This document shows positions 1 to 64,000 of a DNA stretch of 64,000 nucleotides, piece by piece. The position numbers and the translations under genes were made by a program. Source of the DNA: Candidatus Latescibacterota bacterium. Its GTDB lineage: Bacteria > Latescibacterota > UBA2968 > UBA8231. The stretch is from contig JAJEGS010000021.1 in NCBI GenBank assembly GCA_022819745.1, positions 62,001 through 126,000 of the forward strand, given 5' to 3'. Each line of letters starts with the position of its first letter. The first letter of the stretch is position 1. The notes beneath the pieces were generated by a model that had not been told where the DNA came from, did no database searches, and saw nothing but the letters and a program-made list of their open reading frames with translations.

Positions 1-86
1 ATTTGCGCGGGCGTGAGTGCGCCGCGGACGATGAGACAGCCATTTTCCTTAAAGGAACGCTTGTCGGCGGAGGTAAGATGAGACAT
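1..86 (-). CDS. Phytanoyl-CoA dioxygenase-like protein, N-terminal fragment
   Basis: Only the first 28 codons lie in the window; the gene runs off the left edge. Starting from the ATG at 86 the peptide contains KRSFKENGCLIVRGALTP, which is the typical opening of PhyH-type non-haem Fe(II)/2-oxoglutarate dioxygenases (an F/Y-x-x-N/D-G-hydrophobic stretch followed by R/G-hydrophobic-L-x-x). AAAGG lies about six bases upstream and supports this start. The iron ligands are outside the window, so the family call rests on the N-terminus alone. A complete gene of the same family sits at 27978-28766. Confidence 0.55.
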   Translation of the reverse strand, partial: MSHLTSADKRSFKENGCLIVRGALTPAQ

Positions 87-200
87 GGCAGGACCTTTCC
101 AATGGGGTTGAAAAGGCAAATATAGAGCGGCTAAAAGGGTGTGTCCATTTGCCGACGTAGTCGCCCCTACTGTCGAAGGGAGCGCAGTGGCCGATGTCTT

Positions 201-228
201 GTAGGGGTGATTCGCGAATCGCCCCTAC
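201..228. repeat. 28 bp near-perfect palindrome, probable terminator or REP-like unit
   Basis: The left arm begins GTAGGGG and the right arm ends CCCCTAC around a GATTCGCGAATC core; the 14-base arms differ at one position that would form a G-T pair. It ends three bases before the stop codon of the gene at 232-1101, so a transcript of that gene would fold it immediately after translation ends. A related CGCCCCTAC block occurs at about 162-170 in the same intergenic region (87-231). No clear T-tract follows, so a repetitive extragenic palindrome is as likely as a terminator. Confidence 0.55.
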
Positions 229-231
229 CCA

Positions 232-1101
232 TTAGACAACGACCGCTTGGTCTAAGGCGCGGATGTAGCCAAGAGTCCAAGCTAGCCCCGCGGCGTGGTC
301 GCCGGCGATGGACGGGAAGTGCTCGGGGTAAATCTGGCCCTGGTAGTCGATCTCTTTGAGGGCGCGGATGGTGCCGACCATATCGACTTCCCCCGAGCCG
401 AAGGGCACTTCGAGATAGCCCAAGTCCGCCAGCCGCTGCTCGATTTCCGGGGTAGAAGGCCCTTGGGCCTTGGTGGCGATGTCGCGCACGTGGACCATGA
501 AGACCTTGTCGCCGAAGTGGCGGATGACCTCGGGCAGGCTGTCGCCAGCCATTTGCGACTTGCCCTGGCAGAAGGTCAAGCCGTGGGCCGGAGAGTCGGT
601 TGCTTCCATTAGATTCCCAAAGGTCTCCCTGTTCCAGATCAGGCGGTCGGGTACGTGGAACGTGTGGGTGGAGATCCGCACGCCGGCCTCTTCGCCGATT
701 TGGCCGAGCTCACGGAAGATTCCCACCAAGCCCTGCCAGTGCTGCTGCCGCTCGTCCGGATCGGTGGGGGCCGCGTCGGCACTGAGATAGAAATGCACGA
801 AGGGTATTTGCGCGTGCCCCATGTTTTCGATCAGGCGGCGCATGTACTCTACCTCGCGCGTGCGGGATGCGTCATCAACGCAGGCGTCGAGGCTGAGGCG
901 CGGCGGGGTCAGCCCGGCTAGCACAACTTCGGCACTGGCGTATTGGTCGGCTAATGTCTTGAGTGCGTCGGCTGCGGGTGCGTCGTCTGAAGAGATGGTG
1001 CCCGTACTCAAGACGATGTGGCTAGCGCCGGCGTCGCGGCAATAGGCGATGTTGCGATCGTGGTCGGCCCCAAAGGGGGCGAAGATGCCGATGTCGAACA
1101 T
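232..1101 (-). CDS. Mannonate-dehydratase-like TIM-barrel isomerase/dehydratase
   Basis: The 289-residue protein resembles the xylose-isomerase-like TIM-barrel superfamily and, more closely, UxuA mannonate dehydratases. Supporting motifs are GLTFCQG (174-180), FMVHVRD (201-207), GEVDM (237-241) and YPEHFP (258-263), which match the metal and substrate segments of UxuA. It is shorter than typical UxuA (about 350-400), so a related sugar-acid dehydratase or epimerase is possible. The start at 1101 is chosen because GAGGAGG lies five bases upstream; a longer open frame would run into the tRNA gene. UxuA converts D-mannonate to 2-keto-3-deoxygluconate in hexuronate catabolism, which would suit the sugar-acid enzymes elsewhere in the window. 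The exact substrate is not deducible. Confidence 0.7.
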   Translation of the reverse strand: MFDIGIFAPFGADHDRNIAYCRDAGASHIVLSTGTISSDDAPAADALKTLADQYASAEVVLAGLTPPRLSLDACVDDASRTREVEYMRRLIENMGHAQIPFVHFYLSADAAPTDPDERQQHWQGLVGIFRELGQIGEEAGVRISTHTFHVPDRLIWNRETFGNLMEATDSPAHGLTFCQGKSQMAGDSLPEVIRHFGDKVFMVHVRDIATKAQGPSTPEIEQRLADLGYLEVPFGSGEVDMVGTIRALKEIDYQGQIYPEHFPSIAGDHAAGLAWTLGYIRALDQAVVV

Positions 1102-1137
1102 GAGTTCCTCCTCAGCGTAGTGTAGCGTACATAAAAA

Positions 1138-1212
1138 TGGTGCTCCCACGGAGACTCGAACTCCGGTTACAGGGTTGAAAACCCTGGGTCCTAACCGCTA
1201 GACGATGGGAGC
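1138..1212 (-). tRNA. tRNA-Glu (anticodon TTC)
   Basis: The reverse strand folds into a canonical cloverleaf. The acceptor stem GCTCCCA pairs with TGGGAGC, followed by discriminator A and an encoded CCA. The D arm holds TAGCGGTTA, the anticodon stem CAGGG/CCCTG encloses the loop TTTTCAA, giving anticodon TTC, and the T arm has GTTCGAGTC. The D arm and TTC anticodon are typical of bacterial glutamate tRNA. It lies 36 bases upstream of the TIM-barrel gene start on the same strand and may be co-transcribed with it. Confidence 0.95.
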
Positions 1213-1225
1213 ACGCAAAGCAAAA

Positions 1226-1254
1226 AATATAGAAATGACCCCGTATATTGGCAA
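1226..1254 (-). promoter_or_regulatory. Sigma-70-type promoter for tRNA-Glu
   Basis: On the minus strand a -35 box TTGCCA (1249-1254) and a -10 box TATATT (1226-1231) are separated by exactly 17 bases. The -10 box ends 13 bases before the mature tRNA 5' end, leaving room for a short leader. Both boxes differ from consensus at one position. Confidence 0.65.
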
Positions 1255-1273
1255 GCCACCCGGTCACATTTTG

Positions 1274-2674
1274 CTAGGCGAAGTCGTCGAGTGCGGGCGT
1301 GAGAAGATTGTAGTCGGTGGCTTGCTCAAAGGCGCGGGCGAGGCGCAACAGCCGCGCCTCGTCGCGGGGGTGGCCGATTAGCTGCAAGCCGATGGGCAAG
1401 CCGTCGCGCGTGAACCCGCAGGGCAGGGAAACCGCGCACAGGTCGAGGAGATTGACGGCGATGGTGTTGCGCAGGCAGAGGCCATTGATGAGGAAATAGA
1501 CGTCGTCGCGGTCGATCTCGTCGAGAATCGGAGCGGCAAAGGGGGTAGTCGGGGTGATGAGGAAATCGACGTTTTCGAGGGCCGTGCGGGCTTTGTGGCG
1601 CAGCTCGTCGCGTATTCTAAGCTGCTGGAGGAAGTCCGCGGCGAGGATATCGCGGCCGTCGAGTATGCGCGCCGAGACAATGGGATCGAACTGATCGAGG
1701 TGCGCTTCGAGGTTGCGCCGGTGATAGAGGTAGGCTTCGACGGCCGTGGTACTAGGCCCGTTGCGCCATTCGACTAGGTCGTCGAGCACTTCGAGCGATA
1801 TTTCATCGACATAGACGCCGAGATCGGCGAACACGCTCGCTGAGGCGCGCACCGCTGCTTCGACCTCCGCATCGACATCGTCCCAGAAATACTCGCGCGG
1901 GAAGCACAGCCGGAGGCCAGCGACCTCGCCTTCCAAGCGATCCACAAGCGAATCACCGGGCAGGGGGTCTGCCATGGCTTGGCACAACAGGACGCAGTCT
2001 TGCGCTGTGCGGCACAAAGGCCCGATGCTGTCGAGGGTAGGGTCGAGGGGCAAGACGCCGGTGTTGGGGAGCAAGCCAAAGGTGGGCTTGAGGCCGGTGA
2101 GGCCGCAAAAGGACGCGGGAATGCGCACTGAGCCGCCGGTGTCCGAGCCGAGAGCGGCCGGGGCCAGCCCAGCCGCCACGGCCACGCCCGAGCCAGAAGA
2201 CGATCCGCCCGGCAGGCGGTGGACTTCGGGATCCCAGGGGTTGACTGGGGTCCCGTAGTGATGGTTGACGCCGGTGCCGCCAAAAGCAAATTCCACGAGA
2301 TGCGTCTTGCCCAAGAGCACGGCTCCTGCAGCGAAGAGGCGGTGGGCAATGGTGGCGTCGGCTGCGGCGATGTTGTCGCGCAGCAGGGTTGAGCCGCCGG
2401 TAGTCGGCAGGCCCGCGACATCCACGAGATCCTTAAAGGCGAGGGGAATGCCGTGCAAGGGGCCGAGGTAGGTGCCGGCCGCGATTTGCGCTTCGGCAGC
2501 GCGGGCTTGGGCGCGCGCCCGCTCGGTCGTGACGGCGAGATAGGCGTTGAGCGCTGGGTCGTATTGCTCGATGCGCTCTAGGTAGAGTTCGGTGAGTTCG
2601 AGCGGGGAGAGTTCGCCGCGGCGGATCAGAGTGGCGAGTTCGGCGATCGGGGCAAACGCTAGAGTATCATCCAT
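1274..2674 (-). CDS. Amidase, amidase-signature family (GatA/AtzE-like)
   Basis: The 466-residue protein carries the complete Ser-cisSer-Lys triad of the amidase signature family: Lys81 in LAFKDLVDVAG, cis-Ser158 in GGSSSGSG (156-163) and nucleophile Ser182 in GSDTGGSVRIP. The 24-residue spacing between the two serines matches GatA. It should hydrolyse a carboxamide in the cytoplasm. No gatB or gatC is adjacent, so a stand-alone amidase is more likely than a tRNA amidotransferase subunit. The ATG at 2674 is 20 bases after the stop of the UbiD-type gene and preceded by a weak AGAGG; longer in-frame extensions are arginine-rich and overlap that gene. The two probably form an operon. Confidence 0.85.
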   Translation of the reverse strand: MDDTLAFAPIAELATLIRRGELSPLELTELYLERIEQYDPALNAYLAVTTERARAQARAAEAQIAAGTYLGPLHGIPLAFKDLVDVAGLPTTGGSTLLRDNIAAADATIAHRLFAAGAVLLGKTHLVEFAFGGTGVNHHYGTPVNPWDPEVHRLPGGSSSGSGVAVAAGLAPAALGSDTGGSVRIPASFCGLTGLKPTFGLLPNTGVLPLDPTLDSIGPLCRTAQDCVLLCQAMADPLPGDSLVDRLEGEVAGLRLCFPREYFWDDVDAEVEAAVRASASVFADLGVYVDEISLEVLDDLVEWRNGPSTTAVEAYLYHRRNLEAHLDQFDPIVSARILDGRDILAADFLQQLRIRDELRHKARTALENVDFLITPTTPFAAPILDEIDRDDVYFLINGLCLRNTIAVNLLDLCAVSLPCGFTRDGLPIGLQLIGHPRDEARLLRLARAFEQATDYNLLTPALDDFA

Positions 2675-2694
2675 GAAGCGGCCTCTGCTCAGGG

Positions 2695-4500
2695 TTAATC
2701 CAACAGGGAAAATCCGGTGTAGCCGAGTCGGTCTTCCGCGCCTTCGACGCCACCTTGGGGAAAGTACTCCTGCCAGCGCCGGCTGACCTTTTGCGCTGTC
2801 TCTTCGTCCGTTATCAGCTCGTCCGGGTAGCCGGGTTTCATGCGGCAATCCAAGACGATCGGCGGCGTATAGCAGGGGTGGTGGCGACGGAGTTGGACGG
2901 CGGCGGCATACGTGTCGGCAGCCGGTTCAAAGCGGGTAAAGGTGCTCCAGAGGAAGGTGACGTTCTTGGTGACCGCACTGGCGTCGTCAACCAAAAATAT
3001 CAGCGGCCAAGCTGCGACGGCCCGGTCTGCGGCGAGGTGTTGGGCGTAATCGGGATCTTCCGCGTACGTCGGGCCTTGGACCGCGAGGGCACCGGGGCAA
3101 TAGACCTCGGCGGCGCGGGCACCGCCGGGCAGGTCGCCGCTGAATTCCCCGGGCAGGTCGTTGACTGGATCGCCCACGCCGATGAGGATTCCTTTGCTGC
3201 CTTGGTTCACGGCCGGGCCCGTGTAGTCGAGGGTGTCCATGGCGAGATTGGCGATGACGAAAAGGTCGGTTGCGAGCTGCGCCCGCGCTAGGGCATACGC
3301 GAGCACCTGCCGGAAGTCGCCCAAGTCCAAGGGGCGATCTATCACGACCAAGAACTTGGTGAGGTTGAGCTGGCCGCCGTCCTCGCCCAAGATGCGAAAG
3401 ACGAATTTCATGGCCTCGCGCGGGTAGCGCTCCTCGACGACGATGGCCGCCAGCGAGTGATAGCCGGTCTCGCCGTAGCTCCACATAGCCTTGATCGCGG
3501 GCATCACCAGCTTGCTCAAGGGTGCCATGAGCTGCTGGATGTAGGTGCCGAGGAACATGTCTTCCTGCGGCGGCTTGCCGACGACGGTAGCCGGGAAGAT
3601 GGCGTCTTTGCGGTGGTAGAGGCGTTTGGCTTGGAGCACTGGGTAGTCGTGTTGCAGGGAGTAATAGCCGTAGTGATCTCCGAAAGGCCCTTCTGGCTCG
3701 CGCACGTGCGGCGGCACCACGCCCTCAATGGCGAATTCGGCTTCGGCAATCAAGGGTAGGCTGGAGCCTCGCACGCGGCGCAGGCGCTTGCCCTGTAATA
3801 GGGAGGCCAAAATCAGCTCGGGCAAATCCTCGGGCAGAGGTGCGATGGCCGCGAGGATCAGCGCTGGTGGTCCGCCGACGAAGATGACCAGCGGCAAATC
3901 TTCGCCCCGCTGCTCGGCGACGTGGTAGTGGAAGCCGCCGCCTTTTTGGATTTGCCAGTGGACGCCGAGGGTTTGGGAATCGTGGCGCTGGATGCGATAC
4001 ATGCCGAGGTTGTGGTGGCCGGTATCGGGGTGTTCGGTATAGACCAGCGGCAGAGTGATGAAGTGCCCGCCGTCCTCGGGCCAAGTTTTGAGCAAGGGTA
4101 GCCGTTCGAGATTGGGCGGCGACTGGACGCACTCGCCAACGGGGCCTTTGCCGACGGTCTTCAGCCCGACCTTGAGCGCGGCGGGGATCAGGTTTTTGTG
4201 CGGCCAGAGCTTGCCCGGCGAAAGCGAGGGCAGGTCTTGGGCGAGTTGCACTAGCTGTTGGATAAACTGCTCCGGCCTAGGGCCAAAGGCCAGATCGACG
4301 CGCCGGGGGGTGCCGAAGAGATTGGTGACGCAGGGAAAGTCCGCGCCTTCGACGTGGGTAAAGAGCAGGGCCGGACCAGCGGAAGCGAGGACGCGGCGAT
4401 GGATCTCGGCGATTTCGAGCTCAGAAGAAACCGGAGCGTCAACGGTGACGAGCTCGCCTTCGCGGCGTAGGAGGTCGAGGAATTGGCGCAGGTTGTGCAT
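2695..4500 (-). CDS. UbiD-family (prenyl-FMN dependent) decarboxylase
   Basis: The 601-residue protein matches UbiD/Fdc-type reversible decarboxylases across its length. It opens with NLRQFLDLLRREGEL, has NLGMYRIQRHD (164-174), the metal/prenyl-FMN binding segment, and EPEGPFGDHYGYY (268-280), the acidic active-site segment. These enzymes decarboxylate aromatic or unsaturated acids with prenylated FMN made by UbiX; no ubiX is in the window. The usual length is about 450-500, so the C-terminal 100 or so residues are an extension. It precedes the amidase by 20 bases on the same strand. Aromatic-acid or amide catabolism is possible, but the substrate cannot be read from the sequence. Confidence 0.85.
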   Translation of the reverse strand: MHNLRQFLDLLRREGELVTVDAPVSSELEIAEIHRRVLASAGPALLFTHVEGADFPCVTNLFGTPRRVDLAFGPRPEQFIQQLVQLAQDLPSLSPGKLWPHKNLIPAALKVGLKTVGKGPVGECVQSPPNLERLPLLKTWPEDGGHFITLPLVYTEHPDTGHHNLGMYRIQRHDSQTLGVHWQIQKGGGFHYHVAEQRGEDLPLVIFVGGPPALILAAIAPLPEDLPELILASLLQGKRLRRVRGSSLPLIAEAEFAIEGVVPPHVREPEGPFGDHYGYYSLQHDYPVLQAKRLYHRKDAIFPATVVGKPPQEDMFLGTYIQQLMAPLSKLVMPAIKAMWSYGETGYHSLAAIVVEERYPREAMKFVFRILGEDGGQLNLTKFLVVIDRPLDLGDFRQVLAYALARAQLATDLFVIANLAMDTLDYTGPAVNQGSKGILIGVGDPVNDLPGEFSGDLPGGARAAEVYCPGALAVQGPTYAEDPDYAQHLAADRAVAAWPLIFLVDDASAVTKNVTFLWSTFTRFEPAADTYAAAVQLRRHHPCYTPPIVLDCRMKPGYPDELITDEETAQKVSRRWQEYFPQGGVEGAEDRLGYTGFSLLD

Positions 4501-4597
4501 GGCGGCTTGGGGCGGCAGGTGGAAGGTAGGGTTGGTCTTGAATATATTAAAGCCAAATTTCTAAAACATCCCCATTCCCCTCGGGAGACGATCAACT

Positions 4598-4780
4598 ATG
4601 AAGACAAAGAAGGCGTTTGATTGTGTTGAGATGAAACGCCGTGGTGCAGAACGAATTCACGATCAAATCGCAAATATGACAATCGAAGAACAACTGGCTT
4701 TCTGGCAAGAACGTACCAAGTTGCTGCGAAAGCATCAGCAAACGGTAAAAACGCGACGCAAAACATCTCTCTATTCCTGA
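4598..4780 (+). CDS. Small conserved-type protein with FDCVEMK motif
   Basis: This 60-residue basic protein starts with [18 protein letters not shown] and continues with [17 protein letters not shown]. From memory, small proteins with an N-terminal FDCVEMK block and a TxEEqLxFWxxRT helix recur widely in bacteria and are often annotated as hypothetical or antitoxin-like, commonly beside a small toxin. No toxin-sized partner is visible here. GGGAG lies about 11 bases upstream of the start, and its stop is only 10 bases before the aconitase ATG, so the two are probably co-transcribed. The function is unknown. Confidence 0.65.
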
Positions 4781-4790
4781 AAGGTTTTAT

Positions 4791-7466
4791 ATGCCTACTA
4801 ACAACGACGAATTTGGCGCACGCTGCGAGTTGCAATGCAGCGGCGGTAGCGGCGTCCTGTACCGCATTCAAAAACTAGAACAAGACGGCGTGGCCGAGGT
4901 GAGCCGGCTGCCCTATTCAATCAAAATTTTGCTAGAGGCAGCGCTCAGGCAGTGCGATGGGTTTGAGATTACCCGCGAGGATGTCGAGCGCATTGCGCGC
5001 TGGAGTCCCGAGACCGCGGGCAAGGAAGAGATTCCCTTCAAACCGGCGCGGGTGGTGATGCAGGATTTTACCGGCGTGCCAGCCGTGGTCGATCTGGCTG
5101 TGATGCGCGACGCCGTGGCCGATTTGGGCGGCGACCCGGAGAAGGTCAATCCCCTGATTCCGGTTGACTTGGTCATTGATCATTCGGTGCAGGTCGATTA
5201 CTACGGCATCCGCGAGGCACTGGCCATGAACGCCGCGCGCGAATTCGAGCGCAACCGCGAGCGCTACGAGTTTTTGCGCTGGGGTCAGGAGTCGTTCGAC
5301 AATTTTCGCGTGGTGCCGCCAGCCACTGGCATCGTGCATCAGGTCAATCTGGAATATCTGGCGCAGGTGGTGCAGGAGCAGGACGGCGAGTTCTATCCCG
5401 ATAGCCTCGTGGGCACAGACAGCCACACGACGATGATCAACGGCCTCGGCGTCCTCGGCTGGGGCGTGGGCGGGATTGAGGCCGAGGCCGTGATGTTGGG
5501 GCAGCCGATCTACATGCTTTTGCCCGAAGTGGTCGGCGTCAAACTGACGGGCGCATTGCCCACCGGGACGACGGCGACGGACTTGGTGCTGACAGTGGTG
5601 CAGATGCTTCGCGCGCACGGCGTGGTTGGCAAATTTGTCGAATTTTACGGCCCGGGCTTGAGCGAGCTGAGCTTGGCCGACCGGGCGACTCTCGCCAACA
5701 TGGCCCCGGAATACGGGGCGACGATGGGCATTTTCCCGGTTGACGAGGAGACGCTGGCGTATTTGACGCTCACCGGGCGCAAGAAGGCGGTGGTCGAGCG
5801 CGTCCGCGCGTACATGGAAGCGCAGGGCATGTTCTACCACGCGGACGCTCCTGATCCCATTTTCAGCGAGCACTTGGCGTTGGATATGGCTACGGTCGAG
5901 CCGAGCTTGGCCGGTCCGACGCGACCGCAGGATCGGGTTGCGCTCAAGGACGTGCCGAGTGCCTTCGCCGATTCGCTAACGGACCGCTTTGAGGTGGAGG
6001 ACAGCGGCAAAAAGGTCGCCGTCGAATTGGGCGATCAGGGCGCGGTTGAGCTGGACCACGGCGCAGTGCTCATCGCCGCTATCACTTCTTGTACGAATAC
6101 CAGCAATCCGAGCGCGATGGTGGGGGCGGGGTTGTTGGCGCGCAACGCGGCCGAGCGGGGCCTCTCAGTCCCAGCCTACGTCAAGACCAGCTTGGCGCCG
6201 GGCAGCCGGGTCGTCTCGCGCTACCTCGACGCGGCCGGCCTCACCGAGAGTCTAGAGACTCTCGGCTTCCACACGGTCGGCTATGGTTGCACAACCTGCA
6301 TCGGCAACTCGGGACCTTTGCCCGAGGAAATCTCCACAGCCGTGGCCGACAACGACTTGGTGGTGTGTAGCGTGCTTAGCGGCAACCGCAACTTTGAGGG
6401 CCGAGTACACGCGTTGACGAGGGCCAATTTCCTCGCCTCGCCGCCGTTGGTCGTGGCCTACGCGCTCGCGGGCCGGGCGACAATTGACTTTGAGCGCGAG
6501 CCACTGGGCCGCGACCAAGCGGGCCGCGAGGTGTTCCTGCGCGACATCTGGCCCTCGCAGGACCAGATCCGCGATGCAATTGCCCGTTCGCTGACGCCGA
6601 AGATGTTCGAGGAAGAATACGGCAATGCGTTCCGCCAGAACGAGACTTGGAACGCCATTCCCGTGCCCGAGGGCAAGCGCTACGCTTGGGCTGAGGAGAG
6701 CACGTACATTCGCAAGCCGAATTTCTTCGACGGCCTCACCAAACAGGTCCAGCCGATCCAACCGATCCAAGGTGCGCGCGTCTTGGCCAAGTTAGGCGAC
6801 AGTGTGACGACCGACCACATCTCACCGGCTGGCTCAATCGCTGCCGGCAGCCCGGGGGGCGAGTACCTCGCCGACCGAGGCGTCGAGCGCAAGGATTGGA
6901 ACAGCTATGGTTCTAGGCGCGGCAACCACGAGGTGATGATGCGGGGCACGTTTGCCAATATCCGCATCCGCAACGAGTTGGTGCCCGGCGTCGAGGGGGG
7001 CTTGACGCGCCACCTGCCTTCGAGCGAGCAGATGACGATCTACGAGGCGGCGATGCGCTACATCGAAGAAGGCGTGCCGTCGATCATTATTGCAGGCAAG
7101 GAGTACGGATCGGGTTCGAGCCGCGATTGGGCCGCCAAAGGCCCCTTCCTACAGGGCGTCAAGGCCGCAATCGCCGAGAGCTACGAGCGCATCCACCGCT
7201 CGAACCTGATCGGGATGGGTATTCTGCCGCTGCAATTTTCCTCTGGTGAAGATCGTCACTCGCTGGGGCTGACTGGCGAGGAGGTATTCGACATCGAGGG
7301 GTTCGACGACGCCCTACAGCCGGGGCAAGTGTTGGAGGTGGTGGCTAAGAGCGCCGCGGGCGAGAAGCGCTTTGCAGTGACATGCCGGATAGACACCCCC
7401 GTGGAGATCAACTACTACCGCAACGGGGGGATACTACACGCAGTACTCAGGCGGATGGCCGAGTAG
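4791..7466 (+). CDS. acnA: Aconitate hydratase A
   Basis: The 891-residue length and motifs fit the AcnA/IRP1 branch of aconitases, which isomerise citrate to isocitrate in the TCA cycle. The three [4Fe-4S] ligands are Cys434 in [11 protein letters not shown] and Cys500 and Cys503 in [13 protein letters not shown], at almost the same positions as in E. coli AcnA. The C-terminal swivelling domain carries [13 protein letters not shown]. An AAGG box lies seven bases before the ATG. No other TCA-cycle gene is adjacent; the upstream neighbour is a 60-residue orphan protein and the downstream gene starts 18 bases later. Confidence 0.95.
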
Positions 7467-7484
7467 GGCCGGCGGGAGGATGCG

Positions 7485-8726
7485 ATGAGTTCTTGTGTTG
7501 TTAAAGACGTCGTGCGCACCGTGCTGCACGTGCCGTTCCACGAGCGCTGCGCCGACACCATGGAAGTCTATGGGCCGGGTTGGTCCATCGTCGAATTGGT
7601 CGAAGTGGAGACTGAGGGCGGCGTTGTCGGCATCGGCGAGACGATTCAGGGATATACGTGGGGCCACTCGCGCGAAGCGGAGTTTGCCCGCGTGCGCGGC
7701 CGGAATGTTTTCGAGGTGCTGTGGGACGACTCGCTGGGGGCTGGCTTGCAGATGGCGCTTTTCGACGCGGCCGGCAAGCACTTAGGAGTACCCTGCCACC
7801 GGCTGATGGGGCCGCAGCACCGCGACACCTGCCCGGTTTCTTGGTGGGCGCAAAGTATGCCGCCCGCAGCGTGGGCGGCCGAGGCGCGCGCGGCCGAGGC
7901 GCATGGCTTTACCACCATGAAGGTCAAGGCTCGGCCTTGGTACGATATTGCGGCGCAGTTACAGGCCGTGGATGAGGCCACTTCTCAGCACTTCAAACTG
8001 GACGCCGACTTCAACACCATGTTGCTGGGGGTTGACCAAGCCGCTCCGCTCATTGGGCGCTTAGAGCGGGACAATGCTTGTCTGGCGATCGTCGAGTCGC
8101 CGATTCCGCAGGACGACGTGGAGGGCAACAAGCTCCTGCGGCGCAAGATTCAAAGTCCAATCGCCATGCACATGGGCCAGCCGCCGCCCATGACGGCAAT
8201 CCGCGAGGGCGTGTGCGACGGGTTTGTCATCGGTGGCGGAGTGAGCCGCGTTTTGAGCGACGGCAACTTGGCTGCTCGGGCGCAAATGCCGTTCTGGTTG
8301 CAGATGGTGGGCACTGGTCTGACGGCGATCTTTGCAGCGCACTTGGGGGCGGTGCTAAAGGAAGCGCGCTGGCCGGCGATTCCCTGCGTCAACATCTATT
8401 CGCACGTTTTGGTACAGGAGTTTGCCGTGGAGGGCGGGCATCTGCGGGTGCCGGAGGCTCCGGGCTTGGGGGTCGAGTTGGACCGGGATGCTGTGGAGCG
8501 CCTGCGCGTCGAGCCGGATTTTGCGAAAGCGGCAGTGCGCCAAATACACGTTGTGCGCTGGCCCGATGGTCGGGAGTTGTGGGCACCGGGCGGAGGGTAT
8601 CGGGGCGATTTTACCGCTGGCAAAATCACCGGCTTTGCTCCGGGAATGGACCTCCAAGTGCGGCTCGACGACGGTAGCGAAGAATTTGATCGAGAGTACC
8701 GGGAGCGGTTCCCGGAGCGAGCTTAG
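7485..8726 (+). CDS. Enolase-superfamily (mandelate racemase/muconate lactonizing-like) protein with altered metal site
   Basis: The 413-residue protein has the enolase-superfamily capping domain (about 1-115) and barrel. It keeps the K-x-K base motif (Lys146 and Lys148 in TMKVKAR), the first metal ligand in KLDADFN (Asp173 or Asp175) and the second in AIVESPIP (Glu204). Where the third ligand is normally Glu or Asp before the sixth strand, the sequence is IAMHMGQPP (227-234). The distal catalytic His or Lys is also not obvious in the GGGVSRV to GTGLTAIF region. It follows acnA by 18 bases on the same strand and converges with the small coiled-coil gene. The substrate is unknown and activity may be altered or lost. 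Confidence 0.8.
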   Translation: MSSCVVKDVVRTVLHVPFHERCADTMEVYGPGWSIVELVEVETEGGVVGIGETIQGYTWGHSREAEFARVRGRNVFEVLWDDSLGAGLQMALFDAAGKHLGVPCHRLMGPQHRDTCPVSWWAQSMPPAAWAAEARAAEAHGFTTMKVKARPWYDIAAQLQAVDEATSQHFKLDADFNTMLLGVDQAAPLIGRLERDNACLAIVESPIPQDDVEGNKLLRRKIQSPIAMHMGQPPPMTAIREGVCDGFVIGGGVSRVLSDGNLAARAQMPFWLQMVGTGLTAIFAAHLGAVLKEARWPAIPCVNIYSHVLVQEFAVEGGHLRVPEAPGLGVELDRDAVERLRVEPDFAKAAVRQIHVVRWPDGRELWAPGGGYRGDFTAGKITGFAPGMDLQVRLDDGSEEFDREYRERFPERA

Positions 8727-8730
8727 GGCG

Positions 8731-9090
8731 TCACTTGAGCACGGCGACGGCTGCGCCCATGGTGGTGACGAGGATGCTGGTGCAGGCGATGAGCATGGCC
8801 ATCAACCGCGCGTAGCGCGAATCGAGCTGTTTGGCTAAGTCGTCGATGCGTTCATTGGTCTCGGTGCGCAGATCGTCGATGCGTCCGTTGGTTTGGTCGA
8901 TGCGTCCGTTGGTTTGGTCGAAGCGCCCGCTTATCTCGGTGCGCAGGTCGTCGATGCGTCCGTTGGTCTGATCAATGCGCTCGTGTATTTGGCGCACGTC
9001 TTGACGCAGGTCCTGAATATCCTCGCGCAGGAAGCTCAGAGCGAGGGTGGATTCAGTGGGTTGGACGGGTTTGGGCGATTGCTCGGCCAT
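8731..9090 (-). CDS. Coiled-coil protein with C-terminal membrane anchor
   Basis: A 119-residue protein. Residues about 20-90 are a heptad-like coiled coil built from repeats of RIDQTNG and RIDDLRTE, followed by a single hydrophobic helix (LMAMLIACTSILVTTMGAA) at the C-terminus. It would be tail-anchored with the coil in the cytoplasm. Similar repeat-plus-tail proteins occur in many bacteria, some phage-related and some like the Borrelia Bdr proteins, but no function can be assigned. Its stop is four bases from the stop of the convergent enolase-superfamily gene. Confidence 0.7.
   Translation of the reverse strand: MAEQSPKPVQPTESTLALSFLREDIQDLRQDVRQIHERIDQTNGRIDDLRTEISGRFDQTNGRIDQTNGRIDDLRTETNERIDDLAKQLDSRYARLMAMLIACTSILVTTMGAAVAVLK
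8878..8919. repeat. Two perfect 21 bp in-frame direct repeats
   Basis: Copies at 8878-8898 and 8899-8919 are identical (GATGCGTCCGTTGG plus GTTTGGTC without the doubled G) and encode the heptad RIDQTNG on the minus strand. A degenerate third copy lies around 8954-8974. The array is slippage-prone and sets the coiled-coil length. Confidence 0.8.
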
Positions 9091-9197
9091 GAGGAGGTCC
9101 TCTTTGGGTAAATGTAAGCACTCCCCCCTATAAGCAAAAGGTAGGCCATGCTTGGCAGATGCCCGTTCCCTCTGGTAGCGTTATGTGATGTATGCGC

Positions 9198-9247
9198 CGT
9201 GCTGTTGCCTTGTAGAAACGATGCCGTTCCTCAGAGGTAACAGCACG
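9198..9247 (-). terminator. Inverted repeat just after the isochorismatase-like gene
   Basis: Nine-base arms CGTGCTGTT (9198-9206) and AACAGCACG (9239-9247) flank a 32-base loop and lie directly against the stop codon at 9249. There is no T-tract, so terminator function is only suggested by position. The rest of 9091-9248 shows no gene. Confidence 0.35.
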
Positions 9248-9248
9248 C

Positions 9249-9788
9249 TCACTTGACCAAGGCGGCAATTTGCTTGAACTCCGCCGTCCCCGCCTCCTGC
9301 AGCAGTTCAAATAGACACATTTCCACCGCCGTGATCTGTGCGCCAGCGGCCACCATTCTTTGCAGTCCCAACTCCTTGTTCTCGACTGTGCGCGAGGAGA
9401 CGGCGTCGGCGACGACTTCGACTTGGTAGTCCGAGTCCAGCAAATCGCGGGCCGTCTGATAGACGCAGATGTGGCTTTCGATGCCGGCTAGGAGAATCTG
9501 GCGGCGGCCGCTCTGGCGCAGTTGGGTTTGGAAAGCGCTGAGGCCGTAGGCGCTGAAGCAGGTCTTGGCCAGTGGCTCTTGGTCGGATAGCAGGTCGGCG
9601 ATCTCGGGAATGGTAGGGCCAAGCCCTTTGGGGTATTGCTCTAGCCATAGGATGGGCAACCCGAGAATCTGTGCGCCTTGGACGAGAATCTGTAGCTGGC
9701 GGTAGAGTGCCTCGCGCTCGTGCATCAGCGAGGCTAGCTTGCCCTGAATGTCGATGAGGACGAGCGCGGTGTGGTCGCGGCTGAGCAT
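9249..9788 (-). CDS. Isochorismatase-family cysteine hydrolase
   Basis: A 179-residue protein of the isochorismatase/nicotinamidase fold. Features are ALVLIDIQGKLA with the catalytic Asp, ILLAGIESHICVYQTARDLL containing the GxExHxCVxxTA nucleophile-Cys motif, and VEVVADAVSSRT. It is closest to the short YcaC-like group. Substrates of this family include nicotinamide, isochorismate and carbamoyl compounds, and the substrate here is unknown. The ATG overlaps the TAA stop of the upstream enolase-superfamily gene by one base (TAATG), so translation is probably coupled. Confidence 0.85.
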   Translation of the reverse strand: MLSRDHTALVLIDIQGKLASLMHEREALYRQLQILVQGAQILGLPILWLEQYPKGLGPTIPEIADLLSDQEPLAKTCFSAYGLSAFQTQLRQSGRRQILLAGIESHICVYQTARDLLDSDYQVEVVADAVSSRTVENKELGLQRMVAAGAQITAVEMCLFELLQEAGTAEFKQIAALVK

Positions 9789-10933
9789 TAGATGTACCCG
9801 GTCGAGCCGTCGGGACGCGTGGGGCTGGAGCGCTCCCAATGAATGTATTCGTTGTCGGCGATGGCTTCTTCGTTGACTTCGACGCCTAGGCCCGGCCGGT
9901 CCGGTCGCAGCTCTAAGTAGCCGTCTTTGGGCAGATAGGGCTCGTCAACCCAATCGTTCCACTCGGATTCAGTCGGCAGGAGGTATTCGAGGATTTTGAA
10001 GTTGGGTGCCGAGGCGCAAAAGTGCAGGTTGACCGCAGTCGCCAACGGCCCCATCGGGTTGTGTGGGGCGATGCTGATGTAGTGGGCTTCGGCGATGGCG
10101 TTGATCTTGCGCATTTCGAGCAAGCCGCCGCAGACGCAGATGTCGGGCTGGATGATGTCGGCACCTTGGTTGGCGATTAGATCGAGGAACTCAAAGCGGG
10201 CGTAGAGGCTCTCGCCGGTGGCCAACGGCACCTGCATCTGCGACTTGAGGCTGGTCCACGCCGGAATGTGCTCGGGGCGCATAGGCTCTTCGTAGAAAAA
10301 GGGGTCGTACGGTGCGAGGGCGTTGGCTAGCTGCAAGGCGCGAATCGGCTCGAAGATCTTGGCGTGCGGATCGAAGGCAAATTCCCAGTCGTCGGGGCAG
10401 TTGACGCGCAATTCTTCAAAATACTTGGTCGCCTCGGAGCAGACGCGGCCCCAGCGATGGGCGTCTGGATCGAGCTGATAAGGGCTGGTTTTGAAGGCTG
10501 TGAAGCCGTATTCCTCGTTCAGACGCCGGGCTTGGTCGGCGGCCTCTTTGCCGTCGCGGCCGCCGATCCCGCGGTACACGCGCACCCGGTCGCGGGCATG
10601 GCCGCCCAAAAGCTGATAGACCGGGACGCCCGCGGCTTTGCCGGAGATATCCCACAGTGCGTGGTCGATGCCGGAAATGGCCGACAGACCGATCCCGCCC
10701 GGTGGAAAGCGAAACTGCTGGTGCAACTTCATCATGATGAACTCGATCCGTCGAGGATCGATGCCCTTGATTAGCTCAAAGCAATAATCGACGGTCGGGC
10801 CGACGGCCAGGTCGGGGCCGATGGAGTAGGTCTCGCCCCAGCCGGTGATGCCCTCGTCGGTCTCGACTTTGACCAAGACGCGGGGGCGGTTGCCGAAGCG
10901 GGCGATGATGGGGGTGATGGCGGTGATTTTCAC
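9788..10933 (-). CDS. Enolase-superfamily sugar-acid dehydratase, D-galactonate/mannonate dehydratase-like
   Basis: The 381-residue protein has all expected active-site residues of the acid-sugar dehydratase branch: FDPHAK (Asp188 metal ligand, His190), YEEP (Glu215/216), TGES (Glu241), Asp264 in IIQPDIC, and His291 in APHNPMGP. The Asp-x-His motif on strand three is typical of galactonate and mannonate dehydratases, which form 2-keto-3-deoxy acids. A GTG start at 10933 is chosen because VKITAITPIIARFG is the standard family N-terminus and lies 11 bases after the previous gene; the longer upstream open frame is arginine-rich and overlaps that gene. It lies between a GH88-like hydrolase and an isochorismatase-like gene in a probable three-gene operon. 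Confidence 0.85.
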   Translation of the reverse strand: MKITAITPIIARFGNRPRVLVKVETDEGITGWGETYSIGPDLAVGPTVDYCFELIKGIDPRRIEFIMMKLHQQFRFPPGGIGLSAISGIDHALWDISGKAAGVPVYQLLGGHARDRVRVYRGIGGRDGKEAADQARRLNEEYGFTAFKTSPYQLDPDAHRWGRVCSEATKYFEELRVNCPDDWEFAFDPHAKIFEPIRALQLANALAPYDPFFYEEPMRPEHIPAWTSLKSQMQVPLATGESLYARFEFLDLIANQGADIIQPDICVCGGLLEMRKINAIAEAHYISIAPHNPMGPLATAVNLHFCASAPNFKILEYLLPTESEWNDWVDEPYLPKDGYLELRPDRPGLGVEVNEEAIADNEYIHWERSSPTRPDGSTGYI

Positions 10934-10944
10934 GGTAGGTCTCG

Positions 10945-12318
10945 CTATTGGAAAAAGAGTGGATAAGGGGCGTTTTCGGCTTCGCGTTTGATCAGGCTCA
11001 TCAGTTCCATTGTGTGGTAGTCGCCCCACATGGCTGCCTCGCCGCAGGGGATTTTGCGGCCTTGGGGCACGTAGTCCCAGCCATTGGGACGATGGTAGAT
11101 CGCATGGAGGGTGATGCCTTGGTGTTGGGGATCGACGGCGAGATACGGTTCCTCTAGGAGGGCGCGGGCAATGGTGAAGGCCGCGGCGCGATAGCGCGTT
11201 CCTTTTGCTTCGTCCCCCTTGGACAAATAGTAGTTGCCCAAGCGCAAGTACCCTTGGCCACAAATGGCTGCGGCCGAGCTGTCGAGCGACTCGACATCGT
11301 TGTGAGGGTCGGAGGGCTGGTCGGTTATCGCGCCAAAGGAGGCGACTCCGGGAGCACCGGTGTCCCAAAACGGTACGCCGTCGGCAAAGCTGTTGGCGAT
11401 GTGGAATTCAGCGGTGGCTAGGGCGGCTTGTTCCATGGTTTGCACGAGGTCGGCTTTGGTGCCGAAAGGCTCGACGTCGGCCTCGTTGAGTGTGGCGAAA
11501 TACTCTAGCTGCTCGGCGTAGCCCGTAAGCACCCACGACAGGCCGCGAGTCCAAGTAGAAAACGGAGTGTAGCCCTGCTGGGTGCTGGGGCAGCGGTACT
11601 GGCCGTCGTGGACGTTGAAGATGGATTCGTGGACTACGCGGCCGGGTGTGTCAAACGCGTCGCGCCCCTCGCCGTAGTACACGTTGAAACGGGCGTTGGT
11701 CTGGGCGTGTTCGATTAAGCGGCCGAGCAGGCTGATGCGCTTGTCGCCTTCGCCCATCAGCGCGTGGCCTAGCTGGTGCGCCGTTCCCAAGATGCGCAGC
11801 GAGCGCATGGTGTCGGAAAAGAGCGAATGCGGGCCGTTGAAGGAGTGGATGAAGCCCGTGCCGTAAGCGGTCTCGGTCCAGCGCGCGGCTTGCACAGCGC
11901 CCGACAGCTTGATGGCCAATTCGTAGAAATCCAGTTCTCGCTGATCGTGCGGGATGCGACCTTCGATTATCAGGCGGCGCAAGTTGCCATAGGTAGAGAG
12001 GTTGTTGAAGCCGTGGTCGTGGACGCCGATGTGCGAGACGTGCGGTGCCATGTGCGCGATGGTGCGGTCGCGGCCGAGCGCGAGGAAGCGCGCGTCGTCG
12101 GTCATGTCGTACTGCAGGATGGCGCAGCCGTATTGGAAGCCCTGGGTCCATTCGGTCCAGCCTCGGGTGGTGTAGCGTCCCTGCTGGGTGAAGACTGGGG
12201 TGCCGCGGTCCGGGTCCCAGGTACTGTCGAGATCGAGGATCTTGGCACCGGTAAGGGTTAAAAAGCGCTGGATTGATGGAAGGAGCTTTTGGGCGTTCAG
12301 GTTTTGGTCTGGTTTCAC
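10945..12318 (-). CDS. GH88-like (unsaturated glucuronyl hydrolase-type) alpha/alpha-barrel protein
   Basis: The 457-residue protein resembles family 88/105 unsaturated glucuronyl or rhamnogalacturonyl hydrolases, which act on oligosaccharides left by polysaccharide lyases. Candidate catalytic residues are Asp101 in HDHGFNN and Asp169 in LFSDTMRSLRIL, with a 68-residue spacing similar to Asp88/Asp149 of the Bacillus enzyme. STWTRGLSWVLTGYA is the typical tryptophan-rich segment. No signal peptide is seen, so it should act in the cytoplasm. It starts with GTG at 12318 with AAAGGAA about eight bases upstream. It heads a minus-strand unit divergent from the PL26-like lyase. Confidence 0.75.
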   Translation of the reverse strand: MKPDQNLNAQKLLPSIQRFLTLTGAKILDLDSTWDPDRGTPVFTQQGRYTTRGWTEWTQGFQYGCAILQYDMTDDARFLALGRDRTIAHMAPHVSHIGVHDHGFNNLSTYGNLRRLIIEGRIPHDQRELDFYELAIKLSGAVQAARWTETAYGTGFIHSFNGPHSLFSDTMRSLRILGTAHQLGHALMGEGDKRISLLGRLIEHAQTNARFNVYYGEGRDAFDTPGRVVHESIFNVHDGQYRCPSTQQGYTPFSTWTRGLSWVLTGYAEQLEYFATLNEADVEPFGTKADLVQTMEQAALATAEFHIANSFADGVPFWDTGAPGVASFGAITDQPSDPHNDVESLDSSAAAICGQGYLRLGNYYLSKGDEAKGTRYRAAAFTIARALLEEPYLAVDPQHQGITLHAIYHRPNGWDYVPQGRKIPCGEAAMWGDYHTMELMSLIKREAENAPYPLFFQ

Positions 12319-12447
12319 GGGATGGTTCCTTTGGCTTGGGCAGCGAGAAGATAGGAGGGGGGTGGAGGCGGGTCAATGCGGATTGGTAAGGCGTTGGTCG
12401 CTTGCTTATTTTCCTTCGCCGCACAGACGAGGCCAAGGAGAAGTCAC

Positions 12448-14982
12448 GTGAGCATACCCGACGAAGGCATTGCCTTAAAAGTAAAAGAGACAGCGGGCAT
12501 TGACCGCCGAAAGTACCCCCTGACAAGGGGCGTCCCCCTGCCGCAAGGTGCCGTAGTAGGCGTGGAAAACCTGTCTTTGCAGGACGCACAGGGCCGAGAG
12601 ATCCCGGTGCAGCTACGGGTCTTGGGCCGCTGGCCGGACGAGAGCGCAAAGTGGGTCTTGGTGGATTTTCAGGCCGACGTGGAAGCGGGGCAAGAGGCCG
12701 TGTACACCTTGCGATACACGGACCAAAAAGCCGCGGGGAATGTCCAAGGCGTGGAAATCGTCGAGCGAGAAGACCGCTTTGAGGTGTGTACTGGACCGCT
12801 GCGCCTTGGCATAGGAAAAAAGGCATTCGCGATTTTTGACGGGGTAGAGTTAGGGGAGCGAGCCGAGGGGTCGTTTGTCTCCGAGGTGGAGGTTGCACCT
12901 CGGGGCGGCGGCGATGCTTGGGCCAAGATCTCCGAGTCGGAGTTCGTCGGAGGAACGCAGCGGCGGATCTACGGGATGGGAGGCACGTGTCTGGCGTCAG
13001 AGGGGGTGGAGGAATACGCCGTCGAGATAGAAGAGGCCGGTCCCTTGCGGGCGGTGATTTGCTGTCGAGGAGCCTACGAGTCAACCGCGCCCATGCACCA
13101 CTACGCCGGTTATCGCCCGCTACGCTTTGCGACCCGGATCTACGCCTATGCCGGCAAGGCGCAGGTGCGGGTGGTGCACACGGTGATCGTCACCTGCAAT
13201 CCGCGCGAGACCGAGGTGGAGGAGTTGGGTTTGCGCGTTCCAATTTTGCCCGAAGGCAGCGGAACTTGGCGCGTCGGGGCTGGACGGGTCATGGAGGGGG
13301 CTTGGGTTCCCGAGCGCTACTCATTGCTCTCGCAGCGGTCGGACAATCACTTCTATTGGGAGGAGTACGAAGGTGTTGAGCGCGCCGCGCGGGCCGAGGG
13401 CGAACGGGCCGAGGGCTGGATTTGCGCTGAGAACGGCCGCGTCGGCGTTGGCGTTGCGCTGCGCTATATGGCCGAGGAATATCCCAAGGCTCTCGGTGTG
13501 GGTGCGCACGGCATCGACGTGTTCTTTTGGCGCGACCCAGAGGGTCGGCGGCTCAGTTGCAAGCGCTACGCTGAGGAGGTGGCTTGGCACGAGGGCGAAG
13601 GGGTCTATGCCGACGGCACAGGCACTGCGAAGAGCAGCGAGTTTTTCGTCGATTTTTTTCGCGCTGGGTCCGCCGACGGCGAGCGGTTGCAGGGCCTTTT
13701 GCATCCGCCACAGGTGAGCGTTGCGCCGGATTGGGTGGTGCAGAGTGGGGCGGTGGGCGGCTTGGCAACCGGCGCGGAATTCCCGCGCTCGGACCGCATG
13801 TTGACGGGCTTTGTCGCTTGGATGGAAGGACACATCGAGCGCTATCGCTGGAAGGGGTTTTTCGATTGGGGCGACGTGATGGCCACGTGGGAGGAGAGCG
13901 AGGGCGGCTGGCGCTTCAAGGGTCGCTGGGGTTGGTGCAACAGCGAATGGGATCCGCGCCACGCTGTGTGGTTGCAGTACTTGCGCACGGGCGAGGGGCG
14001 CTACTACGCGCTCGCCGAGGCCATGACCCGACACTCGCTGGACGTGGATACTTGCCACTATCATCCGTTGCGGCCCTACATGGTCGGCGGTTGTTTCCGC
14101 CACAGCATGGATCACTTTGGCGACGAGCCGTGCGCTTCGCACACCTTCATCGACAATTGGGTGGATTACTACTACTTGAGCGGCGACGAGCGGGCGCGGG
14201 AGGTCTTGCACGAAGCCGGGGAATTTTTCCTGCGCTATCGCTGGAGCGAGGACCCGCGCTACAGCTTCAGCTTGCGCTCCATCGCCAACGCGCTGCGGGG
14301 CTTGCTCTACCTGTACGAGTTGACCGGTGAAGCGCGCTTTATGCGTCGCGCTGAAGAGGTGTACGACGCGGTGGCTCGCGGCCAAAACGAGGACGGTAGC
14401 TGGCACAAGCGCTTTCAGGTATCCACGGAGGCCAAGCTGCCCGACCAAGGGCCGTACGGCATGGCTACCGAGGGCACGACTCTGGCGGTGGAAATGGGCA
14501 CGGCGATCCCGTTTAGCGCCGAAGAATACCTCGCGCTGGGGGGGAGCTTTAGCTCGTTGAAGCGGGTGTTGCCCTACGAGGAGCAAAAGGGCTATCAGAC
14601 TCATTATTTGATGGTCGGGCTGGAGCGGATGCACAGAATGACCGGGCGCGCGGATGTGGCTGAGGTTTTCGTGCGGGCTGTCGATTGGTTTTGCGGCGGT
14701 AAAGGCGTCTTTGACGCCGACTTTGCCTGCGCCCAAAGCTACCACGGCGTGCTCTGCGGCTCGCTGGCGTACGCTTGGCGGCTGACTGGGGAGCAGGGCT
14801 ATCTGGAGGTAGGTCGCGCAGTGCTCGCCGAATTGATTGACCAACAGGACTGGAGCGACCGCCCGGATTACCGGGGCGCGGTGGCTATGCACCCGACCGC
14901 GTTGAGTTTGGTGTTTTTTGGCGTGCCGTCGCTACTGGGGGCACTTGCAGAAGCAGGTTTGGAGGAGATACCGAATACGTGA
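12448..14982 (+). CDS. PcRGLX/YetA-like (PL26-type) exo-rhamnogalacturonan lyase family protein
   Basis: An 844-residue protein that opens with RKYPLTRGVPLPQGAV and IPVQLRVLGRWPDESAKWVL, a hallmark of the N-terminal RIFT-barrel domain of PcRGLX/YetA proteins. A beta-sandwich region and a C-terminal alpha/alpha toroid (from about 470, with GWCNSEWDPRHAVWLQYLRT) follow. Family members cleave unsaturated residues from rhamnogalacturonan-type chains. The GTG at 12448 is preferred because AAGGAG lies eight bases before it; the first 24 codons of the longer open frame look non-coding. No signal peptide is evident. It is divergent from the GH88-like gene and followed by a sulfatase. The C-terminal residues were probably altered by the insertion described at 14964-15059. 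Confidence 0.75.
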   Translation: MSIPDEGIALKVKETAGIDRRKYPLTRGVPLPQGAVVGVENLSLQDAQGREIPVQLRVLGRWPDESAKWVLVDFQADVEAGQEAVYTLRYTDQKAAGNVQGVEIVEREDRFEVCTGPLRLGIGKKAFAIFDGVELGERAEGSFVSEVEVAPRGGGDAWAKISESEFVGGTQRRIYGMGGTCLASEGVEEYAVEIEEAGPLRAVICCRGAYESTAPMHHYAGYRPLRFATRIYAYAGKAQVRVVHTVIVTCNPRETEVEELGLRVPILPEGSGTWRVGAGRVMEGAWVPERYSLLSQRSDNHFYWEEYEGVERAARAEGERAEGWICAENGRVGVGVALRYMAEEYPKALGVGAHGIDVFFWRDPEGRRLSCKRYAEEVAWHEGEGVYADGTGTAKSSEFFVDFFRAGSADGERLQGLLHPPQVSVAPDWVVQSGAVGGLATGAEFPRSDRMLTGFVAWMEGHIERYRWKGFFDWGDVMATWEESEGGWRFKGRWGWCNSEWDPRHAVWLQYLRTGEGRYYALAEAMTRHSLDVDTCHYHPLRPYMVGGCFRHSMDHFGDEPCASHTFIDNWVDYYYLSGDERAREVLHEAGEFFLRYRWSEDPRYSFSLRSIANALRGLLYLYELTGEARFMRRAEEVYDAVARGQNEDGSWHKRFQVSTEAKLPDQGPYGMATEGTTLAVEMGTAIPFSAEEYLALGGSFSSLKRVLPYEEQKGYQTHYLMVGLERMHRMTGRADVAEVFVRAVDWFCGGKGVFDADFACAQSYHGVLCGSLAYAWRLTGEQGYLEVGRAVLAELIDQQDWSDRPDYRGAVAMHPTALSLVFFGVPSLLGALAEAGLEEIPNT

Positions 14983-15059
14983 TGAATTACGAATTACGAA
15001 TTAGGCTGGGGCCGGGAATTCGTAATTTCTAATTCCTAAATGAATAGGAGATACCGAAT
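14964..15059. repeat. 70 bp palindromic insertion flanked by 13 bp direct repeats
   Basis: GGAGATACCGAAT occurs at 14964-14976 and again at 15047-15059. Between them lie 70 bases containing 11-base inverted arms AATTACGAATT (14992-15002) and AATTCGTAATT (15017-15027) plus short tandem AATTACG units. The downstream copy supplies the Shine-Dalgarno and most of the start codon of the sulfatase. Removing one copy plus the insert would let the lyase end in ...ATACCGAATGCCTGA with its stop overlapping the sulfatase ATG, which is what an ancestral operon junction would look like. I infer insertion of a small non-autonomous or REP-like element. Confidence 0.6.
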
Positions 15060-16551
15060 GCCTGAACGACCCAATATCATTCTCATTATGACCGACCAAC
15101 AGCGCTTTGACACAATCGGCGCTTGGGGCTACGACTACGCGATTACGCCGGCGATGGACCGCTTGGCCGCGGAGGGGCTTTCCTTCCGCAATGCCTTTTG
15201 CCCAGGTGCGACTTGCATTGCCTCGCGGGCGGCGATTTTCACGGGTATGTACCCGCACAATACCGGCGTGTACAGCTTCGACCACTGGGCCAGTCACCGC
15301 AATTGGGTGCAAGACCTCAACGACGCGGGCTATCACTGCGTCAACATCGGCAAGATGCACTTTGCTCCGCGCGATGTTGCCGGGGGTTTCCACGAGCGGG
15401 TCGTGGTGGAGAATCCCACTAACAGGAACCTCGACATGGGTGGGGCGGACGACGATTGGGGCCGCTATCTGCGGATTCACGGCTTGGAGCGGCCCAACGA
15501 CCGCAACAAGACCGACCCCGATTGGCTGCAGAAATACCAAGGCGTCCCTTGGCACTTGGAGGAGCGCTTTCACTCGGATGTCTTTATCGGCGACTCGGCC
15601 CTTACTTGGATTCGCGATTACAAGGGCCAACAACCGTTTTTCTTACAGGTGGGTTTTACTGGACCGCACGAGCCGTGGGACCCGCTGCCGAGGCATCTGG
15701 AACAGTACGCGGGGCGGCCAATGCCCCCGCGCGTAATGCGCGAAGGCGAGTTGGAGGACAAGCCGCCCCAGCACGCGGCGCAGAGAAAAACACACGCTGA
15801 GACCGAGCACGAGTCCGCGATCGACATGTACTCGCCCAGCGAAGAGGATATCGCCCACATGCGGCGGCACTACTACGCTAAAATTACAACGGTGGATGAG
15901 AAGTTGGGCGAAGTTTTCGACGCGCTGCAGGCGCGGGGCTTCTTGGACAATAGCTTGCTTCTTTTCTGCTCAGATCACGGCGAGCTGTTGGGCGATCACG
16001 GGCTGGCGTACAAATGGCTGATGTACGATCCGATAGTACACGTGCCGCTGATTGTGCGCGACAGTCGGCGGACGCAAAAGGGCTGCGAGATCGGCGACTT
16101 GGTCTCGTTGATGGATTTAGGACCGACGATCCTAGAAGCGGCTGGCGTGGAGGTGCCTAGCTATCTAGAAGGACGTTCGCTGCGGCCGTACTTGGAGGGA
16201 GTCGCGGATTGCGCGCCGCGCGAGTGGGTGTTCTGCGAGGACAACTATCAGGTGATGATGCGCGGCCAGCGGCACAAGATGGTCTATTACATCGGCCAAG
16301 ATCAGGGCGAGCTATACGACTTGGAGCAGGACCCGCACGAGTTGTGGAATCTCTGGGGCCGACCCGAGCATCAAGAACTGCAAAACGAACTTACGGCCCG
16401 TCTGCTGCACTGGCTCGCCGCGAGTACGTACTACAATGCTGGCTACCGCCGCCAGCGCAGCCGGCAGTACGCAATGCGCTGGCCGCGGCCAGACGACGCG
16501 TTTTTACACGGGGCAGGGGGGAAAGCAGTGCCCCGTTCGTTTGATCTCTAG
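15058..16551 (+). CDS. Type I sulfatase (formylglycine-dependent)
   Basis: A 497-residue arylsulfatase-family hydrolase. It has the metal motif IMTDQQRFD (10-18), the sulfatase signature CIASRAAIFTG with Cys53 as the residue converted to formylglycine (C-x-A-S-R), and FCSDHGELLGDHG for the distal metal and sulfate site. It removes sulfate esters, probably from sulfated polysaccharide fragments, given the neighbouring lyase and GH88-like genes. The ATG at 15058 is chosen because AGGAG lies six to ten bases upstream; an ATG 18 bases earlier lacks such a site. No signal peptide is visible. The maturase needed for formylglycine is not in the window. Its stop overlaps the convergent kinase stop by two bases. 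Confidence 0.9.
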   Translation: MPERPNIILIMTDQQRFDTIGAWGYDYAITPAMDRLAAEGLSFRNAFCPGATCIASRAAIFTGMYPHNTGVYSFDHWASHRNWVQDLNDAGYHCVNIGKMHFAPRDVAGGFHERVVVENPTNRNLDMGGADDDWGRYLRIHGLERPNDRNKTDPDWLQKYQGVPWHLEERFHSDVFIGDSALTWIRDYKGQQPFFLQVGFTGPHEPWDPLPRHLEQYAGRPMPPRVMREGELEDKPPQHAAQRKTHAETEHESAIDMYSPSEEDIAHMRRHYYAKITTVDEKLGEVFDALQARGFLDNSLLLFCSDHGELLGDHGLAYKWLMYDPIVHVPLIVRDSRRTQKGCEIGDLVSLMDLGPTILEAAGVEVPSYLEGRSLRPYLEGVADCAPREWVFCEDNYQVMMRGQRHKMVYYIGQDQGELYDLEQDPHELWNLWGRPEHQELQNELTARLLHWLAASTYYNAGYRRQRSRQYAMRWPRPDDAFLHGAGGKAVPRSFDL

Positions 16552-17228
16552 GATTCGGTTAAGAACCCGGCGAGCAGATCAACGGCGTCCTCTCGATCTA
16601 TTTTGCCGGTGTTGATCGTCAGGTCGTAGAGTAGGGGGTCGTTCCAGTCGGCGTTGTGGAAGTTGCGCAGGTAGCTCTGACGCCATTGGTCGTGTTGCTC
16701 GATGAGTTTCTGCGCTTGCTCGCGATCCATGTCGCGGGTCTGCATCAATCGTTCAATTCGCGTTTCGAGCGGGGCGATGATTTTGACGTGACAGGCATTG
16801 GGGAAATCGGCGAGGACGACCTGGCTGGCTCGGCCGACGACGACGGCCTTGCCGCTTTGGCCGAAATCCTGCACGAGGGTCGTGATGAGTAGCTGATACG
16901 TGCCTCGGTCGAGGTACGTCGCTTCGCTGACCTCGTGCTCGCGCATGTGGGGGAACTCGAGCCCAAACTCGGGCGCGTACGCGGCAGCCGATAGGGGAAA
17001 AGTCCCCGGAGCGACTTCGGGCACGAGCAATTTCTTGAGGAAGAACCGGAGGCGGCCCTCCCCCTTCTCGTCGTAGCGCTCAACCTCTTCGACCGAAGTA
17101 TCGGTGATGCTGGCGATCTCTTCGACGAGGCGGCGGTCGATAAATTCGTAGTCTAGCTTGGCGGCCAACTGCTCGGCGATCCAGTCGCCAAAGCTGCCGA
17201 GCTGACGGGCAACCGTGATGACATTCAT
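16548..17228 (-). CDS. Cytidylate-kinase-like family protein
   Basis: A 226-residue protein with MNVITVARQLGSFGDWIAEQ, the variant P-loop start of the cytidylate-kinase-like family. YEFIDRRLVEEIA and a VVVGRASQVVLADFPNACHV segment follow. Family members are P-loop NTPases of unclear substrate, distinct from true Cmk (which has GPxGxGKST). The ATG at 17228 begins the conserved domain; the open frame upstream of it is arginine-rich and lies over the modC region. It lies downstream of modC, 80 bases away, and converges on the sulfatase with overlapping CTAG stops. Confidence 0.8.
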   Translation of the reverse strand: MNVITVARQLGSFGDWIAEQLAAKLDYEFIDRRLVEEIASITDTSVEEVERYDEKGEGRLRFFLKKLLVPEVAPGTFPLSAAAYAPEFGLEFPHMREHEVSEATYLDRGTYQLLITTLVQDFGQSGKAVVVGRASQVVLADFPNACHVKIIAPLETRIERLMQTRDMDREQAQKLIEQHDQWRQSYLRNFHNADWNDPLLYDLTINTGKIDREDAVDLLAGFLTES

Positions 17229-17308
17229 GGCGAGTCTCTTAGGTTGGAAGTGATCAGGTCCCAGCTTGTACCATTTGTAAAGAGTATAAAAGGCGAGTAT
17301 TTGCCGTG

Positions 17309-18403
17309 TCAACGTTTTTCGGGCCGGTTCAACTGCGGCCCCAAACGGATGGAATGGGTTTTGACAAGGCAGTAGATTGGGTCGCCGATGCCGAGTTGCA
17401 TTTCCTCGATGGCTTCTGGGGTCGTCTTGGCGGCCAGCCGACGCCCGACATCCACGTAGATGAGCTGTTTCCCTCCCACATCGGCAATTGCGCTGATGGT
17501 CCCCTGCAATGCATTGCGCACGCTCAGCCCTTCGGGCCGCTGGCGGGCGAGGACGATGTCGTCGGCGCGGATGCCGATGAAGAGGCGGCTGCCGGTGGGT
17601 TGCTCGCAGTAGGGAATTTTGAGTTGCTGACCGTGACACAGGACTTCGCAGACGCCTCGCTCCGCGTCGGTCGCCGCGATTTCCACGTCGAGGACGTTTT
17701 CAAAGCCGTGTTCTTCGACTAGCGGCAGGACTTGGGGATGGGCCGCGATGGTGAAGAAGTCGCCGTGCGCTACTACTTGGCCGCGGTCGAGGACTACTAC
17801 CTGGCTGGTGAGTTCGAGGATTTCGGCGACCGAGTGGCTGACGTAGAGAATGGGGATCTGGAGGGCGTCGCGGACGTGGCACAAGTAGGGGATGATGCGA
17901 TTTTTGAGGCCCTGATCGAGCGAGGCCAGTGGCTCATCCATCAGCAGCAGGCGTGGAGAAGTGAGCAGGGCGCGGCCCAAGGCGACGCGTTGGCGCTCGC
18001 CGCCGGACAGGTGCCCTGGTCGGCGCTTGAGCAGGGAGCCGATTTCGAGCAGATCGACGATCTGGTCTAGGGCAAAGCGGCGTGCCGCTGTCGGTAGCAG
18101 ATTGCGACCATAGCACAGGTTTTCCTCAGTGCTCAGGTGCGGGAAGAGCAAGTCGTCTTGAAATACGTAGCCGATGCGGCGATGCTCGGGCGGCAGGTCA
18201 ATGTGCTGAGCCGAGGAGAAGAGGGTTTGGCCGTCCAAGGATATTTCGCCGGCGTCCGGTCGCACTAGCCCGGCGACCACATTGAGCAGCGAGGTTTTGC
18301 CCGCGCCCGACGGCCCGTAGATGGCGGTGACGGCGTGGTGGCACTCGATATCTACGTCGAGGGTGAAGGGGCCTAGTTGGCGTTGGGTGCGGAGGCGGAG
18401 CAT
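17309..18403 (-). CDS. modC: Molybdate ABC transporter ATP-binding protein
   Basis: The 364-residue ATPase has Walker A GPSGAGKT (30-37), Q-loop FQDD (81-84), signature LSGGERQR (132-139) and Walker B LLLMDEP (152-158). A C-terminal molybdate-binding (MOP/TOBE) domain (about 290-355, with SVRNALQGTISAI and VDVGRRLAAKTTPEAIEEM) identifies it as ModC rather than another importer ATPase. It starts at 18403, two bases after the modB stop. It powers molybdate uptake for molybdenum-cofactor enzymes, none of which are in the window. Confidence 0.93.
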   Translation of the reverse strand: MLRLRTQRQLGPFTLDVDIECHHAVTAIYGPSGAGKTSLLNVVAGLVRPDAGEISLDGQTLFSSAQHIDLPPEHRRIGYVFQDDLLFPHLSTEENLCYGRNLLPTAARRFALDQIVDLLEIGSLLKRRPGHLSGGERQRVALGRALLTSPRLLLMDEPLASLDQGLKNRIIPYLCHVRDALQIPILYVSHSVAEILELTSQVVVLDRGQVVAHGDFFTIAAHPQVLPLVEEHGFENVLDVEIAATDAERGVCEVLCHGQQLKIPYCEQPTGSRLFIGIRADDIVLARQRPEGLSVRNALQGTISAIADVGGKQLIYVDVGRRLAAKTTPEAIEEMQLGIGDPIYCLVKTHSIRLGPQLNRPEKR

Positions 18404-18405
18404 TG

Positions 18406-19080
18406 CTAAGTCGAGCGCAGGCGACGGGCGGACCACTCGCTGGCCACGAGGGCCAACAGCGAAAGCGCGACCGAGACCACGATTAGTCCGACGACGCGGC
18501 TTTCCCCGTCTGGTTGGTTGAGATACGTGTAAATGGCCGAAGGAATGGTGCGGGTCTGTCCGGCAATGTTGGCGGCAAAAATAATGGTCGCGCCGAATTC
18601 GCCCAAGGAGCGGGCAAAGCTCAACAGCGAGCCGACCAGCAGGCCGGGAGCGGCGAGGCGCAAGGTCACAGTCAGAAAGACGCGCACTGGACCAGCGCCG
18701 AGGGTGCGGGCGACGCGTTCTAGGCGCGGGTCCACGCTCTCAATCCCGAGGCGCACGGAGCGCAGCATCAGGGGAAAACCGACTACGGCCGAGGCCAGGA
18801 CCGCGCCCTTCCAGTCGAAGGCCAACTGGAGGTCGAAGGCTGCGAGCACCGGGCCGAACAGACCGCGGCGGCCAAAGAGCAACAGGAGCAGATAGCCGGT
18901 GACCACCGGCGGCAGGACCAGCGGCAGGTGACAGAGGCCGTCGAGCGCGATCTTGAGCGGAAACTCCCGCCGGGCCAGCAGCCACCCCAGCAACACGGCC
19001 GGCAACAGGCTCAGCAGCACGCAGCAAAAGGCCACGCGCAGCGAGAGCAAAAGGACCTGCACTTCCTCAGCGCTGAACAC
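18406..19080 (-). CDS. modB: Molybdate ABC transporter permease
   Basis: A 224-residue inner-membrane permease with about five membrane segments. The cytoplasmic coupling loop reads ARTLGAGPVRVFLTVTLRLA, the EAA-type motif. LPLVLPPVVTGYLLL and FARSLGEFGATIIFAANI are characteristic of ModB. It begins with GTG at 19080, overlapping the end of modA by 14 bases, and ends two bases before modC, so the three genes form one operon with coupled translation. Confidence 0.93.
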   Translation of the reverse strand: MFSAEEVQVLLLSLRVAFCCVLLSLLPAVLLGWLLARREFPLKIALDGLCHLPLVLPPVVTGYLLLLLFGRRGLFGPVLAAFDLQLAFDWKGAVLASAVVGFPLMLRSVRLGIESVDPRLERVARTLGAGPVRVFLTVTLRLAAPGLLVGSLLSFARSLGEFGATIIFAANIAGQTRTIPSAIYTYLNQPDGESRVVGLIVVSVALSLLALVASEWSARRLRST

Positions 19081-19816
19081 GTTGGTCGCCCAAAAAGGTA
19101 AAGCCGTGTTTGCGGAAGATGCTGGCGGCCGTATCTGAGCTAAAAAACGCCAGCAGGTCGCGGACCTGAGTGCTGGCGCGGTCCTTGACGATGGCCGCTG
19201 GATAGACGATGGGGCGGTGCAGTGAGTCCGGCACGGTCGCTAGGGTTGTTACGCGGTCGCTTTGGGCCGCATCGGTAGCGTACACTAAACCAGCGGCGCA
19301 CTCTCCGCGCTCGACGTACACCAAGGCGGCGCGGACGTCGGGCGCGGGTGCGATGCGGGTTTTGAGCGCCGGCCACCAGCCCAACGCCTCTAGGGCTTGG
19401 CGGGCGTACTGGCCGGCCGGGACATGATCGGGGTCGCCGAGGGCCAAGCGGCCAGCGAAAGCACCGGCAAAGTCGAAGTTCCCTGCAAAGCGGACGGAGA
19501 AAGGCTCTTCCCTAGGTGCAATGATCACGAGGGCGTTGCCGAGGAGATTGACGCGGGTGTCTTGCTCAATGTGCTGGTGCGCTTGGAGATAGTCCATCCA
19601 CTCGGCGTTGGCGGAAAAGTAAATGTCGGCTGGCGCACCGGCGGCGATCTGTTTGGCTAAGGTCGAAGAACTGGCAACGGACAGGCACATTCCCTCGTAG
19701 TGGGTGGCCAACTCTGAGAGTGCAGAGTTTAAGCTGGCGGCGGCGAACACGCTTTGGGCCGCTACTAGCGCAGGGTAGAGCAAGAGCAGTAGGATGCTAA
19801 GTGTGCGCAGGGTCAT
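19067..19816 (-). CDS. modA: Molybdate ABC transporter substrate-binding protein
   Basis: A 249-residue periplasmic binding protein with a signal peptide (MTLRTLSILLLLLYPALVAA). The mature part has VFAAASLNSALSEL, the oxyanion-binding ASL segment, SSSTLAKQIAAGAPADIYFSAN, and a Tyr/Val-rich VYATDAAQ region, all typical of ModA. It captures molybdate or tungstate for ModBC. The start overlaps the end of the helicase gene by 20 bases and lacks a strong Shine-Dalgarno, suggesting coupling to the helicase gene. Confidence 0.93.
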   Translation of the reverse strand: MTLRTLSILLLLLYPALVAAQSVFAAASLNSALSELATHYEGMCLSVASSSTLAKQIAAGAPADIYFSANAEWMDYLQAHQHIEQDTRVNLLGNALVIIAPREEPFSVRFAGNFDFAGAFAGRLALGDPDHVPAGQYARQALEALGWWPALKTRIAPAPDVRAALVYVERGECAAGLVYATDAAQSDRVTTLATVPDSLHRPIVYPAAIVKDRASTQVRDLLAFFSSDTAASIFRKHGFTFLGDQRVQR

Positions 19817-22172
19817 GGTGCCAAAACTCGGCTAGTGCTTGGGCGATATGGGCGGGGTTGCGGACGGAATGCACTGGGTGCCAAGAAGCGGGAAAGAGCT
19901 GGCGGTAGCGGCTTTGTGCAAAGCGGCGATCGACGAGGAGGATAGCGCCTCGGTCGCTCGCAGTGCGGATGACGCGGCCGGCGGCCTGCAACACGCGGTT
20001 CATGCCCGGATAAACGTAAGCATACGCAAAGCCGGGGATCTCGCGCTCGTCGAAATAGTGGCGGATCAGGTCGCGTTCCAAGCACAGTTGCGGCAGGCCA
20101 ACGCCGACGACTGCTGCACCGACCAAGCGCTCGCCGACTAGATCGATTGCCTCGCCGAAGACGCCGCCCATCACGGCGAAGCCCACTGTGTACTGCTCGG
20201 GCTGCAATGGTTCCGCGTCGAAGGCGGAGAGAAACGCCTCGCGCTGGCGGTCGGACATGCCGCTTTCTTGGACGAGCAGGTCGATGTCCGGGTGTGCCTC
20301 GGCAAAGCGCGTCGCCACCTCCTCCATGTATTTGTACGAAGGGAAAAAGGCGAGGTAGTTGCCCACGCGCTGGCTGACGAGGGCGGCGATGGACTCGGCG
20401 ATATCGTCGTAGCTCTCGCCGCGCTTTTTGTACGTGGTCTCAATGTGGTCGGCCAGCAGCAGGCGCAGGTGTTCGGGCGGGAAGGGCGAACCAAGGCTCA
20501 ACAAGGTATCCCCCTCCTCGCCGCCGAGCAGGTCGCGGAAGTACGCCAGCGGCGAGAGCGTGGCCGAAAAAAATACAGCCGCGCAGCCGCGCTCTAGGGC
20601 TTGGCGGATATTGTGCGCTGGATCGAGACAGAACAGCCGGAAGCGAATATCCCGCCCCTGTTTTTCGGTGTATGTGGTGTAGTGTTCGTCGAACAGTTCG
20701 CCGATGCGCTCAAAGCCCAGCACCCGGAAGTAGCATTCGATCAATTCGTCCCAAAAGGGCAAGGCCGCGCCTTGCTCTAGGACCTTCTCGGCGGCGCGGA
20801 GGACATTGTGAACCAGCGCCATTAAATCCGTTGATAGCTGCGGGCTAATCCAGCACTCGCCGTCGCCTTCTTGCTCAACCTTTTTGCCGAGCTTGGCAAA
20901 GTAGCGGTTGAGGGCGTCGAGCTGTTTGCTCAAGTCGGGATGCGTCTTGCCGACTAAGCGCTTGAGCCCAGAGATCTCGGATTTGCACAGATCGGCTGAA
21001 AACATCTCGCGTGCCCGATCGACGAGATTGTGCGCCTCGTCAATCAGGAAGGCGTATTGCCCTCTGGTGTCTTGGAAGAAGCGCTTGAGGAAAGCGCGTG
21101 GATCAAAGACGTAGTTGTAATCGCAGATGATGACGTCGGACCACAGAGCGAGATCGAGCGAAAATTCAAAGGGACAGACGGTGTGCTTTTGTGCGCATTC
21201 TTCGATGAGGGTCCGAGTGAAGGCGTCGTGGGTAAAGATGTCTTCGAGTGCGTCGTTGATGCGGTCGTAGTAGCCACGGGCGAACTCGCATTGCTCGGGG
21301 TCGCAGGTGCTGCCGCCATTGGGTTTGAAGCAGATCTTGTCGCGCGCCGTCAGCGTCAGGCTCTTGATGCGTGCGTCCCCGCCGCACAGGTCGTCGATGG
21401 CCTTTTCGGCGATCCTGCGTCCGCTGGTTTTGGCCGTCAGGTAGAAGATTTTTTCAGTATGACCCAAGCCGAGGGCCTTGGCGGCGGGAAACAGAGTCGA
21501 GATGGTTTTGCCGATGCCGGTGGGTGCTTGGGCGAAGGCGCGACCGCGGCCGTCGATGGTGCGGTAGGTGGCTACGGCGAGGTCGCGTTGGCCGGGCCGG
21601 TACTCGGCGAAGGGGAATTTGAGCGCCTCTAGCGAAAGGTCGCGCTCGGCGCACCACTGTTGGTAGATGCGCGCCCAGTGCAGGTAGCGCTCGATGAGAT
21701 CAGCGCAAAACGCCGCTAGTTCGTCGAGCGCAAAGGTGCGGCGGTCCTCGCGGTGCTCGTAGGTTTCTAATTGAAGATAGGTTAGCTGGATGTCGATGGA
21801 GTCGAGGCCACTTTGCTCGGCGACCATAAAGGCGTAGAGCTTGGCCTGTGCCCAATGCGCTGGGTTTTCAGCGATCTCGTCGAGGTCGGCCTCGGTAGTT
21901 TTTATTTCCTCGACGAGTACGGCGTCGTCTTCGACGAGCAAGCCGTCGATGCGGCCGCTTATTTCGAGGGCGATTTCGTCGGTTTCGACTAAGTAGGAGA
22001 TGGGCACTTCCGCCTGATAGTCGGCGGGGCGGGCGCGCTGGATCTTCTGGTGGCCGCGAGTGCCTTCCACTAGGCGGTCGGGACGGGAAAAGCCGCCGGA
22101 AACTAGGTCGCCGGAGCGCAGCACGAAGCCGACGAGTTCGCGAACCGAGGTTTTGAGCAGGCGTGGGGGCAT
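19797..22172 (-). CDS. RecB-like nuclease fused to Rad3/XPD (DinG-type) helicase
   Basis: A 791-residue fusion. The N-terminal part (about 50-185) has a PD-(D/E)xK nuclease core: Asp76 in GRIDGLLV and Glu89-Ile-Lys91 in VLVEEIKTT, as in RecB/Cas4-like nucleases. The helicase part has Walker A APTGIGKT (216-223), four cysteines suited to an XPD-type Fe-S cluster (Cys281, Cys290, Cys295, Cys333), DEAH box LIDEAHN (376-382) and late motifs such as AAGRVIRT. It probably unwinds DNA 5' to 3' and may cut it, in repair or processing of branched DNA. It leads the modABC unit with an overlap, which is not an obvious functional pairing. Confidence 0.88.
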   Translation of the reverse strand: MPPRLLKTSVRELVGFVLRSGDLVSGGFSRPDRLVEGTRGHQKIQRARPADYQAEVPISYLVETDEIALEISGRIDGLLVEDDAVLVEEIKTTEADLDEIAENPAHWAQAKLYAFMVAEQSGLDSIDIQLTYLQLETYEHREDRRTFALDELAAFCADLIERYLHWARIYQQWCAERDLSLEALKFPFAEYRPGQRDLAVATYRTIDGRGRAFAQAPTGIGKTISTLFPAAKALGLGHTEKIFYLTAKTSGRRIAEKAIDDLCGGDARIKSLTLTARDKICFKPNGGSTCDPEQCEFARGYYDRINDALEDIFTHDAFTRTLIEECAQKHTVCPFEFSLDLALWSDVIICDYNYVFDPRAFLKRFFQDTRGQYAFLIDEAHNLVDRAREMFSADLCKSEISGLKRLVGKTHPDLSKQLDALNRYFAKLGKKVEQEGDGECWISPQLSTDLMALVHNVLRAAEKVLEQGAALPFWDELIECYFRVLGFERIGELFDEHYTTYTEKQGRDIRFRLFCLDPAHNIRQALERGCAAVFFSATLSPLAYFRDLLGGEEGDTLLSLGSPFPPEHLRLLLADHIETTYKKRGESYDDIAESIAALVSQRVGNYLAFFPSYKYMEEVATRFAEAHPDIDLLVQESGMSDRQREAFLSAFDAEPLQPEQYTVGFAVMGGVFGEAIDLVGERLVGAAVVGVGLPQLCLERDLIRHYFDEREIPGFAYAYVYPGMNRVLQAAGRVIRTASDRGAILLVDRRFAQSRYRQLFPASWHPVHSVRNPAHIAQALAEFWHHDPAHT

Positions 22173-22183
22173 GGTGTTATAAT
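22153..22183 (+). promoter_or_regulatory. Possible promoter for methylthioadenosine phosphorylase
   Basis: A perfect TATAAT lies at 22178-22183, 40 bases before the ATG. The best upstream match is TTGAGC at 22153-22158 with a 19-base spacer, which is long. The -10 box lies in the short gap between the divergent helicase start (22172) and this gene. Confidence 0.45.
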
Positions 22184-22223
22184 ATAGGGTCGCTATCAGG
22201 CACTTGCATTCTCACAGGAGACG

Positions 22224-23099
22224 ATGATGAGTCAATCCGTAGTTTTAGGCGTCATTGGTGGGTCGGGGTTGTACCACATAGAAGGAGTCGAAACGGTCGC
22301 CGAGCACCGGCTAGATACGCCTTTTGGCGCGCCTTCGGACGCCATTGTCGAGACGCGCATCGGCGGGCGCACAGTCCACTTCCTGCCGCGACATGGCCGG
22401 GGGCATCGGCTGCTGCCGAGCGAAGTCCCCTCGCGCGCCAATATCCACGCGCTCAAGCAACTAGGTGTGAACCACGTCTTGGCCATCAGCGCTTGCGGCA
22501 TCATGCAGGAAGAGATTCGGCCTGGGGACATGATTGTGCCCGACCAGATTTTTGACCGCACGCGCGGACAACGCCCATCGACGTTTTTCGGCGATGGGAT
22601 CGTCGGACACGTGATGTTTGCCGACCCTTTCTGCGAGACGTTGCGGGGCGAGGTCATCGCGGCGGCACAGGCGGCAGGTGCCAACGTCCACGCGGGCGGC
22701 ACGTACCTCTGCATGGAGGGGCCGGCCTTTTCCACTCGCGCTGAGTCGCATTTCTACCGCAACGCTGTGGGTGCGGCTGTGATCGGCATGACCGCTCTAC
22801 CCGAGGCCAAGCTGGCGCGCGAGGCGGAGATGTGTTACGCACTGCTGGCGACGGGTACGGACTACGACTGCTGGCACGAGGAGGAAGAAGACGTGAGCAT
22901 TGAGCAAGTGCTAGCGGTGCTGCGGGCTAACAGCGCCTTAGCCGTGCAGATCGTCGCCGAGGTAGCCACGCGCCTGCCAGCCGAATCCGCTTGTCCTTGT
23001 TTGCGTGCTGCCGAAAGCGCCATCATCACCGACCCAGCGGTGATTCCCTTAGAGGCGAAGGAGCGGCTCCGGGTGCTCTACGGGAAGTATTGGGATTAA
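22224..23099 (+). CDS. mtnP: S-methyl-5'-thioadenosine phosphorylase
   Basis: The 291-residue protein has the MTAP/PNP fold. Motifs include GVIGGSGLY (9-17) with the phosphate-binding Ser14, RHGRGHRLLPSEV with RANIHALK for phosphate and purine contacts, MEGPAFSTRAES for the nucleoside, and TDYDCWHEEEEDVS. The last is typical of MTAP rather than guanosine/inosine phosphorylase. It cleaves methylthioadenosine from polyamine synthesis to adenine and methylthioribose-1-phosphate. AGGAGACG precedes ATGATG; either codon could be the start. No other methionine-salvage gene is next to it. Confidence 0.93.
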   Translation: MMSQSVVLGVIGGSGLYHIEGVETVAEHRLDTPFGAPSDAIVETRIGGRTVHFLPRHGRGHRLLPSEVPSRANIHALKQLGVNHVLAISACGIMQEEIRPGDMIVPDQIFDRTRGQRPSTFFGDGIVGHVMFADPFCETLRGEVIAAAQAAGANVHAGGTYLCMEGPAFSTRAESHFYRNAVGAAVIGMTALPEAKLAREAEMCYALLATGTDYDCWHEEEEDVSIEQVLAVLRANSALAVQIVAEVATRLPAESACPCLRAAESAIITDPAVIPLEAKERLRVLYGKYWD

Positions 23100-23147
23100 G
23101 CGGCGAAAGGACGAATGGCATGGCCGGTGAGTCTTGGGGTAGAACGA

Positions 23148-23180
23148 ACATTGGGCAGAGAGTTTCTCTCTGCCCAATGT
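23148..23180. terminator. Perfect 15 bp stem hairpin after secreted-protein copy 1
   Basis: Arms ACATTGGGCAGAGAG (23148-23162) and its exact complement (23166-23180) enclose a TTT loop. It lies 29 bases after the stop of the minus-strand gene at 23210 and also follows the MTAP gene stop by 48 bases, so it could serve both convergent genes. No T-tract follows on either strand, so intrinsic termination is not certain. An almost identical hairpin follows copy 2. Confidence 0.6.
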
Positions 23181-23209
23181 CCAATGAAAAAATCAGATGT
23201 AAAAGATGC

Positions 23210-24166
23210 TCAGCGCAACTGATTGTTCAGATGGCTTTTGATCCGGCCCCAGGAGGAGCTCTCCACTGCGGTTGCTCCTGAGCCCCCGGCATTGGGGCAG
23301 TTTTCGCATTCCAGTAGAATCCAGTCGGGAAACCCATCTCCCTGTGTGTCATAGGTGAGCGGGTTTTCAGCTCCGGTAAATCTATCCTTCAGCCACATAT
23401 CGTGCTGATACAAGCTGCCGTCGCTATCGACGAGCCTCGGCCCAATGTGGGTAACCTGACCAGCCTCATACACATGCCTTACGCTCTCCCCCTCGCTCAG
23501 GCCAACGGCGTCGTAGGTTTTGAGCCGGGCTTCCCAGGTGACCTCTACATCCAGAGTGCCGTGCTGGGCATCCGGCGGGGTAATCGTCCAGGCAAGTTCC
23601 CATATATCCGTGGTGTTGCCAAAAAGGTCTACATCCTGATTCCAGCTCAAGTTCTCGTCGCCGAGCACCTCAATCTGGCTGTTGAAGGCCGCTACTCCAT
23701 CCGGACCCGGCAATATGCGCATATGATAGCGCTGGTGGTTGCTCGCCTCGTCGAGGTTGGCCCCCAAGCCGGGGCCGCCCGAGTGGTCGTTGTCGAGGTT
23801 GAACTGGGTGAAATCATCGTGCCACATGCGTTTCAAGTCGGGCTCCTGCCGCCGCAGGGAGTCGTCTTGAATCCGGAAAAAGAAGTAGAGCCGGTTGTCT
23901 GGCGAACGAGAATAGGCCAGCCGGAGAGTGGCAGCGTAATCGGATGGATCAAGGACGTTGTCATTTCTCTCGTGAAAATCCAAAGCGCTGTCCAAGGCGA
24001 GATCGTTGTCGAACCAGCCCCAGTCGCTGTCATCTCCGTCTATGGTCATGGCGTCAGGATCGGGCACTTCTTGCAGGAAAAACTCCAAGCCCGTGTGTGC
24101 CAAAGCCGGCCCGCTAAAGGCCAAAGCCAACGCGCATGCCAAAGGCAAAATTGCGAATCTTGTCAT
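23210..24166 (-). CDS. Secreted CBM9-like/DOMON-type protein, copy 1
   Basis: The 318-residue protein has a signal peptide ending ...FSGPALA followed by HTGLEFFLQEVPDPDAM. The body has the pattern of a carbohydrate-binding module 9 or DOMON-like beta-sandwich: IDGDDSDWGW, RLAYSRSPDNRLYFFFRIQDD, and WELAWTITPPDAQ. The C-terminus holds a CENC pair and ends AVESSSWGRIKSHLNNQLR, a short conserved-looking tail that could be an anchoring or sorting tag. It probably binds a glycan or haem-like ligand outside the cell; no catalytic residues are apparent. It is a tandem paralogue of 24472-25428 with identical length and long stretches of DNA identity. Confidence 0.7.
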   Translation of the reverse strand: MTRFAILPLACALALAFSGPALAHTGLEFFLQEVPDPDAMTIDGDDSDWGWFDNDLALDSALDFHERNDNVLDPSDYAATLRLAYSRSPDNRLYFFFRIQDDSLRRQEPDLKRMWHDDFTQFNLDNDHSGGPGLGANLDEASNHQRYHMRILPGPDGVAAFNSQIEVLGDENLSWNQDVDLFGNTTDIWELAWTITPPDAQHGTLDVEVTWEARLKTYDAVGLSEGESVRHVYEAGQVTHIGPRLVDSDGSLYQHDMWLKDRFTGAENPLTYDTQGDGFPDWILLECENCPNAGGSGATAVESSSWGRIKSHLNNQLR

Positions 24167-24396
24167 GCTTGAACTCCTCTCCTATGGATAGTTTCCCAGT
24201 CTGCACATATGGCCGACATGGGCTTGGGCTGGATCGCCCAAGGTGGGTTTACTGTACATGGACCTTTCTTTTCCAATGAAACCAACGGGACAGAATTGAA
24301 TATATAAGTTAGTTGAGTTTAGAGAAAGAAGTCAAGAATTTTTCGGAGAAGTACCCTCATCAAACGCCGATTTATGAGCCTCTTAAGCGCAGAACC

Positions 24397-24431
24397 AACA
24401 TTGGGCAGAGATATACTCTCTGCCCAATGTT
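24397..24431. terminator. Perfect 15 bp stem hairpin after secreted-protein copy 2
   Basis: Arms AACATTGGGCAGAGA (24397-24411) and its exact complement (24417-24431) enclose a TATAC loop. It lies 40 bases after the minus-strand stop at 24472. The stem is the same as at 23148-23180 apart from the ends and loop, so it was duplicated with the gene. There is no T-tract. Confidence 0.6.
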
Positions 24432-24471
24432 CGACGATTAGCGTCAGAATGAAAAATCAACTAAAAAATAC

Positions 24472-25428
24472 TTAGCGCAACTGATTGCTCAGATGATTTT
24501 TTATCCGGCCCCAAGAGGAACTCTCCACTGCGGTTGCTCCCGATCCCCCGGCATTGGGGCAGTCTTCGCATCCTATCAAAAACCAGTCGGGAAACTGATC
24601 CCCCTCTGTGCCATATTGGGCCGGGTTTTGAGTTCCAGTAAATCTATCCTGCAGATAAAAATCGTACTGAAACAGGCTGCCGTCGTTATCGGTGAGTCGC
24701 GGCCCGAGGTGGGTGACCTGACCATCCTCATACACGTGCCTGACGCTCTCCGCCTCGCTCAGGCCAACGGCGTCATAGGTTTTGAACCGAGCTTCCCAAG
24801 TGACCTCTATATCCAGAGTGCCGTGCTGGGCATCCGGCGGGGTAACCGTCCAGGCAAGATCCCATATGTCCGTGGCGTTGCCAAAAAGGTCTACATCCTG
24901 AGTCCAGCTCAACTTCTCGTCGCCGAGTACCTCGATCTGGCTGTTGAAGGCCGCTACTCCATCCGGACCCGGCAATATGCGCAGATGATAGCGCTGGTGG
25001 TTGCTCGCCTCGTCGAGGTTGGCCCCTAGGCCGGGACCGCCCGAGTGGTCGTTGTCGAGGTTGAACTGGGTGAAATCATCGTGCCACATGCGTTTCAAGT
25101 CGGGCTCCTGCCGCCGCAGGGAGTCGTCTTGAATCCGGAGAAAGAAGTAGAGCCGGTTGTCTGGCGGACGAGAATAGGCTATCCGCCAAGTGGCAGAATA
25201 ATCCTCTGGGTCAGCAACTTCGCCTGATGTCACGTAAAAATCCAAATTGCTGTCCAAGGCGAGATCGTTGTCGAACCAGCCCCAGTCGCTGTCGTCTCCG
25301 TCCATGGTCATGGCGTCAGGATCGGGCACTTCTTGCAGGAAAAACTCCAAGCCCGTGTGTGCCAAAGCCGGCCCGCTAAGAGCCAGAGCCAACGCACACG
25401 GCAAAAGCAAAAGAGTAAATTTTTTCAT
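24472..25428 (-). CDS. Secreted CBM9-like/DOMON-type protein, copy 2
   Basis: A 318-residue paralogue of the gene at 23210-24166. It keeps the mature N-terminus HTGLEFFLQEVPDPDAM, the central sandwich and the tail AVESSSWGRIKNHLSNQLR. It differs in the signal peptide (MKKFTLLLLPCALALALSG) and around residues 60-85 (SNLDFYVTSGEVADPEDY instead of SALDFHERNDNVLDPSDY). The ATG at 25428 has a strong AGGAGGAGG six bases upstream. An IS1-family element is inserted 15 bases upstream of the ATG, just beyond the Shine-Dalgarno, so the original promoter now lies 1.2 kb away. The CDS itself is intact. Confidence 0.7.
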   Translation of the reverse strand: MKKFTLLLLPCALALALSGPALAHTGLEFFLQEVPDPDAMTMDGDDSDWGWFDNDLALDSNLDFYVTSGEVADPEDYSATWRIAYSRPPDNRLYFFLRIQDDSLRRQEPDLKRMWHDDFTQFNLDNDHSGGPGLGANLDEASNHQRYHLRILPGPDGVAAFNSQIEVLGDEKLSWTQDVDLFGNATDIWDLAWTVTPPDAQHGTLDIEVTWEARFKTYDAVGLSEAESVRHVYEDGQVTHLGPRLTDNDGSLFQYDFYLQDRFTGTQNPAQYGTEGDQFPDWFLIGCEDCPNAGGSGATAVESSSWGRIKNHLSNQLR

Positions 25429-25443
25429 TTTAGACCTCCTCCT

Positions 25444-25475
25444 TAATAGAGGGTCGTAAGGTGAGATTATCTCAG
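25444..25475. repeat. Left target duplication (25444-25451) and left IS inverted repeat (25452-25475)
   Basis: TAATAGAG is the 8 bp target duplication. The 24 bp end begins GGTCGTA and ends TGAGATTATCTCAG, matching the right end with two or three differences in the middle. Confidence 0.88.
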
Positions 25476-26681
25476 TCTAGTTAAACCAAGTGCTGGTCTT
25501 GTTCCCTTTATTTATCTCTCCAAACCACCAAGTAAGGAGGGATACCGATGAAGGAGCCAAGACCAGCGTTGGAAAATTTGTGCTGTCTCAATACCCAATG
25601 CAAGACCTATGGCCAACGCGGCCAAGCCAACCTGCGGGTGCGCAAGACCTATGGAGCCGACCGGATTCGCTATCTGCGCTGTGGGTGCTGCGGCGCGGAA
25701 TTCAGCGAGCGTAAAGGTACGGCGTTGTTTAATTGCAAAATCAGCGAGGCGCAAGCCGTGTCGGTGATCGAGCATTTGGATAGTGCCTGTGGCTTGAATG
25801 CCACGGCGCGCTTGGTGGGGGTGTCCAAGGAGGCGGTTAGCCGCCTTTTGCGCGTGAGCGGACCGGTCAGCTATCAACTGCATGACCGGCTGGTGCGGAA
25901 CGTGCATCCGAGGGCGCTCCAATTTGATGAGAAATGGTCGTATGTGGCCAAAAAACAACGGCACTTGACGCCGATGGACGATCCGAGTCAACGGGGGGAT
26001 TATTGGGATGCCAACAGCTTGGATCCGCAGAGCAAATTGCTGGTGTCGCTGGTGCCGGGTCGCCGTACGACTGAGACGATTCATCAAGTGGTGGCCGATG
26101 CGGCGGCGCGGCTTTCGTGTGATGCGCGACTGCCGGCGCTGTTTACCGATGGCGAGCCGACCTATCCCGAGGCGATTGTGGCCACCTTTGGTCGAGCCTA
26201 TCCGGTACCTCGACGCCATCGCCGGGGCCGCCAGCCAGCCCCGGTTGTTCGCATCCCCCAAGGCTTGGTATACGCCCAGCTTGTCAAGCATCGGCACGGC
26301 GGACGAGTCCAACGGGTCGAGATCCGACCCCGCTTTGGCAAGGGGCGCTTGGCTGAGGTCGTAGCACAGTTGGGCTGGACGAAAGCCAATACCAGTGCCA
26401 TCGAGCGGTTCAACCTGACCGATCGGATGCGTAACGCACGAAAGGGACGCAAAACCCTGTGCTTTTCGCGTCGGTCGGATCGGCATGATGCGCTCAGTTG
26501 GATTGGCGCGTTGCGCTACAATTTTCATCACCCCCAGCGCGCCTTGCGCCAGCGCACCGACGAAGGGCGTTGGCAACCCAGAACGCCGGCGATGGCCGCC
26601 GGCATCGCCGAGCAGCGCTATAGCTCACTGGAACTCATGCGACTCTGTCCGGTCGGGCTGAGATAATCTCAAACTACGACC
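25452..26681 (+). mobile_element. Complete IS1-family insertion sequence, 1230 bp
   Basis: The element is bounded by 24 bp imperfect inverted repeats (GGTCGTA...TGAGATTATCTCAG) and flanked by a perfect 8 bp target duplication TAATAGAG (25444-25451 and 26682-26689). The ends start with GGT, as in IS1, and it encodes one intact transposase. The single ORF and length exceed classical IS1 (768 bp, two frames) and fit the single-ORF members of the family. Intact duplications and ends indicate recent insertion. It landed between the Shine-Dalgarno and the upstream region of the second secreted-protein gene. Confidence 0.9.
25548..26666 (+). CDS. IS1-family transposase
   Basis: The 372-residue protein starts with a zinc ribbon (LCCLNTQC ... 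RCGCCGAEFSERK). A helix-turn-helix like InsA of IS1 follows (NATARLVGVSKEAVSRLL). The catalytic part has the IS1-type DDE pattern: LQFDEKWSYVAKK, LFTDGEPTYPEA, and SAIERFNLTDRMRNARKGRKTLCFSRR near the end. The ATG has AAGGAGGG about eight bases upstream. The stop codon TAA (26664-26666) lies inside the right inverted repeat. The open frame on the opposite strand is a shadow. Confidence 0.9.
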   Translation: MKEPRPALENLCCLNTQCKTYGQRGQANLRVRKTYGADRIRYLRCGCCGAEFSERKGTALFNCKISEAQAVSVIEHLDSACGLNATARLVGVSKEAVSRLLRVSGPVSYQLHDRLVRNVHPRALQFDEKWSYVAKKQRHLTPMDDPSQRGDYWDANSLDPQSKLLVSLVPGRRTTETIHQVVADAAARLSCDARLPALFTDGEPTYPEAIVATFGRAYPVPRRHRRGRQPAPVVRIPQGLVYAQLVKHRHGGRVQRVEIRPRFGKGRLAEVVAQLGWTKANTSAIERFNLTDRMRNARKGRKTLCFSRRSDRHDALSWIGALRYNFHHPQRALRQRTDEGRWQPRTPAMAAGIAEQRYSSLELMRLCPVGLR

Positions 26682-26689
26682 TAATAGAG
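26658..26689. repeat. Right IS inverted repeat (26658-26681) and right target duplication (26682-26689)
   Basis: The end begins CTGAGATAATCTCA and finishes TACGACC, followed by TAATAGAG, identical to the left flank. Confidence 0.88.
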
Positions 26690-26875
26690 GGTCTCCCAGT
26701 TGTACGAAAGTACAATTCAGGGATTAGAAGGAATAGAAAACCGGACTCTATGCGTGGGACGCTTTACCTTCTTCATTAAACCAATAATGTTTAGGGAAGT
26801 CAAGCAATAATGTTTATTTTTTAAGTATTGTTATTGTAATATCTGCTCGACAAACCCGAATGGAGATCTGGATCT
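26690..26875. promoter_or_regulatory. AT-rich intergenic region with inverted and direct repeats
   Basis: This was the original upstream region of secreted-protein copy 2 before the IS inserted; its start (TCTCCCAGTTGTAC) aligns with TTTCCCAGTCTGCAC upstream of copy 1. It contains an inverted repeat TTGTAC-GAAA-GTACAA (26700-26715) and two copies of CAATAATGTTTA (26782-26793 and 26805-26816), 23 bases apart, suggestive of a protein-binding site. A good -10/-35 pair is not certain on either strand. Confidence 0.4.
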
Positions 26876-27952
26876 ATGGCAGCTCCTCGTCCAAAGATAA
26901 TGCTGGTCTGCGATCATCAAGTTCGCGATAACTACTTGACAGCCCCGGATCTGGAACGACTCAATGTCTTTGCCGACTGGCACTGGTTCGCCTGCGAGGA
27001 CGGTGTGCCCTTCTTCAGCCCTAGCCCTAGCCCGGAGTTGAAAGCCCGATTGCTCGATCAGGTGGGGGACGCCGATGCGATCGTCGTTTGCTGCGGTGCT
27101 CCGCGGATCGACGCCGAGGTCATGGACCGGGCAACCAAGCTGAAGATCGTCGGCGAGGTGGCGGGAGACCGATTCGCCGAACGCATCGATGTGGAAGCCG
27201 CCTGGGAGCGAGGCATCCGCACGGTGGACACCACCAATGGCACCTCCTATCCTGTGGCCGAATGGGCCTTGGCCTTGATCCTTATTTCCCTGCGCAATGC
27301 CGGTGCCTATTTCCGCCGCATCATCGCCGGTGATACCAACTTTTCCCGCGCTGACGATCCCGGCTATTTGCGCGGCGATCTGACCGGCAAGCGAGTAGGG
27401 TTGATCGGCTGTGGCCATATCGGCCGGCGGTTGATTCAGTTTCTACGGCCCTTTGAGGCAGATATCTGGGTGTACGATCCTTACCTGCCCAGAGAAATGG
27501 CGGACGCCGTGGGTTTTCTCCAAACCTCGTTGGACAACGTCCTCTCCCAATCCGACGCCATTGTCTGTTTGGCGCCACTGACTCCCCAGACTCAGGGCAT
27601 GATCGGCCAGCGCGAATTGGATCTGATTCCATCGGAGGCCGTGTTCGTGAATGTTTCGCGCGGTCCGATCGTCGACTCCGATGCTCTGATCGAACGGCTG
27701 AAGCGGGGAGACATCATCGCCGGACTGGACGTTTTCGGCCCGGAGCCGATCCCGGCCGACAGCGAGATTATTCACCTGCCCAATGTCTTTCTCAGTCCGC
27801 ACATCGCCGGGGTCACAGCCCCCAGCTACCCCCGTCTATTCACGCTGATGGTGGACGAGTTGGACCGCTTCTTCCACGGCCACGAAACCCTCTTCGATCT
27901 GACGCCTCGCTCATTGGCCAATCGCCGAGGCACAGAGTGGGACAGGCTATAG
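26876..27952 (+). CDS. D-isomer-specific 2-hydroxyacid dehydrogenase
   Basis: A 358-residue NAD-dependent dehydrogenase. The Rossmann motif is GLIGCGHIG (175-183) with Asp201 at the end of the second strand (VYDPYL), indicating NAD preference. The catalytic triad is Arg262 in NVSRGPIVD, Glu290 in FGPEPIPAD and His309 in SPHIAGVT. The family reduces 2-keto acids or oxidises D-2-hydroxyacids, for example phosphoglycerate or glyoxylate; the substrate here is unclear. GGAG lies upstream of the ATG. The phytanoyl-CoA-dioxygenase-like gene begins 25 bases downstream, so they likely form an operon. Confidence 0.88.
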   Translation: MAAPRPKIMLVCDHQVRDNYLTAPDLERLNVFADWHWFACEDGVPFFSPSPSPELKARLLDQVGDADAIVVCCGAPRIDAEVMDRATKLKIVGEVAGDRFAERIDVEAAWERGIRTVDTTNGTSYPVAEWALALILISLRNAGAYFRRIIAGDTNFSRADDPGYLRGDLTGKRVGLIGCGHIGRRLIQFLRPFEADIWVYDPYLPREMADAVGFLQTSLDNVLSQSDAIVCLAPLTPQTQGMIGQRELDLIPSEAVFVNVSRGPIVDSDALIERLKRGDIIAGLDVFGPEPIPADSEIIHLPNVFLSPHIAGVTAPSYPRLFTLMVDELDRFFHGHETLFDLTPRSLANRRGTEWDRL

Positions 27953-27977
27953 GAAGATATCAACCGAACAAGAGGCT

Positions 27978-28766
27978 ATGATGGAACCAGTAGAATTAAC
28001 ATCGGCCCAAAAAGCTCAGTATGAGCAGGATGGCTATACCATACTCAAAGGCTTGTTCGATCCAGATGAGTGCGATCGGTTCGTCGATCACATGATGGAT
28101 CTGCATGCGGGCCGCGAGAGAATCGACGGTTTCCAGTTTGCGGCTTGGGTTGTGAACATGGCACCCCGCAATGCCGATGACTGGAGTCGGACGAGGAATC
28201 AGCACCTGTACGATCCTATGGCCATGGACTGGATGTTGAATCCCCGGCTGCGCCAGCCGCTGCGCACTTGTCTCGACGATGAGCCCGAGGCAATACAGAC
28301 TATGTACTTCTACAAAGGATCGGAACAGCGCCGACACCAAGATGCCTTTCACCTGCCGGGATGTATGTCGGCTTGGATTGCCCTCCAGGATGTCGACGAA
28401 CGCAATGGCAGTATTCATGTCCAACTCGGATCCCATAGAGGACCGATACTCGATAAGAAGGACTTCAGAGAGGATGAGGACGGCAAGCCCGGACCCTGGT
28501 ACGGCTGGAACCACGAAGATGCGTTCGACGCCCTATTCGAGCGCAATGGGTTTCCGGAAATTGCGGTTGAAGCGGCCAAAGGGGATGCGGTGCTCTTCCA
28601 CGGCAGATTGATCCATCGCGGTGGCCCCATTCTGGAACCAGACTCTTTCCGCCATGTTTTAGCGTGCCACTACCTCCCCTACAGTTTTAACCCTTGGCCC
28701 TATGAAGTCGCCCCCAGATTGCGAATTTCATTCGATGGGGTCTGTCGGTTTACCCCTACCCACTAA
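27978..28766 (+). CDS. Phytanoyl-CoA dioxygenase (PhyH) family protein
   Basis: The 262-residue protein has the double-stranded beta-helix metal triad His120-x-Asp122 (RRHQDAFHL) and His213 (GRLIHRGG), with Arg225 placed to bind 2-oxoglutarate. It opens with YEQDGYTILKGLFDPDE, like the fragment at 1-86. PhyH-family enzymes hydroxylate diverse small molecules using Fe(II) and 2-oxoglutarate; phytanic acid itself is unlikely to be the substrate. The start could be 27978 or the next ATG. It follows the hydroxyacid dehydrogenase gene closely. The strand then switches to the long minus-strand surface operon. Confidence 0.85.
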   Translation: MMEPVELTSAQKAQYEQDGYTILKGLFDPDECDRFVDHMMDLHAGRERIDGFQFAAWVVNMAPRNADDWSRTRNQHLYDPMAMDWMLNPRLRQPLRTCLDDEPEAIQTMYFYKGSEQRRHQDAFHLPGCMSAWIALQDVDERNGSIHVQLGSHRGPILDKKDFREDEDGKPGPWYGWNHEDAFDALFERNGFPEIAVEAAKGDAVLFHGRLIHRGGPILEPDSFRHVLACHYLPYSFNPWPYEVAPRLRISFDGVCRFTPTH

Positions 28767-28844
28767 CACCATTCCTGCTACTTGTGCTTTGAACCGGCCA
28801 GATTAGAAGACAGGACGAGAGATGTATCCGGCGGTGAGCTTCCA

Positions 28845-30209
28845 CTATGGCCGGTTGCCCATAATGGTAATCTCGCCCCCAAAGCCACCTTCAATTATTC
28901 TGGCGGCAAATGCCTGGACCAAATCGCTTGGCAGGTTGGGGTTGTCTTCAATCCACAGGCGCTTCCCGATGCTTTGCAGATTGTCCAAACCGTCAAGGCT
29001 GGCCAAAGACCTATTGCCATCTATCTGTAGGACGCTTCCGACGCTTTGCAGGTTGTCCAAGCCTTTGAGAGAGACCAGAGATTTATTTTCGTGGATCAGG
29101 AGATTCTCGATCCGAGTGAGCTTGTCTAGGCCCTTTAGGTCCTTCAGGGCATCGCTGCCCCAGATCATCACAGCCCGGCCGACGCTCTGGAGGCTGCGCA
29201 GACCCTCTAGGCTGGTCAGCAGTCTATTGTCGCGAACTATCAATTCATCTCCAACGCGTTGCACGTTGTGCAGCCCTTCCAAGCTGGTCAGAGAGATATT
29301 GCGGTAGAGACTCAGGTTGTCCCCGATGCTTCGCAGGTTGTCCAAGCCCTCCAGAGTGGTCAGAAGGTCGTTGTGCAGGATATGCAGTTCGCCGCCGACG
29401 CTTTGCAAGTTGTGCAACCCTTTTAGGCTGGTCAGCGCAAAATTGTGCTGGATGTGCAGATCGCCCTCAATGCTTTGTAGGCTGCGCAGCCCCTCCAGAG
29501 TAGTTAGACCAAAGTTATAGCCGACAATAGGGAGGCCGAGCTTCAGCGATCCCCCGATGCTTTGCAGGTTGCGCAGGCCCTCTAGGTTGGACAGGGCCTC
29601 ACCGTCGCTGAAGATGCTTCCCTTGGACTCGCGCGCTGCTTGCTCGTCGCCGATGCTGAGAGCATGTCTTCGCGTTCTTTCTTCATAGTCCAGAGGTTCA
29701 TTGCCGAAGATCCCCAAGTCCCCATCGATGCGGGTGAGGTTGCGCAGGCCCTCCAGACTGGTCAGGGACGCATTGTCTCTAATTTCCAGCTTGCCCCCAA
29801 TGCGGGTGAGCCTGTGCAAGCCATCCACATTGGTCAACGCTCGATTGTTGACGATTTCCAGATCCCCTTCGATGCGGGTGAGGTTGTGCAAGTCCTCTAG
29901 GCTGGTCAGGGCTAGATTGGAATGAAGTCGCAAACCACCGACACTATAGAGGTTGCGCAAGTCCTCCAGGCCGGTCAGGGTCGTTCGCTCAATGACCAAC
30001 TTGCCACTGATACTGAAGCAACTGTTGCCATCGCCTGCTAGGGCCTTTAGATCCTCTGGGGTGGCAAGCGAAAAATCCCCTTCCCAATGTACCTCTACTT
30101 CAGAGCAGTCATCGGTCCTAATGGATGATACCGGGCCGGCATCATTATCTCCGCAGCTAACAAGCACGGCAATGGCCACCGCAATCGACAAAACCCGGAC
30201 CATGCACAT
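28845..30209 (-). CDS. Leucine-rich-repeat (receptor-L-domain-like) lipoprotein
   Basis: A 454-residue protein with a lipobox (VLVSCGD, Cys19). Beyond about residue 70 it consists of 23-25-residue repeats of the pattern L-x-I-x-x-N-x-x-LTSLEGLxNLxSIGG, as in receptor-L-domain-like leucine-rich repeats, giving a solenoid of roughly 14 turns. One insertion (around GNEPLDYEERTRR to SDGEALSNLEGL) interrupts the array. It is likely a cell-surface or periplasmic binding lipoprotein. The start at 30209 has AGGAGT just upstream; a second ATG six bases later is equally plausible. It is the last gene of the nine-gene surface operon, 12 bases after the CRTAC1-like gene. Confidence 0.75.
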   Translation of the reverse strand: MCMVRVLSIAVAIAVLVSCGDNDAGPVSSIRTDDCSEVEVHWEGDFSLATPEDLKALAGDGNSCFSISGKLVIERTTLTGLEDLRNLYSVGGLRLHSNLALTSLEDLHNLTRIEGDLEIVNNRALTNVDGLHRLTRIGGKLEIRDNASLTSLEGLRNLTRIDGDLGIFGNEPLDYEERTRRHALSIGDEQAARESKGSIFSDGEALSNLEGLRNLQSIGGSLKLGLPIVGYNFGLTTLEGLRSLQSIEGDLHIQHNFALTSLKGLHNLQSVGGELHILHNDLLTTLEGLDNLRSIGDNLSLYRNISLTSLEGLHNVQRVGDELIVRDNRLLTSLEGLRSLQSVGRAVMIWGSDALKDLKGLDKLTRIENLLIHENKSLVSLKGLDNLQSVGSVLQIDGNRSLASLDGLDNLQSIGKRLWIEDNPNLPSDLVQAFAARIIEGGFGGEITIMGNRP

Positions 30210-30221
30210 GTACTCCTGCTT

Positions 30222-31904
30222 TTAATGCTTGGGTTTCACGGATGTATCCGGTTCGTACAGAGTGAGTACTTGGTTCGCCTCCACGTCCGCGAGCTGTTCG
30301 ACGATACCGCTAGGCCAGCGCACCTCCACTAGCTCTGCTTTTTGTAATGCACCAAGACCAAAATAGAGACGCAGGTCATCCTGGCACAGAAAACTCGACC
30401 CACTCCTGACTTCGTCGATCTGCAAGCGACCACCTGCCACGACCTTGACCAAGGCCCCAATGCCGTCCCGGTTGCTGGAGGAGCTCCGGAGTTGGTCCTG
30501 TGAATGACCAGAGGAGGCAGGGGCATAATTCCCGACAAGTTTGATAGCCAGCCAGTGATTTTGGTTCCCCCCGTCGTTGCGCAGGAGTGCGGCTGGCTGA
30601 TTGTTATTGGAGACCACTAGATCTACATCTCCATCCTCATCGTAGTCTCCGACCGCCGCCCCGCGGCTCACCTGCACCAGTGCCAAGCCCGATCCCGCCG
30701 AATTAGTCACATCGGCAAATCTACCCCGACCGTCGTTCCTGAAAAGTTGGTTCTGCTGGGCATAGTTCACACTAGTGTCGAATAGCTCCACATTGTCATC
30801 TAAGTGACCGTTGGCCACGAAGAGGTCGCAGTCTCCGTCGTTGTCGTAGTCGAAGAAGGCCGTTCCCCAAGCCAGAAATCTCAGGCTCGGCATGCCCAAT
30901 CCCGATTCGAAGGTGGTATCGGCGAAAAAACCGTTGCCCAAGTTCCGGTAGAGATTGTTGGTCTCCCACTGATAGTTGGTCACGAAGAAGTCGAAGAGCC
31001 CATCGTTGTCGTAGTCTCCCGAATCGACCCCCATTCCGGCCAGAGCCTCTCCAGCGTCGTTAAAAGCAACTCCGGCTAGGACACCGATTTCGGCGAAGCG
31101 ATCCCCGTCGTTGCGGTAGAGCAGATTGGGTGTGCGATCTCCGGCCGCGTAAAGATCTAAGTCGCCGTCCTGGTCGTAGTCGCTGAAAAAAGCTCCCAAT
31201 TCCTTGGCCGCCCGGGGCAGCAAGCCGACTGCATCGCTAATGTCTGCGAAGGTTCCGTCTCCCTCGTTGCGGAAGAAGACGTCCGCCTGTGGGTCGAAGG
31301 CCTCGGGTCCGCAATAGACCTGTAGCCCTTTGGCTTGAATGCAGGGCGGGTTTACCTCCGGCGGGTACTCCACGTAATTGGCCACATAGAGGTCGGGATC
31401 GCCGTCTTGGTCGTAGTCGGCAAAAGCCGCTCCTGCACTCCAACCCGGATGGCCCACCCCCGAGTGGCTTGTCACATTGGTAAAGCTCCCATCGCCATTG
31501 TTGCGGTAGAGGATATTGGGCCCGTAGCAAGTGATGTAGAGGTCTAGATCGCCGTCTTGGTCGTAGTCGGCTGCGACACAGCCCATCCCGTGGCCCGATT
31601 CGGCCACCCCGGCAGTGGCCGTGGTCTCCTCAAAGCGCCCGTCGCCTCGATTGCGGTAGAGGGCTCCCGCCCCGGCGATGTTGACAAAGTATAGGTCGAG
31701 CCAGCCATCGGCGTCGTGATCAAAGAAAGCCACCCCCGAACCCTGCGTCTCCGGGAGATGCTTTTCCCCTGTCGCCCCATTCTGGTGGCGAAAGGCAATC
31801 CCAGCCGCAGCAGTAACATCGACGAACTGGACCTCGGCCTTTGCCGGCAGTTGGAGAAAAACCGCTGCGGCGAGACAGTACCCTACATACTTCATTATCA
31901 CCAT
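30222..31904 (-). CDS. CRTAC1-like FG-GAP repeat protein with ASPIC/UnbV C-terminal domain
   Basis: The 560-residue exported protein has a signal peptide and then an FVDVTAAAGIAFRHQNGA start. It carries six or seven FG-GAP/VCBS calcium-loop repeats of the form DYDQDGDLDLY or DYDNDGLFDFF, which form a beta-propeller. The C-terminal ASPIC/UnbV domain includes GIGALVKVVAGGRLQ, VRSGSSFLCQDDLRLYFGLG and VRWPSGIVEQL. Such proteins are secreted and often act in adhesion or in complexes of unknown role. The start may be the second Met (31895). A homologue with a lipobox is at 49869-51827. Confidence 0.88.
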   Translation of the reverse strand: MVIMKYVGYCLAAAVFLQLPAKAEVQFVDVTAAAGIAFRHQNGATGEKHLPETQGSGVAFFDHDADGWLDLYFVNIAGAGALYRNRGDGRFEETTATAGVAESGHGMGCVAADYDQDGDLDLYITCYGPNILYRNNGDGSFTNVTSHSGVGHPGWSAGAAFADYDQDGDPDLYVANYVEYPPEVNPPCIQAKGLQVYCGPEAFDPQADVFFRNEGDGTFADISDAVGLLPRAAKELGAFFSDYDQDGDLDLYAAGDRTPNLLYRNDGDRFAEIGVLAGVAFNDAGEALAGMGVDSGDYDNDGLFDFFVTNYQWETNNLYRNLGNGFFADTTFESGLGMPSLRFLAWGTAFFDYDNDGDCDLFVANGHLDDNVELFDTSVNYAQQNQLFRNDGRGRFADVTNSAGSGLALVQVSRGAAVGDYDEDGDVDLVVSNNNQPAALLRNDGGNQNHWLAIKLVGNYAPASSGHSQDQLRSSSSNRDGIGALVKVVAGGRLQIDEVRSGSSFLCQDDLRLYFGLGALQKAELVEVRWPSGIVEQLADVEANQVLTLYEPDTSVKPKH

Positions 31905-31941
31905 AGAAAAACCCGTGAGCTTATTTCCAGCACCTCTGATA

Positions 31942-33300
31942 TCATTCGGTCAGACGCCGGTATATCTCCAGTTCCGCCTCGCCCTCTGCCTTCCGGTCTT
32001 GCCCGAGGTAGATCATGCCTAGGCTGTAGTGCGCGTCGGCGTGATTGGGCTCTATTTTGATGGTTTTCTGGAAAGCCTGGGTCGCCCGCTGCACATCGCC
32101 CATGGCCATATAAGCGTTCCCGAGGTTGTAATAGGCTTGGACATAGCGGGAGTTGAGCTCTAGGATCTTCTCGTATTGGCCGATCGCTGCGGCTATTTTC
32201 CCTTGCCGGAAAAAGATATTGGCTAGGTTGTTGCGGGCGCTCAGGTCCGCGGGATTGATGAGCAGAGTTTGTTGGTACTCGGCCGCCGCCGCCCGGAAAT
32301 GGCCTAGGCCGGCGTAGAGCACCCCGAGATTGTAATGGGCATCTGCATCCTCTGGATAGAGCGTCAGGATATATCGGTAGCGGTTGATATCATCGCTCGC
32401 TTTCCGCAGACGCTGGAAAGCAGCTAGTAACTTTTGGCCCTCCTCAGTCCTTGCCTGTCTGAGGTAAAGCGTCCCGAGCCGGTGATAGGCTTCTTTTTCA
32501 AAGGGATCGGCGGCAAGCGCTTTCCGCAGAGCGGTCTCTGCTTCGGCCGTCCGCCCTTGTTGCTGCTGCACCTGTCCCAGCAAGGTATAAGCACGGGCGT
32601 ATCCCGGATCGTGGCGGAGAACGGTTCTAAAGCTAGCTTCGGCCTCTTCAAGGTACCCTAACTTGGTATAGATCTGTCCGAGGTGATAGTGCGCATCGAC
32701 GTAAGAGGAATCGAGGGCCACTGTCTGCTCGTACGCCGCAATCGCAGAATCGGCGTGGGCCAATTGCTCGTAGACCGCTCCCAGATTGTAGTGGGTGGCG
32801 GCATTCTCCGGTTCGAGCTGAACTGCCTTGCTCAAGGCTGCAACCGCATCGTCATAGCGGCCCTGAGCACTGAGGACTATGGCGAGCTTGCGATAGGGAG
32901 AAATGCGGTCGGGAGCCAGCGAAATCGCCTCCTCGTAGGCCGAGGCAGAAAGGTGATTCTGGCGCTTGCGCATGTACAGATCGCCCAGCGCAATACGGGC
33001 TTCGACATTGTCCGGATAGAGTTGCACAGCTTGGGCGACGTGCCGAATAGCCAGCTCAAAATCGCCCTGCTTCTGGAGGATGGAACCGGCAAGCAGGAGT
33101 GCCGCGAGGTGGTTCTGATCTACTTCCAAGGCTTGCTGGCAAGCTGCGATAGCTTTGATATAGCTGCCGGTCTCAGCCAGACGCTTGGCCTCGGCGTATG
33201 CCGCCTCGGCCTGCTCCTGTGACCGCTGGTCGCCACAGCCGCTGGTGATGAGGACCGTAAAAAGAGCGCAGTACCAGGCTTTAGATATCGGCTTCTGCAT
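31942..33300 (-). CDS. TPR-repeat lipoprotein
   Basis: The 452-residue protein has a lipobox (VLITSGCGD, Cys22) and then about twelve tetratricopeptide repeats from residue 30 to the end. Diagnostic units are AATHYNLGAVYEQL, VDAHYHLGQIYTKLGYLEEA, AYYNLGNAYMAMGDVQRA and ADAHYSLGMIYLGQ. TPR arrays bind protein partners, so it is probably a scaffold of an envelope complex. Its start overlaps the end of the peptidyl-prolyl isomerase gene by 20 bases, implying coupled expression. Confidence 0.85.
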   Translation of the reverse strand: MQKPISKAWYCALFTVLITSGCGDQRSQEQAEAAYAEAKRLAETGSYIKAIAACQQALEVDQNHLAALLLAGSILQKQGDFELAIRHVAQAVQLYPDNVEARIALGDLYMRKRQNHLSASAYEEAISLAPDRISPYRKLAIVLSAQGRYDDAVAALSKAVQLEPENAATHYNLGAVYEQLAHADSAIAAYEQTVALDSSYVDAHYHLGQIYTKLGYLEEAEASFRTVLRHDPGYARAYTLLGQVQQQQGRTAEAETALRKALAADPFEKEAYHRLGTLYLRQARTEEGQKLLAAFQRLRKASDDINRYRYILTLYPEDADAHYNLGVLYAGLGHFRAAAAEYQQTLLINPADLSARNNLANIFFRQGKIAAAIGQYEKILELNSRYVQAYYNLGNAYMAMGDVQRATQAFQKTIKIEPNHADAHYSLGMIYLGQDRKAEGEAELEIYRRLTE

Positions 33301-34939
33301 CCATTTTCTTCAAGCGGTCCTCAAATAGGACGATCTTTGAGGCGTACTTCTCCTTCAGACTGTGAAGTAGGGCGGTGAGTAGCTCCTCTTCCTTTTCTTT
33401 CGCCAGCCAATATCGCGCTCTCGACGACGCCTTCTCAAAAGGATCGGGCTTCAAGCCGGCCTTCTCCATCACCTTAAATACTGTGTAGCCTTCCTCGAGT
33501 TGGACGGGGCCTTTTAGCTCACCCACCTCCGCCTTCATCGCCTCGTCGTAGAGGCCGCCGTAATTGGCTTGTCCATAGGCGTGCATATGAATTAAACCTT
33601 TGGTTCTCTCGACCCCACTTCTGATACTGTAGCGCTCGGCCAAACGCTCCATATCTTCCCCGTTCAGTATCCGTTCCAAGACCTCCTTGGCCTCTTCCTG
33701 GGTTGTACACAGAATCTCTTGGACAGTGATCTGTTCGGGCTTTTTAAAAAGATGTAGATGGCTTTCGTAGTAGGAGCGCACCGCTTCGTCGCTCAGGTTG
33801 ATCTGCTGATCCACCTCCCGCTCTTTTAAAATTTCGAGCAGCATAGTCTTTTTCTTGGCCTCCAGCCAAGCGACTACCGACGAGTCCTGATCAATTCCCT
33901 GCTGCAGGGCTGCTTTGGACAGGAGGGTGATCGGCAAAAGCTCCCGATGGATGAACTCGGTGATGCCGCTGCTATCAAATCTGACCGAGCGGAAGCGGCG
34001 GACTCTCTGGTAGGTATCGACGAAATCTTTCAAGGTCAACTGTCCGCCATCGAAACGACACAGAACCACCTCCTGGTCCGGCTCTGCTAGATCCAGCGTA
34101 TCCGCGTCAGAGCTCGGAGCCCTTGCCAGCAGGAAAACAATGCCCTCCTGGTCCAGCTCCACCTCGAACTGGGTAGCCAACTCCTCCATCAGCTCTTCGC
34201 GGCGGGCCCAAGCGGCTTTGGTAATCTGGACTTGGGCATGGATCAAGCTGTAACTAGCAGGGGGAGGGCTCTCGGCCACGATCTGGAAGACCTCGTATCC
34301 GCCCCCAATCTCAAAGGGGCGGCTGATCTTTCCTACCGCTAGCTCAAAAACTTCCTCTGCAACCTCCACCGGCATCCCCTGCTCTTCTACGTTTCCACGC
34401 CCGTAGAGGGGACCGAGCAGGCCACCTTGGGAGGCGGTCTCTCGATCGGTAGAACGAAGTTTGGCCACTTCCCCAAACCCTTTTCCCTGCTCGAGCTCTT
34501 CCACTACCTTGCGGGCGTCCTCCTCGGTCTCCACCTGGATGCGGGCTAGTTTCAGCATCCGGTTCCACTTGGACTGCTCGAAGCGACGTCGCAACTCCTC
34601 TGACGAAAAAGCGCTCTTCTCTTTGACTTCCCGGCGGAGGATCTCCCGGATCAGTTTTTGCTGCCGCTCGTGCTCCCATTTAGCCAGAAACTCCGAATCC
34701 TGGTCTATGCCCTGCTTCCGAGCCTCGAGTAACATCAACTCCATATCGACCATGCTGTCGAGGTGTTCGCGCCACATCTGGACGCCCTGCTCCTCAGAGC
34801 GGAGCAGAGCGGGTATATCCGTATTGAACCGAAGCAAGTCTTCGACCGTAATCTCCACTGTATCGACCCGGGCTACCACATTGTCGTCCGCTGGGTTACC
34901 GCAACCGAACAGCCACAAAAAAAACGCGACTAGTACCAA
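33281..34939 (-). CDS. Parvulin-type peptidyl-prolyl isomerase lipoprotein (PrsA/SurA-like)
   Basis: A 552-residue protein with a very short leader and lipobox (LWLFGCGN, Cys13). A SurA/PrsA-type N-terminal helical domain is followed by two parvulin (rotamase) domains. The first includes LARIQVETEEDARKVVEEL and GGLLGPLYGRG; the second includes ITVQEILCTTQEEAKEVLE and GPVQLEEGYTVFKVME. It would fold exported proteins at the membrane, fitting its place among surface-protein genes. A TTG start at 34939 is used because AGGAGAG lies eight bases upstream. It overlaps the TPR gene by 20 bases. Confidence 0.85.
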   Translation of the reverse strand: MVLVAFFLWLFGCGNPADDNVVARVDTVEITVEDLLRFNTDIPALLRSEEQGVQMWREHLDSMVDMELMLLEARKQGIDQDSEFLAKWEHERQQKLIREILRREVKEKSAFSSEELRRRFEQSKWNRMLKLARIQVETEEDARKVVEELEQGKGFGEVAKLRSTDRETASQGGLLGPLYGRGNVEEQGMPVEVAEEVFELAVGKISRPFEIGGGYEVFQIVAESPPPASYSLIHAQVQITKAAWARREELMEELATQFEVELDQEGIVFLLARAPSSDADTLDLAEPDQEVVLCRFDGGQLTLKDFVDTYQRVRRFRSVRFDSSGITEFIHRELLPITLLSKAALQQGIDQDSSVVAWLEAKKKTMLLEILKEREVDQQINLSDEAVRSYYESHLHLFKKPEQITVQEILCTTQEEAKEVLERILNGEDMERLAERYSIRSGVERTKGLIHMHAYGQANYGGLYDEAMKAEVGELKGPVQLEEGYTVFKVMEKAGLKPDPFEKASSRARYWLAKEKEEELLTALLHSLKEKYASKIVLFEDRLKKMDAEADI

Positions 34940-34951
34940 CGCTCTTCTCTC

Positions 34952-35719
34952 CTACTGCTCAGTGGCGGGCGGCTCGAGGGCATAGCTGACCTCCCGGGTG
35001 AACTGATAGGGAATATCGACTGTCTCTATTGGCTCGTCCCGGTAGTCGAAACGCAAGGTCATTTCCTCGATCCGAACCTCGAAATCCTCGACATCGTCGT
35101 CCAGCGCAGGAAAGACGACAAACCCGCTTTTTTCCTGACCACTGAAGATCATATCATCGTTGAAGAGCGTCTTCCTCAGAATGCCCTCTCGCTCCTTGAA
35201 TGGCTGGTAGGTATTGCCTGCGTAGGCGATTGCATAGGGCCAGTAGTATTCGATCAGGGCGGTGCGGCTAAGCGACTGGTAGCGCCGTCCGTTGGGGGCT
35301 GTGATCTCAATCGAGGCCGGGTCCACGCGCACCTTTGGATAGGCGTAGTTTTTTATTTTTAGCAGAAAGACCGCAAAACGGGCCGGAGCCTGTTCCTCAC
35401 CCGACGGCTTCCAGTCGCCGTAGGTATACGGATTGACTGGAGCTTGGTACGGGTTGTCGCGGTAAAAGCCCGCAGGAGAAGCCGAATGAACTTCAAACTG
35501 CCGGTTTAGCATTTCGGCAGTTATAGGTTGCAGGCTGACCTCCAAGCGACCCTTGACAAAGGTGATGCTGCGGTCATCGCCGACGTTAAATTCCTCGGTC
35601 TGCTGAATCTCGGCAACGGGCACTATGGGCCCGGGAAAGTGCCGATAGCCCAATTTGTAGCCGCAACCACCCAACAGCAGGGCTACTGACGCGATTGCGC
35701 TGAGTACAAATGTCCTCAT
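34952..35719 (-). CDS. Lipoprotein of unknown function
   Basis: The 255-residue protein has a clear lipoprotein signal (MRTFVLSAIASVALLLGGCGY, lipid-modified Cys19). The mature part looks like a beta-rich domain: IEITAPNGRRYQSLS, KSGFVVFPALDDDVEDFEV and RIEEMTLRFDYRDEPI recall bacterial domains with an Ig-like TXXD/DUF4352-type fold, but I do not recognise the family. The start at 35719 is supported by AGAGGTGAT five bases upstream; the longer open frame overlaps the preceding gene. It is 12 bases from the parvulin gene, so the two are likely made together. Confidence 0.7.
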   Translation of the reverse strand: MRTFVLSAIASVALLLGGCGYKLGYRHFPGPIVPVAEIQQTEEFNVGDDRSITFVKGRLEVSLQPITAEMLNRQFEVHSASPAGFYRDNPYQAPVNPYTYGDWKPSGEEQAPARFAVFLLKIKNYAYPKVRVDPASIEITAPNGRRYQSLSRTALIEYYWPYAIAYAGNTYQPFKEREGILRKTLFNDDMIFSGQEKSGFVVFPALDDDVEDFEVRIEEMTLRFDYRDEPIETVDIPYQFTREVSYALEPPATEQ

Positions 35720-35760
35720 CCTAATCACCTCTTGGCGATATATTGCGACGCTTCTGAGCT

Positions 35761-37836
35761 TCAATAAGCCACACTCACCACCTGCAATTGATCGAAATCC
35801 CCTTGATCCGCCCCCACCCGCACCCGCGCCACATACACTCCAGGCGGCACCAATGCGCCGGCTTCGTCCCGGCCATCCCATTCCACCTCCTCCTGCGGGC
35901 CAGCTCTCTGTACCTCCAGCATCTGTTGCCATACCCGCTGTCCCCCTAAGGTGTACAGGCCCACCTCTACCTCTGTCCCCCCCAGCACCTGGAACAAAGT
36001 GAAGCGGATCGACACTACATCATTAATGCCGTCCCCCTGAGGTGTAAACACCGACGGCTGCACCTCTAACTGGCGCAGAACAGATCCCAGCGACGACTCG
36101 ACCGCGACTATGCGCAACTGGTTAGTGCCCATCTCGTCGCTGACATCTCCGCTCTCCACTTCCTGCGGCAACCCGGCTTGTTCCCGATGAAACACCTCAG
36201 CTCGCAGAGCCGCCGAGGCGCTGTACAATGCCGTCTCCAGCCGCAGGCGCAACCGCCAGTCGCCGTCTGGACTAAGCGGACGTGGCAGGTACACGATGAA
36301 CCCCTGCTCCTCAGGTACCACATCGGCTGGATCCACAGTCACTGGCTGTGGCGGATCACCCATCTCCAGACTCAAAAACTCGGCACCCGAGGGTGCCAAT
36401 ATCCGCACCCCATCAAAACCGGTCTGGCCGGCGACGAAATCGGCACCTATTTCGTAGACTAACTCGGTCGGCTCGCCGACGGGCAGCAGGGCCACTCTGC
36501 CTTCGGGCTGCAAATCGTCCACCACGGCCACCTCGCCCAGCACCCGCTCGGCCAATAGTGGCGAGGTCTCCACCACCAGCGAGTCGATGCGGGCAAACGA
36601 TTCTAGGCTCTCACTGTCCATTTCCACTCGCAGCATGATAAAGCGGCCGCGCGGCACCCGGGGCTTTTCGCCGGACTGCTCGAGCGGGGGCGACCAGAAG
36701 CTCCAGTTGTCCCGGTCTTCAGTGATCGGTCCGGCCCAGCCGGCCGCCAGCGGGTCAAAGGGCCAGCGCCGCGGTTTGAGGCGGGAGTAATCGGTGGCGC
36801 TTACCTCGGTAGGCTGGCGCAAGTCGTTGTAGGTGTGGTAGGCTACCGGTTCGTCGTCCAAGCCAGTACGCACGGACACCCTGACCTGAGTGGGCGCTTC
36901 GGGATCGGGTTGGGGTTCGGACGCGACCGCGTCCTTGCGCCAAGTGCTGACGCCGAAGTGGACCTGGCCGATATTGACGATCTGTCCCAAGTCTATGACC
37001 TTGGACTCCCAGCGGACCTCGGGCACGACGCCGCGGCCGTACACCTCCAACTCGGACACCGCATACCGCGCGAACGCGGTATTTTGACCCTCTCTACAAC
37101 ATTGCGAGTCCGGAATAAAGCGCAGGCGAAAGAAGCGCAGGTTCTGGCGCGGAAAGGTTACATCGATCGTGGATTCGAGATTGCCCTCCACCGAGGCCAG
37201 CACAGTGTCCAGCGGAATGTAGAACCCGCGGCACCAGAAGTGATTGGTACACCAAGTGCCGTCTTGCAGCTTTATCGCCACCTCATCGTTGCTAGCGGTC
37301 AATTCGTAGCGGGGGAAGAAGTAGTTGGGGTCGTAGGGTTCTTGGGTGATCGGCTCAGTACCCTCCGGTGGAAGCATTACAAAGCGCTCGGCGGGGATCC
37401 GCGTGCCCAGATCGATGGAGTAAAACTCGCCTTCTACCCCCCCTTGGCCACCGGCTGCGGTAAAGCCTGAGGAGGCATAATAGGTGCTGCGGTCCCCGTC
37501 TACGAATATCAGCGCATCGGCAACTCGGCCGACCTCGCGGATGGAACCAACAGCCCGCCAGACATGGGGCATGCCGGGACGATAGTCGAACTCGACCGGC
37601 TCGCGGAAGCGGAACCAAGGGCCGATCTGGGTGACCACGTTCACGTTGGGATCGAGGAAAAGGGGCTGGATCGCTCCTGTGCTAGAGGTCAAATCTACCA
37701 TCACGTTCAAGGCGGTCTGGTCGGCCCAGGGCTGGCCGTCTTCCCCGCCAAGGCGCAACTCAATTAGCTGGGTGGCCGACTCGCGAGGGCTAACCAGCAG
37801 CCCTAGGGCAATCAGCGCAAAAAAGACACCTCTCAT
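35761..37836 (-). CDS. Exported protein with discoidin-like domains and C-terminal FlgD-type Ig domain
   Basis: A 691-residue protein with a signal peptide (MRGVFFALIALGLLVS). The N-terminal half shows discoidin/F5-8-type sandwich features (FYSIDLGTRIPAERFVMLPP; ENLRFFRLRFIP-like strands). The C-terminal 100 residues are a FlgD-Ig/gliding-motility-type domain: FTPQGDGINDVVSIRF, YTLGGQRVWQQ, VEWDGRDEAGALVPPGVYVARV, ending VVSVAY. In other bacteria such terminal domains mark surface export or attachment. It resembles 40566-42875 and 42892-44838, and all three probably are co-transcribed. AAGGAAG precedes the ATG. Confidence 0.75.
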   Translation of the reverse strand: MRGVFFALIALGLLVSPRESATQLIELRLGGEDGQPWADQTALNVMVDLTSSTGAIQPLFLDPNVNVVTQIGPWFRFREPVEFDYRPGMPHVWRAVGSIREVGRVADALIFVDGDRSTYYASSGFTAAGGQGGVEGEFYSIDLGTRIPAERFVMLPPEGTEPITQEPYDPNYFFPRYELTASNDEVAIKLQDGTWCTNHFWCRGFYIPLDTVLASVEGNLESTIDVTFPRQNLRFFRLRFIPDSQCCREGQNTAFARYAVSELEVYGRGVVPEVRWESKVIDLGQIVNIGQVHFGVSTWRKDAVASEPQPDPEAPTQVRVSVRTGLDDEPVAYHTYNDLRQPTEVSATDYSRLKPRRWPFDPLAAGWAGPITEDRDNWSFWSPPLEQSGEKPRVPRGRFIMLRVEMDSESLESFARIDSLVVETSPLLAERVLGEVAVVDDLQPEGRVALLPVGEPTELVYEIGADFVAGQTGFDGVRILAPSGAEFLSLEMGDPPQPVTVDPADVVPEEQGFIVYLPRPLSPDGDWRLRLRLETALYSASAALRAEVFHREQAGLPQEVESGDVSDEMGTNQLRIVAVESSLGSVLRQLEVQPSVFTPQGDGINDVVSIRFTLFQVLGGTEVEVGLYTLGGQRVWQQMLEVQRAGPQEEVEWDGRDEAGALVPPGVYVARVRVGADQGDFDQLQVVSVAY

Positions 37837-37887
37837 AACACATCTTCCTTAAAAGATTGCGCTCAATCCATCCTCATTGTGTACATA

Positions 37888-40533
37888 TCAATCCGTACCT
37901 GTGCTGGCAAATACGCGCACGAAACCGATGGATTCATCTCTGGTATCCTCTTCTTTGAACTTGGCACGCCGCAGTTGCAGACCTGTATTCGCGGTTATCT
38001 GGTAGCCCAAGTAAGCAGAAGTGTTGGAAATGAGGATCGAATAAACCTGGCTGCGGAAGTCGTCGACAAAGCCCGGCGGTGGCTCTTCCGGTCGCTGCTC
38101 CAAGTTTTCAAACCAGCTAAATTCGACCCCGCCTTCCACCCATGTTCCCGGCAGCAGCGAGTAGCGGGTAATCAGAAATAGGGTTTGCTCGAGGTCGCGG
38201 GATTTCAGGCTCGATTTTGCCGAAGGGGTCTCGCGCCGAAATGTGCTCTTCCACCTAGGCCAGAATATCAAGTCCTCCCCCACTGGAATGGCGTACCCCG
38301 CCTTGTTGATCATGCCGAAGAACGAGCGATTGCGCAGCTCGTCGGCCTGTTCTCCCCGCTGGTTGAAGATTTCGTACTTGATCTTGCTCTGAATATCCAG
38401 ATCGCGAATCCGGTTGTACCTGGTCTGGAGGTACAAGGTGTTGACAAAGGTGTCCTGATTCTCCAAGGGATCGCTGAAGTTCTCCGTTCCCGTAGGATCT
38501 ATCCAGATCAGTCGGTCGTCCGCGATATTGTCCTTTACCAGCTTGGCGTGTTCGACCAGACCGATGTTCCACCCGGGCATATTCACTTCTGCCGTAAACA
38601 GTCCGTAGGTAGCGCGGCTCTTCCTAGCGCTGCTGGGCATCCGTTCCTGCAGCCGGCCGATGGTAATTTGCGCTCTCTTGGCGAGCATCAGCCCTCCGTA
38701 GATATTGTATCCCCGGCGGTCCCGTTCGTAGGGAAAGTCCGGCTGCCGATCGTCCTCGAAGCGGTCGATGAGCGTGTTGTTGTTCATGTCCATTCCGAAG
38801 AGGAACTCTGGAGGATCCACTGCGTAGCGCAGGAAGGGCTCGGCATAGTCGGGTCTAGCGTTGGCATTCTGGTTGAAATCGGAGACAAAGTCGTTGTTCT
38901 CGTCGAGTCCGGGAAAGACGTTGTTGTCGGCTCCCGCCCCTCCCACATCCCCGACCAGTCCGATTTGATTGATGCGTTGCCAGTCTGGAAAGCGGTCCTG
39001 ATCGTCGTTGTCGTCGACGAACTCAAACAGGTGCCGCTGCTCGTCGCTGTAGTCGATGCCCCCCAGTGAATTGGAGATGAAGGCCGTGGTGCTGTAGTCG
39101 GGAGCCATGTCAAAGGCTTCTGTGTAGACGAAATAGGGATAGTCATTGTAGGAGGCGGTAACATAGGCCGCGTCGGCCCGGTCCTTCTCTGCGGCGAGGT
39201 CGTTGACCCCAAAGTTCTGGTTGGGGAAGCGCCGGAAGCGTCGATTTACTGCGTACTCGGCGCGCAGGTCTAGGCCTCCTAAGTTGTTTATCTCCAAATC
39301 CAGACCAATTACCTCGTGGGCTGTGGGCAGGCCGTACTCAAATCTAATGAAGCGCTGATTGGACCCGTCGACGACCTCCTTCTCAGCTTGGGCAACGGGC
39401 AAAAAGACCTGACCTCCGAGGCGATCTGTCTGTTTGTTGGATGAGACCTCCACCCGATAGTCGTTAGCTATGATCAACTCGAACTCCAGCTTGGAGATAT
39501 CCCCCAAGGTCGGGACCTCTTCCGTCGGTCGGAAATCGTTCCTGATATCGTAGATCAGCTCGATCACATCTGTGCCGCGCGCCTCGAGGTTGCCCTCACT
39601 GCGAATCCCGCCTCGTATCAAGGGGGTGATTTCCGGATGTGGCTTCCCGTTGACGACCACTTGGTCGAAGAAGAGGAGTGCCCCCGATTGCGGGGTTTCT
39701 GGGGAATCGTCCGAGATTCGGACGACCACGGTTTCCACGCTGCCCTGGTTCTGGGGCTCGGTCAGCACGCCTTTTAAGGAATTATCCCCTAGGGTCAGGG
39801 TACTGCTCGTGTTGGCGACGTTGACCCAGGTCAGCCCCAGTTGCGCAAAGTCCCCTACTTGTCCAACCCCTCGGCCGGCCAAAAGCCTCGAGGTGTTCTC
39901 GGATCGGCTGGGTCCGGATGTCTGCGTGAGGGCCGAAAAGCCGGGCGCACTGAGTCGAGACGCCAAGATGGTCATAGCGTACTTGTCAGTGAGAAAGTCC
40001 CACTGGATACCATTAAAAGTCGGCTTGGAAAAGGTGAGGGGCGTCAAGGTCGTGCGAAGCGCATCGCCTATGGTCAGGGAAGTGTGGAACTGGCCTTTCT
40101 GGGCAGACGACACGATGACATTGTTGAACCAACTCTGGTAAAACGCGTTCTTGAATATCTCGCTTCCGAGCCGCTCCGGACTGTTCTCGGTCCAGTCGTA
40201 GATCTTCCATCCCCGGGCGATATAATTGCCAAAGAGGTCGTATTGCCGGGTTCCTTCGAGCAGAATGTTCACGTAGCGCTGATAGTTTTGCCGGGCATAG
40301 TTACTGTACTCCCACCCCCGCCAACTGTATTCATAGTAGAGATTCTGGGGCAGATACCACTTCCGGCGGTTGGGAGCCAAGGCACCAGGGCGGACCCGTG
40401 CTCCGTAGATCCCTGGCTCTTCGACGGGGCGGTATCCGGTAAATAACTGAGCGTTTGCCGGGATTTCTCCCAATATGATACAGCTCAAGAGAAGCAACAT
40501 TACTGGTCTTAAAAGGCCTATTGCCTGCGGCAT
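37888..40533 (-). CDS. Large outer-membrane barrel-like protein with calcium-loop insert
   Basis: An 881-residue protein with a signal peptide (ending IPANAQ). The sequence is rich in aromatic residues and alternating beta strands. It includes YLPQNLYYEYSWRGWEYSNY near the start and repeated amphipathic strands towards the C-terminus, as in outer-membrane barrels, but I do not recognise the family. Around 520-610 are acidic loops (DDNDDQDRFPDW, GLDENNDFVSDFNQNAN, GMDMNNNTLIDRFEDD) that look like thrombospondin-type-3 calcium sites. It sits between two FlgD-Ig surface-protein genes and may be their transporter, anchor or partner. AGGTGAT precedes the ATG. Confidence 0.65.
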   Translation of the reverse strand: MPQAIGLLRPVMLLLLSCIILGEIPANAQLFTGYRPVEEPGIYGARVRPGALAPNRRKWYLPQNLYYEYSWRGWEYSNYARQNYQRYVNILLEGTRQYDLFGNYIARGWKIYDWTENSPERLGSEIFKNAFYQSWFNNVIVSSAQKGQFHTSLTIGDALRTTLTPLTFSKPTFNGIQWDFLTDKYAMTILASRLSAPGFSALTQTSGPSRSENTSRLLAGRGVGQVGDFAQLGLTWVNVANTSSTLTLGDNSLKGVLTEPQNQGSVETVVVRISDDSPETPQSGALLFFDQVVVNGKPHPEITPLIRGGIRSEGNLEARGTDVIELIYDIRNDFRPTEEVPTLGDISKLEFELIIANDYRVEVSSNKQTDRLGGQVFLPVAQAEKEVVDGSNQRFIRFEYGLPTAHEVIGLDLEINNLGGLDLRAEYAVNRRFRRFPNQNFGVNDLAAEKDRADAAYVTASYNDYPYFVYTEAFDMAPDYSTTAFISNSLGGIDYSDEQRHLFEFVDDNDDQDRFPDWQRINQIGLVGDVGGAGADNNVFPGLDENNDFVSDFNQNANARPDYAEPFLRYAVDPPEFLFGMDMNNNTLIDRFEDDRQPDFPYERDRRGYNIYGGLMLAKRAQITIGRLQERMPSSARKSRATYGLFTAEVNMPGWNIGLVEHAKLVKDNIADDRLIWIDPTGTENFSDPLENQDTFVNTLYLQTRYNRIRDLDIQSKIKYEIFNQRGEQADELRNRSFFGMINKAGYAIPVGEDLIFWPRWKSTFRRETPSAKSSLKSRDLEQTLFLITRYSLLPGTWVEGGVEFSWFENLEQRPEEPPPGFVDDFRSQVYSILISNTSAYLGYQITANTGLQLRRAKFKEEDTRDESIGFVRVFASTGTD

Positions 40534-40565
40534 ACATCACCTCCCATTATCCTGCTGAGAACTTC

Positions 40566-42875
40566 TTAATAGACCACGCTGATTGTTTGGGCCAAAGCCT
40601 CATCACTGGTCTGCGCTTCTAGGTTGATCCGGCATATATAGATCCCGGGCGGCACCAGAGTCTGGCTATGGTCCTGACCGGACCAAGTAAAGAGCCATAA
40701 CCCGTCTGTCTGACGCTGTCCTTCCAATTCCCGCACCAAGCTACCGTCCAAGGCGTAGATCTGAACTTGGGCCGGCAGATCCACTTTCAAAATATTAAAG
40801 CGGATCTTTGCCTCGTCCCCTACGCCATCGCCGTTGGGGGTAAAGACAGGCTGGACTGAAAAATTGGCAATAAGCCGATCACTCGAAACGACATCGGGCA
40901 AGAAGACCGTGGTCGAGAAGCGCACATCAGCATCGGGATCGACTGGTTGCCAGAGTTCGGGGTTTTGAGCGTTACCGACAAAGGCCCTAAAGTGATACGG
41001 GCTCTGCACTACATTGACATACATCTCGATGTCTACTAGCTGCTGCTCCACTAGCTGGGGAAGCTTCACTATGAGAGAATCCGGGAAAAACTGCACGGCC
41101 TCGGCCTCCAGCACCACTGGGCTGCCGTCTATCTGGACCGAGAAGCTGTCGGCATCCGCCTGGGAAGGGGTTTCCACCCGGATGCGATCAAAGCCGGAAT
41201 CTCCCGGGCCGAACTGGGGCCGAAGGTGGTATACAAATTTCTGGGCAACGCCCGGCCGGGCCTCTTTGGGCTCGATTTCGCCCACCGCCCCCATCAGGAA
41301 AGCATCGTCGAAATCGAGAAAAAGCGAACGCAAGGTCGCCGCCGTGTCCGGTCGGTCCGAAATCAGGGAGACCGCAAATTGCACGTACCGACGCGGACTT
41401 GGAGAAAGAAACTCCTGTCCGGAAAATCGATAGGGATCGCTCCAGCCGCTCCAGTCTGCCCCTTCCACTAGGACTGCTTCTTTTTTGCCTCTCCGGGGTT
41501 TGGGCAATTTGTTGTAGAGTTCCTCGGTAACCTCGTTGCCATTTTTATCGTAGTAAATGGTCTGTTCTTCAAAGGTATTGCCCGAGCGGGTCTGGGCTTG
41601 CACCCTGGTACCTGCGGGCAAGTCCGCATCCCAGCTAAGCGAGCGAAGCACCTTGGGCCGATCTCCCAAATCCTCAAAGCCCGAGGTCATCTCTACTTTG
41701 GCTATGTATCCGACCGGAAAGATGGCGATATCGTTGAGAATACTGCTTCTGTTGCCGACGTAAATATGCAGAATGTGGCGGATGGACTTAGGAGGAAACA
41801 TGAGATAGTTCAGCCACTGGGGTGTGTTCCAGCCAATCGCATCGGGAAAATCGAAGAGCAGATCGAATTCTAGCTCTCCGGCCAGACTTCGTCTGGCCCC
41901 GTCCGAGACAAATAACTGGACTCTCTGGTGGCCCGAGGTGGCGGCGTATGCCCCTTGCCCCTGCGCCGCGTCCAGCGGCGCTAGCTCGAGAATCCGGTTT
42001 ACCCAGAAATGGGCCCCCAGATCCCAACTCCAACTGAACTTGGCCGTCGGGTCCACACTAGTCACTTGCCAGGTGGTGCTGAGGTCCCCATCGACCAAGG
42101 CACCGGCGCGACCAGTCGGCTCGGTTATAGTGCCGCCGCGATCAAAGGTGGTAAGGGCAATATTCTGCCCAAAGGTGAAGACTTCCACTTCGGCGAGGGC
42201 CGCATCCGCAGTTTGGGCGTCTACGACAATGCGCACGAACTGGATTGGTCCGTAGGTGGTCGAGGTGTCTGGGCCCGCTAGAACTGCAGGACCAAACAAG
42301 CGGTTATTAGACACCCTGCCGAAGGCCTGAACCGGGTATTCGACTAGAGTCTGTTCGTTCAGTCTGCTGGTGCCGCCAATTAAGTCGAAAAAAAAGAAAT
42401 CCTGGCCTTGCGCCTGTCTAACGCCATTCGATCCGAGGACGCGGAACACCCCTAGGGGTTTTGCCCCTTGCTGGTCGGGAAAGTGCAGGCGAATCTTGCT
42501 GGTCGGGACCGTCCGTCCCAAGTTGATCTCGATCCACCAATTCTCCACCGGGTCATTCGGATCGGGCTTCCAGAAGGTCTCGAGGTCTCCATCAATGATA
42601 TTGGCGGCCGCGCCCGGGTTCGATCCGACTTTCCACACCCCTCCCTGTACTTCTCCCTGCTCTTTTGTCTCGTAGGTAAATTGGTCCGCGTCGAGCGCGG
42701 CGTTGATGGACGACTCAAACTTTATCGGGGCGATGGAACCATCTGCCCCAAATTGGAGGGTCCCGGCGGGAAAATTCCACTCCTGGTCCACCTGGAACAC
42801 CTGCCCTTTGGCCTCTTCTTCTATCAACGGGACTAGCAGGAGAGAAAAAGCGCAAAACTTGACCAGATTCTTCAT
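40566..42875 (-). CDS. Exported protein with discoidin-like domains and C-terminal FlgD-type Ig domain
   Basis: The 769-residue protein has a signal peptide (MKNLVKFCAFSLLLVPLI). A sandwich domain with LETFWKPDPNDPVENWWIEI and NLGRTVPTSKIRLHFPD, typical of discoidin-type domains, is followed by a second one (DLSTTWQVTSVDPTAKFSW) and further beta domains. The end is a FlgD-Ig domain: QPVFTPNGDGVGDEAKIRF, QIYALDGSLVRELEGQ, FTWSGQDHSQTLVPPGIY, closing ISVVY. It is 16 bases after the gene at 42892 and 32 bases before the barrel gene. GGAAAGGA precedes the ATG. It may bind glycans at the surface. Confidence 0.75.
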   Translation of the reverse strand: MKNLVKFCAFSLLLVPLIEEEAKGQVFQVDQEWNFPAGTLQFGADGSIAPIKFESSINAALDADQFTYETKEQGEVQGGVWKVGSNPGAAANIIDGDLETFWKPDPNDPVENWWIEINLGRTVPTSKIRLHFPDQQGAKPLGVFRVLGSNGVRQAQGQDFFFFDLIGGTSRLNEQTLVEYPVQAFGRVSNNRLFGPAVLAGPDTSTTYGPIQFVRIVVDAQTADAALAEVEVFTFGQNIALTTFDRGGTITEPTGRAGALVDGDLSTTWQVTSVDPTAKFSWSWDLGAHFWVNRILELAPLDAAQGQGAYAATSGHQRVQLFVSDGARRSLAGELEFDLLFDFPDAIGWNTPQWLNYLMFPPKSIRHILHIYVGNRSSILNDIAIFPVGYIAKVEMTSGFEDLGDRPKVLRSLSWDADLPAGTRVQAQTRSGNTFEEQTIYYDKNGNEVTEELYNKLPKPRRGKKEAVLVEGADWSGWSDPYRFSGQEFLSPSPRRYVQFAVSLISDRPDTAATLRSLFLDFDDAFLMGAVGEIEPKEARPGVAQKFVYHLRPQFGPGDSGFDRIRVETPSQADADSFSVQIDGSPVVLEAEAVQFFPDSLIVKLPQLVEQQLVDIEMYVNVVQSPYHFRAFVGNAQNPELWQPVDPDADVRFSTTVFLPDVVSSDRLIANFSVQPVFTPNGDGVGDEAKIRFNILKVDLPAQVQIYALDGSLVRELEGQRQTDGLWLFTWSGQDHSQTLVPPGIYICRINLEAQTSDEALAQTISVVY

Positions 42876-42891
42876 CGGAACAGTCCTTTCC

Positions 42892-44838
42892 TCAGTACAC
42901 TATTCCCACAGTCTCCGCCTGCACAAAGCTTTCTTGGTCGGCGTTAACCGAAACCTTGACCAGATAAATGCCGACTGGAAGCAGTTTCTCGTTCTCATCC
43001 CGTCCATCCCATGGCCTTATGTGATTTCCGCTCCGCTCCTCCCCAGCCAAGGTCCGCACTCTCCGACCCGCGAGATCGAAGATGGCCACCTCCACCTCCA
43101 CTGGTACTACCAGTTGTGAAAGGGTGAGCGCGATCAAAGCCTCTTCGTTGATCTCATCCCCATTGGGCGAGAACACCTTCGGAGTGACCTCGAAAGAGGA
43201 CAGGACCTCCCTAGCAGACTCGGCTGCAGTCAGCACCCGCAGCGTATTGGTCGTCACGTCGGGGTTGGCATCGCCCGACAAAACTCTCTGAGGGACCTCT
43301 TCGCTTTGGGTATCGAAGACCTCGGCGTTCAAGAAGCTCCCCTGGACAAACACTTGGGCCTCAAAAATGATCTGCAGGCCGTCTCGGCCGGTTATCCGAT
43401 GGGAAGAGGGGAAGAGCACGGTCAGGCTGCCGAGTTCCTCTATAATCCCGGCGGGTTCTACCTTTTCAGGAGGATTCCCTATGGAGAGTTCGCCAAATTT
43501 TGGCTGCGACGAGGGGGTGAATATCCGGATGGCATCAAAGCCGATGTCCGTTCCCGCAACATCGGCGATGAGATCGTAGGCAAAGGTGACGAACTGGCCG
43601 ACCGGCACGACGGCCACACTGCGCGGAGGACGGGGGTCGTCCAGCACAGAGACCTCTCCGATTAATTGTTGGGCCAGCGGCGGAATAGAGTGCTCTACGC
43701 TCAGAGAAGTGACCTGTATGCCGTCTAAAATGGACCGACTCTTCATGGCTATCTCGAACTGAAAGTAGCGACGCGGACTGGGCAGGGCGATCCTCTGCCC
43801 GGAGGAGGTAAAGGGCGATGACCAGAGGCTCCAGTTGGCCTGGTCGTCCTGAAACCCGCCCTGTTCATTTTGACTTAACTTGTTGTATGCGTCCTCTGTC
43901 ACTACCTCTCGTTCCCGGGTAAAGCGATCTACCAGCCGAAAAAAAACCCGGGGATTGTCGTCCGTCCCCGTGCGCATCCGGATGGCGATTTCTGTGTCGG
44001 AGTCTTCCACTACGACCTGATTGGTGCCCTCCTGACGCAGTCCCTCGACCGTCCATTCGAGCCGACTGAAATTGGCCGCCTCCCCCAAGTCAATGATCTT
44101 GGAGGTATAACTGGCTTGGGGAGCGAAGCCGGTACCAAAAAGCTGAAATTCGGCGATTTCGAATGGATTCGGAGAATTTACATGCAGGCGGATAAAGCGA
44201 ATAAACTGCAACGGGAACAGAACCTCTGCCGTGTCCTCACGAGTGAATTCCACCTGCCGCAGGAGGCTGTAATCCGGTCTATTGTCTTGGGTAAAGTTTA
44301 GCCCGTCGCTGGAGAAGAGACTATAGCCCCGAATGAAGTCCTCACTATAAGGTCGTCCTTGATCATCAACGCCAAACGGACGTGGAAAAAAGAGGATTCT
44401 ATTTATCGGAATCCGGGTCCCCAGGTCGAACTCAAATCTTCTCCCACTCTGTTGCACTCCGAATTCCTTGAAGCGATCTCCGGTGGAGGTAGTATCTTGC
44501 CCATCTACGATCACCAGTTGCGACTCTCTCAAGGTGGTATTGTCCCAGACGTGGGCCTGAGCGCGCTCTTCGAGAAACCCTATCGGGCGGGCGCTGACCC
44601 AGCTCAACTGCTGGGTGATATTGTTCTGGAGATCAAATCCCAAACTCTTGATAGTTCCCGTCTGGGAAAAGTCGAGAGCCGTCGAGGCCAACTCCTGCGA
44701 AGCCCAGGATTCGCCGCCTTCCCCCACCGTCCACTGCCGCACCTCTCCCCAGCTAATCCCCGACATGGCCGCAATCCAGATCGCCGTGATCGCCATCGCA
44801 GCCGATCTTTTCGCTTGGGGCTTCATTGTTTTCCGCAT
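42892..44838 (-). CDS. Exported protein with discoidin-like domain and C-terminal FlgD-type Ig domain
   Basis: The 648-residue protein is first in the surface operon. A signal peptide follows a basic start (MRKTMKPQAKRSAAMAITA). The middle contains FDLGTRIPINRILFFPRPF and a LQFIRFIRLHVNSPNPFEIAEFQL segment typical of discoidin-like sandwiches. The C-terminal FlgD-Ig domain has FSPNGDEINEEALIALT, AIFDLAGRRVRTLAGEE, RPWDGRDENEKLLPVGIYLV and ends VGIVY. The ATG at 44838 is chosen because GGGGG precedes it and the signal peptide then has normal length; an upstream ATG at 44886 would add 16 residues. Confidence 0.72.
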   Translation of the reverse strand: MRKTMKPQAKRSAAMAITAIWIAAMSGISWGEVRQWTVGEGGESWASQELASTALDFSQTGTIKSLGFDLQNNITQQLSWVSARPIGFLEERAQAHVWDNTTLRESQLVIVDGQDTTSTGDRFKEFGVQQSGRRFEFDLGTRIPINRILFFPRPFGVDDQGRPYSEDFIRGYSLFSSDGLNFTQDNRPDYSLLRQVEFTREDTAEVLFPLQFIRFIRLHVNSPNPFEIAEFQLFGTGFAPQASYTSKIIDLGEAANFSRLEWTVEGLRQEGTNQVVVEDSDTEIAIRMRTGTDDNPRVFFRLVDRFTREREVVTEDAYNKLSQNEQGGFQDDQANWSLWSSPFTSSGQRIALPSPRRYFQFEIAMKSRSILDGIQVTSLSVEHSIPPLAQQLIGEVSVLDDPRPPRSVAVVPVGQFVTFAYDLIADVAGTDIGFDAIRIFTPSSQPKFGELSIGNPPEKVEPAGIIEELGSLTVLFPSSHRITGRDGLQIIFEAQVFVQGSFLNAEVFDTQSEEVPQRVLSGDANPDVTTNTLRVLTAAESAREVLSSFEVTPKVFSPNGDEINEEALIALTLSQLVVPVEVEVAIFDLAGRRVRTLAGEERSGNHIRPWDGRDENEKLLPVGIYLVKVSVNADQESFVQAETVGIVY

Positions 44839-45294
44839 GTCAACCCCCAAAAAAAGTGAGAGGATTATGTCCATCCTCCCATCCATATTGAGTTTACATG
44901 TTCTGACAATCCGAGTGGTCTGTCAACTAAATTATTGCACTATGTATTCTTAAAAGTAGGGATGCGTACACCTCCACCTTTAACGCACTTGCCCTTAGGA
45001 GCTGATACCCTACAGGCCGACCGGATCAGTGATACTTGCACACAAGGTTAGGCGGCTAGTATACTTGACGATAATAGTCCTGCTGGGGTTTGTTATCAGT
45101 CGGCGGCGGAAAAGCGACGGGTGGAAATAGTCTGAGAATAAGCCCTACCGTCGGCAACTTTGTGCACACCTTCACAGCTAGGTTGATCAGCGATCTCTTC
45201 GTTCTCCAAAGCACCTTCCCCTTTCACATTCAGAGCGATCTCGGTAGGCTGCTTTTGTGCCTTCTCTGTCTCGGCCGGGGCGGCGTATGGGACC
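44839..45294. other. 456 bp divergent intergenic region
   Basis: It separates the minus-strand surface operon from the plus-strand DUF6785 unit and should hold promoters for both. TTGACG at 45065-45070 is the best -35 for the plus strand, without a convincing -10 at 17 bases. From 45187 to 45294 the frame of the DUF6785 gene is open and reads FRAISVGCFCAFSVSAGAAY, which looks like that family's first membrane helix but has no ATG, GTG or TTG. No other gene is seen. Confidence 0.5.
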
Positions 45295-47133
45295 TTGTAC
45301 CTGCACGGGTCGTTTATGGCGCTAGGGACCAGCATGCCTGGGGCCGTCTTTCTGTTGTTTGTCCTCACTTTGATCTTAAACCCCCTGCTCAAGCTGATCC
45401 ACCCCCGAGCGGGCCTCAACCGAGGGGAATTACTGGTCGTCTATATAATGATGGTCATGGCCTCGCCGATTCCCACGCTCTTCGTCGGCAAATTCCTCAG
45501 CGCTATCAGTTATCCCTATTACTACGCCACGCCCGAAAACGAGTGGCGGGAACTCATCCATCCCTACATCCCCGACTGGCTGATGGTGCACAATGTCGAT
45601 ATCGTCAAAAAATTCTACGAGGGTGGGGGCCGGAATGAGCCGATTCCCTGGGCGGCTTGGCGGCCGGTGTTTTTGGCTTGGCTGCCCTTCGTCTGGGCCT
45701 TGTTCTTGGTGATGATCTCCTTCATGATCGTTATGCGCAAGCAGTGGGTCGAACACGAGCGCCTGATCTATCCGCTGATGCAGGTGTCCTTGGCCATGAC
45801 CGAGCAAGGCCGCTATGGCGAACGCGTCAGCCCTTTTTTTAAGAACCCGGTGATGTGGGCCGGCTTTGCCATCCCGGCTCTGTGGGGCACGCTGCACGGA
45901 CTCTACAACTACTTCCCGGAGATTATACCCATTGCCAAGGAGGTAGACCCGCTCCACCTGAGATTGTCGATATTTCACGGCGTAGCCGATATGTACGTGC
46001 TTCTGCGTTTCAACATTATTGGCTTTTTCTACTTTCTCAAAACCGAGATCGCCTTCAGTCTGTGGTTTTTCAATTTACTGGCCTACGCGGTTCGGGGGAT
46101 TTTCGGAATTCTAGGCATTACCAGCCCGCAGACACAATCCGCCGGACATGGGGTGCATAATCTAATTTTAGCTCAGCAAGCTATGGGAGCGATGCTAGTG
46201 TTGTTTTTGGGGGGTCTGTGGTCGGCGCGCAGGCACTTGAGAGGAGTTTTGCGCAAAGCCTTCTTAGGAGATCCAGGTGTGGATGATTCTGGGGAAATCC
46301 TCTCCTACCGAGGGGCGGTAATCGTATTGATGGCCAGTAGTGTGAGCGCGGTGGGGTGGTTGTGGTTGGCAGGACTGCCAATGGTGTTTGGCTTGGCCAT
46401 ACTCTTCTTAGGGATGGTGGTTCTCTTCGGATACTCCCGGGTTGTGGCAGAAGGCGGCCTGTCGGATGGCGAGCCGCCAGTGGTGCCGGCTGGCATCTTG
46501 GTGTCGGCGGTGGGTTCATCGGTCCTTGGGCCCCAAGGACTAGTCGTGCTGGCAACCACATTTCTGTGGACCACCGGGCGCAATTTCGTCATGGTATCGT
46601 GCGCCAACAGCCTCCGGTTGGGCGAGGAGTTGGGAGGCGGGAAACGGGCGCTGTTCTGGGTGATTCTCCTAGCCTTAGCTGTGTCCCTAGGCGCGGCGAT
46701 CTGGATGATCATGACCTTGGGCCATCAGTACGGGGCCATCAATTTGTGGATCTGGGGAGGGGGGGAGTACAGCTATGCGGAAAAGTTGATCCGCACACCA
46801 CTGGAGCCGCAGGTGTGGAACTGGATCAATACCGCCATCGGGGCGACGATTATGACACTGCTGATGGTGGCGCGCTGGCTCTATGTGTGGTGGCCGTTAC
46901 ATCCCTTGGGTTATGCCATCGGGCCGATATGGATCATAGACGCTCTCTGGTTCAATATGTTCTTGGCCTGGCTGATCAAGGTTGTAGTTCTCAAGTACGG
47001 GGGAGTGGGACTCTATCGGAAAACCCGTCCCTTCTTTATGGGTATGATTTTGGGATATTTCACACCAGCCGGCTTCTACCTCATCGTCGATCACTTCACA
47101 GGAATGACTTGGAACGTTATTTTTTGGGGTTAA
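45295..47133 (+). CDS. DUF6785/DUF6784-type polytopic membrane protein
   Basis: From a TTG at 45295 the protein has 612 residues with about twelve membrane helices. It matches the two-part family known as DUF6785 and DUF6784: LNRGELLVVYIMMVMASPIPT near the start, FYYLATPEN-like YYYATPENEWRELIHPYIPDW, and the end segment HPLGYAIGPIWIIDALWFN followed by YGGVGLYRKTRPFF. Its role is unknown; the fold resembles oligopeptide or metabolite transporters. The true N-terminus probably lies upstream, because the first helix is in frame at 45223-45294 without a usual start codon. It leads a plus-strand unit containing DUF2723 and a CRTAC1-like lipoprotein. Confidence 0.8.
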   Translation: MYLHGSFMALGTSMPGAVFLLFVLTLILNPLLKLIHPRAGLNRGELLVVYIMMVMASPIPTLFVGKFLSAISYPYYYATPENEWRELIHPYIPDWLMVHNVDIVKKFYEGGGRNEPIPWAAWRPVFLAWLPFVWALFLVMISFMIVMRKQWVEHERLIYPLMQVSLAMTEQGRYGERVSPFFKNPVMWAGFAIPALWGTLHGLYNYFPEIIPIAKEVDPLHLRLSIFHGVADMYVLLRFNIIGFFYFLKTEIAFSLWFFNLLAYAVRGIFGILGITSPQTQSAGHGVHNLILAQQAMGAMLVLFLGGLWSARRHLRGVLRKAFLGDPGVDDSGEILSYRGAVIVLMASSVSAVGWLWLAGLPMVFGLAILFLGMVVLFGYSRVVAEGGLSDGEPPVVPAGILVSAVGSSVLGPQGLVVLATTFLWTTGRNFVMVSCANSLRLGEELGGGKRALFWVILLALAVSLGAAIWMIMTLGHQYGAINLWIWGGGEYSYAEKLIRTPLEPQVWNWINTAIGATIMTLLMVARWLYVWWPLHPLGYAIGPIWIIDALWFNMFLAWLIKVVVLKYGGVGLYRKTRPFFMGMILGYFTPAGFYLIVDHFTGMTWNVIFWG

Positions 47134-47196
47134 TCTTAGCAGCGGCCAGCAGAGATTGCTTGGATTCCATTCAGCGCCGTTAGCTTCAACTCCGAC

Positions 47197-49746
47197 ATGC
47201 GACGCGAAAATATAGTCGGGGCGGGGGTCTTCATCATTGCATTGGGCCTCTACCTGAAGACCATGGCCCCCACTATCTCTCTGTGGGACAGCGGCGAATT
47301 CATCGCCTGTGCCTATACTCTGGGCATACCCCATCCTCCTGGAGCCCCTCTCTACATCCTTTGGGGCCGGCTTTTTGCGCTTTTGCCCATCGGCGCGGTG
47401 GAGCAGCGCGTGGTGTTCATATCGCCCCTAATATCGGCTGCTGCCATCTGGTGCGTCTTCTCCACTACTACTCTTCTTGCCCGAGGCGCTCTCAAGAGCG
47501 GAGGGACGCCGTCTCCCGGTCAGAACCAGGAGCTGGCGGTCTTGGCCGGGGGAGTGGTCGCCGCCCTTTCTTTGGCTTGTTCGTACACATTCTGGTTCAA
47601 CGCCACTGAGGCCGAAGTTTATGCCTGTTCCATTTTTTTTGTTTGTCTGAGCGTCTGGTTGGCGCTGCGCTGGTCGGTCGGGCCGCTCGATAAGCACAGC
47701 TACAGATGGCTCTTGTTCATCGCATATATGTTCGGTCTGAGTGGCGGGGTCCATCTTCTCTGCCTGCTGACCATTCCGGCGATCCTGATCCTGATCGGGT
47801 ACGCCGACTCGGGCCTCCGGCGACTGATTTGGGTACTACTCGGCTTAGGTGGAAGCAGTCTGATCGCGATGGCGGTATGGGGGCCGAGCAAGACAGGTGG
47901 AGCGGCGCTAATTTTGGCGCTGGCTGCCGGCCTCTATTATCTCTACCGCCGCGACAGGCGTTCGTGCGGGCTGCTGATAGCCGCGCTGGTGCTCTTCGGC
48001 CTAGGTTATTCCACCTATGCGACCTTCTATATTCGCTCGGGACTGAATCCGGTCATCGACGAGAACGACCCGGAAACCTGGGCTGCCCTCATCAAATTTC
48101 TTGGACGCGAGCAATACGGCACGGAGAGTCTGCTGGCGGGCATGTTGGAAGCCAAGGCTTCGCGCCTCTACCAGTTTTGGCACCTCCAGATGAAGTACTT
48201 TTTCGCGCAGTTTCAATTTCCTCTCGGGGAAAGCGCAGTCGAATTCCGCCGAGCCACCGATCCTGCCCGGCAGTCAGTAGCCGTCTCGGTTCTGCCCTAC
48301 CTACTGGGTCTGGGCGGTCTGCTATGGCAGGCTCGCAGGGACTGGCGGCGCTTTCTGGCTGTCCTGACACTCTTCGCGACCATGGGCTTTGGGCTGTCTG
48401 CCTACCTGAATATGTCCGATCCGCAACCGCGGGAACGCCACTACGTCTTTGTTGGTATGTTCTATGCTTTTGCCCTGTGGATGGGTCTGGGTTGGAGTGG
48501 CTTGGTCGAGACCTTGGGACGGCGCTTGCGCCTTTCTACTCGCTGGCTGGTGGCCCTGGCGGGTGCCGGCGTTCTGCTACCGGTGGGGATGGGTGTCAAG
48601 CTGTATAATCAAGTAGACCGCACGGGAGACTATCTGGGGCGCGATTACGGGTACAATCTGCTGCAGTCGTGCGCCCCCAACAGCATCCTGTTCACCAATG
48701 GGGATAACGACACCTTTCCGCTGTGGTTTCTGCAGGAAGTGGAGGGCATTCGCCCGGATGTGGGCGTCGTCCATTTGGGACTTTTGAATACCGGCTGGTA
48801 CATCAAACAACTGCGCCAGCGTCTCTCCTCCATCGACATCCACTACACTGATACTTATATCGATTCGGTGCTGACCGTTGATCTGGGGCTACGCCACTGG
48901 CCTAGGCCTAAAACTATTGAACTGGCGGGCCTAGCAATCGAAGTGGTACCCTTCGAGCACCGCATGCTTCGCGTTCAGGATATCGCGGTGCTGAAAATCG
49001 TCGAGTGGAACGACTGGGAAAGGCCCATCTTTTTTTCGGTCGCAGTACCGGTCGAAAACCAAGTTGGACTGACGCCCTACCTGTCTTTAAACGGCCTAGC
49101 GTACCGACTAGTTAGGGAGCGCGAATCGGGACTCGACCCGCAGGAGATGGAACGCAACTTCTATCGCGTCTTTCAATGGCGCAACCTCCTTGGACGGGAG
49201 ATGACCAGCGATCCCGGAGTCGCTCCCTTGTTGTTCAATTACCAAGCCGCTGTCATGCAGCTAGCCGACTTCTATCGGCAAAAGGGCATGGATGAAGCGC
49301 TGGTCCATCTGCTAGCGTGGGCCAGCCAGCGCATTCCTTTTGTCTGGCATGCGCATTACAGCGCCTCTACGTACCTGGAGCAGATGGGCAAGCACCAGTT
49401 GGCCTTCGAATACGCCGAGCGCGCCGCGCAAAAACTGTTAGATACCTACGGCACTAGTAGGAACGCAACCTACGATGATCTCATTGATTTGATGGACGCG
49501 TTGACAAAGAAGTACAGGGACTCCGCATGGTCCGCCGAGTTCTACCGCCAGATCATCGAGGTCGAGCCCGGCAGATGGGAGGCTTACCATCGCTTGGCTT
49601 CCCTCATGGGGGTGGAAGGCGATTACAGTGGCGGCCTGCAGGTGGTGGACGAGTACGTCAGCCGCTATGGGAAAGTGCGCCCGCTGGTGCGCCTGCAGCA
49701 GAACTTGCGGCAGGCGCACCGCAAAGGGAGCAATGAGCCTGAGTGA
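47197..49746 (+). CDS. DUF2723 membrane glycosyltransferase-like protein (TMEM260-related)
   Basis: The 849-residue protein begins with the DUF2723 signature: APTISLWDSGEFIACAYTLG and IPHPPGAPLYILWGRLFA, equivalent to the acidic catalytic loop of GT-C O-mannosyltransferases, followed by about ten membrane helices to residue 470. The C-terminal region is soluble, with NTGWYIKQL and NGDNDTFPLWFLQEVEGIRPDV, typical for the family, and ends in TPR-like helices. The eukaryotic relative TMEM260 O-mannosylates Ig-like (IPT) domains. It starts 63 bases after the DUF6785 gene. It may glycosylate exported proteins, such as the Ig-domain proteins encoded divergently nearby. Confidence 0.85.
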   Translation: MRRENIVGAGVFIIALGLYLKTMAPTISLWDSGEFIACAYTLGIPHPPGAPLYILWGRLFALLPIGAVEQRVVFISPLISAAAIWCVFSTTTLLARGALKSGGTPSPGQNQELAVLAGGVVAALSLACSYTFWFNATEAEVYACSIFFVCLSVWLALRWSVGPLDKHSYRWLLFIAYMFGLSGGVHLLCLLTIPAILILIGYADSGLRRLIWVLLGLGGSSLIAMAVWGPSKTGGAALILALAAGLYYLYRRDRRSCGLLIAALVLFGLGYSTYATFYIRSGLNPVIDENDPETWAALIKFLGREQYGTESLLAGMLEAKASRLYQFWHLQMKYFFAQFQFPLGESAVEFRRATDPARQSVAVSVLPYLLGLGGLLWQARRDWRRFLAVLTLFATMGFGLSAYLNMSDPQPRERHYVFVGMFYAFALWMGLGWSGLVETLGRRLRLSTRWLVALAGAGVLLPVGMGVKLYNQVDRTGDYLGRDYGYNLLQSCAPNSILFTNGDNDTFPLWFLQEVEGIRPDVGVVHLGLLNTGWYIKQLRQRLSSIDIHYTDTYIDSVLTVDLGLRHWPRPKTIELAGLAIEVVPFEHRMLRVQDIAVLKIVEWNDWERPIFFSVAVPVENQVGLTPYLSLNGLAYRLVRERESGLDPQEMERNFYRVFQWRNLLGREMTSDPGVAPLLFNYQAAVMQLADFYRQKGMDEALVHLLAWASQRIPFVWHAHYSASTYLEQMGKHQLAFEYAERAAQKLLDTYGTSRNATYDDLIDLMDALTKKYRDSAWSAEFYRQIIEVEPGRWEAYHRLASLMGVEGDYSGGLQVVDEYVSRYGKVRPLVRLQQNLRQAHRKGSNEPE

Positions 49747-49868
49747 TGACACTCCGGCCAGTGCGAGTCCGGTGGTCTATTTGACTTCAAAATGGTGCCG
49801 CGTTCTTTTGTACTCGGGTCGGTCATGCATCTCAAATGGGATTAAAAATTAGATAGGAGACACGGATT

Positions 49869-51827
49869 GTGACACGGCAGACAACGACACAAGTAGGGCT
49901 CGTCCTTCTAATCATCCTCGCGGCCATCGGATCCTGCGATAGGCCCTCCACCAATGGCGATGACCAGCCTTCGACTTCCACCGGGCAAACCGATCCACTC
50001 CAGTTGCCTTTTCCCGAAGAGATCATCGATCCTCCGTGGCTGGAAAGTCGCAGACAGGCTCAACTCGAGACCGAGTTCGATGTATTTTGCGACTTTGCCT
50101 TCTCCGACCAACTCGAAGACAGTGCTATCCGCTTCCGCAACAGGATCACTCCCGATTCGGGCAAGAACTACAGGCCGAATCACTACGACCACGGCAATGG
50201 GATAGCCATTGCCGATGTGGACGGGGATGGCCTCTACGATATCTATTTCGTCACCCAAGTTGGCGACAACGAACTGTGGAGAAATCTGGGAGGCGGCAAA
50301 TTTGAGAATATTACCCAGAGGGCGGGTGTGGCGGCCAAATCGATTGGGGTATCGGCTTCTTTCGCCGATATCGACAACGATGGCGATGCAGACCTCTACG
50401 TGACCGTCCTGCGCCAGGGCAATATCCTCTTTGAAAACGACGGTACCGGCACATTCAAAGATATTTCCAAAGACTCCGGCCTCGACTATAAGGGACATCC
50501 CTCTGCCGCGGTCTTCTTTGACTACAACGGCGATGGATTGTTGGATATTTTTCTCACTGTTGTAGGTCAGTACACTACCGAGGAGCTTAAAAAGGCGAGC
50601 TATTCTAAAAATAGCCCTTACGAGTACTATGCGGGCTTCAACGACGGCTTCAGCGGACACCTCAAGCCCGAACGCACTGAAACGAGCATCCTCTTCAAAA
50701 ACGAGGGTGATAATCGCTTTGTCGATGTCAGCAAAAAGGTGGGTTTGCAGGACGAGAGCTGGTCGGGTGCCGCCAGCCCCATCGACGTCAACGAGGACGG
50801 CTGGCCCGATCTATACGTTTTGAATATGCAGGGGCACGATCAGTACTACGAAAACGTCGGGGGCAAACATTTTGTCGCCAAGAGCCGCGAGGTTTTTCCC
50901 CAAACCCCTTGGGGGTCGATGGGAGTCAAAGTTTTCGATTACAACAACGACGGCAAAATGGATCTCTATATCACCGACATGCATTCCGACATGAGCGAAA
51001 ACATTGGAGTCGAGCGCGAAAAACTCAAATCCCGCATGCAATGGTCTGAACAGTTCCTGCGCAGCAGCGGCAATAGCATCTTTGGCAATGCGTTCTACCT
51101 GAACAGAGGGGACGGGCACTTCGAAGAAATTTCGGACCAAATCGGCGCTGAGAATTACTGGCCCTGGGGATTCAGCGTCGGCGACCTCAACGCCGATGGG
51201 TACGAGGACGTTTTTATAGCCTCCAGCATGAATTATCCTTTCCGATATGGGGTCAACTCCGTTCTGTTGAACAACCGGGGCGAAAGATTCTTGGACAGCG
51301 AATTCATCTTGGGGGTAGAGCCTAGGCGCGGCGGACGCACGGCCCAACCGTGGTTTGAACTGGATTGTGCCTGGAAAGACCGCAATCACCAACACTGTCA
51401 GGACCGAAGCGGCACTGTTGTAGTCTGGGGCGCATTGGGGAGCCGTTCTTCGGCGATTTTCGACTTGGATGACGACGGCGATCTGGATATCGTCACCAAC
51501 GATTTTAATTCCGAGCCTACTGTGTTGATCAGCAATCTGAGTGCTAAAAAGCAGAACCTGTCTTTTCTCAAGGTTGAGCTGATCGGCACGGCGTCGAACC
51601 GAAGCGGACTGGGTGCCAGGGTGAAGGTTCGAGTTGGCACCCAGACTTATACCAAAATCCACGATGGACAGTCGGGCTACCTCTCCCAAAGTCTCTATCC
51701 ACTCTACTTCGGACTGGGCGATGCCAAAGTAGTCGATCAGATCGCCGTGCGCTGGCCCTCGGGGAGGGAACAGATTGTCTCTGGCCCTATCGCAACCAAC
51801 TCACTAATTGAGGTAAGAGAACTTTAG
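49869..51827 (+). CDS. CRTAC1-like FG-GAP lipoprotein with ASPIC/UnbV domain
   Basis: The 652-residue lipoprotein (lipobox LAAIGSC, Cys23) starts with GTG at 49869 with AGGAG ten bases upstream. It has FG-GAP/VCBS calcium loops (DVDGDGLYDIYFV, DIDNDGDADLYV, DYNGDGLLDIFL, DVNEDGWPDLYVL, DYNNDGKMDLYIT, DLNADGYEDVFIA). The C-terminal ASPIC/UnbV domain contains SGLGARVKVRVGTQTY, GQSGYLSQSLYPLYFGLGD and VRWPSGREQIV. It is a homologue of 30222-31904 in the divergent operon, but longer by an N-terminal 90 residues. It follows DUF2723 by 122 bases and precedes a sugar-isomerase gene by 31. Confidence 0.88.
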   Translation: MTRQTTTQVGLVLLIILAAIGSCDRPSTNGDDQPSTSTGQTDPLQLPFPEEIIDPPWLESRRQAQLETEFDVFCDFAFSDQLEDSAIRFRNRITPDSGKNYRPNHYDHGNGIAIADVDGDGLYDIYFVTQVGDNELWRNLGGGKFENITQRAGVAAKSIGVSASFADIDNDGDADLYVTVLRQGNILFENDGTGTFKDISKDSGLDYKGHPSAAVFFDYNGDGLLDIFLTVVGQYTTEELKKASYSKNSPYEYYAGFNDGFSGHLKPERTETSILFKNEGDNRFVDVSKKVGLQDESWSGAASPIDVNEDGWPDLYVLNMQGHDQYYENVGGKHFVAKSREVFPQTPWGSMGVKVFDYNNDGKMDLYITDMHSDMSENIGVEREKLKSRMQWSEQFLRSSGNSIFGNAFYLNRGDGHFEEISDQIGAENYWPWGFSVGDLNADGYEDVFIASSMNYPFRYGVNSVLLNNRGERFLDSEFILGVEPRRGGRTAQPWFELDCAWKDRNHQHCQDRSGTVVVWGALGSRSSAIFDLDDDGDLDIVTNDFNSEPTVLISNLSAKKQNLSFLKVELIGTASNRSGLGARVKVRVGTQTYTKIHDGQSGYLSQSLYPLYFGLGDAKVVDQIAVRWPSGREQIVSGPIATNSLIEVREL

Positions 51828-51858
51828 AAGATGCAGACTAACCTTAGGAGAAAGCACT

Positions 51859-52692
51859 ATGAGACTCAAATTGGCCTGTGCCGACTTCACTTTTCCGCTT
51901 CTGCCCCACGATCATGTCCTCGACTTGATTGCGATGTTGAAGCTCAAGGGGGTGGATATCGGCCTTTTCGAAGATCGCTCTCATTTGCAGCCATCGCGCG
52001 AATTCGAGAATGTGCGGCGCTCGGCCCGACGGCTGAAGAAGAAACTAGAGGCTAGGGGCCTAGTTGCTGCCGACGTGTTCATGCAGACAGCACTGGACTT
52101 CGAGTCCTACGCCATCAACAATCCCCAAAAGAGGCGTCGAAACAAAGCGCGCGATTGGTTCCTCAAAACCCTCGAATACGCCCTCGAATGCGGTTCCAAG
52201 CACGTTAGCGGGCTGCCTGGGGTACACTTCCGCGACGAAAAGCGCGGCGACTCTTGGGCCCGGGCAGTAGAAGAGTTGAGCTGGCGGGTGGAACAGGCTC
52301 GCCAGCACCGCATCATCTACGGAATCGAACCCCACATCGGCTCGCTGGCTTCCCATCCTAAGTCGGCGACTAGGTTGGTGCGGGACGTTCCAGGATTGAC
52401 CTTGACCTTGGACTACAGCCATTTCATTCCGCGCGGCATCCCCGAATCCGAGGTGGAGGTCTTGATTCAGCACGCCAGTCACTTCCACGTCCGAGGGGCG
52501 TGCCGGGGCAACGGCCAAGCGAACTTTGAGCGCAATACCTTGGATTTCGGGCGCATATTGGAAGTCATGCGCACGAGCGGTTATCGCGGCTGGCTCGAGT
52601 TGGAGTACTGCTGGGGAGAGGGCTATGAAGGCTGTGACACGCTGGCGGAGACCATTCGCTTCCGCGACCATTTGCGGGCGCTGGCGGCATGA
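51859..52692 (+). CDS. Sugar phosphate isomerase/epimerase (xylose-isomerase-like TIM barrel)
   Basis: A 277-residue protein of the AP-endonuclease-2/xylose-isomerase-like barrel family. It shows VDIGLFEDRSHL at the first strands, GSKHVSGLPGVHF, IIYGIEPHIGSLA with a metal-ligand Glu and His, LTLDYSHFIPRG, ASHFHVRGACRGNGQANF and YRGWLELEYCWGE with a late metal ligand. Such proteins isomerise or epimerise sugars or inositol derivatives. The ATG at 51859 has AGGAGAAAG upstream. Its end overlaps the next gene's start by four bases (ATGA), so it is coupled with the Gfo/Idh/MocA oxidoreductase. Confidence 0.88.
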   Translation: MRLKLACADFTFPLLPHDHVLDLIAMLKLKGVDIGLFEDRSHLQPSREFENVRRSARRLKKKLEARGLVAADVFMQTALDFESYAINNPQKRRRNKARDWFLKTLEYALECGSKHVSGLPGVHFRDEKRGDSWARAVEELSWRVEQARQHRIIYGIEPHIGSLASHPKSATRLVRDVPGLTLTLDYSHFIPRGIPESEVEVLIQHASHFHVRGACRGNGQANFERNTLDFGRILEVMRTSGYRGWLELEYCWGEGYEGCDTLAETIRFRDHLRALAA

Positions 52693-53780
52693 GAATCTTG
52701 CCCATGGCGGAACGTTTTAGAATAGCGGTCATAGGCGTCGGCCGGATTGGCGCATTCCACGCCCGCCACGTCCAAGAACTGGCCAGCGAGCGAGGCGATT
52801 GCGCGTTGACCGCCGTAGTGGACGGCTACGGCGACTTGGCCGCCGAGGTCGCGGCTCAGCTACAGGCCGGTCAAGAAACGGCGATTGGTGTTTTCAAAGA
52901 CGTGGAAGACCTAGTCGCCGCTAATGCAGCCGACGGCGCGTTCATTGCCTCGCGCACTGAAAACCACTACCGCGAGGCTCAGACTTTGATCGACGGGGGC
53001 TGGCGGGTCTTGATGGAAAAGCCGCTGACGCACTCTCTGGCCACAGCGCGGGAGTTTGCCGCCTATCTAGACGCCGACGACTTTCGCCGCACGGCGCTGA
53101 TGCAGGCTTTTATGCGTCGCTTTGACGCGCCGCTGTTGCGGGCCAAAGCACTCTTAGATCAAGGCGCTATCGGCGCGCCGTTCAAGATCGTCTCGATTCT
53201 CGAAGATCCAGTGCCGCCGCCCGAGGGGTACAATAGCTCTGGCATACTCTCGGATATGGCGGTGCACAATATCGACGAGATTCTCTGGCTCGGCGGGCAG
53301 CGGCCCGAGCGGCTAGCTGGTTTTGGCAGTCTGCTTTACAACCAGCAGCACACGGACGTCAAAGAGGATTTCGACGATGCTCTCTTGCAGATGTACTTTC
53401 CCGAGAATCTAATCGGCCAAGTGACGGTGAGCCGCAACCACGTAGCAGGGTATCGCAATGAGACTTGGGTTTATGGGACGGAGGGGTTAGTGCATGTGGG
53501 GGCCTTTAGTGAGGACTCGCTCTCGGTGGAAGTGGAGGCCTTTGGGCGGCGGGGCTTAATCGAGCGGCGGGAATTCGCCCTGCGCGATTACGGAGCAGAA
53601 GTACCGTTTTTTATCGAGCGCTTCGGGCCGGCGTACAAGGCCGAGGTAGCCCACTATATAGACCAGTGCCGCGCTGGAGCGCCCTTTGCCGTGGATCACC
53701 GCGATGGGCTGAGGGCGCTAGAGGTCGCGATGGTGGGGAGTGGGGCGTTGCGGGGACGCGAGGGAGGCGTTGTGGTGTGA
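52689..53780 (+). CDS. Gfo/Idh/MocA-family NAD(P)-dependent oxidoreductase
   Basis: The 363-residue protein has an N-terminal Rossmann fold, VIGVGRIGAFHARHVQ (13-28), and the family's catalytic lysine motif in VLMEKPLTHSLATA. A second conserved part is SDMAVHNIDEILWLGG, with the active-site Asp-x-x-x-His arrangement of inositol-dehydrogenase-like members. It probably oxidises a sugar or inositol derivative. The start at 52689 overlaps the isomerase stop in ATGA. Together with the preceding isomerase and the following enolase-superfamily gene it suggests a small sugar-acid or cyclitol pathway. Confidence 0.88.
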   Translation: MRILPMAERFRIAVIGVGRIGAFHARHVQELASERGDCALTAVVDGYGDLAAEVAAQLQAGQETAIGVFKDVEDLVAANAADGAFIASRTENHYREAQTLIDGGWRVLMEKPLTHSLATAREFAAYLDADDFRRTALMQAFMRRFDAPLLRAKALLDQGAIGAPFKIVSILEDPVPPPEGYNSSGILSDMAVHNIDEILWLGGQRPERLAGFGSLLYNQQHTDVKEDFDDALLQMYFPENLIGQVTVSRNHVAGYRNETWVYGTEGLVHVGAFSEDSLSVEVEAFGRRGLIERREFALRDYGAEVPFFIERFGPAYKAEVAHYIDQCRAGAPFAVDHRDGLRALEVAMVGSGALRGREGGVVV

Positions 53781-53837
53781 TTTTGACGAGTGCAGTTGAG
53801 ACAGCAGCGAGCTGATTTATAGGAAGCCGGAACGGAT

Positions 53838-54998
53838 ATGAAAGTCGCGAAGATCGAGACTCTGCGGGCCAGCCGCTTTATGTACGTGCGGGTGCATACC
53901 GACGAGGGCATATCGGGCGTCGGCGAGTTGCATCCCGCAAGTGGCACTAGCGGTACGCCGTTTGCGCCCATTGCGGCGGTGGATTACTGCGCCGAGTACC
54001 TAATCGGCAAGGATCCCCTCCACATTGAGCGCAACTGGCAACACATGTTCCGCCGCTGCGTGTTTCGCGGCGGCGCAGACACCATGGCCGCGATTGGTGC
54101 AATCGACATCGCGCTGTGGGACGTCAAGGGCAAGGCGGCCGGGCTACCTGTCCATTCGCTGCTGGGCGGTCCTACGCGGGAGCGCGTACGCGTGTACTCA
54201 CATCTGCATGGCGACTCCCCGGCGGAGTTGGCCGAAGATGCGCGGCGCATGGTCGAGGCTGGCTACACCGCCCTGCGCCTGTATCCGTTCGGTGCCTTTG
54301 CGTCTGGCGAGGGCACAAGCTTAGAGCAACTGTCGTTTCGCGGCATGGCTAAGCACGCCGCGGCTACCTTGCAGGCGGTGCGCGACGCCGTGGGTGACGA
54401 GATCGATCTCATGGTCGATGTGGTCAACCGCCTTACGCCGCCGGAGGCCATTGAGGTGGGCAAGGCGCTTGAGCCTTATGGCTTGTTTTTTTTCGAGGAC
54501 CCCATCGAGCCTGAGAACATGGATGCGTGGGGCCATGTTGCGGCCAATATGCCGGTGCCCGTGGCCATGGGCGAGCGGCTCTACACCACTTACCAGTTCC
54601 GCGAGTTGCTGATCCACAAGGGGGCTTCATATATACGACCGGATCTGTCGCTCGCCGGTGGAGTTACGAATTGCAAAAAGATCGCGGCGCTGGCCGAAGC
54701 AAGCTATGTGGGTGTTGCCCCGCACAACCCGTTGAGTTGCGTATTGACCGCAGCGTGCGTGCAACTCGACGCCGCCATCCACAATGTCGCTATCCAAGAG
54801 TATCCACGGGACGAGTACGACGCCCCGAAACGGGATCTGGTCGAGATGCCACTGCGGCGCGAGGGCGGTTTCCTGATTGTGCCGCAGACTCCCGGCATTG
54901 GAATTGAACTGAACGACGAAGCGTTCCCGCACTATCCGCCTGAGCCGTATGCCCGGGAGCCGGTGGTTGGACCCGACGGTGCCCTGCGGGATTACTGA
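53838..54998 (+). CDS. Enolase-superfamily sugar-acid dehydratase-like protein
   Basis: The 386-residue protein has metal ligands Asp194 (LMVDVVNRL), Glu220 (FFFEDPIEP) and Glu246 (AMGERLY), plus Asp269 and His296 (VAPHNPLS) of the acid-sugar dehydratase type. The position that is His in galactonate dehydratase (Asp-x-His) is Val195-Val196-Asn197 here, so the third-strand base is changed. It thus differs from the paralogue at 9788-10933. It follows the Gfo/Idh/MocA gene by 57 bases in the same direction, with AGGAAG upstream of the ATG region. The substrate is unknown; a galactonate-like acid is a guess. Confidence 0.85.
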   Translation: MKVAKIETLRASRFMYVRVHTDEGISGVGELHPASGTSGTPFAPIAAVDYCAEYLIGKDPLHIERNWQHMFRRCVFRGGADTMAAIGAIDIALWDVKGKAAGLPVHSLLGGPTRERVRVYSHLHGDSPAELAEDARRMVEAGYTALRLYPFGAFASGEGTSLEQLSFRGMAKHAAATLQAVRDAVGDEIDLMVDVVNRLTPPEAIEVGKALEPYGLFFFEDPIEPENMDAWGHVAANMPVPVAMGERLYTTYQFRELLIHKGASYIRPDLSLAGGVTNCKKIAALAEASYVGVAPHNPLSCVLTAACVQLDAAIHNVAIQEYPRDEYDAPKRDLVEMPLRREGGFLIVPQTPGIGIELNDEAFPHYPPEPYAREPVVGPDGALRDY

Positions 54999-55021
54999 TT
55001 AGAGCACCTCTAGGCAGACGA

Positions 55022-55996
55022 CTAGCGCACTGTTAGCTCGGCGAGGTAGATGGCTGTGCTGCCTTCATGGCTCGAGTAATAAGACAGCAGTCCTCGTTCT
55101 TCACTCAGCGCCACAAACCCGGGATAAGAGCAGTCGCCGCCGCTCGGCAGCTCTGTTGCTTCGTGCAGCGCGTCTTCGTGCAGCCAGTAGAGCGAAGTCG
55201 TCCGGGTGTCGTCTGCCTTGATTTTGCGCCCTCCTACGAGGTAGCGGTCGCCCCAGCGCGTCAGCAAGGGACCACCGACATTGCGGTCGAGGTATGCGGA
55301 TGTCCAGACCGTCCAGGGAGGCGCTGACCGGCAGATGCGAGCTGGCACTTCGCCGCCGCCGCGAACCAGTGCCACCGCGGAATCGTCTGCGTCGAACAGG
55401 AACGCGGTTTCATCGCCAAAATCTTCGACGAAGAGAGACCGGAAAGACCACACCAAGCCGTCAGCACTTTCGAGCATCGCCGACTCGATCGACTCGGGCT
55501 CCTGTTCGTCTGCTATGCCGGACGCGTACGCGCGCCGCCGTCGGGCGCACAAAAACGCGCGGTCGCCGTGCGCCGCCGCCCGCCAGACGTAATGGGCGTG
55601 CGTGCCCTCCATCTGCGTCGGGCCGCTCCACTCGGATCCGTCCGCGGTCCACGCAGCGTACCCGATAGCTTCGTTGAGATTCAGAGGGAGGCCCTCCTCT
55701 GGCAGCAACCAGGTACCGGTGTACACGAACAACGATCCTTTGAAGACGAGGAAGTGGGGATCGCGCGTGTCGCGGCCTGGGACGCAAAAGGTGAATGCCT
55801 CTGACCAACTGCGAGCGTCGTCGCTCTCGAGAATGACGACGCTGCCAGAACTCGCGACGCCGTGGCCGTCGGGAGAGCTCCGGAAGGTCAGGTAGAATTT
55901 GCCTGCGTAAGAGCAAAGATCCGTGAAGGCATTGTGGTTGGCATCTTGGCGAATGGTTGTTAAGGTTTCGATCTGAATGGTGGGCAAATGAGACAT
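55022..55996 (-). CDS. Sialidase-like (BNR/beta-propeller) protein
   Basis: The 324-residue protein appears to be a beta-propeller with blades spaced by motifs such as SSGSVVILESDDARSWSEA, LNEAIGYAAWTADGSEWSGP, SAMLESADGLVWSFRSL and TSLYWLHEDALHE. The S-x-D-G/A-x-x-W pattern is like BNR/Asp-box repeats of sialidases and other glycosyl hydrolases. No signal peptide is seen from the ATG at 55996, which is chosen because AAAGGTAC lies nine bases upstream. The catalytic Arg triad of true sialidases is not evident, so it may be a glycan-binding or a family-117-like protein. It is divergent from the kinase gene at 56103. Confidence 0.6.
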   Translation of the reverse strand: MSHLPTIQIETLTTIRQDANHNAFTDLCSYAGKFYLTFRSSPDGHGVASSGSVVILESDDARSWSEAFTFCVPGRDTRDPHFLVFKGSLFVYTGTWLLPEEGLPLNLNEAIGYAAWTADGSEWSGPTQMEGTHAHYVWRAAAHGDRAFLCARRRRAYASGIADEQEPESIESAMLESADGLVWSFRSLFVEDFGDETAFLFDADDSAVALVRGGGEVPARICRSAPPWTVWTSAYLDRNVGGPLLTRWGDRYLVGGRKIKADDTRTTSLYWLHEDALHEATELPSGGDCSYPGFVALSEERGLLSYYSSHEGSTAIYLAELTVR

Positions 55997-56102
55997 TGTC
56001 GTTGTACCTTTTTCGGGAGCGGTTATAGATTGCTTTCGCAGGACGCAAAAAAAGCTCGATACTCGTCCCAAGGCAAGTACTTTCCCAGAGTATATGTAGC
56101 AT

Positions 56103-57107
56103 ATGACCACCTACAAAACAGATCCTAAATACGTCCTCCCAAGTCCAGAGTGGTTCCACCTGCAATTTGGCATCCAATGGGACGGACAGTATGCCACTTT
56201 GGGTAGCAACACTGCTCATGTAGTGAAAATCCAGCGGGTAGATCCGGATGAGACGCTCGTAATCCGGATTTCCGACCCTAGTAGGATTTCTCAAGATCGA
56301 ATTTCACAGATCCATAGATTTCAGGCCTATTTAAAGACTCGCGGAGTATTCACAGGTCTCCCATACGAAACTCCACAAGGTGAAACTTTCTCAACCACGG
56401 AGTCGGGGTTTACTATCGAGGTTTATCCCTTCATCCGCGGAAGATCACCTCAGAGGAGCGATTTCGAAGATGTCCGTCTCGTCGCCCGTGCTATTGCTAA
56501 ACTGCACCATGCTGGGGTGGACTATCTGGACCTACCAGGCGAAGAAAGCCTTTTTCAGAATCATGTTGCTCTTGAACAATTGAGCGAGGACGTTCGCAGG
56601 ATGAAGGAACTGTCCAAGGGAAAGGCATTCTACAACTTGTATATGGAATACACGGAGGAAGCAGAGCGCTGGATAGCAGCAATTCAAGCTCTGCGCACCG
56701 GGTTGATCGAAACTTCCCTGCACTTGGACACTGGTCCACAGAACATGATCATCGATGCGGATGATCAGCTCTGGTTCATCGACTGCAACCACATGCTCCG
56801 GGGACGTCGCGTGTTTGAGGTGTGCGTGTCGATCTATTACATGGATTGTAGTTCAGAGGTGCCTCTGAGGGCACCTCAGCGATATCAACGGACCGACCCC
56901 CAATTGGAAACAGTCTTCCTCGACGAATACAAGAAATTCTGTGAGCCCCCATGGACATCAGAGGAAAATCAGGCACTCAACATTGAGCGAATGCTAATGT
57001 TGATTCATGGTGCCACCTACTGGGCATCGAGATGGGATGAGAACACGGTTAGAGAGGAGCTAATTCGTTTTGGCGATTACCGACAGGCTCTCAGGACCAA
57101 CATCTGA
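56103..57107 (+). CDS. Aminoglycoside-phosphotransferase-fold (APH/HSK2-type) kinase-like protein
   Basis: The 334-residue protein shows the APH catalytic segment LHLDTGPQNMIID (207-218), with Asp209 as base and Asn214 as metal ligand, and Asp227 in WFIDCNHM. The N-terminal lobe is ETLVIRISDPS for the ATP-lysine region (an Arg rather than Lys). The usual form is HGDLHxGN and IDF/WD, so it is a divergent member. Such kinases phosphorylate small molecules such as antibiotics, choline or homoserine; the target is unclear. No clear Shine-Dalgarno precedes the ATG. It lies 113 bases upstream of the Sir2-type gene on the same strand. Confidence 0.7.
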   Translation: MTTYKTDPKYVLPSPEWFHLQFGIQWDGQYATLGSNTAHVVKIQRVDPDETLVIRISDPSRISQDRISQIHRFQAYLKTRGVFTGLPYETPQGETFSTTESGFTIEVYPFIRGRSPQRSDFEDVRLVARAIAKLHHAGVDYLDLPGEESLFQNHVALEQLSEDVRRMKELSKGKAFYNLYMEYTEEAERWIAAIQALRTGLIETSLHLDTGPQNMIIDADDQLWFIDCNHMLRGRRVFEVCVSIYYMDCSSEVPLRAPQRYQRTDPQLETVFLDEYKKFCEPPWTSEENQALNIERMLMLIHGATYWASRWDENTVREELIRFGDYRQALRTNI

Positions 57108-57220
57108 TTGCGAAACACTGCGAGCCCGATAGCGACGTCCGGACCAGTTTAACTTTTGGCCTCGACGGAGACGCCGTCCTGGAACTAGACGTTCGAAATG
57201 GGAAAGAGAATTGGAGACGT

Positions 57221-58333
57221 ATGATCAGGCTGACTCAAATAACCTCAGAGCAGTTGGAGTGGTACAAAGAAAAAACTGGGGGCTTCTATGGGATGGATTT
57301 CAATTTTGGAGGACCGTCGGGATTTTTCGGATTCTATGGCGAGTTTGCTATCTCCAGCGAAGGCCAAGTTGACTTGGCAAATCTCTTGGTAGCCCATTCC
57401 TGCGAACACGAGCAGGAGGAGATGATTGCCGAAATTAGTGCTCTGCGACAGACTATCACGGATGGCCTGTGGTCTACTACATTGCACCAGGAAAATCGAC
57501 TCGAAGCCGTCTGGGAGGAGTTTAAGTTGGAATTTTTTTCCCAACCAACGCGCGATGGAACGGTCGCAACTCATTTGTTACTCTCACATGAGAATCCCGC
57601 CATTTTTAGAGAGCCTTATTTCAATGATTACTTTGAACTGCGATCTGACCGTGCCCGCAAGAAGCCTGAACTGCAAGATACGCGGGGTTACTACCCCGTA
57701 AGTCCGGAGCAAGCCCCTGAACAGGCTGAGGCTGTTGACGTGGCGGAACTCGCGCGTCGCATTCAGGGTAAGCCGCTAGTGGCGTTTACGGGCGCTGGGT
57801 TATCGGCCGCGGCAGGTATTCCCGCGTTTGACGGAAAAGGTGGACTGCAGGAGCAATTCCCCATCGACAATTACCGTTTTCCCGGGGCTGTTGCCGATTG
57901 GATAGTACACCGACCTCGTGAGACGGCTCTGGTACTGGGAACATTCTACACCCGCTTTATGACAGCCAGTCCCACCGAAGCCCATGCGGCTCTTGCACAA
58001 TTGGAGAAACACGGGATACTGAAGCACATCATTACGGGCAATTTTGACGGGCTACACGAATGGGCCGGTAGCCAAAAAGTGCATATAAATGAACCCAAGT
58101 ACTTTAAAGGCTCAAACGAGGGCTGGGGTTGGATTGAGGAAGGTCAGGTAGCTTTGGTTGCAGGCGTCTCAATGGATGCAAATAACGGCCTACTGGACTA
58201 TGCCCGTGATAACGCCCTCCAAATCGTCGTTGTGGCTCCAGAACGACCGGACTTCATGCATGCACAGGACTGGTTTGTCGAGGGTCTTGCTGAGTATGTA
58301 TTGTCTGAACTGACAATACTGCTCACCACCTGA
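57221..58333 (+). CDS. Sir2-type NAD-binding protein with unknown N-terminal domain
   Basis: The 370-residue protein has a sirtuin-like C-terminal domain (about 172-365). The NAD-binding motif is GAGLSAAAGIPAFDG (191-205). The signature ITGNFDGLHEWAG (271-283) corresponds to the TQNIDGLH segment, and VHINE may supply the catalytic His288. The usual CxxC zinc pairs are missing. The first about 165 residues form a separate domain with FGGPSGFFGFYGEFA and CEHEQEEM that I do not recognise. Sirtuin-fold proteins either deacylate or consume NAD, the latter in several phage-defence systems. GGAGACGT precedes the ATG. It follows the APH-like kinase gene and abuts a convergent gene. Confidence 0.75.
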   Translation: MIRLTQITSEQLEWYKEKTGGFYGMDFNFGGPSGFFGFYGEFAISSEGQVDLANLLVAHSCEHEQEEMIAEISALRQTITDGLWSTTLHQENRLEAVWEEFKLEFFSQPTRDGTVATHLLLSHENPAIFREPYFNDYFELRSDRARKKPELQDTRGYYPVSPEQAPEQAEAVDVAELARRIQGKPLVAFTGAGLSAAAGIPAFDGKGGLQEQFPIDNYRFPGAVADWIVHRPRETALVLGTFYTRFMTASPTEAHAALAQLEKHGILKHIITGNFDGLHEWAGSQKVHINEPKYFKGSNEGWGWIEEGQVALVAGVSMDANNGLLDYARDNALQIVVVAPERPDFMHAQDWFVEGLAEYVLSELTILLTT

Positions 58334-59479
58334 TCATGCGCTTCCCTCGACTTGGCGCGCCATCTGCGCCATATAGGCGGCTCGACCTATGAGGTCTTTC
58401 TTGTAGTTCCAGCGCGTCTTTTCCGGGTACATCACTAGGGAGCGATCTGCCAAGGGCAGGGACACTTGGACGCTGCCCTGCCGGTGCGATTGGCGCAGGG
58501 CTATGGCCAACTCGAGGGCATGGCGCAAATCGTCGCCGCTGGTGATTGCCAAGTCTCCGCCTTCTTCCAAGACGCGGACGATATCCTCGACAATGGCCCG
58601 CATCACCGGCCCGGGATCCTGCCAGCCCTCGTCGTCATACCCTCTCTCCTCCTCGGTGTATTGCTCGAACACCCCTTCCTCCTCGACCAAAGGAGCCCCT
58701 CGACCGCTGTGCTTGAACAGGCGCAAACCTAGGCCCGTATTGTTCCAATTGCAGATCAGCCCCTCGCTGCCCACCACCTCGATGCCGCGCCAAGTTGGGC
58801 CCGGGAAGCTACTGAAGCACTCTATGCCATTGCCAAAGCGAATGTACCCGCCCACTCCGCCGAAACCAGTGGCTCCTTCCTCGTAGGGTTCCTCGTAATC
58901 GCTGTGGGGGTCGCCTCCGACCCGGCCGACGACCCACTCCGCCGGTGCCTTGGCGGCGAACTTGCGCGTCAGGTTCAAACCGTGGCAGCCTCCTTGGCCG
59001 TTGCCGCCGTACAGATTGATGCGCTGCACTTGGCCAAGCGCCCCCCCTGCGGCCAACTCGTAGGCCCGGCGGTAGTCTGGATGGCTCGACACCATGACGC
59101 CCGAGGCCAGGTACACGCTCCGCTGCTGGCAGCTCTCCACCATGCGGTCAGCTTCGGACAGCCGGGCCGTCAGCGGTTTTTCGCAAAAGATGGCCTTGAC
59201 CCCGGCCTCGGCTGCGGCCACCACTGCTCCGGCGTTGGCTCTCACCGGCAGCACTGGCATGGCGATATCGATCGCCTCGCGTGCCAGCATTTCCTCGTAG
59301 GCGGTGTAGCCGGGCACCCCGAAGCGGCGGCAACCCAACGCCAGATTTTCTGCATCCGTATCGGCAATGGCCACCACCTTGCACAAGGGATGCACATCAA
59401 AGGCCCGGGCCCGGCTGGTGCCAGCCCGTCCGCAGCCAATGACGCCGACCCGGTATTTGGTTTCTCGTTTTTCTCGCAT
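58334..59479 (-). CDS. Gfo/Idh/MocA-family oxidoreductase
   Basis: A 381-residue protein with the Rossmann motif VGVIGCGRAGTSRARAFDVH at the start and the catalytic lysine segment FCEKPLTARLSEADRM. The second domain is of the usual type, with a GGYIRFGNGIECFSSFPGP segment. GGAAGGA lies just upstream of the ATG at 59479. The C-terminus ends in KKDLIGRAAYMAQMARQVEGSA. It converges on the Sir2-type gene, with the two stop codons adjacent (TGATCA). A decayed gene lies just upstream. The substrate is unknown; sugar or cyclitol oxidation is usual for the family. Confidence 0.88.
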   Translation of the reverse strand: MREKRETKYRVGVIGCGRAGTSRARAFDVHPLCKVVAIADTDAENLALGCRRFGVPGYTAYEEMLAREAIDIAMPVLPVRANAGAVVAAAEAGVKAIFCEKPLTARLSEADRMVESCQQRSVYLASGVMVSSHPDYRRAYELAAGGALGQVQRINLYGGNGQGGCHGLNLTRKFAAKAPAEWVVGRVGGDPHSDYEEPYEEGATGFGGVGGYIRFGNGIECFSSFPGPTWRGIEVVGSEGLICNWNNTGLGLRLFKHSGRGAPLVEEEGVFEQYTEEERGYDDEGWQDPGPVMRAIVEDIVRVLEEGGDLAITSGDDLRHALELAIALRQSHRQGSVQVSLPLADRSLVMYPEKTRWNYKKDLIGRAAYMAQMARQVEGSA

Positions 59480-59502
59480 GGCGATCCTTCCCAGCTATTG
59501 GA

Positions 59503-59749
59503 TTACTTGGGGAAATAGGGCAGTTCGAGACCGGATATGTGCTGCAGGATGCGAATTACCTGGGCGCTGTAGCCGTATTCGTTAGAGTGTCCCCTGCGGA
59601 GGCTCTGGACACGGCCTCCTGAACCGCCGCGCTGGTGAAGCCCCCACCTGCAGGCTCTCGGCGGGAGCCGCGAGGGCTGGCAGAAGGGCCACTAGCCACG
59701 CACGGACGGCGACTGTCTTTACCTTGATCTTCGCGTTCCTCGTCTCCAT
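59503..59749 (-). pseudogene. Decayed exported protein gene, beta-helix-like start
   Basis: On the minus strand the ATG at 59749 opens a signal-peptide-like start (METRNAKIKVKTVAVRAW, then LVALLPALAAPAESLQVG). After a G-run the reading must shift frame to continue as GFTSAAVQEAVSRASAGDTL, which resembles the start of right-handed beta-helix or pectate-lyase-like proteins (AVQEAVDxAxxGDTL). A third frame then gives RRGHSNEYGYSAQVIRIL and LQHISGLELPYFPK before a stop at 59503, a plausible C-terminus. One frameshift plus a large internal deletion would explain this. The remaining bases to 59864 hold nothing recognisable. Confidence 0.5.
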
Positions 59750-59864
59750 CGCTCGCCTACCTTCCCTGAAAGCCCGTTGTAGGAATGTCGCATATGGCCC
59801 TTATTAGGACAATTGATATAAGAAGCCACAACATCGCCATCCAAGAGTAGCGGGATAAACGAAT

Positions 59865-61841
59865 ATGGCGCGGCAAAAAAAGAAAACCACTAAAAAGCAA
59901 AAGCCCTCTGACCCGTTCTCGAAACTCACTTGGGAAGACCTAGAAGAATGGGCGGGCAACGTCATCGTCGGACGAGGACGCCCCTATCAGAGAAAAGGAG
60001 CGGTTGAAAACTTGGGACGCACTGAGGGCGGGACGTTGGCAGCTTGGGTGAGAGGAACGCGGCGCTATGCCACCCGGGTTCGCCTTACCGAGAGGAACGG
60101 CTTGGAATCCGCCTGCACCTGTCCCTATTGGGACACCTGCAAGCACGCGGTGGCAGTGGTACTGGAATACTTGGAATGCCTCAAGACCGATAGCGCTATT
60201 GGCGAAATTGACGAGGACGATCCGCGCTTGTTGAAACTAGAAGCGATAGTGGACGAGGAGGGAGAGGAGGAAGAAAACGTCAAGGCGCGTTCCGGGCGCT
60301 CAAAATCCAAGAAATCCAAAGCGGCTTCCCTGCGTCCGTACCTCGAGGAGCAGACCAAAGCCGAACTCGTAGCGCTGGTGATTGAACTCGCGGACGCGCA
60401 CGACGCGGTGCGCCAATTACTCGCCGACCGCCGCAATTTGGCTTCCGGGCAGACGCAAAAAATTCTCCAGATGATCCGCCGCGAGATCCATGCCTTAGAA
60501 GAGTCGTTATGGGACGAATACAACGACCGAGACCCTGCGGCCAACGTAGGTCGCCTCAAGGCGGCGCTCAAAGGGTTGGTCGCAGCCGGACAGGCCGACG
60601 CGGTCGTGCGACTAGGGCCGGAGTTGCTGGACGCGGGCAGCCGGGCACTTGAGCACGATCACGAAGGCGACTCCGACGCAGCGTTCGCCGACTGCCTCGA
60701 TGTCCTTTTTCAGGCCCTAGATACGGCTCCCCTGTCGCCAGCGGACCAGATAGAATGGGCCATAGATATGGAGCAGGCCGACGGGTACAGTCTGTGCGCC
60801 GCTGGCTTGAAACGCCTGTGGAAGAAAGGCTACGCCAAAAGCGATTGGTCCGCGGTGTGCGACCGGCTAGCGCAGCGTCTCGAAGCCATTGAGCCCGTTG
60901 CGGAAGAGGATGCCTTTTTGCCTAACTTCAAACGGAGCCAAATGGCCGACTGGCTGACGCGCGCCTTGGAAAAGGCTGGTCGCCAAGACGAGATTATCCC
61001 GCTGTGGGAGCGCGAAGCGCCCATCACCAACACTTATGCTCACTTGGTGGACCTCCTGATGGCCAAACGCCGCTGGGAAGAGGCCCGGTACTGGTGCCGT
61101 CAGGGGATGGAGGCGACTGCCCCTATCTATCCGGGCATTGAAGCGGCCCTGCATAAGCAGCTACAGACGATTAATCGACGCAGTGGCAATCCGCTCGCTG
61201 GGTTGGCTCTTCAGGCCGAGGAGTTTTTTGCCAATCCTGGCCTGCACGGCTTCCAAGCTCTGTGCAAAGCCGCCCACAAGGCGCGCGTCGGCAAGGGCGT
61301 CGAGGCTTGGGCGCGGCACTATCTGGAAACCGGTCGGCGACCCGGCGTCGGTCGGAAACGCAAGAGCGATCCGAAGATCGCTTGGCCTCTGCCGTCCCCT
61401 GAAGTCGAAGTACCCAACATTGAGGCAACAGAGGCACCGATGACTGGGATACTAATCGAGTTGGCTATTGCCGAGAAGAAGCCGGATGAGGTGCTCAAGT
61501 GGTACGACTATGCCGGCCGCAGAAGGGGTGGATTGAGGTTGTATGACTTTATCGTCAACCCCACCGAGGTGGCCGAGGCCATCAAGTCGGCCCACCCGGA
61601 GCGGGCGCTAGACATTTGGCGGGAAACCGCCGAGGAGCAGATCGCCCGGGTCAGTACGAGTGGGTACGAGGCAGCGATTCCCTATCTGCGGAAAATGAAA
61701 AATGCGCTCACTCGGGCCGGTCGCAAGCAGGAATGGGAAGCGTATCTAACTTCCTTGAGAGAGCAAAACCACCGTCGGCCGCGGTGTCTGGAGGTACTGG
61801 ATCGGCTGAAAGGTGGGCGTCGGCGAATTATCGACGCGTAG
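59865..61841 (+). CDS. SWIM zinc-finger protein
   Basis: The 658-residue protein has a SWIM zinc finger (C-x-C-x5-C-x-H) at Cys84, Cys86, Cys92 and His94 in SACTCPYWDTCKHAVAV. A basic start (MARQKKKTTKKQK) precedes it. The long C-terminal part is helical and repeat-like, with segments such as LTRALEKAGRQDEIIPLWE and LMAKRRWEEARYWCRQG, recalling TPR-like arrays; no helicase or ATPase motif is seen. SWIM domains often bind DNA or protein partners, commonly in Swi2/Snf2 helicase neighbours. No such partner is visible here. The three small genes that follow may be in the same unit. Confidence 0.8.
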   Translation: MARQKKKTTKKQKPSDPFSKLTWEDLEEWAGNVIVGRGRPYQRKGAVENLGRTEGGTLAAWVRGTRRYATRVRLTERNGLESACTCPYWDTCKHAVAVVLEYLECLKTDSAIGEIDEDDPRLLKLEAIVDEEGEEEENVKARSGRSKSKKSKAASLRPYLEEQTKAELVALVIELADAHDAVRQLLADRRNLASGQTQKILQMIRREIHALEESLWDEYNDRDPAANVGRLKAALKGLVAAGQADAVVRLGPELLDAGSRALEHDHEGDSDAAFADCLDVLFQALDTAPLSPADQIEWAIDMEQADGYSLCAAGLKRLWKKGYAKSDWSAVCDRLAQRLEAIEPVAEEDAFLPNFKRSQMADWLTRALEKAGRQDEIIPLWEREAPITNTYAHLVDLLMAKRRWEEARYWCRQGMEATAPIYPGIEAALHKQLQTINRRSGNPLAGLALQAEEFFANPGLHGFQALCKAAHKARVGKGVEAWARHYLETGRRPGVGRKRKSDPKIAWPLPSPEVEVPNIEATEAPMTGILIELAIAEKKPDEVLKWYDYAGRRRGGLRLYDFIVNPTEVAEAIKSAHPERALDIWRETAEEQIARVSTSGYEAAIPYLRKMKNALTRAGRKQEWEAYLTSLREQNHRRPRCLEVLDRLKGGRRRIIDA

Positions 61842-61872
61842 TTCTATTGGCAACTTTTGCGGAGGATTATCC

Positions 61873-62046
61873 ATGTCCACTACCTATTGCCCCCACTGCC
61901 GCCGCGTTACCAACACGCGCATTGTCCTTGCGCCGCCACGCCGCACGTCCAAAGGGAAGGAACCGGGCCTGCGGGTTCTCCATTGTGCCCTTTGCACATG
62001 GTTTCATCCGCAGCGAGGAAGTGCCCCGCGCCGAAGAGAAGGATAG
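61873..62046 (+). CDS. Small zinc-ribbon protein
   Basis: The 57-residue protein has two CxxC pairs, Cys6/Cys9 and Cys38/Cys41 (YCPHCRR and HCALCTW), the pattern of a treble-clef or zinc-ribbon, with a basic tail. ATG at 61873 has GGAGGAT eight bases upstream and is preferred to the longer frame that overlaps the SWIM gene. It may act as a nucleic-acid-binding or adaptor protein. Its function is unknown. Confidence 0.65.
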   Translation: MSTTYCPHCRRVTNTRIVLAPPRRTSKGKEPGLRVLHCALCTWFHPQRGSAPRRREG

Positions 62047-62094
62047 CGTACTGTAGCTGCGGCGGATGGACGAAACCTGATCATAGGGGTTGTT

Positions 62095-62463
62095 ATGGAA
62101 CCGACCTATTTAGCCTCATTTCTCCCAGTCTTTTTCGGCCTAGCCATCGCCCTGATCGTCCTGTATTCCGCACGGACCGAAGAAAAGAATAGCGAACGGC
62201 TGGAGCAGCTAGCTGATCGGCTGCGCCAACTCTACAAACGCGCCGGTCAGCCAGCCTTGCGGGTACGCCGTCCCAGACGACTCCACTTTGAGATGCATCA
62301 GGCTCTCCGAGAGTTGGAAAAGAGCCTCAAGACCTTGGAGCGTCATCACCAAGTCCATAGCCGTCGGCTGAACTCTCCCCGGATGTTCATCGACGACCCC
62401 AAGCCCGTTCTCGACAATATGGATCAACGCATCTCGCGGCTGGAAGAAATCGACGTGAAATAG
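62095..62463 (+). CDS. Membrane-anchored coiled-coil protein
   Basis: The 122-residue protein has an N-terminal membrane helix (residues about 6-24, YLASFLPVFFGLAIALIVLY) followed by a charged, basic, helical stretch with coiled-coil character (ERLEQLADRLRQLYKRAG, HQALRELEKSLKTLERHH). It lies downstream of the zinc-ribbon gene by 48 bases. The function is not known. The frame after its TAG stop stays open to 62643. Confidence 0.6.
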   Translation: MEPTYLASFLPVFFGLAIALIVLYSARTEEKNSERLEQLADRLRQLYKRAGQPALRVRRPRRLHFEMHQALRELEKSLKTLERHHQVHSRRLNSPRMFIDDPKPVLDNMDQRISRLEEIDVK

Positions 62464-62475
62464 AGGAATCCAGTT

Positions 62476-62643
62476 GTGTGCCCCGTTGTGGTCGAGGGTG
62501 CAGTCCAACGCTTCTACGACCTTCTGGGGCGTTCGCGCATTGAATCCATCTGCTATGAATACATCCACAACTTGACAGCCCATGAAAAATGTATATGTTG
62601 TCGTCAAATTACTGTGAAAAATGACGACAACATAGTCGAATGA
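62476..62643 (+). CDS. Possible small protein overlapping the DUF4143 ATPase start
   Basis: A 55-codon frame runs from GTG at 62476 to TGA at 62641-62643. AGAGGA lies about eight bases before the GTG, and the stop overlaps the next gene's ATG in an ATGA arrangement, as in coupled genes. The peptide (VCPVVVEGAVQRFYDLLGR and then a Cys-rich CICCRQI stretch) has no family I recognise. It starts 13 bases after the stop of the coiled-coil gene in the same frame. A chance open frame remains possible, and the inverted repeat at 62594-62634 lies within it. Confidence 0.35.
   Translation: MCPVVVEGAVQRFYDLLGRSRIESICYEYIHNLTAHEKCICCRQITVKNDDNIVE
62594..62634. promoter_or_regulatory. 13 bp perfect inverted repeat before the DUF4143 ATPase
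   Basis: Arms TATGTTGTCGTCA (62594-62606) and TGACGACAACATA (62622-62634) are exact complements around a 15-base spacer, five bases before the ATG at 62640. A dimeric repressor site, or a hairpin that limits access to the start codon, would fit this position. No T-tract follows, so a terminator is unlikely. The arms contain the repeated motif TTGTCGTCA. Confidence 0.5.
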
Positions 62644-63791
62644 CGATTCCGCGTATATTTGAAGCCCCTAAAAAAAGCTTCTTTCTCTTAGGACCGCGCG
62701 GCGTTGGCAAAAGCACCTATTTGCGAATCGCTTTTCCCGATGCGCACGTCATCAATTTGCTCGCCGAGGATACGTACCAACGCCTGCTTGCAAATCCAGG
62801 GCTCCTGGCGGCTGAACTGCGGGCTGTGCCCAGTGACCGCTGGGTGGTTTTAGACGAAGTGCAGAGACTGCCCGCGCTGCTCAATGAAGTACACCGTTTT
62901 ATCGAAGAAAAGGGGCTGCGCTTTGTCTTGTGCGGGTCCAGCGCAAGAAAGCTCAAACAGGCAGGTGTCAACCTGCTCGCAGGGCGTGCCCTGTACCGCG
63001 CAATGCACCCCTTTATTCCCGAGGAGTTGGGGGAGCGATTTGCGCTCGACGACGCCTTGCAACACGGCTTGCTGCCCATTGTATGGGACTCAGAGGACAG
63101 GGCCGAGACGCTCATTGCTTATACGCAGATGTATCTCAAAGAAGAGATTCAAGCTGAAGCCCTAGTGCGCAACTTGCCGGGATTCGCGCGCTTTCTGCCC
63201 GTTGCGGCGCTCTTTCACGGTCAGACCCTAAACGTGACCAACATTGCCAGAGAAGCCCAGGTTGCCCGCACGACGGTGACGGGTTATCTGGAGATCCTAG
63301 AGGAAACGCTCCTCTGCTTTCAGCTTCCTGCCTATGAGACCCAATTGCGCGTGCGCGAACGCAAATTGCCCAAATGGTATTGGTGTGACCCCGGTATTGT
63401 GCGAGCCATGAAAAAGGTCACGACGCCTCCAACACCAGAGGAACGCGGTGTCCTATTTGAAGGGTTGATTGCACAGTTGATTCGGTCGTACACAGACTAT
63501 CGCAATCTGTGTGATGAATGCTTCTATTGGGGAACCGTTGCGCAAACCCAAACCGAGGTCGATTTCTTGCTTAAACGCGGGGGAGAATTTGTCGCCATTG
63601 AGGTCAAGTCCGGCGGCACCTTTGCCGAATCTTGGTGCAAAGGATTGAGAGTGCTAGCCGACTTAGAGGGGCTGTGCCGACGCATGGTCGTCTATCCCGC
63701 AGGGCCTGAGTTACAAACGGCAGATGGCATTGAGATTCTGCCATTATCGCAATTTTCCAATCTGTTGGCCGCTGATGCTCTGTGGCCATAA
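62640..63791 (+). CDS. AAA-type ATPase with DUF4143 domain
   Basis: The 383-residue protein has Walker A GPRGVGKST (18-26), Walker B VVLDEVQR (69-76) and the sensor segment CGSSARKL (98-105) of the AAA_14 family. A winged-helix-like stretch follows (VARTTVTGYLEILEETLLCFQLP). The DUF4143 end has TEVDFLLKRG and VAIEVKSGG, an Asp/Glu-x-Lys pattern like a restriction-endonuclease-fold core. The family is very common, often horizontally mobile, and of unknown function. No clear Shine-Dalgarno precedes the ATG at 62640; the upstream small frame ends in an ATGA overlap and an inverted repeat sits just before it. Confidence 0.88.
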   Translation: MTIPRIFEAPKKSFFLLGPRGVGKSTYLRIAFPDAHVINLLAEDTYQRLLANPGLLAAELRAVPSDRWVVLDEVQRLPALLNEVHRFIEEKGLRFVLCGSSARKLKQAGVNLLAGRALYRAMHPFIPEELGERFALDDALQHGLLPIVWDSEDRAETLIAYTQMYLKEEIQAEALVRNLPGFARFLPVAALFHGQTLNVTNIAREAQVARTTVTGYLEILEETLLCFQLPAYETQLRVRERKLPKWYWCDPGIVRAMKKVTTPPTPEERGVLFEGLIAQLIRSYTDYRNLCDECFYWGTVAQTQTEVDFLLKRGGEFVAIEVKSGGTFAESWCKGLRVLADLEGLCRRMVVYPAGPELQTADGIEILPLSQFSNLLAADALWP

Positions 63792-63814
63792 GCACCCTCG
63801 CGAAACGGAAATCA

Positions 63815-64000
63815 GTGCCTACACCGTCAACGACTTCCCTCATTCTCTTAACGGGCGCAACCGGCTACATCGGCGGGCGGCTGTTGCACGTGTTGGAAAA
63901 TGCCGGGCATCGGGTGCGCTGTGTGACTCGGCGTCCCGAGGCACTCCAATTTTGCGTTGCGCCAACGACGGAAGTAGTCAGCGGCAACGTCCTCGACCGT
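63815..64000 (+). CDS. NAD(P)-binding epimerase/SDR-like protein, N-terminal part
   Basis: The gene runs off the right edge after 62 codons. The visible part has the Rossmann motif LLTGATGYIGGRLL and then HRVRCVTRRPEAL, the pattern of atypical short-chain dehydrogenases/NAD(P)H-binding epimerases (extended SDR). A GTG at 63815 is preferred; another GTG at 63782 would overlap the DUF4143 gene. The function cannot be narrowed from this part. Confidence 0.75.
   Translation, partial: MPTPSTTSLILLTGATGYIGGRLLHVLENAGHRVRCVTRRPEALQFCVAPTTEVVSGNVLDR

What the first reader, a model, noticed from the sequence alone, without database searches (positions are those of the whole stretch)
28845..44838. Nine-gene operon of exported proteins: possible undescribed surface-assembly system
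Seen: nine genes run in one direction with gaps of at most 51 bases or overlaps of 20. All encode exported proteins: three discoidin/FlgD-Ig proteins, one 881-residue barrel-like protein, lipoproteins with lipoboxes (unknown, parvulin isomerase, TPR, leucine-rich), and one CRTAC1-like propeller. Known: parvulins fold secreted proteins, TPR lipoproteins scaffold envelope complexes, and C-terminal FlgD-like or type IX-like domains mark surface export. Inference: the set could be a secretion, assembly and display unit for large surface proteins, with the barrel as an outer-membrane component. I do not know such a combination as a named system.
Basis: partly seen in the sequence, partly recalled or inferred. 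Interest (0 to 1): 0.75.

Follow-up and report, generated by a model that had tools for sequence, protein, structure and literature searches.

The report
Repeated surface-display gene modules of Latescibacteria
The nine genes are one copy of a gene module that recurs more than forty times in each of two complete related genomes and probably places secreted proteins on the cell surface with the help of a large, unnamed outer-membrane barrel, which could be a new branch of the type IX secretion pathway.

Summary
The nine-gene run is real and is one copy of a repeated Latescibacterota module. Its core, gene 3 (B), has no Pfam match and is predicted as an outer-membrane barrel of about 24 long strands (pLDDT 82, pTM 0.80). 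Two complete chromosomes carry about 41 and 47 copies. Directly upstream of B lies an exported protein (F) with a FlgD/CHU_C tail in 57 of 88 copies; 19 more follow another B; elsewhere 60 of 72. F tails resemble Bacteroidota type B sorting domains. SprA and PorV are in both chromosomes, PorU in the one tested; PorP/SprF and GldM were not detected. Of 64 genomes, all 35 with close B have strong F tails; the other 29 have weak ones or none.

Best reading: B does the job of PorP/SprF, holding F after SprA-dependent export; this is inferred. Against it: co-variation lies in F's body, not its tail, and in two genomes a PorP/SprF-like barrel sits beside B. The complete nine-gene order was seen in one close relative.

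The parts
42892..44838 (-). Gene 1: F protein (648 aa), exported, FlgD_ig/CHU_C type-B-like tail ending IVY
   Evidence: matches in most of L001-L021
40566..42875 (-). Gene 2: F protein (769 aa), F5/8 type C domain plus CHU_C tail; the F immediately upstream of the barrel
   Evidence: position-linked F lineages
37888..40533 (-). Gene 3: B, 881-aa predicted outer-membrane beta-barrel (about 24 long strands, an inserted domain near 268-399, acidic conserved stretch 500-605)
35761..37836 (-). Gene 4: F protein (691 aa) with type-B-like tail ending VAY
34952..35719 (-). Gene 5: L, ~255-aa lipoprotein of unknown family (lipobox LLGGC, by eye)
   Evidence: 18 of 59 barrel windows against 1 of 40 controls
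33281..34939 (-). Gene 6: P, parvulin lipoprotein with two rotamase domains
   Evidence: 44 of 59 barrel windows against 0 of 40 controls
31942..33300 (-). Gene 7: T, TPR lipoprotein
   Evidence: 37 of 59 against 5 of 40
30222..31904 (-). Gene 8: A, FG-GAP/ASPIC beta-propeller protein
   Evidence: 20 of 59 against 2 of 40
28845..30209 (-). Gene 9: Receptor-L-domain lipoprotein (LRR-like); kept in L002
24472..25428 (-). c2 protein, copy 1: exported, CBM9-like only below cut-off, C-terminal TAVESSSWGRIK tail; two copies also follow the operon in G001
   Evidence: c2 in 41 of 59 barrel windows against 0 of 40 controls
23210..24166 (-). c2 protein, copy 2 (83% identical to copy 1)

Best explanation
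The operon is one of many parallel surface-display modules. The F proteins (genes 1, 2, 4) are made with signal peptides, are recognised by their type-B-like C-terminal domain and cross the outer membrane through the SprA translocon of a type IX secretion system encoded elsewhere. Each F is then taken over at the surface by the barrel B encoded next to it (gene 3), which holds it there. B thus plays the part that PorP/SprF barrels play for type B cargo in Bacteroidota, but it shows no sequence relation to them and is much larger. The parvulin helps fold B and/or F. The TPR lipoprotein and the propeller protein form the periplasmic side of the anchor, as the TPR and propeller domains of PorE may do. 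The displayed F and c2 proteins bind ligands, probably glycans. Shown by computation: genes, families, barrel prediction, copy number, recurrent linkage, tail class, and presence of SprA and PorV in two relatives and PorU in one. Inferred: that the window's own genome has a T9SS (it is not held), export of F by SprA, physical capture by B, roles of P, T and A, and ligand type.
For: B is predicted as a large barrel (pLDDT 82.0, pTM 0.80); the 50 listed rows of Foldseek and of VIA are outer-membrane barrel proteins as far as their descriptions tell. B has about 41 and 47 copies in two complete chromosomes. F is the same-strand gene directly upstream in 57 of 88 copies, 19 more follow another B, and F lies within five genes of 87 of 88; 60 of 72 in loci from other genomes, 2 of the 72 at a locus end. 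F tails contain [ST]P[NQ]GD in 144 of 153 in the two chromosomes and 154 of 181 in other loci. On a tail profile 160 of 164 barrel-window hits score 50 bits or more; of 13 control hits two do (93 and 96 bits) and 11 do not, 8 of them type-A-like NPFN/SPFN tails. Of 150 listed CHU_C hits (270 in all), 108 lie within 10 kb of a B, 18 expected. Over 64 genomes, the 35 with close B all have a tail match at E 8.2e-28 or better, the other 29 none better than 2.4e-19, while SprA_N is in 60 of 64. In G001: SprA 613 bits (cut-off 200), PorU 629 (420), PorV 67 (27). PorP_SprF: 0 of 2 complete chromosomes. B and the adjacent F co-vary (r 0.55 and 0.59, permutation p below 0.0005). Precedent: type B cargo genes are commonly followed by a cognate PorP/SprF gene, and two tested substrates need it for secretion (PMC12618676, passages); PorE-PorP-PG1035 complex (PMC9143113, abstract and passages).
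Against: In the distance comparison the body of F, not its last 90 residues, follows B: the tail's partial correlation is -0.13 and -0.14 once the body is accounted for; with the last 250 residues it is 0.21 and 0.02. A pure tail-recognition model predicts the opposite. A PorP/SprF-family barrel over Pfam's cut-off lies beside B in two genomes, G013 and G017 (25.6 to 27 bits, cut-off 22.3), so B is not a plain substitute there; two more relatives of that barrel beside B (L057, L159) do not match PorP_SprF. Of the window's genes only gene 2 passes the CHU_C cut-off; TIGR04131 matches are below cut-off. GldM was not detected, so the motor is unproven. The PorP_SprF search of the two chromosomes rang in none of its 14 control genomes. 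Two genomes with close B (G004, G046) show no SprA_N match. In one search the dividing E-value was chosen after the fact, 16 of the other 29 genomes have weaker tail matches, the profile was built from genomes with B, and shared ancestry could give the same split. Pairing is not one to one: some modules have three F per B, others two or three B in tandem. No binding or secretion was shown.
Confidence: 0.52

Rival explanations
1. SusC/SusD-like uptake: B is an import channel for large ligands, F and c2 are surface binding proteins that feed it, and the many copies reflect many substrates.
For: Large amplified barrel with a co-inherited partner; discoidin domain in gene 2 and CBM9-like c2, the latter below cut-off; sugar ABC permeases in 7 of 59 and solute-binding proteins in 8 of 59 barrel windows against 0 and 1 of 40 controls; a DUF6785 transporter in 18 of 59 against 3 of 40.
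Against: B matches no TonB-dependent receptor or SusC model. F rarely look like lipoproteins by a crude test (7 of 336). Common catabolic enzymes are less frequent near B: GFO_IDH 6 of 59 against 14 of 40 windows, PhyH 6 against 14, MR_MLE 5 against 7; six further enzyme families are rare in both sets (1-4 of 59, 0-2 of 40). The type IX-like tails are unexplained.
Confidence: 0.23
2. B is itself the translocation pore for F (a two-partner or usher-like secretion channel) and no T9SS is involved.
For: Foldseek ranks FimD/PapC ushers among its best matches; cargo-then-pore gene order is usual in two-partner systems (recalled); the body of F, not the tail, co-varies with B.
Against: F carry type IX-like tails, and SprA/PorU/PorV are encoded in relatives; usher matches have TM about 0.2 to the query, like the porins; no POTRA or usher domain by Pfam.
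Confidence: 0.11
3. B with F forms a structural outer layer or tether (SlpA-like) rather than specific display pairs; copy number gives variation.
Confidence: 0.08

Closest known systems
Type B CTD cargo with PorP/SprF shuttle-anchor (SprB-SprF of Flavobacterium johnsoniae, PG1035-PorP-PorE of Porphyromonas gingivalis)
   Same: Exported cargo with a CHU_C-type tail encoded directly upstream of an outer-membrane barrel; several such pairs per genome; TPR and beta-propeller partners; SprA present in relatives.
   Different: B has no PorP_SprF match, is 881 aa with about 24 strands against a 273-position model; about 41-47 copies per genome against 10 PorP-like proteins in F. johnsoniae (PMC9143113, passage); up to three cargo genes per barrel; extra parvulin and c2 genes; phylum Latescibacterota.
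SusC/SusD (RagA/B) pairs of Bacteroidota
   Same: Amplified, co-inherited outer-membrane barrel plus surface binding protein.
   Different: No SusC or TonB-receptor match, partners mostly not lipoproteins by a crude test, no enrichment of common catabolic enzymes.
SprA/Sov translocon
   Same: Large outer-membrane barrel of the type IX pathway.
   Different: Profile comparison of B with the SprA of G001 and G002 gives no relationship (E 0.57).
SlpA/SDBC of Deinococcus
   Same: Large barrel with extra domains; one of the best structural matches.
   Different: Match tied with general porins; no sequence match of B to any PDB chain of this kind.

Membership tests
PorP/SprF family (PF11751) | Profile match of B | tested here: not met
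   Gene 3 has no Pfam family at E 0.01
PorP/SprF family (PF11751) | Gene directly downstream of a type B cargo gene | tested here: met
   57 of 88 directly, 19 more behind another B; 60 of 72 elsewhere
PorP/SprF family (PF11751) | Small barrel (model of 273 positions) | tested here: not met
   881 aa, about 24 long strands
PorP/SprF family (PF11751) | Required for secretion or anchorage of its cognate cargo | not testable with these tools
   needs experiment
Type B CTD cargo (PF13585/TIGR04131) | C-terminal domain match | tested here: inconclusive
   CHU_C over cut-off in gene 2 only; genes 1 and 4 and TIGR04131 below cut-off or absent; in two complete relatives 122 and 148 CHU_C matches at E 0.001 (at most 150 candidates scored each)
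Type B CTD cargo (PF13585/TIGR04131) | Distinct from type A tails of the same genomes | tested here: met
   160 of 164 barrel-window hits at 50 bits or more; 11 of 13 control hits below 50, 8 of them NPFN/SPFN type-A-like. The profile was built from tails chosen by the TPNGD motif, some from these windows
Type IX secretion system (relatives G001/G002) | SprA, PorU, PorV | tested here: met
   SprA_N and PorV in both; SprA TIGR04189 and PorU NF033707 over cut-off in G001; PorU not tested in G002
Type IX secretion system (relatives G001/G002) | GldL/GldM motor | tested here: inconclusive
   PF12081 finds nothing; sensitivity unproven; GldL not tested
SusC/SusD | SusC/TonB-dependent receptor match of the barrel | tested here: not met
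   No match of gene 3 in Pfam (E 0.01) or to TIGR04056 in NCBIfam (E 0.1); TIGR04056 hits in the two chromosomes are below cut-off and not at the B positions
SusC/SusD | Catabolic gene cluster around the pair | tested here: inconclusive
   Common catabolic enzymes not enriched; sugar ABC genes and DUF6785 enriched
SprA | Sequence relation to SprA | tested here: not met
   hhalign of A1 with the SprA pair A2: E 0.57
SlpA/SDBC | Same fold family | tested here: inconclusive

The most novel reading that the evidence does not exclude
Latescibacterota run a second, independently evolved display branch of type IX secretion: an unnamed 24-strand barrel family, amplified to some 41-47 cargo-linked copies per genome, has largely taken over from PorP/SprF as receiver and anchor for type B cargo, with its own foldase and scaffold genes; alongside it the c2 proteins carry a further, undescribed C-terminal sorting tag (TAVExxSWGxIK).
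Probability: 0.32. Interest if true: 0.85.

Novelty: new variant of a known kind. Interest (0 to 1): 0.72.

Why it matters
[quoted passage not shown] both in the listing). Latescibacteria belong to that superphylum (abstract of PMC4454575, listing), so a T9SS there is not itself a shock. New would be dozens of barrel-cargo modules built on a barrel with no sequence relation to PorP/SprF: it would show that the cargo-receiver step can be carried by other barrels, and it would name a large family (682 and 918 significant proteins in two searches that each scored about 8000 candidates and may overlap) that matches no Pfam or NCBIfam model. It also makes specificity testable: dozens of natural cargo-barrel pairs in one genome.

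Tried and rejected
Own genome of the window: not held, so complete relatives were used. SprA homology of B: rejected. PDB sequence matches for B: none by single sequence; by profile only two antibody chains at E 0.4, taken as chance. Viral structure library: mostly generic barrels and unnamed or fibre proteins, nothing informative. DUF6785 transporter as an OPT relative: weak (hhalign probability 13%, E 0.0022), left open. PUL-like reading: sugar ABC genes and DUF6785 enriched, GFO_IDH, PhyH and MR_MLE less frequent than in controls, six other enzyme families rare in both, so not preferred but kept as the main rival. Promoter and terminator scan of the operon: no more sites than in shuffles (7 against 6.9; 14 against 16.4), so no claim about transcription. 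Complementary spread of B and PorP_SprF: 16 of 64 genomes have a PorP_SprF match at E 0.001, 14 of them without B, 2 with close B; the matches are marginal and the two in genomes with close B lie next to B and pass Pfam's cut-off, so a clean replacement pattern is not claimed. Three of the 13 control hits of the tail profile show no clear tail in their last 95 residues and were counted in neither class. No listed structural match singles out one known barrel family; that is not evidence of a new fold. Barrel closure was not checked, as no coordinates are returned.

Literature: no held paper joins Latescibacter* with T9SS or with type IX secretion, and none prints the six tag hexapeptides searched. 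Searches gave listings only, in part capped; no paper on this system was noticed in them. PMC4454575 (passages) reports non-specific porins and TonB import in Latescibacteria and type VI secretion in one genome; the words SusC and discoidin do not occur in its main text. PMC10202324, PMC12618676 and PMC9143113 were seen as passages (the last also as abstract). The library holds only open-licence papers.
Full report
WHAT IS THERE. The window holds nine - strand genes between 28845 and 44838 with gaps of 12-51 bases and one 20-base overlap. Pfam gives FlgD_ig/CHU_C tails for genes 1, 2 and 4 (a discoidin domain only in gene 2), no family for genes 3 and 5, two parvulin domains for gene 6, TPRs for gene 7, FG-GAP/ASPIC for gene 8 and a Receptor L domain for gene 9. 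Below I call the FlgD/CHU_C proteins F, the 881-residue protein B, gene 5 L, gene 6 P, gene 7 T and gene 8 A. Two further genes, 23210-24166 and 24472-25428, encode exported proteins (c2), one with a CBM9 match below cut-off, the other with none. Two c2 genes also follow the same operon in the relative G001, so I count them with the module.

THE BARREL. A first search returned 682 significant proteins (7997 candidates scored, 120 listed). A second, from a distant paralogue, returned 918 (7994 scored, 120 listed). The few listed rows with an organism name are Latescibacteria/-ota, Handelsmanbacteria, Gemmatimonadetes/-ota or 'bacterium'. Record titles of the loci also include Desulfobacterales, Aminicenantes and Gemmatimonas; whether these labels are right was not tested. 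With 59 sequences the model has pLDDT 71.8 and pTM 0.71; with 127 sequences, 82.0 and 0.80. By my count of the DSSP line there are 24 long strands in three runs (104-243: 7; 402-476: 4; 606-877: 13), with a domain at about 268-399 and a conserved acidic stretch at 500-605. No coordinates are returned, so barrel closure was not checked. The 50 listed rows of Foldseek and of VIA are outer-membrane barrel proteins as far as their descriptions tell (a few titles name only a complex); no single family stands out.

COPY NUMBER. A scan of species genomes found 410 stretches encoding a relative; the best 80 were kept. Eight of these lie in two complete chromosomes (OY282352.1 = G001, OX638377.1 = G002). 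They hold 54 and 59 matches, many of them pieces of one gene. Merging, with ten short matches left out, gives 42 and 47 copies. My own ORF caller finds 41 and 47 genes of at least 500 aa; one array of three ORFs in G001 had been merged into four.

THE MODULE. In these 88 barrel genes, the same-strand gene directly upstream is F in 57 and another B in 19, other genes in the remaining 12; F lies within five genes of 87. In 72 barrel genes of the loci, after leaving out the 8 loci from G001/G002, it is F in 60, the locus ends in 2, and it is something else in 10. Gene maps show a recurring set. Among the 80 loci, many cut short, 9 have the exact run F-F-F-B-c2-L-P-T (one of them from G002), 16 have c2-L-F-F-F-B (one from G002) and one (L002) has the window's order. 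L002 has all nine genes (83-94% identity). Against 40 barrel-free 18-kb windows that I picked by hand on the same chromosomes, the 59 barrel windows hold F in 59 (control 11), c2 in 41 (0), P in 44 (0), T in 37 (5), A in 20 (2), L in 18 (1) and the DUF6785 transporter in 18 (3). The family models were built from sequences found near barrels, which favours barrel windows, and the two chromosomes are related, so windows are not independent.

THE TAIL. F tails hold [ST]P[NQ]GD in 144 of 153 in the two chromosomes, 154 of 181 in other loci and 3 of 3 in the window; the commonest ends are VAY and VVY (81 and 30 of 153). In the control windows 13 proteins match the tail profile: 8 are NPFN/SPFN tails of the type A sort, 2 are TPNGD tails without a nearby barrel, and 3 are unclear. 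A profile built from 60 of 110 diverse tails, chosen by that motif and in part from these same windows, gives 50 bits or more for 160 of 164 barrel-window hits and for 2 of the 13 control hits (93 and 96 bits). CHU_C (PF13585) and TIGR04131 are the type B families according to PMC10202324 (passages). Of the 150 listed CHU_C hits in the two chromosomes (270 in all, at most 150 candidates scored per genome), 108 lie within 10 kb of a barrel against 18 expected.

THE EXPORT MACHINE. G001 encodes SprA (613 bits, cut-off 200), PorU (629, 420) and PorV (67, 27). SprA_N and PorV are also in G002; PorU was not tested there. PorP_SprF and GldM are not found in either, without a good positive control. 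Over 64 genomes of the phylum, SprA_N is in 60 (missing in G004, G008, G016 and G046, of which G004 and G046 have close B) and B in 39. The 35 with close B all have an F-type tail at E 8.2e-28 or better. The other 29 (25 without B, 4 with a diverged B) have none better than 2.4e-19, and 16 of them have weaker matches at 1e-12 or better. The split is clean, but the dividing line was chosen after seeing it and shared ancestry could also produce it. PorP_SprF matches occur in 16 of the 64: 14 without B, 2 with close B. In those two, G013 and G017, the gene lies beside B and passes Pfam's cut-off; related genes beside B in L057 and in G002 (L159) do not match.

CO-VARIATION. Distances of B and of the adjacent F correlate (r 0.55, 24 pairs in G001; 0.59, 33 pairs in G002). 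The signal lies in the body of F rather than in its last 90 residues (partial -0.13 and -0.14). Using the last 250 residues it is 0.21 and 0.02. PMC10202324 (passage) notes that more than 200 residues are needed for secretion of type B fusions. The F next to B belong to particular F lineages: 16 changes on a tree of 155 F against 46.8 in 300 shuffles, minimum 38; part of this comes from orthologous pairs of the two chromosomes sharing their place.

HOW IT MOST LIKELY WORKS. In Bacteroidota, type B cargo depends on a cognate PorP/SprF barrel whose gene commonly lies directly downstream (PMC12618676, passages). In P. gingivalis the cargo PG1035 sits on PorP, which sits on PorE, a lipoprotein with TPR, propeller and peptidoglycan-binding domains (PMC9143113, abstract and passages). 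The module has a like parts list in other guise: cargo F, barrel B, TPR lipoprotein T, propeller A. I therefore read B as a PorP/SprF analogue, not a homologue. The alternatives are uptake (SusC/D-like), direct secretion through B, and a structural layer. Uptake is the strongest rival because sugar ABC genes and the DUF6785 transporter are enriched near B, although GFO_IDH, PhyH and MR_MLE enzymes are not.

NOVELTY. No Pfam or NCBIfam model covers B (the one NCBIfam row, a guanylate kinase at E 0.069, is chance), and no paper in the held library joins Latescibacter* with type IX secretion or T9SS. I rate it a new variant of a known kind.

Noticed in passing
window 23222-23278 and 24484-24540 (tails of the c2 proteins); L193, L196, L204, L207, L003:323-1393, L129, L149: c2 proteins end in a conserved tail TAVExxSWGxIKxx (94 of 102 carry the pattern). 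A 19-position profile finds 55 places in G001 at E 10 or better, 30 of them fetched as loci; of 29 read, 25 are c2 and 4 are not. Such a tail also ends a PD40 propeller, an aldo/keto reductase and a 413/429-aa protein without Pfam match. It may be an undescribed C-terminal sorting tag.
   Followed up: partly
window 25452-26681: IS1-family element (24-base inverted ends, 88% complementary; DDE_Tnp_IS1) between the operon and the c2 pair; the transposase has no match in the syntenic stretch of G001.
   Followed up: partly
window 26876-28766 and L251:2849-3576: A 2-hydroxyacid dehydrogenase-like and a phytanoyl-CoA dioxygenase-like gene (names from cluster mates and recall) match only in part at the syntenic place in G001.
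   Followed up: partly
window 45295-47133: DUF6785/DUF6784 membrane transporter, divergent from gene 1; the same family sits inside or beside other barrel modules (18 of 59 windows against 3 of 40).
   Followed up: partly
window 47197-51827: TMEM260-like O-mannosyltransferase and a second FG-GAP/ASPIC protein next to the operon; surface glycosylation might be linked.
   Followed up: no
L117, L123, L130, L147: Arrays of two to three diverged barrel genes in a row, in L130 with an F between, in G001/G002.
   Followed up: no
L178:3705-4598, L179:1733-2623, L061:3819-4598, L057, L159: A small barrel with a PorP_SprF match over cut-off lies beside B in G017 and G013; relatives beside B in L057 (cut short) and L159 (G002) have no PorP_SprF match. 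In G013 and G017 a transporter follows, OPT family in G017.
   Followed up: partly
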